Origin: Candidatus Omnitrophota bacterium
GTDB taxonomy: Bacteria > Omnitrophota > Gorgyraeia > Zapsychrales > Zapsychraceae
DNA length: 34,389 bases
Direction of reading: 5' to 3'
Assembly: GCA_015233495.1 (NCBI GenBank)
Contig: JADFXQ010000002.1
Span: 1-34,389, forward strand
The notes beneath the pieces were generated by a model, which saw only the letters and a list, made by a program, of their open reading frames with translations, was not told the origin of the DNA and did not search any database. Position 1 is the first letter of the stretch. Each line of letters starts with the position of its first letter. Positions 1-34,389 of this stretch are shown piece after piece. A program made the translations under genes and the position numbers.

Positions 1-111
1 GATGAGGGAACGCCGCTGTTTTCTTTCGGTTATTATGAAAGTGTTTTGGCGATTGATCATGTGATGGGGACGGCGTATTTGTGCGGGAGAGAGGGTTCGC
101 CGGCGTGGGAT
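1..111 (+). pseudogene. Possible C-terminally truncated remnant of a chorismate-binding enzyme (PabB/TrpE-like N-terminal fragment)
   Basis: Frame 1 is open from base 1: DEGTPLFSFGYYESVLAIDHVMGTAYLCG, resembling the 'fgxYdsvlaiDHv' stretch of PabB/TrpE N-terminal domains. It then runs into repeat-like sequence and no catalytic domain follows. Confidence 0.25.
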
Positions 112-113
112 TT

Positions 114-190
114 GTTGGAATCGTCTGTTCGCCGAGCGGAGACGGGGTTGGAATCGTCTAATTGCCGGGCCGATACCAGGTCGGCCCCTA
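114..190. repeat. REP-like dispersed repeat (minus strand reads VGADLVSAR) with internal hairpin and 13-bp direct repeats
   Basis: GTTGGAATCGTCT occurs at 114-126 and 147-159. Perfect hairpin GGGCCGA(167-173)-TACCAGG-TCGGCCC(181-187). The minus-strand translation VGADLVSARQLDDSNPVSARRTDDSN is the well-known spurious-translation signature of such repeats. Confidence 0.7.
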
Positions 191-264
191 CACACGATTG
201 GGATAGCAAACATACGATACTATTAAAGGAATTAGAGAGAACCGGCACTTTTAGGGAGAAGCGG

Positions 265-1068
265 ATGCGCAAAATTATTTTTTGTTTATGTTTGTTTGGC
301 TTATGGGTTTTGCCAACTGCGGTTAACGCGGGCATTTTAGTCGAGCAAGGCAAAGTTCAGCTTAAATTCACTCCCGGACAAAATACCACCGGAAAGCTGA
401 TGGTGCATAACACCGAAGGCAAGGAAATCAAGATCCGGGCTTATTGGGAAGATTTTGAATATCAGCCTCCCTATGACGGCGCGAAAAAATTTATGCCACC
501 CGGTTCCATCCCGCGGTCTTGTTCGGCTTGGATCAAATTCACGCCGACTGATTTTGTTTTGCCGCCGTTTGCGAAACAAGAAATCGCTTATGTGATAAAT
601 CCTCCGGCGGATTCCTCCGGTGGATATTATGGGGTCATGTTTTTTGAGCCGGTGGTTGACCGCCCGCAAACCAAAATGGGAGTAAAGATCGTGTCCCGGG
701 TAGGCAGTCTTTTTTTTCTGGAATCCACCCCCAGCAAACGGGAAGCGGGTTTAAAAGATTTCGCGTTTAATGACCCGGGCATGGTTATGAAATTCGTGAA
801 CAGCGGTGACGTAACCTTGATCCCGGTCGGAACCTTTTATGTGATGAGTGAACAAGGCGACGCGGTTGACCGGGGTGATATGGACAAGATTTATGTGCCG
901 GGAGGCGCGACCGCGGATTATAAAATCAAATTCAACGCGGCTTATCCGGCAGGGAAATACACCGCGGTTTTGACCGTGGATTTAGGCGAAGAAAATGTTT
1001 TGGTGAAAGAAGTGGATTTTGTTAAAGACGCGGCCGGTAAAATTACTTTATCCGCGGTACGAGATTAG
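265..1068 (+). CDS. Periplasmic fimbrial-chaperone-like (PapD-type) secreted protein
   Basis: ATG at 265 starts a signal peptide MRKIIFCLCLFGLWVLPTAVNA. The mature part GILVEQGKVQLKFTPGQNTTGKLMVHNTEGKEIKIRAYWEDF... resembles the Ig-like pilus chaperone fold. The 46..1068 ORF is extended upstream through repeat sequence. Confidence 0.65.
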   Translation: MRKIIFCLCLFGLWVLPTAVNAGILVEQGKVQLKFTPGQNTTGKLMVHNTEGKEIKIRAYWEDFEYQPPYDGAKKFMPPGSIPRSCSAWIKFTPTDFVLPPFAKQEIAYVINPPADSSGGYYGVMFFEPVVDRPQTKMGVKIVSRVGSLFFLESTPSKREAGLKDFAFNDPGMVMKFVNSGDVTLIPVGTFYVMSEQGDAVDRGDMDKIYVPGGATADYKIKFNAAYPAGKYTAVLTVDLGEENVLVKEVDFVKDAAGKITLSAVRD

Positions 1069-1125
1069 GCAATATTCTTAAAACCTCTATGGAAGTGACG
1101 GGAAGGCACGTGTTATATTATTTTT

Positions 1126-4100
1126 ATGCGCCACGGTTTTATATTGACAACGTTTTTGATTTTCGCTTTGGTGGCGCAGCCGGTTGCCGCGCAAATTGAG
1201 TATCCGCATATCTACAACTATTTTTTTCAATCCGGGCTGAACGCTTACGCCCAACAGGATTATGACACTGCTTTTAATTTTTTCCAACAAGCTCACCTGA
1301 TCGCTCCGCAAGAAGAGCGTCCGCTTCTCTATATTAGTTTGATCGAAAAAGCCCGGGAAGACCGCGGCAGCGGGCCGCAGGCCGCGGCGGTTACTCCGGT
1401 CGTTCCGGAGCCGGATGCGGTGCCGGCACAGTATGTTGTCCCAGCGCGGGAAATTGTCCCGGTACCGGATGTTGATCAAGCGGCTCGGGAACAAGCAATG
1501 CAAAAAGCTTTAGAACAGTTGGAAAACGCCGCTACCGCTGCGGAAAAAAACGCGGTAGTCCCGTCGCCTATGCCGGTCATGCCGCATACAGTCGCTTTGC
1601 CGCCTCAGGTTCTGCCGGTAGAAAGCCCGAAAGTTCCTTTGCCCAAAGTCACCCCGGCTAAAAAAACGAGCGCTCCCACCCGTTACGCCCGGCTTAAACA
1701 CACCGAACAAAGAAACGGCCAAAACAAAGTTATTCCGCCTTTATACGATAACAACACGCTTTATCTCGACGATAAATTAGCCGCTACCCAGCCGAAAACC
1801 ACGCTAAAGGTTTTTTTTCATGATTTTGTGATTTTGCAAGGCAAAAATATTGAACGGTTTTTGGTCACTGCTCCGGATTTGCTGGGCATCGAACGGCTCA
1901 ACCGCGACCAGCTCAAAGTTTCGGGACTGCGCCGCGGAAAAACCTATTTGCATGTCTGGGACGGGCAAAGGCGCTGGACATTTGACACTGAGGTGATTTT
2001 GCCTTATCAGCTTCTGCCGCCTGCGTCAACAACCGAAGTTTTAGAAACTCAAAACAAGCCTTTGCACGTTATGTACACGCTGACTTCCGGGTCGACTTAC
2101 GGTGGAAAGAAATTTGATGAAATGACCCGGCAAAATTTAAGTCTTTTGCAATGGATTGGGATCGCGGATGAAACGCCTTACGGCGATTTTGACGGCAGTT
2201 TGACCTATAATAAATTTCCTGACTCCACGGAATTGACCGGTTATGGCATCGGGTTGATGAACGGGCACATCGGCGATTTTAATGATTTTTCCATGCGCGG
2301 GTTTGACACGTCTAAATCTTTTTCGCCGTTGACTTTGCCGGGGCAGTCTTACCGCGGGTTTTTGCTCGACGCTATGGCCTTTGACAAGCAGGTTGCTTAT
2401 AGTTATGTTAGCGGCCAGAATCAGGCGACTTACGGGATGTCTTCCACTGGCTCGCAGATTTTAAGCCAGGCGTTTATTGAAGGGTTTAAAACCACTTTTT
2501 TTCCCCTACGGGAAAATAATATGTCATTCAATTTTGCCCGGGGCTGGGGATCGGGCCGCGCTGAGGACCTTAAAGAGCGGGTATATTCTGTTCAAGGACA
2601 AAGGCGGATCAGCGATATTTTTTACACCGGGGAATACGCTTATGACGATCACGAGGGAGCTCTGCTTTTAGGCGGAGCTTATCAGGACAAACAAAATAGA
2701 TGGAATTTGAACTTCCGCGATACGGCAAAAGATTTTAAAACGATCACCGGCAATGGCCCGAGTCAGGGGCAGACCGGAGTGACTTGGTCGGATAACCACA
2801 TTTTGAATGATGCGACTGTGTTCAGCTCCTACGCGGATGTTTACCACGATGGGATATCTCCCAATGACAAACATCCGGATTTTTGGAATTTGGATTTTAA
2901 CACCAATCTCAGCCAGCGTTTGAGCGAAACGTCGAATTTGTATCACAATTTATCCTTTGTCTACACCCCGGGCGAAGTTTCACCGGTCAATAATTTTTTG
3001 ATCGGTTCGACCTATGGCAAGTCTTTTCCCATTTGGAATAAGCAAAATTTGGGCACTAGCGCGGGTTTGACGTATCAACGCAGCCGCTATGATCGGAATT
3101 TCTCGTCTGATTATGACCGTTATTCTTTCAGCACCGGATTGAATTTGCCGCTTTTCGCCGAACTTTCATATTTTATGAATTATCAGATTTCTTTCGTGGA
3201 CAGCATTGGCCTTAAGGAAATGTCTTATCCTTATGTCTGGAACTATGGTCTTAACGCGTTTCACCGGTTCACCGATACTTTGTCCGGCAACGCGTCTTTG
3301 ACTTATCGCAATGAGGAGCGCACGGAAAAAGCCAACAGCTTTTTGTCCGGAGAGGACAGCTTGTCCGGTAGTCTGGGCGCTACGTTCAACCCGGCTCCGG
3401 ATTGGGAATTTTATCTTAACGGCTACGCCCGCAATGTCTGGGCGGAAAACGCGCTCCGGGAACCGTCCAAATCCGTGGATATCCGCGCCGGGGTGCGCTT
3501 AGGCTGGGACACGCCGATTTCCTGGAGTCCGCTGGGTACAGTGAAAGGTGTGGTTTATAAAGATTTAAACGGTGATCAGATTCAAAACGTAGGAGAGCCG
3601 GGGATCGCGAACGTAGCGGTCAAAGTCGGCGAACAGACGGTAAAAACCAATGCCCAAGGGGTTTATGAACGCAAGGTATTCGCGGAAAAAGTCCGGGTAG
3701 CGATTGACGGCAATTCAATTCCGTCGGGATTTGTGTTCACCACTCCGCTTTATGTGGATGTGAACATAGTCGCGCATAAGGTTCAGCGGGTCAATTTTGG
3801 CGTGAACGCCCAGTCCGGGATTTATGGGATGGTTTATTTTGATAAAAACGGAAATGGCAGACCCGATGAGGGAGATGTGTTTCCGGCCCGGGTCAAAATC
3901 GTGTTAAACGGCAAAATATCCGAATTTACGGATTCGGACGGCTCCTTCTTTTTCCGCAATCTCCCGGTGGGTAAATATCAAATGACGATAGATATCAACT
4001 CCTTGCCGTCCGGATATTTGCCGGCGATCAAAATCAGCAATGAGATCGCGCTCGCCGAGGGCGCGACCTATGTTTTCCATATTCCTTTGAAAAAAGTGGA

Positions 4101-4131
4101 ATCTGGGGAGAAAAAAACTACGGCTCCGTAA
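1126..4131 (+). CDS. Large outer-membrane beta-barrel (usher-like?) protein with N-terminal TPR-like region and C-terminal SdrD_B/Cna-B-like repeats
   Basis: 1001 aa: signal peptide, TPR-like segment (SGLNAYAQQDYDTAFNFFQQAHLIAPQ), Ala/Pro-rich linker, long barrel-like aromatic/amphipathic region, then two modules GVVYKDLNGDQIQNVGEPGIANVAVKV and GMVYFDKNGNGRPDEGDVFPARVKIVL. Confidence 0.7.
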   Translation: MRHGFILTTFLIFALVAQPVAAQIEYPHIYNYFFQSGLNAYAQQDYDTAFNFFQQAHLIAPQEERPLLYISLIEKAREDRGSGPQAAAVTPVVPEPDAVPAQYVVPAREIVPVPDVDQAAREQAMQKALEQLENAATAAEKNAVVPSPMPVMPHTVALPPQVLPVESPKVPLPKVTPAKKTSAPTRYARLKHTEQRNGQNKVIPPLYDNNTLYLDDKLAATQPKTTLKVFFHDFVILQGKNIERFLVTAPDLLGIERLNRDQLKVSGLRRGKTYLHVWDGQRRWTFDTEVILPYQLLPPASTTEVLETQNKPLHVMYTLTSGSTYGGKKFDEMTRQNLSLLQWIGIADETPYGDFDGSLTYNKFPDSTELTGYGIGLMNGHIGDFNDFSMRGFDTSKSFSPLTLPGQSYRGFLLDAMAFDKQVAYSYVSGQNQATYGMSSTGSQILSQAFIEGFKTTFFPLRENNMSFNFARGWGSGRAEDLKERVYSVQGQRRISDIFYTGEYAYDDHEGALLLGGAYQDKQNRWNLNFRDTAKDFKTITGNGPSQGQTGVTWSDNHILNDATVFSSYADVYHDGISPNDKHPDFWNLDFNTNLSQRLSETSNLYHNLSFVYTPGEVSPVNNFLIGSTYGKSFPIWNKQNLGTSAGLTYQRSRYDRNFSSDYDRYSFSTGLNLPLFAELSYFMNYQISFVDSIGLKEMSYPYVWNYGLNAFHRFTDTLSGNASLTYRNEERTEKANSFLSGEDSLSGSLGATFNPAPDWEFYLNGYARNVWAENALREPSKSVDIRAGVRLGWDTPISWSPLGTVKGVVYKDLNGDQIQNVGEPGIANVAVKVGEQTVKTNAQGVYERKVFAEKVRVAIDGNSIPSGFVFTTPLYVDVNIVAHKVQRVNFGVNAQSGIYGMVYFDKNGNGRPDEGDVFPARVKIVLNGKISEFTDSDGSFFFRNLPVGKYQMTIDINSLPSGYLPAIKISNEIALAEGATYVFHIPLKKVESGEKKTTAP

Positions 4132-4145
4132 GTCCCCACCCCTGA

Positions 4146-4172
4146 CCCTCCCCACGCTTCGCGGGGGAGGGG
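4146..4172. repeat. GC-rich hairpin / REP-like palindrome or bidirectional terminator-like stem
   Basis: CCCTCCCC(4146-4153)-ACGCTTCGCG-GGGGAGGG just after the 4131 stop codon. Confidence 0.5.
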
Positions 4173-4200
4173 AAATGGAATGGCTTGATGGCGGGTTAGA

Positions 4201-4458
4201 TCAGCGCAAGACGCTGGATTCCACGAGGATTGGTTCTGAATCGCGGACAATCCGCTGGGAAATCACAATAAAATTTTCTTTGGCTAAGTTGGGGTTTGGT
4301 TGGGCCGCGTTCATTCCTTCCGGAAAATAATTGATGCCGATCATCGCGGGAATGGTTGCCACCAATTTGAGAGTTGTGGTGTAGGAAGCCGCGTAACAGG
4401 GAAGCAGTGTGCTTACCCAAAAACCGAGAATTAAACCCGCTAAAAAAATTGTTTTCAT
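4201..4458 (-). CDS. Small secreted protein (85 aa), possible pilin/fibre-like subunit
   Basis: ATG at 4458 preceded by SD GGAGGGG. Signal peptide MKTIFLAGLILGFWVSTLLPCYA; short mature part ASYTTTLKLVATIPAMIGINYFPEG... Confidence 0.65.
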   Translation of the reverse strand: MKTIFLAGLILGFWVSTLLPCYAASYTTTLKLVATIPAMIGINYFPEGMNAAQPNPNLAKENFIVISQRIVRDSEPILVESSVLR

Positions 4459-4473
4459 TTTTCGCCCCTCCTT

Positions 4474-4555
4474 CGCAGTTAGCGAATACCCGGCCGCTTC
4501 CACTTCGGCCGGGGTGATCGCAGTTAGCGAATACCCGGCCGCTTCCACTTCGGCC
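4474..4555. repeat. Tandem direct repeat: 37-bp identical units with 45-bp period in the leader of the 4201-4458 gene
   Basis: CGCAGTTAGCGAATACCCGGCCGCTTCCACTTCGGCC at 4474-4510 and 4519-4555. Each unit contains GGCCG...CGGCC and (minus strand) TTCGC-TAACT-GCGA(A) hairpins. Confidence 0.9.
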
Positions 4556-4567
4556 GTGACCGAAAAT

Positions 4568-4600
4568 AAAAAAGCCCCTCGACAAGAGAGGGGCAAAAAA
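4568..4600 (-). terminator. Intrinsic terminator (expression platform of the riboswitch)
   Basis: Minus strand: GCCCCTC(4594-4588)-TCTTGTC-GAGGGGC(4580-4574) followed by TTTTTT. Confidence 0.85.
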
Positions 4601-4620
4601 TGAAACCGTCATCTAACGGG

Positions 4621-4710
4621 ATGACTCACGGCAACCTGACAACCTTATCCTTTAAGGATTTAGGCTCATGGCTTTGCGTCCCACTCTTTCGAGTAGTTTG
4701 CGATTATCAA
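4621..4710 (-). ncRNA. Cyclic di-GMP-I (GEMM-I) riboswitch aptamer
   Basis: Minus strand: AUCGCAAACUACUCGAAAGAGUGGGACGCAAAGCCAUGAGCCUAAAUCCUUAAAGGAUAAGGUUGUCAGGUUGCCGUGAGUCAU. This has the hallmark GEMM-I segments CUCGAAAGAGUGGGACGCAAAGCC, GCCUAAA and GGUUGCCG. Confidence 0.93.
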
Positions 4711-4745
4711 ATTTTAAAAAGAGCGAAAATTTCCTATCCCAACAA

Positions 4746-4775
4746 AGTATAACATTATCCGGCCAGGCTCGGCAA
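4746..4775 (-). promoter_or_regulatory. Sigma70-type promoter for the riboswitch transcript
   Basis: Minus strand TTGCCG - 18 nt - TATACT, about 37 nt upstream of the aptamer. Confidence 0.6.
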
Positions 4776-5165
4776 GGAAACGGGCTAAAATATTTAAAAC
4801 CTAACACATTGAAAAACAATCAGTTATGCGCGCGCCAAAGAAAAGCCCACGTTATGATTCGGAATTTTCTTTTTTAAAATAATACTGCGGGGCATATTAA
4901 ATTTATTTGACCCGCGATCAAATTTATGCTAAGCTTTTTTGTTTCCACACACTCAGCCAAACACAGAGCAACCACGGAGGGGCCGGCACGCTTAAACATT
5001 TGCCTTGACGGCACTTTGTAAAACATTTAGGCAAGGTTACCACCCATCAAAGTGAAATGCTCGCCGCCCACCTAAAAATTTTGCTTTTCGAATAATATTT
5101 TACGCTCTGGTATATGATGGGGAAGCGTTTCCGTGCAGGGCGAGCCGCTTGCAGAAAATCGGGCA

Positions 5166-5194
5166 TTGACATATGGTCAGAAATAGGGCATAAT
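5166..5194 (+). promoter_or_regulatory. Sigma70-type promoter of the toxin-antitoxin operon
   Basis: TTGACA(5166-5171) - 17 nt - CATAAT(5189-5194). Confidence 0.75.
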
Positions 5195-5220
5195 TGATTA
5201 AGATTGATTAATAATGATTA
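5193..5220 (+). promoter_or_regulatory. Three 10-bp-spaced iterons, candidate antitoxin operator
   Basis: ATTGATTA at 5193 and 5203, AATGATTA at 5213; exact 10-bp period overlapping the -10/start region. Confidence 0.6.
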
Positions 5221-5241
5221 ATATGAATCTGGGAGGAATTT

Positions 5242-5520
5242 ATGACAGTTGAAACGATTCCCGCGGTTGAAGCGCGGGTTCATTTTGGGGATATCATGAA
5301 AAGGTCTTACAAAGACGGTTCTCGATTTATTGTTGAAAAATCCGGTATCCCTATGGTGGTTATTTTGAACGCGAGGGATTACTCCCGGATGATGGACGCT
5401 AGGGATGAGCGGTTTAAAATTTTGGACAAGATTAAAGGGAAACTTCCGCGACACCCGGAAGAAGAAATCACTGATGACGTGGCAGCGGCTATTAGGGCGG
5501 TAAGGAGCCGACGTGCTTAA
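5242..5520 (+). CDS. Type II antitoxin, Phd/YefM family
   Basis: MTVETIPAVEARVHFGDIMKRSYKDGSRFIVEKSGIPMVVILNARDYSRMM; SD GGGAGGAATTT; overlaps the PIN gene. Confidence 0.85.
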   Translation: MTVETIPAVEARVHFGDIMKRSYKDGSRFIVEKSGIPMVVILNARDYSRMMDARDERFKILDKIKGKLPRHPEEEITDDVAAAIRAVRSRRA

Positions 5521-5932
5521 AGTTGTGATTGACACCAATCAATTTGTCAGTGCTTTTTTGAATCATCATGGACCTTCTGCGGATCTCTTGCAATGTTGGC
5601 GCCGCCAGCAATTCATTCTGGTGATCAGTCCAGCAATCCTCCGCGAAATTAAAAAGGTATTAGACTATTCGCGGATAAAACAAAAATATTTTTTAAAGGA
5701 CGCGGATATTCAGGCGTTATTTGTTTTATTAGAGCAAGAAGCGGTTTTAATTCCTTATCCGGAGCCGGTTCGGATTATTAAAGATGACCCGGATGATGAT
5801 AAATTTATTGCTTGCGCGTTAGCCGCGGATGCCGATTATATTGTGTCTGGGGATCGTCATTTATTAGATATTGGAAAATATCAATCGATCAAGATCGTTA
5901 AGGTTCGGGATTTTTTAGGCAGCATTGTTTAG
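5513..5932 (+). CDS. PIN-domain toxin (VapC-like, COG1569 type)
   Basis: VVIDTNQFVSAFL start, DDPDDDKFIACALAADADYIVSGDRHLL acidic motif; 8-nt overlap with the antitoxin. Confidence 0.9.
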   Translation: MLKVVIDTNQFVSAFLNHHGPSADLLQCWRRQQFILVISPAILREIKKVLDYSRIKQKYFLKDADIQALFVLLEQEAVLIPYPEPVRIIKDDPDDDKFIACALAADADYIVSGDRHLLDIGKYQSIKIVKVRDFLGSIV

Positions 5933-6076
5933 TGACTGAAAGGCGGTTGGAAGATACGCTTTCATTGCAATAGTTCCGATAGTCTTATCATTTTTAGCTT
6001 TATTTTTTGAAAAGTAAGGAATACAATGGAAGAAATAATTTAGCATTTGTTCTTAACATTAATCAAAGGAGAGGGT

Positions 6077-6352
6077 ATGAATGGGGTCAAAGGCTTTTCC
6101 GGGGGAGTCGTACTTTTAAGCGCATTGTTGATTTTGGGTTTTTCGCCTTTAGGCTATGCCCAAACCGCGCCAGCGGAACCAATGGTCGGGACGGATTTGA
6201 ACGCGGCCCAACCTGCGGTAAAGGAAGAGGGCAAAAAAGAAACGGGCAAGCACGCGAAAAAAGGACGCAAGGGGAAAAAAGTGCGTCATCATAAAGCGGC
6301 CAAAAAGCCCGCAGCCGAACAACCCGCGCCAGCTGAAAAGCCGGTTCAATAG
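6077..6352 (+). CDS. Small secreted Lys/Ala/Pro-rich protein
   Basis: ATG 6077 after SD AAAGGAGAGGG; signal peptide ...LLSALLILGFSPLGYAQ; mature KKETGKHAKKGRKGKKVRHHKAAKKPAAEQPAPAEKPVQ. Confidence 0.6.
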   Translation: MNGVKGFSGGVVLLSALLILGFSPLGYAQTAPAEPMVGTDLNAAQPAVKEEGKKETGKHAKKGRKGKKVRHHKAAKKPAAEQPAPAEKPVQ

Positions 6353-6382
6353 TTATATAAGCCGCAGAAAATAGGGGGAGAT

Positions 6383-6847
6383 ATGGTCCACGATACTTGT
6401 AAAAAAAATGCTCTTTGGATAGCGGTTATAGCTTTGTTTTTTTGCGCGGAAACCTTGTATGTTGTTAAGCTCAAACACGAGGTTGCTCAGGTTGAAAAAA
6501 AATTAACCAAAGTGAATCGGGATTTAATGGCGGCTAATAAAAAAGCCGAGGAATTGAAAGCCACCGGCGAAGAGTTGATCGCGGTGAAAAAAGAATTGGC
6601 GGTCACCCAGATTGATCTGGAGGTCGCTAATAAAAAGTCCACGGATTTGTCTGCGCAAAACGACGATTTGACTAAGGTCAAAGCTGATTTAGAGGCGGCC
6701 AATAAAAAAATCGCGGATTTGACCGCGGCCAGCGCGGAATTAACAAAAGTTAAAGAGGAATTGGCGAAAGCGAAAGCGGATTTAACTGCTGCGGCGGGAT
6801 TGGCGGTTGGCGCATCCGCGCCAGCGGCGGCTCCCGTCGTGAAATAA
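6383..6847 (+). CDS. Membrane-anchored coiled-coil protein
   Basis: N-terminal TM (ALWIAVIALFFCAETLYVV), then about 110 aa of heptad-like repeats (LTKVKADLEAANKKIADLTAASAELTKVKEELAKAKADL). Confidence 0.65.
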   Translation: MVHDTCKKNALWIAVIALFFCAETLYVVKLKHEVAQVEKKLTKVNRDLMAANKKAEELKATGEELIAVKKELAVTQIDLEVANKKSTDLSAQNDDLTKVKADLEAANKKIADLTAASAELTKVKEELAKAKADLTAAAGLAVGASAPAAAPVVK

Positions 6848-6864
6848 CCATAAACATACATCAC

Positions 6865-6905
6865 CAAAAAAAAGGCCGGCAAACAGATTTGCCGGCCTTT
6901 TTTTT
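6865..6905. terminator. Intrinsic (bidirectional-looking) terminator
   Basis: AAAAAAAAGGCCGGCAAA-CAGA-TTTGCCGGCCTTTTTTTT. Confidence 0.9.
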
Positions 6906-6945
6906 GGGCGCGCTTCGGTAGTACGCGCTAAAGAGGATCGAATTT

Positions 6946-7410
6946 TTAGGATTTGATGAGCAAATCCGCCTCAGTGGTCACGGTTTCTAATTTTCCGGTC
7001 ACATAACCCCGGCAGTGCAAAGCGCCGCAGGAACAGAAAAACGGTTTGAATAAAACGTCTTCGGTCTGGGCATAGTCCATGGTAACAATCCCGCCGGCTG
7101 CAATGGGCTTAACCGTGATAAACACCCGCCGCGACATATCGCAGATAGTGTTCGGTTCGCAGCAATGCAGGATTTTCCCCATAAAATAGGGGTCGTGAAT
7201 GTGCAGTCCATCCGCGAATTTCAGGGTGAACTGAGTGATGTAATTGGTCAAAAAACCGGTAAAAGCGAAAGCAATATCTCCGGGTTCGAACGACGTCAAG
7301 GCAATAACCCCCTCACCAACGTTGTCGCTGATGCGCCGGATAGCGAACCGATCGGATTTCGGTTCGTAGGGAAATTCCGGCAGATTACTGGGATAAAAGC
7401 GTTTGATCAT
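6946..7410 (-). CDS. SET-domain protein with post-SET-like Cys motif
   Basis: ...HCCEPNTICDMSRRVFITVKPIAAGGIVTMDYAQTEDVLFKPFFCSCGALHCRG; SET N-H/C-x-P-N-like and C-x-C...C post-SET pattern. Confidence 0.8.
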   Translation of the reverse strand: MIKRFYPSNLPEFPYEPKSDRFAIRRISDNVGEGVIALTSFEPGDIAFAFTGFLTNYITQFTLKFADGLHIHDPYFMGKILHCCEPNTICDMSRRVFITVKPIAAGGIVTMDYAQTEDVLFKPFFCSCGALHCRGYVTGKLETVTTEADLLIKS

Positions 7411-7784
7411 CTGAACAGCACCTGGTAGTTGATGGTTTTAGGGTTGAAGACCTCTTTCACAAAATCGATGACAGCATCTTCTTTAAACGTTTTACAGCTG
7501 AAGACATCAAAATACATGTCTCGCGCTTGATCATTAGTGTGCATAACGATCGCGCTGGTTTCGATCAGTTGGACCGCGGAAATACCGACTTCGATACCGC
7601 CGCCGAAACGTTCGGCGACACAGCCGCCAAAAGCGACCATATCGATTTTTTTCACCAATCGAGTGATGAAGTCCGCGATTTTTTGGGTTTCGAGGATGTT
7701 TGCGTTGCAGCTACGCGCTGTTAAGATGAGGTGTTTTCCGTAGTAGACAACACCGTCCACGTTGATACGTCGATATTCAGCCAT
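7407..7784 (-). CDS. Divergent S-adenosylmethionine decarboxylase (SpeD)-like pyruvoyl enzyme homologue
   Basis: GKHLILTARSCNANILETQKIADFITRL...GISAVQLIETSAIVMHTNDQARDMYFDVFSCKTFKEDAVIDFVKEVFNP aligns by eye with SpeD (GvSGvvviSESHltiHTWPE..aavDlFTCg). Alternative GTG start at 7799. 4-nt overlap with the SET gene. Confidence 0.7.
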   Translation of the reverse strand: MAEYRRINVDGVVYYGKHLILTARSCNANILETQKIADFITRLVKKIDMVAFGGCVAERFGGGIEVGISAVQLIETSAIVMHTNDQARDMYFDVFSCKTFKEDAVIDFVKEVFNPKTINYQVLFR

Positions 7785-8028
7785 CGGTCCTTTTTTCACC
7801 CTTCCTTTTATTGTAACGTGAATGGAAATTGGTTATTTATATGAAGCGGCGGCTGGCCGCGGCATTTTCCTATAAGAATATTGTTGTAAAGAATAGAATA
7901 TTTTCCCCGGCCTTGCAAGTGTTTTTTATTCCGGTTTTTCTCACAATCTCGTCGGTAAAAAAGGCCGGCCGCGATGAGTTGCCGCGGGCGGGATTAATCC
8001 GGCAAAAGCGCGTCCGAACCCAGACGCT

Positions 8029-8733
8029 TTAAATGCTTTTTACAAGGTTTGAAAGGCAAATACAAGCAATATTATGATTTTTTTTCATGATTTTATCCGC
8101 GGCGGCGTCGGGGGGGAGATAGGGGTCGGTGAGGCCGACGTGGTCGGAGGCGTAAAATAACGCGGCGGCTTGGCGCTGGCAATATCGCGCCGCGTTAAAA
8201 AAAGCGGAGCATTCCATATCGACGATATCGACCTTGTCGCGGCAAAAATCAGCGTGATAGATTGTTTCTAAATAAAGCGAGCCCACGGTGGCGCAGGTCG
8301 CGGGAAGAATCGCGGGTGAAAGGGCCAGGATTTTTTGGCAGAGTGTTTGGTCCGGTTCGGCGTAATCCGGTTGGGAGTCTTGTTTTTTTAGCAGGCGGGA
8401 AAAACTTTCCCGGGCGAGGCTTTTTACCGGGCAGAAAAGCGCGGCGCTGTCCCGTTCTTGGGGTGAAGCGATGAGGCCGCAAGATCCGAAAAGGACATAA
8501 TTTTTAATCGGGCTGTCTTTTAAAAGCAGCAAGGCGTCGCCGGCGAACGCGGCGCCGACCCGGGTCTGAATTAAGGCGCAGTGTTTGCCAATGCCGGCGG
8601 AAAAAATGAAGCCTTTGTTTAATTTTGGAATGCCGAGTGCCGCGAGCAAAGGAGCGCTGACCAAGGGCGCGAAGACGCAATTTGGGGGAAAGGTTTTAGG
8701 GTCAAGGCCGAATTGACGCGCCGCATTTAACAT
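8029..8733 (-). CDS. Nucleoside phosphorylase / MTA-SAH nucleosidase superfamily protein
   Basis: FIFSAGIGKHCALIQTRVGAAF..., DIVDMECSAFFNAARYCQRQAAALFYASDHVG typical of the PNP/UDP fold (MExEGAA- and SD-like motifs). Confidence 0.75.
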   Translation of the reverse strand: MLNAARQFGLDPKTFPPNCVFAPLVSAPLLAALGIPKLNKGFIFSAGIGKHCALIQTRVGAAFAGDALLLLKDSPIKNYVLFGSCGLIASPQERDSAALFCPVKSLARESFSRLLKKQDSQPDYAEPDQTLCQKILALSPAILPATCATVGSLYLETIYHADFCRDKVDIVDMECSAFFNAARYCQRQAAALFYASDHVGLTDPYLPPDAAADKIMKKNHNIACICLSNLVKSI

Positions 8734-8863
8734 GGGAACAGATTCAAGAGTTTATGATACAATTATTCGTTATAGGGACGGTTGCGAAATGTCTCCAATG
8801 CTCTTAACCGACGGCATAGGCTGTCCAAATTGGAAACATATTATATCATAACGCGGGAGATTT

Positions 8864-9808
8864 ATGAAATACGTAAAATTGCCGAATACGGATATGGATA
8901 TGTCCGTTTTGACTTTGGGGACTTGGGTCTTTAGCGGCGACGTGTGGGGCGCGGTGAAGGAACAAGAATGCCGCGACGCGGTGGCCGCGGCTGCGGATTG
9001 CGGGATCAACGTCATCGATACCGCGCCGATTTATGGATACGGGGCAGCGGAAATTATTGTGGGCAAGGCGGTCCGCGGCTGCCGCGGGCGGTTTCTGATT
9101 GCCACAAAATGCGGGCTCATTGGACGCGGCCGGGAGATCCGGCATGATTTGTCGCCGGGGTCGATACGCCGCGAAGTGGAAGATTCTTTGCGCCGTCTGG
9201 GCGTGGAACGCATTGATTTATATCAATGTCATTGGCCCGACCCGGATACGGCGATCGAATCAACCATGGAAGCCCTGCGCGGTTTACAGCAGCAGGGAAA
9301 AATTCGTTATATCGGGGTATCCAATTTTGATCAAGCGCTTTTGGAGCGGGCGCGGCGATGCGCTTGTATCGTGACTTCCCAAAATCCTGGTTCGATTCTG
9401 GATAGGTCCGGAGAAACGCTTTTCCGGTTTTGCCAGGAACGGCAAATCGGCGTCTTGACTTATGGCAGTTTGGCGGGAGGGATTTTGACCGGAAAATACG
9501 ACCAAGCGCCGCGTTTTAAATCCGGGGATGCGCGGAGTTTTTTTTATAAATATTATTCCCCAAAGCATTTTGAACCGACGCGGCAACTTTTGGAAAAACT
9601 GCGGTCTTTGGGACAGCCCTTAAACCAAATCGCTTTGAATTGGGCTAGGCGGCAGCCGGGCGTGGTGAGCGTGTTATGCGGCTGTCGTAACGCCGCGCAA
9701 GTGCGGGACAATGCCGCGGCTATTGCCTGGGATTTGAGCGAGGAGCAGACCCGGTTGATCGACGAATGGGCAAAGCAGACTTTAGATCCGGGAGCGGCCA
9801 ACCTATGA
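8864..9808 (+). CDS. Aldo/keto reductase
   Basis: LGTWVFSGD..., NVIDTAPIYGYGAAEIIVGKAV, IATKCG, ERIDLYQCHWPDP, YIGVSNF. Confidence 0.93.
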   Translation: MKYVKLPNTDMDMSVLTLGTWVFSGDVWGAVKEQECRDAVAAAADCGINVIDTAPIYGYGAAEIIVGKAVRGCRGRFLIATKCGLIGRGREIRHDLSPGSIRREVEDSLRRLGVERIDLYQCHWPDPDTAIESTMEALRGLQQQGKIRYIGVSNFDQALLERARRCACIVTSQNPGSILDRSGETLFRFCQERQIGVLTYGSLAGGILTGKYDQAPRFKSGDARSFFYKYYSPKHFEPTRQLLEKLRSLGQPLNQIALNWARRQPGVVSVLCGCRNAAQVRDNAAAIAWDLSEEQTRLIDEWAKQTLDPGAANL

Positions 9809-11097
9809 ACGATGCGGCGCAAGCCTGCGTGCGAAAGCGGTTTCCCCGGTTTGGCGTCAACAAACAGCAGGAAATTTCCCGGTTGGTATATGAAATTTCT
9901 CGCCGGGAAAATGTCGGTTGGCAATCGGTTTTGCCCTCGGCGGATGAAAAATCCCCGGAGATCCGTTATCCGGCTTTGCGACAGGCGCTTTTACGCCGGC
10001 GATATCCGAATTTGACGGAGGAAGAGAGACAGGCCGCAGTTTTGCCTGCTTTGGATATACAACCCGGGAACCGGGCGGTGTTTTTAGGTGAGCAAAACCG
10101 CCGCCAAGTTATTCCGCGGCGGTTTTACGTTGAAGCGGCGGTCGCGAAGAAAAATTTCGCGGCGGATCTGCGGCGACGTTTTCCCGACGCGGAGTTCACG
10201 GGAATCACCACGTATAAAGAATTTCACGCCGGGCGCAAATATTGTTTGGCGGAGTATAACCGGCGTTTAGAGGATTTTTTTATTGTCGCCGAAAAATATG
10301 ATTTTTTTTGCCCGTGCCCGTGTTCACCCGGTTGCGCGCCGTGCGGGTATCACATTTTTAACGCCGGCCGCGGCTGCGCGTTGGAATGCGTTTATTGTTT
10401 TTTACCCGGCTATATGAATGAACCGGGCATTGTGATCCCGGGGAATCTGGAGGAATATTTTCAGAGAATCGACGGTTATGGTCAAGGGTTGCGCTTTGGC
10501 TCCGGCCAGTTTACTGATTCTTTGGTGTTCGACCATATCACGCGATTCTCGCCGCGGATTATTGATTTTTTCCGCGGCCGGCCAAACGATATTTTTGAGT
10601 TTAAGACGAAAAGCGATGCCATTGAATTGATTTTAGCGGCGCCGGCTGGGGAGAATATTGTGATTTCCTGGTCGCTGAATCCGCAAAAGATTATTGAGAC
10701 CGCCGAATTTTTTACCGCCGGATTGACCGCGCGTTTGGACGCGGCTAAACGTTGCGCCGCCGCGGGATACCGGGTGGGGTTTCATTTTGACCCGATCATT
10801 TTTTACCCGGAATGGGAAAGGGATTATTTTGCTGTTGTGGACCGGATTTTTTCTTCGGTGCCGCCGCGGCGTGTAGCCTGGATCAGTTTAGGGTGTTTGC
10901 GCCTGACGTTGAAATTGAAGAAAGCCATTGAAAATAGGTTTCCGGATAATACAATTTTAAATGGGGAAATGACCGCCGGCTTTGACGGCAAGCTGCGCTA
11001 TCCGGAAAGGGTTCGCCGGGATATTTATAAAAAGATGCGCGAGCGGATTGCCGGGCATGACCCGAACGTTTGGGTCTATTTATGCATGGAACCTTAG
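9805..11097 (+). CDS. SPL (spore photoproduct lyase)-family radical SAM protein
   Basis: CPCSPGCAPCGYHIFNAGRGCALECVYCFLPGYM (CxxxCxxC cluster with the SPL-type preceding Cys/GY motif). ATG 9805 overlaps the AKR stop codon. Confidence 0.8.
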   Translation: MNDAAQACVRKRFPRFGVNKQQEISRLVYEISRRENVGWQSVLPSADEKSPEIRYPALRQALLRRRYPNLTEEERQAAVLPALDIQPGNRAVFLGEQNRRQVIPRRFYVEAAVAKKNFAADLRRRFPDAEFTGITTYKEFHAGRKYCLAEYNRRLEDFFIVAEKYDFFCPCPCSPGCAPCGYHIFNAGRGCALECVYCFLPGYMNEPGIVIPGNLEEYFQRIDGYGQGLRFGSGQFTDSLVFDHITRFSPRIIDFFRGRPNDIFEFKTKSDAIELILAAPAGENIVISWSLNPQKIIETAEFFTAGLTARLDAAKRCAAAGYRVGFHFDPIIFYPEWERDYFAVVDRIFSSVPPRRVAWISLGCLRLTLKLKKAIENRFPDNTILNGEMTAGFDGKLRYPERVRRDIYKKMRERIAGHDPNVWVYLCMEP

Positions 11098-11112
11098 GAA
11101 CAAGGAGAGATC

Positions 11113-12012
11113 ATGACCATTGGTTTTATCGGCCTCGGCCGCATGGGATTAAATATGGTGGAGCGTTTGCTGGCGCGCGGGCATGCGATTGCGGCTTATG
11201 CCCGCAGTGAAGATTCCCGGCGTCCGGCGCGGGATAAGGGCGCCCGGACAGTGGAAGCATTGGGTCAATTAGTTGACACGCTGAACACGCCGCGGGTGGT
11301 TTGGGTCATGGTCCCGGCGGGAGAGGCCACCGAGCAGAATGTCCGGGAATTGGCCGGCCGGCTTTCGCCCGGCGATATTGTGGTGGACGGCGGTAATTCC
11401 AATTATCAGGATTCTTTGCGCCGCGGGAAAATGTTAGCGGAGAAAGGGATTGAATTTTTGGATTGCGGCACCAGCGGCGGGATTTGGGGATTGCAGAATG
11501 GTTATTGTCTGATGATCGGCGGCAGTTCTTCGGCTTTCCAAAAAGTTGAACCGATTTTCGCGGCCTTGGCTCCCGCGCAGGGGTACGCGCTGGTGGGGCC
11601 GAGCGGGGCCGGGCATTTTGTCAAAATGATCCACAATGGAATTGAATACGGGATGCTCCAGGCCTATGCCGAGGGGTTTGAAATTTTGGCCGCGAGAGCG
11701 GAATATCATTTGGATTTAGTAAAAATCGCGGGTTTATGGAATCAAGGCAGTGTTGTCCGTTCCTGGCTTTTGGAATTGGCGCAAACCGCGTTCGCGAAAG
11801 ACCCCCGTTTGGAAAAAATTAAAGGATATATCGCGGATTCCGGCGAGGGCCGCTGGACGGTTGCCGAAGCGGTCGCGCAAAATGTTCCGGCGCCGGTTTT
11901 GACTTTGGCGCTGTTAGAGCGCCTGCGTTCGCGTCAGGAAGATTCGTTTGCCGCGAAAATGATCGCGGCTTTGCGCGATGAGTTTGGCGGGCATGGGGTG
12001 AAGAAAAGTTGA
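11113..12012 (+). CDS. gnd: 6-phosphogluconate dehydrogenase, decarboxylating, short (about 300 aa) GndA/YqeC type
   Basis: GFIGLGRMGLNMVERLL, VVDGGNSNYQDSLRRGKMLAEKGIEFLDCGTSGGIWGLQNGYCLMIGG, GHFVKMIHNGIEYGMLQAYAEGF. Confidence 0.92.
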   Translation: MTIGFIGLGRMGLNMVERLLARGHAIAAYARSEDSRRPARDKGARTVEALGQLVDTLNTPRVVWVMVPAGEATEQNVRELAGRLSPGDIVVDGGNSNYQDSLRRGKMLAEKGIEFLDCGTSGGIWGLQNGYCLMIGGSSSAFQKVEPIFAALAPAQGYALVGPSGAGHFVKMIHNGIEYGMLQAYAEGFEILAARAEYHLDLVKIAGLWNQGSVVRSWLLELAQTAFAKDPRLEKIKGYIADSGEGRWTVAEAVAQNVPAPVLTLALLERLRSRQEDSFAAKMIAALRDEFGGHGVKKS

Positions 12013-12029
12013 AAGTTATAAGGAGAAAT

Positions 12030-13571
12030 ATGGCGGATAAAGATTTTGATAATCCGGTTTTACAAAACCAATTTCTCGAATCCTGTGATTTGCCGGAGCC
12101 GGAGAAGCCGATTCCGCCGTTTGTCTTGGTGATTTTTGGCGGCACTGGGGATTTGAGCCGCAATAAACTTATTCCGGCGCTGTTTCAGCTTTTTATATCC
12201 GGAAAATTGCCGCCGCGTTTTTTTGTGTTGGGCCTCGGATCGCGTCTGTTGTCGGATCAAGAGTTCCGTGTTTTTTGCCGGGACGCGGTCGCGTCCGGCG
12301 CGGCATCGGCGGAGGCTGTGGAGGATTTTGGCGCGCGTTTTGGTTATTTGGCGCAGGATTTGAACCGCGCCGGAGAACCGGCGGGTCTGTGCGGCCGGCT
12401 TACCCAATTGCGCGCGGGATTAGACAGTCCGGACGTTTTGTTTTTGTTTTATTGCGCGCTGCCGCCGGATCTGTTACCCGCGGTGGTCCGGTCGTTAGAC
12501 GCGATCCCCGCGTGTCATGACAGCCGCGTTGCCAAAATTGTCGTCGAGAAACCCTTCGGGCATGACCTGGATTCTTGCCGGGTTTTTAACGGTTTATTGC
12601 GGCAGCATTTTCCCGAACAGCAGATCTATCGCATGGATCATTATTTGGGAAAAGACACCGTGCAAAATATTTTATTTTTTCGGTTTGGCAACAGTATGTT
12701 CGAGCCCTTATGGGATTATCGTTATATTGATCACATTCAGATCACGGTAGCGGAAGACGCGGGAATCGAGAACCGCGGCCGGTTTTATGAACAGTCGGGA
12801 GTCATCCGCGACATTGTCCAGAACCATATTCTGCAATTGATCGCTTTAGTCACTATGGAACCGCCCGTGGGATTTGAGGCGGATTTTATTCGCGATGAGA
12901 CCGTTAAGGTGTTTCGCACGTTTCGTCCTTTTGCCCCGGAAGATTTTTCCCGTCGGACCGTGTTGGGGCAATACGGGGCCGGGACTCTCTTAGGCCGGCC
13001 GGCCGCGGCGTACCGCGCGGAAAACCATGTCGCCCCGGATTCTGTCACGCCGACGTTTTTCGCCGGAAAATTTTATATTGATAATTGGCGTTGGGCGCGG
13101 GTGCCGATTTATGTCCGGGCCGGAAAAAGGCTGTCCCGCCGGTTCAGCGAAATATGCGTTCAATTCAAACAGCCGCCTTTGCGGCTTTTTGGGCGCGTCT
13201 GCGACGCGATCACGCCGGGCGCGGTGCGTTTTAGCCTTTATCCCGAAGAGGAAATCAGTTTGCGGATGAACGTCAAATATCCGGGGCCGGGCAACCGTCC
13301 GTATCCCGTGTCCATGAAATTTAATTATGGGCAGACCTTTCAACTCAAAAGTTTTTCGCCTTATCAGCGGTTGCTGGCGGATTGTCTGAAAGGCGACCCT
13401 TTGTTGTTTTCGCGCCAGGACGGCGTTGAGGCGATGTGGGCGATCGTGGATCCGATAGTTAAATATTGGGAGCAAAATCCGCCGGGGGATTTTCCTAATT
13501 ACGCAGGCGGCGCGCCGGGGCCGGCCGCCGCGGATGAGTTGATCCGCAGGGACGGGAGAGAGTGGGTGTGA
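12030..13571 (+). CDS. zwf: Glucose-6-phosphate 1-dehydrogenase
   Basis: FVLVIFGGTGDLSRNKLIPALFQL, RIVVEKPFGHDL-type motif, IYRMDHYLGKDTVQNILFFRFGN, RAGKRL; SD AAGGAG before ATG 12030. Confidence 0.95.
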   Translation: MADKDFDNPVLQNQFLESCDLPEPEKPIPPFVLVIFGGTGDLSRNKLIPALFQLFISGKLPPRFFVLGLGSRLLSDQEFRVFCRDAVASGAASAEAVEDFGARFGYLAQDLNRAGEPAGLCGRLTQLRAGLDSPDVLFLFYCALPPDLLPAVVRSLDAIPACHDSRVAKIVVEKPFGHDLDSCRVFNGLLRQHFPEQQIYRMDHYLGKDTVQNILFFRFGNSMFEPLWDYRYIDHIQITVAEDAGIENRGRFYEQSGVIRDIVQNHILQLIALVTMEPPVGFEADFIRDETVKVFRTFRPFAPEDFSRRTVLGQYGAGTLLGRPAAAYRAENHVAPDSVTPTFFAGKFYIDNWRWARVPIYVRAGKRLSRRFSEICVQFKQPPLRLFGRVCDAITPGAVRFSLYPEEEISLRMNVKYPGPGNRPYPVSMKFNYGQTFQLKSFSPYQRLLADCLKGDPLLFSRQDGVEAMWAIVDPIVKYWEQNPPGDFPNYAGGAPGPAAADELIRRDGREWV

Positions 13572-13596
13572 AATAACCAAACCGAAGGGGTTCGCT

Positions 13597-13974
13597 ATGG
13601 CAAAAATGATTTTGGTCGTGGATGATGACGCGCAGGTCTTGGATGTGGTCGTGAAGCATCTTTTGAACAATGGGTTTGAGGCCATGGGCGTGATGACCGG
13701 AAAAAGCGGCTTAGAAAAAGCCAAGTCGTATTTGCCGGATTTGATTTTGTTGGACATTATGCTGCCCGATTTAGAGGGCTCAGAAGTGGCGCGGGAGTTG
13801 CAACAGCAAGAACGGGTCAAAAATATTCCGATTATTTTCTTGTCCGGCATGATCGGCAAAGATAAAGAGGTCGACGAGATCCGGGTAGGAGACATCACGT
13901 ATCCGGCCATCGGCAAACCGTTTACCGGCCGTCAATTGCTCGAGGCAGTTAAAAAAACATTCAACTTGGTGTAA
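13597..13974 (+). CDS. Stand-alone response regulator receiver domain
   Basis: ILVVDDDAQVLDVVVKHL...PDLILLDIMLPDLEG...IPIIFLSG...KPFTGRQLLEAV. Confidence 0.92.
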   Translation: MAKMILVVDDDAQVLDVVVKHLLNNGFEAMGVMTGKSGLEKAKSYLPDLILLDIMLPDLEGSEVARELQQQERVKNIPIIFLSGMIGKDKEVDEIRVGDITYPAIGKPFTGRQLLEAVKKTFNLV

Positions 13975-13987
13975 ATAAACGTGTCCG

Positions 13988-16240
13988 TCACCTTAAAAGC
14001 TGTTTCATCTCTATGGGTTGAATTTGAAAGATGACGGGATACAGACCATCGATTTTTAGATTGAAAATCGGCTGTTGTTTGACCGGCAGCGGCATACCGT
14101 TAAGATCCCGCTTGATTTGCATATTTAACAGCTTCGCGTTAAAGTCGATACCACCGACGTTGGATGCGGGTGAAGAGACTGCTGTATTGGCAGGAGCCGC
14201 TTGTAATGGGGTTCCATCCGGCAAAATTCCAGTTGGGGTTTTCGCAGCGGGATTGCCTTCAATTTGTTGAATTATCGTTTTAAACGCCGCCGGCGTTTCC
14301 GGTGAATCTTCGATTATATATTGTTGTAAGTCTTTCGCGGTTTTCGGTTTTGCTCCGGTAATGGGTTTTAAAATTGAAGTCTTGGGTTTGCCGTTATCCA
14401 CATTCAAAATATATAAAGCGCCGTCCGGCCCTTTTTGCGCGTCCAGTAGGTTGGTTAAAAATATCCATTCTGTTCCTTTTTCATTAAAATAAAACCGAAT
14501 TTGGTCGCCCGCCGGATTGAGCCGAGGATGATCCCATCCCGGGACTCCGAGATTTTTGATCAGCTCGAGCATTTTATCTACATTCGGGTAAAGGGCTTTA
14601 GCTTTAATGCCGAATTGGACACTGGGAGGCAAATTGCCAAAATCCTTATCCCCCAATTCTTTGTAAAAATTTTCGGGTATTGAATCATCGGTAATCTGCC
14701 CCTTTGGGATAGGGATAAAAAATACCAGTTTTTTCGGGTTGTCTTTAGGCCCATGCCAAACGTAAAGACCGGCTTGAGCATTGGTCGGGTCCTTAGGGTC
14801 ATAAACTGAGATGACTTCTTTTACTTCGGGCGCGGTAAGGGTTACCTGAGGGCCATTAACCGCGCCATTCCAACCCGGGTTGTTCAAAATGATCCGCATT
14901 TTATCGCCGGTATTTTTATTATTTGAATCCATAAAGAAACGCGGCAAAGCGCCCAATGCGGTGGCCGCTCTATGGATTTGATCATTGGTCATGGGCTTGA
15001 CCGGTTTTATTTCTAGTCTTGGGATACTGGCATCAAGGATATTTTTAAGGACGACTGGGTTGGTTTGCGTTTCCGTGGTCAGGGGATTGGTATTGACTTG
15101 CGCGACGACGCGGGACACATTCGAAAGCGCCAAAAGAACAGTTAACCCTGCCGGAACTATTCGCAGCACTTTACGAAATGACAAAGCCGGGCTCGACACC
15201 GTAAACCCTCCGGAAAAATATTTTCGGGTAAGGATGTCGCCGGTCAAGGGGTCTTCTTCGACTTTGGTAAAATCATAGACGCCTTGCCGAAAAGCTTGGA
15301 GATATTGTTGGTAAATTTGGTCTTTGACGTTGTTATCTTTGAGATCAATGCCTTTGGTTTTGTTTTGGTCTACGTAAATCTGGCTCAACAAGCTGTCTTT
15401 TAATTTCATTTTGTACCAAGTGGCGAGGATCATGGCCTGGTACATTTGCCGCAGCAACGCGAAATTTTTGCCGGTATTGACTTCTTGCTCCAAAACGGGC
15501 AGGATCACGTTGCGCACCGCATCGGATCCGATTTTATTGACTGCGGCGTCTTTAGAAGCGGCAGAGGGAGGTTCTTTGTTGTTTTGCAGGGTTAGATAAT
15601 CCTCCTCGAGCATAACTTTCAAATGGCTCGCGACAATGAAGGCGCTGGTGTCTTTTTCATAAATATCCGCCTGATCTGGGACGATCCAGACTTTGTTAAA
15701 GGTATCCACGGGGATGTCGACATTCCCATAACGCTCTTGCACGATTTTATAAACTTGATCCCAAAAGGTTTTTCCGACCGGGTTTTCCGGATGCAGGAGA
15801 GACGCGGTCAATTGTTTGAGTATATAATCTTGCGCAAGCAGATCTCGTCCCATGGCTGTCCGGCCCAACCCATCGGCGATTATCCGATTTTTTTCATAGG
15901 GCGATAAGTTTACCCACAACTCGGTTTCCGGGACAGTCAGCGCGGCTAAAAAATATTTGATGATTTTATTTGATTCTTCCTTAAATGCGGCACCTTGCAG
16001 CCGGTCATTGCCGGAGTCGATCAGAAAATCAAATTGCGTTGGATTTTCCGGATGAAGAGTGACTCCAATCAGCCGGGGGAGAGAAAAAGCCCCAGTCACA
16101 TTAATCATTTGTCCGGGTTCCGGCAGAGACAAGGCCTGGGCACGCGTAAACTGCGGTGGCAGCAAGAGATAGATAATAAAATTGAGCACGAGCCAAACAG
16201 ACAAAAAACGAAATAGTTTTCGGTGTTTAAGATTGTTCAT
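13988..16240 (-). CDS. Large secreted/membrane-anchored protein of unknown function, Omnitrophota-type architecture
   Basis: N-terminal TM; LPEPGQMINVTGAFSLPRLIGVTLHPENPTQFDFLIDSGN...KIIKYFLAALTVPETELWVNLSPYEKNRIIADGLGRTAMGRDLLAQDYILKQLTASLLHPENPVGKTFWDQVY; C-terminal VGGIDFNAKLLNMQIKRDLNGMPLPVKQQPIFNLKIDGLYPVIFQIQPI. Confidence 0.75.
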   Translation of the reverse strand: MNNLKHRKLFRFLSVWLVLNFIIYLLLPPQFTRAQALSLPEPGQMINVTGAFSLPRLIGVTLHPENPTQFDFLIDSGNDRLQGAAFKEESNKIIKYFLAALTVPETELWVNLSPYEKNRIIADGLGRTAMGRDLLAQDYILKQLTASLLHPENPVGKTFWDQVYKIVQERYGNVDIPVDTFNKVWIVPDQADIYEKDTSAFIVASHLKVMLEEDYLTLQNNKEPPSAASKDAAVNKIGSDAVRNVILPVLEQEVNTGKNFALLRQMYQAMILATWYKMKLKDSLLSQIYVDQNKTKGIDLKDNNVKDQIYQQYLQAFRQGVYDFTKVEEDPLTGDILTRKYFSGGFTVSSPALSFRKVLRIVPAGLTVLLALSNVSRVVAQVNTNPLTTETQTNPVVLKNILDASIPRLEIKPVKPMTNDQIHRAATALGALPRFFMDSNNKNTGDKMRIILNNPGWNGAVNGPQVTLTAPEVKEVISVYDPKDPTNAQAGLYVWHGPKDNPKKLVFFIPIPKGQITDDSIPENFYKELGDKDFGNLPPSVQFGIKAKALYPNVDKMLELIKNLGVPGWDHPRLNPAGDQIRFYFNEKGTEWIFLTNLLDAQKGPDGALYILNVDNGKPKTSILKPITGAKPKTAKDLQQYIIEDSPETPAAFKTIIQQIEGNPAAKTPTGILPDGTPLQAAPANTAVSSPASNVGGIDFNAKLLNMQIKRDLNGMPLPVKQQPIFNLKIDGLYPVIFQIQPIEMKQLLR

Positions 16241-16414
16241 AGCGGCGCTTTCCTTAAAGAACTCTTAATTAAGTCGCGTAATCTTTCACTTTCAACCTAA
16301 TTAAGGTATACCATACAAATTCTTAAAAACCAACGCCGCCCTAAAAAAATCATGGGGTCCGTCATATTTATTTAAGCCGTTCCAACATTGCCGGATTTAA
16401 AAATTTTTTCACGC

Positions 16415-16442
16415 TTGACAACCGAAAGGGAGAGGATATAAT
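16415..16442 (+). promoter_or_regulatory. Sigma70 promoter of the glycan cluster
   Basis: TTGACA(16415-16420) - 16 nt - TATAAT(16437-16442). Confidence 0.8.
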
Positions 16443-16447
16443 AACTT

Positions 16448-16464
16448 TGTTCATAAAATGAACA
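16448..16464. promoter_or_regulatory. 17-bp palindrome spanning the start codon of the regulator gene
   Basis: TGTTCAT-AAA-ATGAACA, perfect 7-bp arms, just downstream of the -10 element. Confidence 0.5.
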
Positions 16465-17075
16465 GTTTAATTATCCAATCTTTTTTGGTTTTAAATCCCA
16501 TGGTTAAAGACGTTTTGAATGAGCGGGAATTTGAATTGATCAATATTCTTGGTCAAGGCTTGGGCGCTAATCAGCGGGATTTGTCGCAGCAAATGCAGCT
16601 CTCCCTCGGCATGGTAAACCTGATCATCCGCCGTTTGATTGCCAAGGGTTATATCCGCATTGAACAACTCAATAAACGCAAAGTGCAATATCTTTTGACT
16701 CCCAAAGGTTTTGCCGAAAAAATGCAAAAATCCATTAAATACACCTTGAAGACAATCAACTCAATTGCTTTTATCCGGGAACATATTAAAAATATGGTTT
16801 TAAATCTCAAGCAAACCGGGTATAAGGATTTTATCATTTTAGGGGATTCGGATTTATCCGTGCTGCTCGAAATGGCATTACGCGAACATTTTTCGCCAGC
16901 CGTACATTTGCGGCGAGTGAAAGAACTGCCTCCGGAAGGTTTTAACGGGATGTTATTGATTTGCAAAGAAGGGTATGAAAACGGGAAATGCCCGCGGACA
17001 AATACGGTAAATGTTTTGGAAGAAATCGCCCGCAGCGGTATGTTCAGTTTAAAAGGGGTGTTGGATGGCAGTTGA
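16458..17075 (+). CDS. Winged-helix MarR-EPS-like transcriptional regulator with extra C-terminal domain
   Basis: LNEREFELINILGQGLGANQRDLSQQMQLSLGMVNLIIRRLIAKGYIRIEQLNKRKVQYLLTPKGFAEKMQKS; heads a polysaccharide-type cluster. Alternative start at 16500. Confidence 0.8.
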   Translation: MNSLIIQSFLVLNPMVKDVLNEREFELINILGQGLGANQRDLSQQMQLSLGMVNLIIRRLIAKGYIRIEQLNKRKVQYLLTPKGFAEKMQKSIKYTLKTINSIAFIREHIKNMVLNLKQTGYKDFIILGDSDLSVLLEMALREHFSPAVHLRRVKELPPEGFNGMLLICKEGYENGKCPRTNTVNVLEEIARSGMFSLKGVLDGS

Positions 17076-18576
17076 AACGAAAACCGGAGACGCCGAATCC
17101 GGCGGAGAATCGATAGTCTGGATATTTGCGGCAGCCGCGCCGGCGCTAACTCTGCTCTGGGCATTCATTTTGCAAAAATGGTCTTGGGGGCTGATGGATG
17201 ATATTTCTTTGCTGAATCTGCCGGGCAATATTTTTCAGCGGGCTTGGACTATTTATCGCGGTTTTTTGGCCTTCGGAGAGTTGAAGCCGATTTTCGCCCT
17301 GCACGCGGCGGTTTTTTATCAAATTTTCGCGGGTTTCCCGACGGGATTTTACGTGTTTAAATTGCTGGAAACGGTCTTAACTCTGGCCGTATGGGGGTTG
17401 GCAGCGCGGCGTTTGACCGGTCAAAAAATTTCGTTTTACCTTGTGCCGGCCATCGCGCTTTCGTTTCATTATGTTTATGACATTGTTTTTTATTTGTCTT
17501 CGCATGAGATTTATGGGTTGTTTTTTTTGGGGTTGGCAGTATTGTCGTTTTTAAAAAGTATTGGTCCGGCTGCGGCGCCAACCGAGGGGGGAGCCGCTGT
17601 CGTGGTTTGGAGCTGGCCGGCCTGGTGCGCGGGTCTGGTTTATCTGTTTTTGAGTTTTTCGGCCAAAGAAACCTTCGCGCCTTTAGGCGCCGCGGTCGGT
17701 GTATATTATTTGTTTTGGGCTGGGATGTCGCGCCGCGAGAAAGGCGTTTGGCGGATGGCAGCTGCGGGAGTTTTGGTCTTGGCTGCGACCGCCCTCTATA
17801 TCTGGATTTTGTTGCATATCGTGCGGACTGGGTACACAACTTCCTATCATATTTTCGATTTTGCGAAGATCAGCGCCAACGCTTGGGTGTGGATGAAAAA
17901 AGATCTGTTGAACCACGCGCCTTGGCTGGCCGGCGCTTGGATCGTTTGGCGAACGTTCAACCGGAAAAACCCGACGAACCGCGTTTTAGCCAACCTCCCG
18001 CCGGGAGTCAGGGCGGGAATGGTCCTGGGGATTTGTTTTTATCTTTTTTTTCTCGGCGGGCTGCTTCCTTGGAATACCGCGGGATATTACGCCGCGCCCT
18101 TAGGGTTCTTTTTCGCTTTTATTCTGGCTTTGGCCGGCGCGCGACCGCTTGCGGCGCTGCCTTTGCGGCAACAATGTTGGGTAATTTTTGCCGCGCTGTG
18201 TCTTAATCAATTGGTGTGTTTCTATGCTTTGGACCGGGAGATGACTTATCACGCGGATTCGGACCAGCTCATGGCTTGGATCAGCAATAACCCGTCTTTT
18301 GCGGGAAAAAACAATTTGGGCGTTTATTGCAATGGGATGGAAGCGGCAGGCGCGATTCCAATGTTGATCAACCGTTTCGCGGGCCGGGAATTTTTGCCGT
18401 TTCATTATGCCGCTCCCGCCGCTTTGGCGCAAGCGGGAAAAAATTGCGCTTACTATCTTTATAGCCCGCGTTTCGGCAATTTGAATCCGGGTTTTGTTCA
18501 AGGCTGGGAGGCGGCATTCGCGAGCCGGCATTGGACCATGTATCAACGTCCCGTCGATAAAAAGGAGGCGCGGTGA
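17065..18576 (+). CDS. Multi-pass membrane protein, GT39/PMT-like glycosyltransferase candidate
   Basis: 503 aa with many TM helices; translationally coupled to the preceding gene and followed by GT2. Confidence 0.55.
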   Translation: MAVETKTGDAESGGESIVWIFAAAAPALTLLWAFILQKWSWGLMDDISLLNLPGNIFQRAWTIYRGFLAFGELKPIFALHAAVFYQIFAGFPTGFYVFKLLETVLTLAVWGLAARRLTGQKISFYLVPAIALSFHYVYDIVFYLSSHEIYGLFFLGLAVLSFLKSIGPAAAPTEGGAAVVVWSWPAWCAGLVYLFLSFSAKETFAPLGAAVGVYYLFWAGMSRREKGVWRMAAAGVLVLAATALYIWILLHIVRTGYTTSYHIFDFAKISANAWVWMKKDLLNHAPWLAGAWIVWRTFNRKNPTNRVLANLPPGVRAGMVLGICFYLFFLGGLLPWNTAGYYAAPLGFFFAFILALAGARPLAALPLRQQCWVIFAALCLNQLVCFYALDREMTYHADSDQLMAWISNNPSFAGKNNLGVYCNGMEAAGAIPMLINRFAGREFLPFHYAAPAALAQAGKNCAYYLYSPRFGNLNPGFVQGWEAAFASRHWTMYQRPVDKKEAR

Positions 18577-19355
18577 TTTATATTGTGCTGCCAATTTATA
18601 ACGAAGCCCGCAACATCCGTCCTTTGATCACGCAGCTGCGCGGTTTATTGGCAGGCCGCTCCTATAAGATCATCGCGGTCAACGATGGCAGCCGGGATGA
18701 GTCCCTGTCGATTTTGCAAGCGATGCGGGCGGAGGATTTGCATATCGAGAGCTCTCTCATCAATATGAATGTCGGCGCGGTTTTTTCCCGGGGCATTCAT
18801 TATGTTTTGACGGATTCCCGGGATGATCAGGATATATTGATCATCATGGAAAGCGATCAGACCAGTGAGATCCAAGTGATCAACCGCTTGGTAGACGCAG
18901 TGCAGTCCGGCGGGCAGGATATTGTGATTGCATCGCGTTATCAGGAACAGGGAGGATATCGGCGTTTTCCGCTGCTGCGGCGGCTTTTTAGTTCGTCGGC
19001 AAACCGGATGATGGGCTATTATTTCCCGATTTCCGGAGCAAGGGATTACACGATTTTTTTCCGGGCGTACCGCGTGGCGGTCTTGAAAATGGCGCAAACT
19101 TACTTTGGGCCGTTTGGTTTGATTCAGTCCAAGGGTTTTGTGGCCAACGCGGAATTGTTGGTGAAGTTGTCTTTATTCACGGACAAGATCGGCGAGGTCC
19201 CGTTTGTTTATGATTACGGAAAAAAATTGGGCAAAAGCAAAATCGGCATACTGCGCACCATCAATGAATATTTTGTCGCGGTTGCTTATTTAAAAAAATT
19301 ATTGCGGCGGGTTCAAGCTTTCCGCCGGGCCGCGGAACAAGCCGAACATATTTGA
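18573..19355 (+). CDS. Glycosyltransferase family 2
   Basis: IYIVLPIYNEARNIRPLITQL...IIAVNDGSRDESLSIL; GTG start overlapping the previous stop codon. Confidence 0.88.
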   Translation: MIYIVLPIYNEARNIRPLITQLRGLLAGRSYKIIAVNDGSRDESLSILQAMRAEDLHIESSLINMNVGAVFSRGIHYVLTDSRDDQDILIIMESDQTSEIQVINRLVDAVQSGGQDIVIASRYQEQGGYRRFPLLRRLFSSSANRMMGYYFPISGARDYTIFFRAYRVAVLKMAQTYFGPFGLIQSKGFVANAELLVKLSLFTDKIGEVPFVYDYGKKLGKSKIGILRTINEYFVAVAYLKKLLRRVQAFRRAAEQAEHI

Positions 19356-19364
19356 CGGGGTTTT

Positions 19365-20918
19365 ATGCCAAAACTTTTGTTCATCAATCCTTCTTACAAA
19401 GCCAGTTATGTTTCTCCTACGGCATCGATTCTTGATCCGGTGTTTCCCACGGTGGGACTGTTGTCCTTGGCCGCGGTGGCGGAAAAAGCGGGTTATGAAG
19501 TTGCGATTTTGGATTTGAGTTATCAGATTTATAATTGGCGCGTGGTCGCGGATCGGCTGCGGGATTTTAAGCCGGACATCGTCGGGCTCACCGGCACGAC
19601 ACCGTTGATGAATCAGATCCGGGATATGAGTGTTCTGATCAAAGAGCAATTTCCGCATATTCTTGTCGTGGCTGGCGGGGCGCATGTTTCCGCTTTGCCA
19701 AAGGAGAGTTTGGCCGAATCTTTGCTGGATGTTGTGGTGATGGGAGAGGGGGAAGCGACGCTGGGAGAAATTTGCCAAGGTGTCCCGCTGGAAAAGATCG
19801 CGGGGATCTGTTATCGCGACGCGTCCGGCTTGACGCGTCAAAATCCTTGCCGGGATTTTATCCCGGATTTGGATCAACTGCCGTTTCCTGCTTGGCATTT
19901 GTTTGACGCCCAGGAATATAAAAATAAAATCAGCCGTATTTTGACGCGCCGCGTGCCTTCGTGTATGGTGGAGTTTTCCCGGGGATGTTTGTACACCTGT
20001 GATTTTTGCGCCAGTAAAATCACCATGGGGCATGGTTATCGGAAAAAATCGCCGCAGCGCTGCGCGGCGGAAGTCCGGCGGTTATATGAATACGGCTGGC
20101 GGGAATTCGCTTTAACCGATGATATTTTTACCTCGGATAAGGAATGGGCCAAGGCGGTTTGTCAGGAAATTATTAAAGCCAAATTAGATATCATTTGGAC
20201 GTGCACCAACGGGATCCGCGTTGAATCCGCGGATACCGATCTCTTTCGGCTGATGCGTCAAGCGGGGTGTTACCGGGTTTCTTTTGGTTTGGAATCCGGC
20301 GATGAGTCGGTGTTAAAGGCTTTTGGGAAAGGCGGGGCCGCCACCCTTGCTCAGGGAAAATCCGCGGTGCAAAAAGCCAAAAAAGCCGGGTTAGACGTGA
20401 GCGGATTTTTTCTTTTGGGTTTGTCGCCGGACACGGAAGACAGTATGCGCAAGACCATTGAATACGCCAGCCGTTTGCCTTTGGATATGCTGAAATTTGG
20501 GATCGCGATCGGGTTTCCCGGCACCCGGATGTTTTACGAATACCAAGCCAAGGGGTTGATCAAATCATTCGATTGGGAAGATTATAATGTTTACACGACG
20601 CGGGGATTGTTCGCGCATCCGAATTTAAAATTCGAAACTGTGCAGGAATATGTGGCGCAGGCTTATCAAAAGGTGATTTTTGGCAATCCGGGTTTTATCC
20701 TCCGGCGGATTTTTCACAGCCTGTTGAGCGGCGACCTTTATTGGGACGGGTATTATGGCCTGAAGTTGGCACTGGCGCATCTGTTCCCGCGGCCGCAGCA
20801 AGCCGCGCAATATTACGCGCCCGACCGCTGGCCGAAATATGATTTTTTTCAGGCAAAAATGACTGCCGCGGAATTTCGCAAAGTAAAGACGGCTGTCCCT
20901 GCTTTAAACCAAGGCTGA
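19365..20918 (+). CDS. B12-binding-domain radical SAM protein
   Basis: FPTVGLLSLAAVAEKAGYEVAILD...VGLTGTT (B12-binding-type N-terminus); FSRGCLYTCDFCAS CxxxCxxC. Confidence 0.9.
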   Translation: MPKLLFINPSYKASYVSPTASILDPVFPTVGLLSLAAVAEKAGYEVAILDLSYQIYNWRVVADRLRDFKPDIVGLTGTTPLMNQIRDMSVLIKEQFPHILVVAGGAHVSALPKESLAESLLDVVVMGEGEATLGEICQGVPLEKIAGICYRDASGLTRQNPCRDFIPDLDQLPFPAWHLFDAQEYKNKISRILTRRVPSCMVEFSRGCLYTCDFCASKITMGHGYRKKSPQRCAAEVRRLYEYGWREFALTDDIFTSDKEWAKAVCQEIIKAKLDIIWTCTNGIRVESADTDLFRLMRQAGCYRVSFGLESGDESVLKAFGKGGAATLAQGKSAVQKAKKAGLDVSGFFLLGLSPDTEDSMRKTIEYASRLPLDMLKFGIAIGFPGTRMFYEYQAKGLIKSFDWEDYNVYTTRGLFAHPNLKFETVQEYVAQAYQKVIFGNPGFILRRIFHSLLSGDLYWDGYYGLKLALAHLFPRPQQAAQYYAPDRWPKYDFFQAKMTAAEFRKVKTAVPALNQG

Positions 20919-20930
20919 GCAAAGGACCTT

Positions 20931-21782
20931 ATGCCAGGCGTAAAAAAATTGATCGTAAACGCGGATGATTTTGGGTTGAGCCGCGGCGTAAACCGCGGTA
21001 TTATGACCTGTTATCATTCGGGCATTGTGCGCAGCGCTTCTTTGATGGCCAACGGCCGGGCATTCGACGATGCGGTGGCGGCGGCGCGGGATGTTCCGGG
21101 ATTGGGGGTCGGGGCGCACCTGAATGTTGTAAGAGGACGGCCGATAGCCAAAGCAGATTTTATTCCGCATATTGTGCGCGAAGGGCGGTTTTTTTTGACG
21201 GGCGCGGTCTTGGCTTTGCGATGTTCTAGAACTATGCTGGCGGAAATTGAGACGGAATACCGGGCGCAGATTGAAAAAATTTTGCAAGCCAACGTCAAGA
21301 TCACGCATTTAGACGGCGAGAAACATCATCATTGTTTTCCGCCTTTATTTGAGCGGGTTCTGCGGTTGGCGGAAGAATACGCGATTCCGGCAGTTCGGTT
21401 GGCGAAAGAGACGCCGCGTTTGTCCGCGGGGATAAAAGTTTTTCAGACATTGCCGTTATGGGCTTGCGCCGGGTTTAATCAAAGACAGCTGCGGCGATCC
21501 GCAGCGCGCAGCGCTGATTTTCAACAAGGCATTCATTTGACCGGCCGGATGAACCGGGAACAGGTGCGCGATATTCTGCGGACTTTGCCGCCGGGCGTGA
21601 CGGAGTTGTGCTGCCATCCCGGTTATGTGGATGAGTCGCATCAGCAGGATATTCAGGATCAGGGCCGGTTTTATATTGACGCGACGCGGGAAGCGGAGTT
21701 GCGCGTCTTAACGGACGAGGCAATTCAGCAGGAAGTGACGCGGCTCAATATTCAACTCATCAATTACGCGGGCCTGAATTGA
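20931..21782 (+). CDS. YdjC/ChbG-family carbohydrate deacetylase
   Basis: KLIVNADDFGLSRGVNRGIMTCYHSGIVRSASLMANG..., VGAHLNV, THLDGEKHHH, LCCHPGY. Confidence 0.9.
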   Translation: MPGVKKLIVNADDFGLSRGVNRGIMTCYHSGIVRSASLMANGRAFDDAVAAARDVPGLGVGAHLNVVRGRPIAKADFIPHIVREGRFFLTGAVLALRCSRTMLAEIETEYRAQIEKILQANVKITHLDGEKHHHCFPPLFERVLRLAEEYAIPAVRLAKETPRLSAGIKVFQTLPLWACAGFNQRQLRRSAARSADFQQGIHLTGRMNREQVRDILRTLPPGVTELCCHPGYVDESHQQDIQDQGRFYIDATREAELRVLTDEAIQQEVTRLNIQLINYAGLN

Positions 21783-21827
21783 CGGACCGGGTCATGGCCC
21801 AGAGATTTTTTAACAGACAGGACTAAT

Positions 21828-21974
21828 ATGCGAACCGAGGAAAAGCAAAATTGTCTGGGAAAGTTTGCGGCTTTTATTAAAATCTTGCGAGAGAAGCTCA
21901 GCCGTTGGGTTGCCAAGCCGCAAAAGCCGGACAGTCGGAATGAACCTCCGAAAAACATTTATCCGCTGTGGTGA
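21828..21974 (+). CDS. Candidate small protein (48 aa), not in the ORF track
   Basis: ATG 21828: MRTEEKQNCLGKFAAFIKILREKLSRWVAKPQKPDSRNEPPKNIYPLW stop; ends 4 nt before the SGNH start codon. Confidence 0.45.
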   Translation: MRTEEKQNCLGKFAAFIKILREKLSRWVAKPQKPDSRNEPPKNIYPLW

Positions 21975-21978
21975 AAAA

Positions 21979-23151
21979 ATGGATGAACATGATTTGCCGA
22001 GTCAGATTGCGCGTCTTTCACCGTCGATAAAATATCACGGGGTCTATCGGAACAGCGGATCCTGGCGCGATTTCCGGGTGGGCAACGCGCTTTTTCCTTT
22101 TGATCCGATTTATGGACACCGTTTGGCCAAGAATGCCGCCCTTTTTTTGCGGCGCAGCCGGACCAGCGGCGATCTTTGCGTGACGGACGCGGATGGGTTT
22201 GTGCCGAATGAGCTTCCCGGGACAGCGGCCCGGCAAAGGATCGCGGCAGCCAAACGCGCCAACCAGAAAGTGATTTTGGTTTATGGCGGATCCACGATTT
22301 TTGGTTATGGCGCCGGACTGCCGGAGCAAACTATCCCGGCCCATTTGGAGCGCTGTTTAAATGCGCAATACGGTTTTCCCTGTATTGTCGTGAATTGCGG
22401 GAATATTCTGTACGCGACTGATCAGCAGGTTTTATATTTACTGGAGGAAGGTTTGGAGCTTAAGCCGGATATTGTGATTTTTTATGATGGGTGGAATGAT
22501 AATGATTTTTTAAACGGCATGCTCACTTATCACGGCGCGGATTACGTGCCGGGCCGGGCGCGCCAGTCGTACCGGATGATCGAGCGGCAACAGACGCTTA
22601 TGTATTTTTTTCCGGCTTTCCGGCAGGTTCTTAAGTTGGGATTCCGCCTTTTGGTGGAAACGATGGAAGCTCTGCCTTTTTTTGGATGGCGCGGCATGAT
22701 GGCTTTGAACCGTTGGTGCCGGTCGTTTTTTTTTCATCCTTTGACCGGGGAATACACGGCCACAGAGTATCAACCGCGTTCAGTTGAGCGTTATGCTTAC
22801 AATATTCTGACCGCGGCCGCGCTTTGCCGGACCTGGGAGGTCGATTTTTTGCATTTTACGCAGCCGATTTTATTGCTTGCGGGTAAATCCCAAACTAAGG
22901 AGGAACAGAGTTTTATCGCGGGATTCAATTCGGAGTATTGCGCGATGACCCGCAATTTTTTTTCTGGTTATATCCGTCGGGATTTTCCGTTTGCGGCAGA
23001 ATTTGCCCGTCAAGTTCGGCAGGACCATGATTTGTCAGGTGTTTTTAATCAAACTGCGGAATCCGTGTTTATTGATCCGGGGCATCTGAACGGCCGGGGG
23101 AACGCGATTGTGGCGCAAGCGATCGCCGATCATTTAGTTAAACGAGGATAA
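21979..23151 (+). CDS. SGNH/GDSL-family hydrolase or acyl esterase
   Basis: VYGGSTIFGYGAGLPEQTIPAHLERCL, DIVIFYDGWNDND, C-terminal DPGHLNGRGNAIVAQAIADHL. ATG 21979 preferred over the annotated 21865. Confidence 0.8.
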   Translation: MDEHDLPSQIARLSPSIKYHGVYRNSGSWRDFRVGNALFPFDPIYGHRLAKNAALFLRRSRTSGDLCVTDADGFVPNELPGTAARQRIAAAKRANQKVILVYGGSTIFGYGAGLPEQTIPAHLERCLNAQYGFPCIVVNCGNILYATDQQVLYLLEEGLELKPDIVIFYDGWNDNDFLNGMLTYHGADYVPGRARQSYRMIERQQTLMYFFPAFRQVLKLGFRLLVETMEALPFFGWRGMMALNRWCRSFFFHPLTGEYTATEYQPRSVERYAYNILTAAALCRTWEVDFLHFTQPILLLAGKSQTKEEQSFIAGFNSEYCAMTRNFFSGYIRRDFPFAAEFARQVRQDHDLSGVFNQTAESVFIDPGHLNGRGNAIVAQAIADHLVKRG

Positions 23152-23174
23152 TTTTTTTTTAACGGAGATCCGTT

Positions 23175-24143
23175 ATGAATGACGAACGATTTGATTTGAG
23201 CGTAATTGTGACGTTTTATAATGAACAGGACATCGCGCGGCAATTTCATGAGGCTTTGCTGCAGTCGCTGCTTAAAATTAAAAGTCGCTGCGAAGTGATT
23301 TACGTTAATGACGGGAGCCGGGACCAGACTCTGCCGATATTAAAGGAATTGATCGCGGCCAGCCCTGTCCCGGCGCGTTTGCTGGAATTGCGGCGCAATT
23401 ACGGTCAGACGGCGGGACTGCAAGCCGGGTTTGATCATGCCCGGGGCGCGGTGATCATCGCGATGGACGGCGATTTGCAGCATGATCCGGCGGAAATTCC
23501 GCGTTTTTTGGAAAAGATCGCCGAGGGATACGATGTGGTCAGCGGATGGAGAGAGAAGCGGATTGACAATTTTTTCATCCGGCGGCTGCCTTCTTTATTG
23601 GCGAACCGTTTTATGGCCGCGGTTTCCGGGATTGAATTGCATGATTTTGGCACCACTTTTAAGGCGTATCGCTCCGAGATCGTTCAAGATATCAATTTAT
23701 ACGGCGATCTCCACCGGTTTATCCCGGTGCTCGCGGCGCAAGTCGGAGCGCGGATCTGCGAGATCCCGATAAAAAATATTGTCCGGCCGAAAGGCAAATC
23801 CAAATACGGTTTGTCCCGCACTGCCCGAGTATTTTTTGACATTATGACTTTGGCGTTTTTTATGTCGTATTCGACCCGGCCGATGCATTTTTGGGGACGG
23901 TTAGGGCTGTTATTTTTTATGGCAGGCAGCGGGTTATTGTCTTATATCGTTTTGGATTATGTGATTTGGCACAATGATTTTCGCGGGACCATGCAATTGG
24001 CAGTAATGTTGACCATCATGGGGATTCAGTTTTTTGCCACCGGATTGATTTTGGAATATTTGACCCGGATCCATTACGAAGCGACGGATAAAAAAATATA
24101 TGCCGTGCGTCAGATTTATAAGAATGCCGCGGTCAAAAGTTAG
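23175..24143 (+). CDS. Membrane-anchored GT2 glycosyltransferase (DPM1/GtrB-like)
   Basis: LSVIVTFYNEQDIARQFHEAL...EVIYVNDGSRDQTLPIL...IAMDGDLQHDPAEIP; two C-terminal TMs. Confidence 0.92.
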   Translation: MNDERFDLSVIVTFYNEQDIARQFHEALLQSLLKIKSRCEVIYVNDGSRDQTLPILKELIAASPVPARLLELRRNYGQTAGLQAGFDHARGAVIIAMDGDLQHDPAEIPRFLEKIAEGYDVVSGWREKRIDNFFIRRLPSLLANRFMAAVSGIELHDFGTTFKAYRSEIVQDINLYGDLHRFIPVLAAQVGARICEIPIKNIVRPKGKSKYGLSRTARVFFDIMTLAFFMSYSTRPMHFWGRLGLLFFMAGSGLLSYIVLDYVIWHNDFRGTMQLAVMLTIMGIQFFATGLILEYLTRIHYEATDKKIYAVRQIYKNAAVKS

Positions 24144-24185
24144 TTTTTCCCCCGGAGAGACCGGGTTATCGCGACAGGCGGATTT

Positions 24186-26063
24186 ATGTGCGGGATAGCG
24201 GGAGTCTTTTTTCATGAGGCGCGTCCGGATACGGCGGACATCATTGCCCGGATGTGCGCGGCGATCCGGCATCGCGGCCCGGATGACGCGGGGCAGTTTG
24301 TCGTCGAATCGGCCGGGGTCGGGATGCGCCGCCTGAGTATTATTGATTTGGCCAACGGTCAGCAGCCGATGTTTTCTCCCGACAAACGGTATGTCATCGT
24401 CTATAATGGTGAACTTTATAATTACCCCGAAATTCAAGCGCGGCTCATCGCGGAAGGCCAAACTTTTGCGACGCGTTCGGACACGGAAGTGGTTTTAAAG
24501 GCTTTTTTGCGGTATGGGGAAGAGTGCTTAAATTTGTTTAATGGGATGTACGCTTTTGCCATATATGACCAGCGCCGCCGGGAGTTTTTTTTGGCCCGCG
24601 ACCGTTTGGGAGTTAAACCGCTTTATTATTCGACCTTGGCCGGCAGGGGATTCGCTTTCGCGTCCGAATTGAAGGCTTTATTGACAGTGCCGGGATTTGA
24701 CCGGGCGGTCGACGAGACGGCCTTGAATCAATTTTTTGTATTTGAATATATCCCCCAGCCGCGTTCGATTTATCAAGCGGCGCGCAAAGTTCCGGCGGCA
24801 GCTTGGCTGCGTTTTTCACCGGCGGATGGCGTAACCACCCGGGTTTATTGGGAGATTGATATCCATGCCGCGGAAATCCGCGACCCGCTCGAAGCGGAAG
24901 ATCATATCCGGGATTTGATGCGTTCGGCAGTGCGGTACCGTTTAGTCAGCGATGTCCCGGTGGGGTTATTTTTAAGCGGGGGCATGGATTCGAGCATTAT
25001 TGCCGCGGTTATGCGCGACGCGATGGCTCCGGCGAAACCGTTGTCTTTTTCCATTGCTTTTGCTCAGAAATCGTATGACGAATCTCCCTACGCGCAGTTG
25101 ATGGCGGATTATTTGGGATTAGAACATGAATCGTCTATTTTAAGTGAAGACAATATTGTGTCCATGATTCCGGAAATTTATTCCGGCTTGGATGAGCCTT
25201 TAGCCGACGCCTCGGTGATTCCGACTTTTTTGGTTTCGCAACAGGCGCGGCGGTTTTTAAAAGTCGCGCTTTCCGGAGACGGAGGGGATGAATTATTTTT
25301 GGGGTATGACACCTACCGGGCGCATCAATATCGGTCTTTTTTTCAATGGATGCCGCCGGCGGTATGTCAAGCCGTAGGGAATATGCTTAATGTTTTTCCG
25401 CCTTCCGACAAAAATTTGAGTTGGGAGTTTAAGGCAAAGAAGTTTTTTAACGCGGTCAAGCAACCGGCGGACATCGCGAATGTTTTATGGTGGGGGGCAT
25501 ATTCTTATGCCGGTCTCGGCGAACTGTTCGTATCCGGAGCGCGGAATTTCGAAGAGGTTTTTGAGCCGGTTTTGCGGCTGCGGGATAAACTGAAAGGCGC
25601 GGATGTTTTAAAACAAATAAGTTATCTGGATGTCCATTTGTATTTGCGGGACAATTTGCTTCCTAAAGTCGACCGCACGAGCATGGCGAACTCTTTGGAA
25701 GTGCGCAACCCGTTTTTGGATTACCGTTTGGCGGAATACGCGTTCCGATTGCCTTCGTCCTGGAAATTGCGCCGCGGTATCGGGAAATATATTTTACGCC
25801 GGGCGTATCAACACGCCTTGCCGAAACAAATTTTAGCCCGGCGGAAAAAAGGGTTTGATATTCCGTTGACGCCTTGGCTGCGCGGGCGTCTGCGGCCTTT
25901 ATTGCGAGAAAATTTATCCCGAACCGTTTTGGAGCAAAACGGGCGGTTTAACCGCGGAAAAATTCAAACTTTGATCGACGAGCATTGTGCCGGCAAACGG
26001 AACCACCGGCAATTGTTATGGCCGCTGTTAACGTATCATTTATGGCAAAAAAAATTCGGTTAA
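24186..26063 (+). CDS. asnB: Asparagine synthase (glutamine-hydrolysing)-family amidotransferase
   Basis: MCGIAGVF Cys2 nucleophile, RHRGPDDAGQF, LFLSGGMDSSIIAAVM, SGDGGDELFLGYDTY, VDRTSMANSLEVRNPFLD. Confidence 0.93.
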   Translation: MCGIAGVFFHEARPDTADIIARMCAAIRHRGPDDAGQFVVESAGVGMRRLSIIDLANGQQPMFSPDKRYVIVYNGELYNYPEIQARLIAEGQTFATRSDTEVVLKAFLRYGEECLNLFNGMYAFAIYDQRRREFFLARDRLGVKPLYYSTLAGRGFAFASELKALLTVPGFDRAVDETALNQFFVFEYIPQPRSIYQAARKVPAAAWLRFSPADGVTTRVYWEIDIHAAEIRDPLEAEDHIRDLMRSAVRYRLVSDVPVGLFLSGGMDSSIIAAVMRDAMAPAKPLSFSIAFAQKSYDESPYAQLMADYLGLEHESSILSEDNIVSMIPEIYSGLDEPLADASVIPTFLVSQQARRFLKVALSGDGGDELFLGYDTYRAHQYRSFFQWMPPAVCQAVGNMLNVFPPSDKNLSWEFKAKKFFNAVKQPADIANVLWWGAYSYAGLGELFVSGARNFEEVFEPVLRLRDKLKGADVLKQISYLDVHLYLRDNLLPKVDRTSMANSLEVRNPFLDYRLAEYAFRLPSSWKLRRGIGKYILRRAYQHALPKQILARRKKGFDIPLTPWLRGRLRPLLRENLSRTVLEQNGRFNRGKIQTLIDEHCAGKRNHRQLLWPLLTYHLWQKKFG

Positions 26064-26067
26064 CGAC

Positions 26068-26691
26068 ATGAACATCATTTTAGAAAATCAGCGTTCGGTA
26101 TCCGCCGCGAATGCCGACACTGCGGTTTTTGCCCGGGTCATTCGGGAAGCGGGGGTAAAAAATTTTTTGGATATGGGGACCGGCACAGGATATATCGCGA
26201 TTTATTTGGCCAAACACGGCATCCCGGTTGCCGCGTGCGACCTTTCGGCAGCGGCGGTCGATTTGGCCCGCAAGAATGTCCGGCGTAATGGCGTGACCGT
26301 GCCGGTATATCAATCGGATATGTTTTCCAACCTCAAGGGGACTTTCGAATCCGTGGGATTTAATGTGCCGTTTTCCCTGGGCTGCAAGGCTTTTCTGCCG
26401 GAGGGGTTAAAGGCCGCGTTGCGCCGCGTTTCCTGGATCAATGATTATTTGGTTTGGCATATTCCTCCGGCGATTTTAGCTCAGAGAGAGACAATGATCA
26501 GCCGGTTTTTGCGGGAGAGCGTACCGTTTTTGGACAAGTCAGGAAGGATATTTTTGCTTTTGTACCGTCCGGAAATCGAATTTGTTGCGCGGGAAGGAAG
26601 CCGTTTCGGGTTTGAATTCTCCCCTCGGGAAGCGGTAGAATTGGGCCCCCGCAACATGGTTGTGGCGCAGCTGCGCCGGGGAACGCAATGA
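26068..26691 (+). CDS. Class I SAM-dependent methyltransferase
   Basis: NFLDMGTGTGYIAIYLAKHGIPVAACDLSAAAVDLARKNVRRNG; overlaps the next gene. Confidence 0.8.
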   Translation: MNIILENQRSVSAANADTAVFARVIREAGVKNFLDMGTGTGYIAIYLAKHGIPVAACDLSAAAVDLARKNVRRNGVTVPVYQSDMFSNLKGTFESVGFNVPFSLGCKAFLPEGLKAALRRVSWINDYLVWHIPPAILAQRETMISRFLRESVPFLDKSGRIFLLLYRPEIEFVAREGSRFGFEFSPREAVELGPRNMVVAQLRRGTQ

Positions 26692-28079
26692 AAACCGAAA
26701 CTTTATTTATTAACCCGTTTTACCGGCAATTTGACGGCCCGATCACCGATAATCGTTTGCCGCCTTTGGAGCTGATCAATTGCGCAACAATGCTTAAGCA
26801 GCAAGGCCGGCTGGTCCGGGTCGTAGATGCGCACATTCAGCAGTGGGGAGCGGCGGATTTAGCACGGCGCGATTTGGACATTGATCCGGGGCTGGTGGTT
26901 ATGGGCACTTCGCCGCTCAATACGTGGCAATGCCCGCCAAAAACGATCGAGCCGTTTTTTACAGCAGCGCGGGCGATGAAAAAAAAGTTTCCCCAGGCTT
27001 TGGTGATCGGGTGCGGACCGGGTACTTGTTTTTTTCTGCGAGAAATGCTATCCGTTTGCGATTTAGTCATTGCCGGACAGCCGGAGCCATTTTTTCAAGC
27101 GGTTGGCAACCCCGGCGACAAAGCGGTGTTATTTGCGGCGCCGGGCGCGGTTTTTTTAGAACCCTCCGGAGAAATGACCCGGGTTGATCCCGTGCGCCGG
27201 GCGGATATGACGGCCTGGCCTTGTCCGGATTATAAGTTATTGGATTATCGGCAATACCGGTTTGGGGTGATGCGGGATTGGGTGGTGGAATTGGAAACTT
27301 CGCGCGGCTGTCCGCAATTGTGTGATTTTTGTTTTCAGGCCATGACGCATTATCAGTACAGCCATAAAACTGTCCGGCAAGTGATTGCCGAAATGCGTTA
27401 TGTCGCGGCGGAACTGGGCGGCCGGGATATTTTTTTCGCGGATCTGGACATGGGAGCGGACCAAAATTTTTTAAAGGAATTGCTCCCTGCCATGGCTGCC
27501 GAGCAGTTTCCGTTGCGCTGGTCCGCAAATTTTCGTTCAGGGTGTTTGAATTCGGAATTGCTTCCGCAGCTCCGGCGAGCCGGATGCCAGGTCGCCTTGA
27601 TCGGTGTGGAGAGCGCCGACGAACAGTTTCAGCAGGCGATGGGAAAAAACGCCTCGCTCGCGCAGCTGCGGCAACGGATCGCGTTAGCGCAAAAACACGG
27701 TTTGGAAGTCGCGGGTTACTTTATGATTGGTTTGCCCGCCGAGGATGAGAGCCGGATCAACGCGACCGTGCGTTTGGCTCAGGATTTGAATTTGGATTAT
27801 GCCAGTTTTCAAATCCAGACGAGCTATCCGGATCCCGCCCGCCCGGGACAGTGTAAGGAAACCGGCGGGTTGCCGCAAGTATCGGCCGAACGTCTGGCGG
27901 AATTGCAGTCGCTGGCTTATCAAAAATTTTATCTGCGGCCGGGATACATTTTGAAAAAATTTCCTTTATTGGCAAATCCGCGGAATTTGTGGTCGCATTT
28001 GCGGGTTTTTGCGCAAACTTTTCAAAGGAAAACAATCGCCGTACAGAGAGGAATCAGCGATGCAGCTCAAACAAAATGA
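26688..28079 (+). CDS. B12-binding-domain radical SAM protein
   Basis: LPPLELINCATMLKQQGRLVRVVDAH..., LETSRGCPQLCDFCFQ CxxxCxxC. Confidence 0.88.
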   Translation: MKTETLFINPFYRQFDGPITDNRLPPLELINCATMLKQQGRLVRVVDAHIQQWGAADLARRDLDIDPGLVVMGTSPLNTWQCPPKTIEPFFTAARAMKKKFPQALVIGCGPGTCFFLREMLSVCDLVIAGQPEPFFQAVGNPGDKAVLFAAPGAVFLEPSGEMTRVDPVRRADMTAWPCPDYKLLDYRQYRFGVMRDWVVELETSRGCPQLCDFCFQAMTHYQYSHKTVRQVIAEMRYVAAELGGRDIFFADLDMGADQNFLKELLPAMAAEQFPLRWSANFRSGCLNSELLPQLRRAGCQVALIGVESADEQFQQAMGKNASLAQLRQRIALAQKHGLEVAGYFMIGLPAEDESRINATVRLAQDLNLDYASFQIQTSYPDPARPGQCKETGGLPQVSAERLAELQSLAYQKFYLRPGYILKKFPLLANPRNLWSHLRVFAQTFQRKTIAVQRGISDAAQTK

Positions 28080-28857
28080 ATGGTCCGTGCAGTGGCAGAA
28101 TTTGAGGCATGACGGCTGTGATCAATCCGGCGCGACCCAACAGCATTTTTTGAATTTTTTTTTAAAACCTTATGATGCCGGCATTTTTAAAAATAAAGTC
28201 GTTCTTGACGCGGGGTGCGGGGGAGGGGATAAATTGTTTTTCCTGTCTGCTTTGGCCCGGCGGGTGATTGGCGTTGATTTGAACACTCAGTCTGTTGTGG
28301 CTCAGCGCATACAAGACCAGGGCTGCTGCAACGTCGAGTTTATCGAAGCGGATTTGGCGGAGCTTAAACTTCCGGAACAGGTCGATATTCTCATATCTGA
28401 TGGAGTGATCCATCACACGGTAGATCCAGACCGCACGTTTGCCAACCTAAAAAGCTTAGTTAAACCCGGAGGGCTCATGATGGTGATGGTTTATGCCCAG
28501 GAGGGCAATTGGGTCAATCAGCATATTTTGAATAAAATTTTTGCGATCACGCGTGCTTGGCCGTATATCTTAAAACGGTGGTTGGCAGTTTTTTTGGCCC
28601 GGTGTTTACGCGGTTACGGCCGGGTTATCTGTTTTTGCCGTATCACGGGTTTGCCGTTTTATCGGTATTTGCATGATTATTTTTTGGGGATGTCGTTTTC
28701 GATGAATGTTTTGGATATTTATGATCAAATTAACGCGCCGCTGGTGTATTACATCGCGCGGCAGGATATCGAGCGTTGGTTTCAGGATGATTTTGAAGAT
28801 GTGAACATCTTTCACGAAAAAGGCGTTACTTGGGTCGCGAATGGACGGAAAAAATGA
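28060..28857 (+). CDS. Class I SAM-dependent methyltransferase
   Basis: VVLDAGCGGGDKLFFLSALARRVIGVDLNTQSVV...DGVIHHTVDPDRTFANLKSLVKPGGLMMVMVY; ATG 28060 inside the end of the previous gene. Confidence 0.88.
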   Translation: MQLKQNEWSVQWQNLRHDGCDQSGATQQHFLNFFLKPYDAGIFKNKVVLDAGCGGGDKLFFLSALARRVIGVDLNTQSVVAQRIQDQGCCNVEFIEADLAELKLPEQVDILISDGVIHHTVDPDRTFANLKSLVKPGGLMMVMVYAQEGNWVNQHILNKIFAITRAWPYILKRWLAVFLARCLRGYGRVICFCRITGLPFYRYLHDYFLGMSFSMNVLDIYDQINAPLVYYIARQDIERWFQDDFEDVNIFHEKGVTWVANGRKK

Positions 28858-31154
28858 ACAACGTAGCTTGGCCACAATCCTTATTTAAAGATATTTTTGC
28901 TTTGGTGTTATTGGCAGCCGTGTATTTTTTCTTAGCCGTGCCGAGTATAAATTGGGATCATGTCGAACTGCGTAAAGGGTATGGCACGGATCCGGACAAA
29001 GGGGGGATCAGTGAGGCCTTAGGTTACGCGTATCACTTTAAAGAAAATTGGTCAGTGGGATATAAAACTTATCCGCAAGGCTATGGTCTGGGTTTGGCCC
29101 TGTTTTATAAAACCGCGGTGTTTATTGCCCAGTCATTTCATAGGTTGCCGGATTTCGCGTTGACGGTCGCCAATAATGTTTATGGGCGGATGCCGTCTGC
29201 CGACGTAAAAATCTCCACTATTGAAGGCCGGACTTTCTTTTTGTTTTTGGCCCGGTGGTATTCTGTGCTTTGGGGGTATTTGACCTTGGTCTTGGTCTAT
29301 ATGATCGGACGCGACCACTATGGCCGCAGATCAATCGGATTGGCTAGCGCGTTTTTTTTAATGGCGTCATATTCTTTTATGATGCTTGCCCAGCTGGCGA
29401 AATATCCGGCGATGGCCAATTTTTTTGTATTTCTTAATCTTTATTATATTTACGTGGTTTTACGCTATCCGGGCTGGCGGACGTATATCCTCGCCGGGAT
29501 TTGTGCCGGGTTAGGATCCGCGGTGATTTATTACCACGCGATCTTTATATTTTTTCTGGGCCTGGCCCATATTCTCGCTTTACCGGCGGCAGAGCGCCGC
29601 AGTTTCAGAAAGCTATTTTTTCATCCCTATATGATCGGCGCGGGAATGGCTTTTCTGCTGACATTTGGCGCGCTCAATCCCCGGATTATCAAATGGGGAT
29701 TTGCTTTATTATTGGATCTGATTGGCTGGTCGTCGATTTTCGGCGGGACAGGCGGCCGCGGGGACGTGTTGATTTATCATCGGTATCACGGCCTGTTTTC
29801 CTTGCTCGGCAATCTGCGCGACCATATCGGGCCGGCTTTGTCCGCGGCGGTTTTGGCGGGTTTGGTCGCCGCGGTAGCGTGGCGCAAAGAAAAGATGATT
29901 TTGCTGACGCTTTTGATCGGTTTGTTTTATAGTTGGTTTAGTTTGGCGGCGCCGGAAACCTACATCATTTTTTTATCGTTTCCTGTTTTTTATTTGGTTT
30001 TTTCCCGGGCGCTGGTTCAGAAGATGGATCGGTTTTTGGGGAATACAGTCCCGGTGGTTGGGCGGCGCGTTTTGTTGGCTTTGATCGTGGCAGTCATTTC
30101 GGCCGGGGGATTTTTACGGATCTACGCTCAAGGTTTGATTAACACGCAAATTTCTTCTCCGCTGCTTGCCCGGATGTGGATCCAACGCAATTTGCCGCAG
30201 GAGGCGATTTTGCTGACCGAGGCTTATGGGGTGATGGCGAATGATCATTCGGACCAGATTTTTCGCATTTCATTTCAAGGCGGGAAAAATGATTTATCGC
30301 ACAATTTATGCGATATGACCTGGGACGCGGGAGAAAAAATATTTAACGCTCAATATGCCGTGGCGGGCGGGAGGTTTTATTCCGAAACTTTTTCCGAAGA
30401 GAATGTTAACCGCTATCCCGCGTTTAAAAAACAGCTTTCTCCCCGGGGCATCGGTTATGGATTGAGAGAAAGTTATCAGACGTATCGGAATCTGTTACAA
30501 CAAAACGCTGTCTTGGTGAAAGAGTTTCCTCAGGGCAAGTGGATTGGGGAAGATCAGCTTAATATTTTAGGATATCAGTTTCTCGGGGTTCCGCTGGCGC
30601 AGCTGCCGGCTTTTTTGACTGATCCCCGGGCCAGGTCCTATGGGTATGGCGTGAAAATTTATCGTTTAACTCCGGAGTTTTGGGCCGCTTTTGAAAAAGC
30701 GGCAGGCGCGTCGATTACCCGACAGAGCGCGGCGAATCAAGATCTCCGGGATTTTCCGCCGCAGGGTTTTAAGACGGAAATGCGCGTGGATCCGTTGCGG
30801 CGGGATATTCAGGTCAATGTGTGTTGGCAAAATAACCAAGAAAGGATTTTAAGACAGCTGTTTTTTTGTTTAGAACATTGTAATCGGCAAAATAAAAGTC
30901 ACGCTTATTTTATCGATAGGATCAAAGATGTGCTGCGCCAAGAGAGCAATCAGGCAAGCTGGACGTTTAATGAAATGGATTTTCCCCGGCGGGAAAGTTA
31001 TTGTTCCACTTACCGTTTAGCAATACCGCCGGGTTTAAAAAAAGGGAAATACACCTTAAAGATGACCAATACGGCAGCTGGGGATCAAGTTTATAAAATC
31101 GGTAAAATTATTTTGGACGGACAAATTATTGTCCGCGACTGCCAAGCCAGGTAA
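28854..31154 (+). CDS. Large multi-pass membrane protein, GT39/ArnT-like glycosyltransferase candidate with soluble C-terminal region
   Basis: About 766 aa; TM-rich N-terminal 60 percent, soluble C-terminus; ATGA overlap with the preceding gene. Confidence 0.6.
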   Translation: MNNVAWPQSLFKDIFALVLLAAVYFFLAVPSINWDHVELRKGYGTDPDKGGISEALGYAYHFKENWSVGYKTYPQGYGLGLALFYKTAVFIAQSFHRLPDFALTVANNVYGRMPSADVKISTIEGRTFFLFLARWYSVLWGYLTLVLVYMIGRDHYGRRSIGLASAFFLMASYSFMMLAQLAKYPAMANFFVFLNLYYIYVVLRYPGWRTYILAGICAGLGSAVIYYHAIFIFFLGLAHILALPAAERRSFRKLFFHPYMIGAGMAFLLTFGALNPRIIKWGFALLLDLIGWSSIFGGTGGRGDVLIYHRYHGLFSLLGNLRDHIGPALSAAVLAGLVAAVAWRKEKMILLTLLIGLFYSWFSLAAPETYIIFLSFPVFYLVFSRALVQKMDRFLGNTVPVVGRRVLLALIVAVISAGGFLRIYAQGLINTQISSPLLARMWIQRNLPQEAILLTEAYGVMANDHSDQIFRISFQGGKNDLSHNLCDMTWDAGEKIFNAQYAVAGGRFYSETFSEENVNRYPAFKKQLSPRGIGYGLRESYQTYRNLLQQNAVLVKEFPQGKWIGEDQLNILGYQFLGVPLAQLPAFLTDPRARSYGYGVKIYRLTPEFWAAFEKAAGASITRQSAANQDLRDFPPQGFKTEMRVDPLRRDIQVNVCWQNNQERILRQLFFCLEHCNRQNKSHAYFIDRIKDVLRQESNQASWTFNEMDFPRRESYCSTYRLAIPPGLKKGKYTLKMTNTAAGDQVYKIGKIILDGQIIVRDCQAR

Positions 31155-31165
31155 GGGAGGGGCGG

Positions 31166-32350
31166 ATGACCCAAATACAGGATAAAAAACGGGTAATAGC
31201 GATCATTCCCGCCCGGGGAGGGTCGAAATCGATTCCGCAGAAAAATATTTTTTCTTTTTGCGGCAAGCCGCTTTTAGCCTGGTCTATAGAACAAGCGAAA
31301 CAAAGCGAATGTGTCGGCGAAGTCTATGTGTCCACGAATGATGCGGGTATCGCGCAGGTGGCTCAGGCCTATGGCGCTCAAATTATTTGGCGGCCGGAAG
31401 AACTTTCTGGTGATACGGCTTCTTCCGAGACGGCAATCGAACACGCTTTGCAGCAAATCGAACAAACGCAAAAAGTGGATTTGGTGGTCTTTTTGCAAGC
31501 CACTTCGCCGGTGCGGTTGAAAACGGATATTGACCTGGCCATGCGGCATTTTCACGCCCTGCAGGCGGATTCTTTATTTTCCGCGGCGGAAGTGACGGAT
31601 TTTTGTTTGTGGAAAAAAGCGGATGACCGGTTTGAAAGTTTTTCTTTTGATTATCAAGCGCGCGGTCAAAGGCAGACGCGGCCGCCTTTGTATTTGGAAA
31701 ACGGGTCAATTTATATTTTTTCGCCGGGAGCGCTGCGGCAATACCACAATCGTCTGGGCGGGAAGATTACCGCGTTTTTGATGCCCCGGGAAAGATCTTT
31801 TGAAATTGACACGGCGGAAGATATTCCCGTGTGCGCGCATTTTCTGCGGCGGATGCTGGCCGCTTCCCAGCCGGCCGTCACGGCCCGCGATGTTGATTTA
31901 CTGGTCTATGATTTTGACGGAGTCATGACGGACAATAAAGTGATTGTCCAACAGGACGGCTTAGAAGCGGTGGCGGCCAACCGCGGCGACGGACTCGCGG
32001 TCGCGCTTCTAAAAAAACAGGGCTGGCGACAAATGATTGTTTCCACCGAAACCAACCCGGTTGTGGCTAAGCGCGCCCAGAAGATCGAGATCCCGGTTTA
32101 TCAAAGTGTGGGCGATAAAAAACAATGGGTAATGGATTATTGCGCGCGGGAAAAAATTGATTTAAGCCGCGTGCTTTATGTGGGAAATGATTTGAACGAT
32201 CTCGCGGTGATGTCGGTTGTCGGCTGGCCGGCGTGTCCGCTGGACGCGCATCCTGTCGTTAAAGATAGCGCGCGGATTGTTTTAAATCGGCGCGGCGGGG
32301 ATGGCGTGATCCGCGCGTTGTATGACGTTTTAAATTCCAAAAAAGAATAA
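31166..32350 (+). CDS. Fused acylneuraminate (CMP-nonulosonate) cytidylyltransferase + KdsC-like HAD phosphatase
   Basis: VIAIIPARGGSKSIPQKNIFSFCGKPLLAWSIEQA (NeuA-like) then DLLVYDFDGVMTDNKVIVQQDG...NRGDGLAVALLKKQG...YVGNDLNDLAVM (KdsC-type HAD). Confidence 0.92.
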   Translation: MTQIQDKKRVIAIIPARGGSKSIPQKNIFSFCGKPLLAWSIEQAKQSECVGEVYVSTNDAGIAQVAQAYGAQIIWRPEELSGDTASSETAIEHALQQIEQTQKVDLVVFLQATSPVRLKTDIDLAMRHFHALQADSLFSAAEVTDFCLWKKADDRFESFSFDYQARGQRQTRPPLYLENGSIYIFSPGALRQYHNRLGGKITAFLMPRERSFEIDTAEDIPVCAHFLRRMLAASQPAVTARDVDLLVYDFDGVMTDNKVIVQQDGLEAVAANRGDGLAVALLKKQGWRQMIVSTETNPVVAKRAQKIEIPVYQSVGDKKQWVMDYCAREKIDLSRVLYVGNDLNDLAVMSVVGWPACPLDAHPVVKDSARIVLNRRGGDGVIRALYDVLNSKKE

Positions 32351-32365
32351 AAAAGGAGAATCCAC

Positions 32366-33208
32366 ATGTCGGTGTTTTTTATCGCGGAAATCGGAATCAA
32401 TCATAACGGCGATATGGCGATTGCCAAGAAATTGATCGATGTGGCTTCGTTCGCCGGATGCGACGCGGTGAAGTTTCAGAAAAGGACGATTGATAAAGTT
32501 TATTCCCGGGAGTTGCTTGATTCGCCGCGGGAAAGCCCCTGGGGGAAGACCCAGCGCGCCCAGAAAGAGGGATTGGAATTCAATGAAAAGCAATATGATG
32601 AAATCAACGCCTATTGCCAACAAAAAAACATTGCCTGGTTCGCTTCGGCGTGGGATGTGGACAGCCAAATTTTTTTAAGAAAATATCCGACCCGTTACAA
32701 CAAAGTGGCTTCCGCGGTATTAACTCACGGGGATCTGATCGAACAGATCGCCGCGGAACGGAAACCCACGTTCATTTCCACTGGCATGAGTTCCTTGGAA
32801 GAAATCGACCGGGCCGTGGCGATATTCCGCGGCGCGCAATGCCCGTTTGAATTACTGCATTGCAACAGCGTTTATCCGATGCCGGACGCGGACGCTAATT
32901 TGCGCGTCATTGAAACTTTGGCGAAGCGTTATCAATGCAAGGTGGGATACAGCGGACATGAGGTGGGATTGCAAATCACGATGGCCGCGGTTGCTTTGGG
33001 CGCTACGACGATTGAACGCCATATCACCTTGGACAGATCCATGTACGGCTCGGATCAGGCCGCTTCCTTAGAGCCGACCGGGCTGTTGCGTTTAGTGCGG
33101 GACTGCCGGATTATTCATAAGGCTTTGGGCGATGGCGAAAAAAAAGTCTCGGATTCCGAGCTTAAAATTAAAAATAAACTCCGTCCGTTAAATTGGGGGC
33201 AAAAATGA
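32366..33208 (+). CDS. NeuB-family N-acetylneuraminate-type synthase lacking the C-terminal SAF domain
   Basis: FFIAEIGINHNGDMAIAKKLIDVASFAGCDAVKFQKRTIDKVYS...STGMSSLEEI...LLHCNSVYPMPD...GYSGHEVG...ERHITLDRSMYGSDQAASLEP; only 280 aa. Confidence 0.92.
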   Translation: MSVFFIAEIGINHNGDMAIAKKLIDVASFAGCDAVKFQKRTIDKVYSRELLDSPRESPWGKTQRAQKEGLEFNEKQYDEINAYCQQKNIAWFASAWDVDSQIFLRKYPTRYNKVASAVLTHGDLIEQIAAERKPTFISTGMSSLEEIDRAVAIFRGAQCPFELLHCNSVYPMPDADANLRVIETLAKRYQCKVGYSGHEVGLQITMAAVALGATTIERHITLDRSMYGSDQAASLEPTGLLRLVRDCRIIHKALGDGEKKVSDSELKIKNKLRPLNWGQK

Positions 33209-34200
33209 ACCAACCTGCGCAACGCTGGGTTTATCTCAACGGCGAATATGTCCGGGAGGCAGACGCGAAAATTTCGATTTTCGATTCCGCTTTGATGTTC
33301 GGCGACATGATTTTTGAGATGACCCGGTCTTTTAATAAAAAACAGTTCAGGCTCCGGGAACATTTGGAGCGGCTCGCTTTGGGGATGAAAATATTTCATA
33401 TTCCTTTGGACTTGTCGGTCGATCAATTGGAAGCCCGCTGTTTAGAAGTAATTGAAAAGAATGAGCCGGCTTTCAGCAAAACGGATGAGCATCGGCTGAT
33501 GATCAATGTGAGCCGGGGACCGTTGAGCATCTATCATAAGGTTTTTGACCGCCCGGTTGGTCCGACCGTGGTGATCGCGGATTTTCCTTTGAAGTGGACA
33601 GTGGTAGGGATGGGCGCTTTGTTCGACAAAGGGATCAATGCTGTGGTGCCGTCGCAACGGGCGATCCCGGCAGCTTTGATGGACCCCAAAATCAAAAATC
33701 GCAGCCGGATGTTTTATCAAACCGCGAACATCGAGTTGTCCCGGATGAAGGGGGAAAATAATTGGGCGTTATTGTTGGACCCCGACGGTTTTATTGCCGA
33801 AGGCACCGGTTGTAATTTTTTTATCGTAAAAGACAAAAAAATCTTTACCCCGGAGGGCAGAAATATTTTGCGGGGCATCAGCCGCAATTATATTTTTGAA
33901 CTGGCCGAAACATTGGGTATTTCTTGCCGGGAAAAAAATCTTGAACCCTATGATGTGTACGCGGCGGACGAGGCCTTTGTAACTGCCACGCCGTTTTGCG
34001 CTTTGCCGGTAACGCATTTTAATTTTACCAAAATCGGTTCCGGCGCGATGGGGGCGGTGACGCGTCAGCTGTTAGACGTTTGGGGAAAAAATGTCGGGGT
34101 GGATATTGTGCGGCAAATTAAGGCCTTTAATGAGGAAGTGCAATTGGCGAGCGCCGGCCCCGTGTCAACGCCGTATCAATTTAAGACAGAAGAAAAATGA
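33205..34200 (+). CDS. Class IV (BCAT/DAAT-fold) PLP aminotransferase
   Basis: VYLNGEYVREADAKISIFDSALMFGDMIFEMTR, DPKIKNRSRM, GFIAEGTGCNFFIVKDKKIFTPEG.NILRGISR; ATGA overlap with neuB. Confidence 0.9.
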   Translation: MNQPAQRWVYLNGEYVREADAKISIFDSALMFGDMIFEMTRSFNKKQFRLREHLERLALGMKIFHIPLDLSVDQLEARCLEVIEKNEPAFSKTDEHRLMINVSRGPLSIYHKVFDRPVGPTVVIADFPLKWTVVGMGALFDKGINAVVPSQRAIPAALMDPKIKNRSRMFYQTANIELSRMKGENNWALLLDPDGFIAEGTGCNFFIVKDKKIFTPEGRNILRGISRNYIFELAETLGISCREKNLEPYDVYAADEAFVTATPFCALPVTHFNFTKIGSGAMGAVTRQLLDVWGKNVGVDIVRQIKAFNEEVQLASAGPVSTPYQFKTEEK

Positions 34201-34231
34201 CGATATTTTAATTTTGAATGGGTAAGCAAGG

Positions 34232-34389
34232 CTAAAAATTATTTTCTTCTGCCACGGGTTATTTTGGCCGTCTGCTTCGGTTTACGGCGAGCTTTCTATC
34301 GCGATTTTTAAACGCGGAAAGCTCGCCGTAAAACCTCGCAGACTTTTGGCCAAAAAACCCTTATTGTGTCAGAAGAAAATAATTTTTAG
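34232..34389. repeat. 158-bp imperfect palindrome ending exactly at the window edge (MITE/REP-like or contig-end foldback)
   Basis: CTAAAAATTATTTTCTTCTG (34232-34251) is a perfect inverse of CAGAAGAAAATAATTTTTAG (34370-34389). Inner arms TTTACGGCGAGCTTTC (34281-34296) and GAAAGCTCGCCGTAAA (34317-34332) also match; arms between differ by substitutions and indels. Confidence 0.9.

Follow-up and report, generated by a model that had tools for sequence, protein, structure and literature searches.

Can a run of glycan genes in which radical SAM proteins lie beside nonulosonate-type enzymes be regarded as one biosynthetic system, and which sugar would it make? The question is raised by a locus in the window studied here (34,389 nucleotides; bases 1-34389 of a 111-kb contig of an uncultured Omnitrophota bacterium), where fifteen open reading frames lie on the forward strand between positions 16458 and 34200, with intergenic gaps of -71 to +82 nt. 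The first-pass annotation had described a one-strand cluster of mostly overlapping or very close genes behind a strong promoter, and this description holds, far beyond chance: ahead of the locus is a sigma-70 promoter (16415-16442, forward strand; TTGACA and TATAAT with a 16-nt spacer) that matches the consensus at 12 out of 12 positions, whereas the region's 20 other promoter matches are no more than chance would give (21 in all vs 19.4 +/- 4.4 expected). The annotation's delimitation of a single 17.7-kb system has to be abandoned, however. The same-strand cluster runs beyond 53 kb of the contig, and the conserved unit within it begins only at 31166 and extends to ca. 36.9 kb. The cluster does not stop at position 34200; what follows is only a palindromic repeat of 165 bp (34225-34389, unstranded; MITE/REP-like, fold of -86 kcal/mol, z -10), which has more copies elsewhere in the genome and sits between the last gene in the window and the remaining module genes, outside the pathway, the next partner gene starting at ca. 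34392. An Rfam scan of the window gave a c-di-GMP-I riboswitch, located outside the cluster, as its sole match.

The explanation that we favor, with a probability of roughly two in three, is that the locus is a surface-glycan cluster combining two predicted acidic-sugar pathways with glycosyltransferases and decorating enzymes, and that the window holds the 5' portion of this surface-polysaccharide or glycoconjugate locus. The earlier suggestion of a surface glycan or glycolipid locus with a nonulosonate-type module is supported. Together with the consensus promoter, the locus appears to open with an EPS-type MarR regulator (16458-17075; TIGR04176, 51.8 bits, under the cut-off of 88), of which 46-59% identical copies occur at EPS loci of genomes G001, G005, and G017; in relatives it marks the start of diverse EPS loci. 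Pfam and NCBIfam models assigned most of the genes that follow, all on the forward strand, and agree with the list given before for the regulator, two GT2 glycosyltransferases, a YdjC deacetylase, AsnB, two methyltransferases, NeuA-HAD, NeuB, and a class IV aminotransferase. One GT2 (18573-19355; PF00535, E 7e-17) is followed further downstream by a second (23175-24143; PF00535) of the ArnC/PgfS-like polyprenyl-phosphate sugar synthase type, with two C-terminal transmembrane helices and an NF007986 score of 167.7 bits, under cut-off. Between them lie a YdjC-type carbohydrate deacetylase (20931-21782; PF04794, E 3e-65) and the reported SGNH hydrolase (21865-23151), which is retained as SGNH-like, since its PF13472 match has an E-value of 3e-4 but falls under the cut-off; its actual start is probably downstream of the ORF start. 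The AsnB-type amidotransferase (24186-26063; PF00733, E 1e-99) is closest to that of XrtA/PEP-CTERM (EPS) systems (TIGR03108, 580 bits vs a cut-off of 817), and the methyltransferases are encoded at 26068-26691 (PF05175) and 28009-28857 (PF13847; likely start ca. 28060). Two PMT-like membrane glycosyltransferases had been proposed, one of which is indeed of the PMT_2 type (28830-31154; PF13231, E 1e-7; likely start 28854), while the other (17065-18576) has no match in Pfam or NCBIfam and is GT-C-like by topology only (at least seven hydrophobic stretches).

The first-pass annotation had also joined two B12-type radical SAM proteins to the nonulosonate genes. The first protein (19365-20918) does carry a B12-binding domain next to its radical SAM domain (PF02310/PF04055); HpnJ and BchE models match it under cut-off, and its nearest solved structure is AprD4-like (6fd2). 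The second (26688-28079; PF04055) has no B12-domain match in Pfam and aligns to B12-radical-SAM family models with scores that are all under cut-off. If the whole 17.7 kb were one undescribed system, the task of these two proteins would be the chemical modification of a glycan or glycolipid that bears a nonulosonate. Their intact CxxxCxxC motifs, their position among glycan genes, and the proximity of the first to AprD4, which acts on sugars, would fit this, as would the other B12-radical SAM families found near short NeuB genes (see below) in several Omnitrophota and other loci; one 463-aa family with 38-68% mutual identity is common to G001, G017, L041, L047, and L048. We nevertheless consider it very unlikely: the second protein has no orthologue in the 236 other Omnitrophota genomes searched, none of the seven orthologues of the first occurs among the 18 genomes with a short NeuB, their neighborhoods have almost nothing in common with the window, and the gene block from the MarR regulator to the PMT_2 protein is not conserved next to the short-NeuB module. 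These missing orthologues and unlike neighborhoods in Omnitrophota rule out radical SAM and nonulosonate genes as a conserved unit. A third B12-radical SAM protein is encoded downstream of the window in the same cluster. Loci with a short NeuB hold 12 B12-radical SAM proteins in 1.33 Mb and genome G000 has 7 PF02310 matches in 2.1 Mb, counts that are not like-for-like. As part of the favored explanation, and at the same odds, the radical SAM proteins, the YdjC and SGNH-like proteins, AsnB, the glycosyltransferases, and the methyltransferases would be locus-specific decoration genes.

The genes that are conserved start with a NeuA-HAD fusion (31166-32350; PF02348), a putative CMP-ulosonate synthetase joined to a KdsC/Kdn-9-P-phosphatase-like HAD domain. 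Both parts score under curated Kdn, KdsC, and PseF cut-offs (e.g., NF058599, 90 bits vs 180; TIGR01670, 86 bits, also under cut-off), structure matches of the HAD half are 3mmz and 3e81, and the fusion recurs in loci L041, L060-L062, L067, and L109. It is followed by a short NeuB (32366-33208; 280 aa; PF03102, E 3e-72, 243.6 bits), predicted to be a PEP-condensing ulosonate(-phosphate) synthase, that lacks the C-terminal SAF (antifreeze-like) domain, its TIGR03569 match stopping at position 274 of 329. In Neisseria NeuB, Arg314 of this domain positions the N-acetyl group of ManNAc, while KDO8P synthase is without a SAF domain (PMC6795526). The short NeuB carries the motifs GYSGHE, ERHIT, and GSDQ, altered relative to the canonical active-site motifs, and these changes suggest an altered active site. 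Its clade is separate from canonical NeuB sequences in the tree (support 99/98), and a length of 273-291 aa is kept in 80 out of 80 relatives, whose loci were chosen by peptide patterns including GSDQ, so that the frequency of GSDQ among them is biased. The nearest solved structure without a SAF domain, 6ncs, was rejected as a representative of this subfamily since its YSDH and EKH motifs are canonical. The last gene in the window encodes a class IV aminotransferase, here AT4 (33193-34200; PF01063, E 1e-46; likely start 33205).

The module continues outside the window with a TIM-barrel epimerase, whose best structure match is the L-ribulose-5-P 3-epimerase UlaE, and two short-chain dehydrogenases, SDR1 and SDR2 (34.4-36.9 kb of the contig); SDR2 is PtmA-like (NF050062, 112 bits, under the cut-off of 350). 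The full order NeuA-HAD, short NeuB, AT4, TIM epimerase, SDR1, SDR2 is also found in Proteobacteria MAGs (L060-L062), part of it in Clostridium (L042), Azonexaceae (L084), Chloroflexi (L087), and SAR11 (L099), and parts of the module occur in ca. 20 phyla including SAR11. The combination of NeuA-HAD, short NeuB, and class IV aminotransferase that had been put forward as a test of neighborhood conservation is conserved across phyla; the radical SAM genes are not kept with it. In 80 named short-NeuB loci, tblastn recovered SDR2 in 41, the TIM epimerase in 38, and HAD in 35, and clustering showed a GmhA-like SIS isomerase in 23 and HAD-SIS fusions in 10. Within Omnitrophota, only 18 out of 237 genomes carry a short NeuB and 4 carry AT4, in all four cases within 2 kb of the short NeuB; in the 80 loci, which were picked for having a short NeuB, AT4 copies with 58-70% identity adjoin it in 11. 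AT4 thus is an aminotransferase dedicated to this module, with a role that is predicted. A plasmid- or phage-borne module was ruled out, as no more than 4 plasmid and 2 phage records contain a relative of the short NeuB and none of the plasmid records contains AT4.

That flippase, polymerase, NeuC, and Leg genes were reported as missing, and a standard legionaminic locus was dismissed for that reason, is a window-edge effect: the window ends inside the cluster, whose continuation in the next 30 kb of the contig has, all in the same orientation, NeuC and Leg-type genes as well as genes for an ABC exporter and a polymerase-like membrane protein. The Leg-type genes (41.0-48.9 kb of the contig) match most steps of the legionaminic pathway (PtmE-LegB-LegC-LegH-LegG-LegI-LegF; PMC4481668). 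They encode a PtmE-like protein (CBS and NTase domains), a LegC-like aminotransferase (383 bits, just below the cut-off of 420), a NeuC/LegG-type hydrolysing 2-epimerase (contig 46721-47893, same strand; TIGR03568, 458 bits, cut-off 236), a full-length NeuB/LegI of 335 aa with SAF domain (TIGR03569, 475 bits over 329 positions, cut-off 400), and a second NeuA (NeuA/LegF). Unlike in the known pathway, the dehydratase is weakly LegB-like (58 bits vs 475), no LegH acetyltransferase was found in the contig locus, where only a 138-aa PglD N-domain ORF adjoins LegC, and a formyltransferase and a PIG-L deacetylase, which may point to an altered N-acyl group, adjoin the set. As judged from these genes, the locus also holds a legionaminic-type pathway with a near-complete gene set. 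The entire locus could then produce ordinary legionaminic acid, with the short NeuB, NeuA-HAD, and PtmA-like SDR as redundant or accessory genes, a view that gains from the acceptance of PtmA, PtmF, and PtmE as Leg-pathway genes (PMC4481668) and from Azospirillum thermophilum and Leptospira (PMC3438082), in which a second NeuB likewise accompanies a Leg set. SDR2 could indeed serve this pathway here, since PtmA is legionaminic in Campylobacter. However, of the 80 short-NeuB loci just 2 have a NeuC-like gene and 9 a PtmE-like gene, so that the short NeuB and SDR2 usually occur without a Leg set; the short NeuB, moreover, has other motifs and no SAF domain, and the Leg route needs no separate HAD phosphatase. 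This makes ordinary legionaminic acid as the only product quite unlikely.

As partners of the short NeuB, the HAD phosphatase and the GmhA-like isomerase imply that a CMP-ulosonate is reached through phosphorylated sugars, much as in the Kdn and Kdo pathways, and the conserved module probably makes an unusual sialic-acid-like sugar in this way. The UlaE-like epimerase and the two SDRs would process a sugar phosphate, an aldose phosphate would be joined to phosphoenolpyruvate by the SAF-less NeuB, the HAD half of NeuA-HAD would take off the phosphate, and the NeuA half would form the CMP-sugar. AT4, as committed partner, probably installs or supplies one amino group, and a LIC12162-family transferase at ca. 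36.9 kb is a candidate glycosyltransferase. The locus itself has no SIS isomerase gene; a 42%-identical GmhA-like gene is present elsewhere in the genome. The presence of HAD in fewer than half of the loci suggests that the phosphatase may act in trans or that in some lineages the substrate is not phosphorylated. A simpler product would be plain Kdn from mannose-6-P and PEP, as in Bacteroides, with AT4, the TIM epimerase, and the SDRs acting on another sugar of the polymer. The resemblance of NeuA and HAD to Kdn/Kdo-pathway enzymes, the shared logic of synthase, phosphatase, and cytidylyltransferase (PMC6200933), and the fact that N-acetyl binding is dispensable for a SAF-less NeuB (PMC6795526) agree with it, but the recurrent TIM epimerase, SDR2, SDR1 or GFO, and AT4 or class III aminotransferase would be superfluous for Kdn and the HAD falls under the Kdn-9-phosphatase cut-off, so that we regard plain Kdn as unlikely.

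Predictions of nonulosonic acids, the relatives of sialic acid, usually start from NeuB homologues, with NeuC, Leg, or Pse gene sets in mind. A widespread SAF-less NeuB clade with its own partners would mean that the wrong sugar is predicted for many environmental genomes, and members of the clade are annotated just as "N-acetylneuraminate synthase family protein." If AT4 acts on a sugar backbone, this would, to our knowledge, be an uncommon role for an aminotransferase of fold type IV. Our broader proposal is more tentative, and we hold it with somewhat less than even confidence: an undescribed, horizontally spread pathway in ca. 20 phyla, with SAR11 and single cells of Prochlorococcus among the carriers, in which NeuA-HAD, short NeuB, a class IV or III aminotransferase, a UlaE-like epimerase, an SDR or GFO/IDH oxidoreductase, a PtmA-like SDR, and often a GmhA-like isomerase would yield a new CMP-activated (amino-)ulosonic acid purely from phosphorylated sugars, without nucleotide-sugar intermediates. 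No description of a module of SAF-less NeuB with AT4, SIS, and TIM proteins was found in the open-access literature, to which the search was confined. Carriers in culture (Azospirillum thermophilum and Alteromonas sp. a30) make the prediction testable.

Besides the legionaminic pathway, the nearest studied relatives are the Leptospira nonulosonate cluster, the sfmABCDE operon of Shewanella, and the Kdn pathway of Bacteroides thetaiotaomicron. The cluster of Leptospira interrogans, for which a phosphorylated route has been proposed as well, likewise has a full legionaminic set beside a second, divergent synthase, along with another NeuA and one more aminotransferase, but the divergent enzyme is a fusion with an endonuclease-like domain (PMC3438082). 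The flagellin-modification operon sfmABCDE of Shewanella oneidensis encodes a 290-aa NeuB-domain protein, SfmA, and a weakly PtmA-like SfmC, and sfm deletions abolish a nonulosonate-type modification (274 Da plus nitrogen-free C9H16O7, 236 Da; PMC3765264). The pairing of a SAF-less NeuB with a PtmA-like SDR is shared with our module, SfmA being likened by its description; sfmABCDE, however, includes enzymes of the TPP and ATP-grasp types, neither of which is among the genes identified at 16.4-53.2 kb of the contig, and no AT4, TIM epimerase, or NeuA-HAD. The route to Kdn of Prymnesium parvum and B. thetaiotaomicron, established in the latter, shares with the module a sugar-phosphate synthase, a phosphatase related to its HAD (NF058599, 3e81), and a CMP-synthetase (PMC6200933), but in the module NeuA and HAD are fused and TIM, SDR, and aminotransferase genes are added; as the HAD reaches only half of the curated cut-off, we consider the module to work like the Kdn-9-phosphate pathway rather than to be a member of it. 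Compared with the Kdo pathway (KdsD-KdsA-KdsC-KdsB), the synthase has a NeuB fold instead of being KdsA and the isomerase of relatives, in some cases fused to HAD, is GmhA-like and not KdsD, yet a SAF-less PEP synthase, a KdsC-like HAD, and a CTP transferase would follow one another in the same order of steps.

The window comprises bases 1-34389 of a 111,186-bp contig (C34) in a genome of 2.1 Mb that is 91% complete. The open reading frames of the candidate cluster (16458-34200), their common strand (+) and their tight spacing (-71 to +82 nt) were all confirmed, as was the strong promoter, which shows a 12/12 sigma-70 match and stands out from the other promoter matches of the region, these being at shuffle level. 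The family assignments of the first-pass annotation mostly hold, with small corrections: in rSAM_B, one of the two radical SAM proteins of the cluster (26688-28079), Pfam recognises no B12 domain, the first membrane “glycosyltransferase” matches no family, and the match to SGNH is a weak one (E 3e-4). The locus is flanked on one side by a secreted protein of 750 aa without family assignment (13988-16240, minus strand) and on the other by a 4224-aa ORF (C34:72263-84937, plus strand), the N-terminal part of which resembles this protein by eye. The window also holds a c-di-GMP-I riboswitch (4627-4712, minus strand; 78 bits vs. a gathering threshold of 35) immediately 5' of a minus-strand ORF of 138 aa (4196-4612).

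The cluster had been considered novel because NeuC, Leg genes, a flippase and a polymerase seemed to be missing inside the window, a claim that does not survive beyond its edge, where the same strand runs on with a legionaminic-like set and an ABC exporter. The next gene encodes a UlaE-like TIM-barrel isomerase (C34:34392-35273, +), and after it, all on the plus strand, come SDR1, the PtmA-like SDR2, a transferase of the LIC12162 family (333 bits against a cut-off of 225), a protein resembling surface-carbohydrate glycosyltransferases and a methyltransferase. NeuA/LegF lies next, at about 41.0 kb, ahead of an epimerase/dehydratase, an aminotransferase of the LegC family (383 of 420 bits, i.e., below the cut-off), a PglD N-domain ORF, a full-length NeuB (475 bits against a cut-off of 400), a formyltransferase, a PIG-L deacetylase and NeuC (458 bits against 236). 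These are followed by a PtmE-type CBS plus nucleotidyltransferase protein, the ABC exporter, a third B12-radical SAM and another methyltransferase. The gene set thus provides a legionaminic-like pathway together with an exporter. The truncated PglD, the formyltransferase and the PIG-L deacetylase adjoin the full-length NeuB and NeuC (C34 about 43.8-46.7 kb, equivalent to L006:9762-12728), and an N-formylated legionaminic-type sugar is possible. Judged by eye from the sequence, an O-antigen-ligase/polymerase-like membrane protein is encoded at 62.5-63.9 kb, and WecG-like and polyprenyl-phosphate-transferase-like genes near 89-91 kb. The last 165 bp of the window (34225-34389) form an almost perfect palindrome (RNA fold -86 kcal/mol, z -10) with further copies on contigs C17, C18, C30, C45, C59 and C86 of the same genome; it is an element of MITE/REP type that has inserted into the module.

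The proposed joint conservation of the radical SAMs with the nonulosonate module was likewise not found. Among the 237 Omnitrophota genomes rSAM_B has no orthologues, and the seven orthologues of rSAM_A (19365-20918; 37-51% identity) occur in genomes that are not among the 18 carrying a short NeuB, and their surroundings share hardly any genes with the window. In the regions of six relatives the glycosyltransferases, both radical SAMs, YdjC, SGNH, AsnB and the methyltransferases of the window do not accompany the module; the MarR_EPS start marker is the only front-half gene that recurs around short NeuB (3 of 6 regions). Other B12-radical SAM families do occur near short NeuB, and radical SAMs may fairly be described as frequent, exchangeable decorations of these glycan loci. 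One 463-aa family (38-68% mutual identity) is found near short NeuB in different phyla (L041:17446-18837, L047:7944-9335, L048:14459-15919, and the regions of genomes G001 and G017) and is a better candidate for an association of radical SAM and nonulosonate genes than the pair in the window.

Seven short NeuBs (51-67% identity) were aligned for one scan of named genomes, of which the best 80 loci were analysed. All encoded proteins are 273-291 aa long, leaving no room for a SAF domain, and they carry GYSGHE, ERHIT and GSDQ where the canonical NeuBs of relatives carry GYSDHT, EKHFT and GPDH, GSDQ being part of the scan pattern itself and thus selected for. A maximum-likelihood tree separates short from canonical NeuB with support of 99/98 and has the phyla intermingled within the short-NeuB clade, as expected if the gene has been transferred horizontally. 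Alteromonas sp. a30 and Azospirillum thermophilum are carriers that have been cultivated. NeuB relatives with 43% identity to short NeuB are also encoded in a 484-kb uncultured phage (LR756508.1:322769-323578) and a marine virus single-cell record (MH319754.1:87479-88288).

The neighbours counted by tblastn in the best 80 loci are SDR2 (41), the TIM isomerase (38), the HAD (35), SDR1 (25), GFO/IDH (14) and the class IV aminotransferase AT4 (12, 11 of these at 58-70% identity). Unbiased clustering of all neighbour ORFs also brings up a GmhA-like SIS isomerase in 23 loci, a HAD-SIS fusion in 10, a class III aminotransferase in 12 and a small glyoxalase-like protein in 8. AT4 never occurs together with the class III aminotransferase, nor SDR1 with GFO/IDH (0 of 80 loci each), and this mutual exclusion suggests that they are alternative parts of one pathway. 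The order NeuA-HAD (31166-32350), short NeuB (32366-33208), AT4 (33193-34200), TIM, SDR1 and SDR2 of the window is also present in three Proteobacteria MAGs (L060, L061 and L062), in the first of which a SIS gene sits between AT4 and TIM. In the Omnitrophota only 18 of the 237 genomes possess short NeuB, and AT4 orthologues (69-70%) occur in four, each time within 2 kb of it.

Three lines of evidence point to a phosphorylated route for the module, with predicted steps: NeuA is fused to a HAD resembling KdsC and Kdn-9-P phosphatase (in the window and six other loci), and elsewhere such a HAD is fused to an isomerase; a ketose/aldose-phosphate isomerase of GmhA type often accompanies the module, and the only solved relative of the TIM protein is the sugar-phosphate epimerase UlaE; and short NeuB misses the SAF domain. 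The predicted order would be isomerase, PEP synthase, phosphatase and cytidylyltransferase, as in the Kdo pathway. The Kdn pathway follows this same order (PMC6200933). In Neisseria NeuB, Arg314 of the SAF domain positions the N-acetyl group of ManNAc, and KDO8P synthase functions without this domain (PMC6795526). The HAD-SIS fusion adjoining short NeuB (L053:360-1451 and nine other loci) may be a pointer to the substrate of the pathway. On a Methylomagnum ishizawai plasmid (L128) a short-NeuB relative with a HAD has split transketolase halves and a class III aminotransferase as neighbours, a hint that the precursor may be a ketose phosphate made by transketolase. AT4 keeps the fold-type-IV signature, with a DPKIKNRSR motif taken to hold the PLP lysine, and has an FEMTR motif, at the position of which E. 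coli BCAT has FEGIR; the enzyme may either transfer an amino group to the sugar or provide a D-amino acid for N-acylation.

The general kind of system is already known; for the composition and breadth of the module no description was found in the open-access literature searched. Among experimentally studied systems, the closest are the Kdn pathways (PMC6200933), the Shewanella sfm operon (PMC3765264) and a Leptospira cluster (PMC3438082). In Shewanella, SfmA is a 290-aa NeuB-domain protein, SfmC is PtmA-like, and the flagellin sugar carries a nitrogen-free C9H16O7 moiety (PMC3765264). The Leptospira cluster combines a Leg set with a divergent second synthase, and a phosphorylated route has been proposed for the latter (PMC3438082). 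A comparable arrangement occurs in Azospirillum thermophilum: a plasmid carries short NeuB adjacent to a complete Leg set, and a TIM-barrel protein, a radical SAM and several SDRs are encoded close by.
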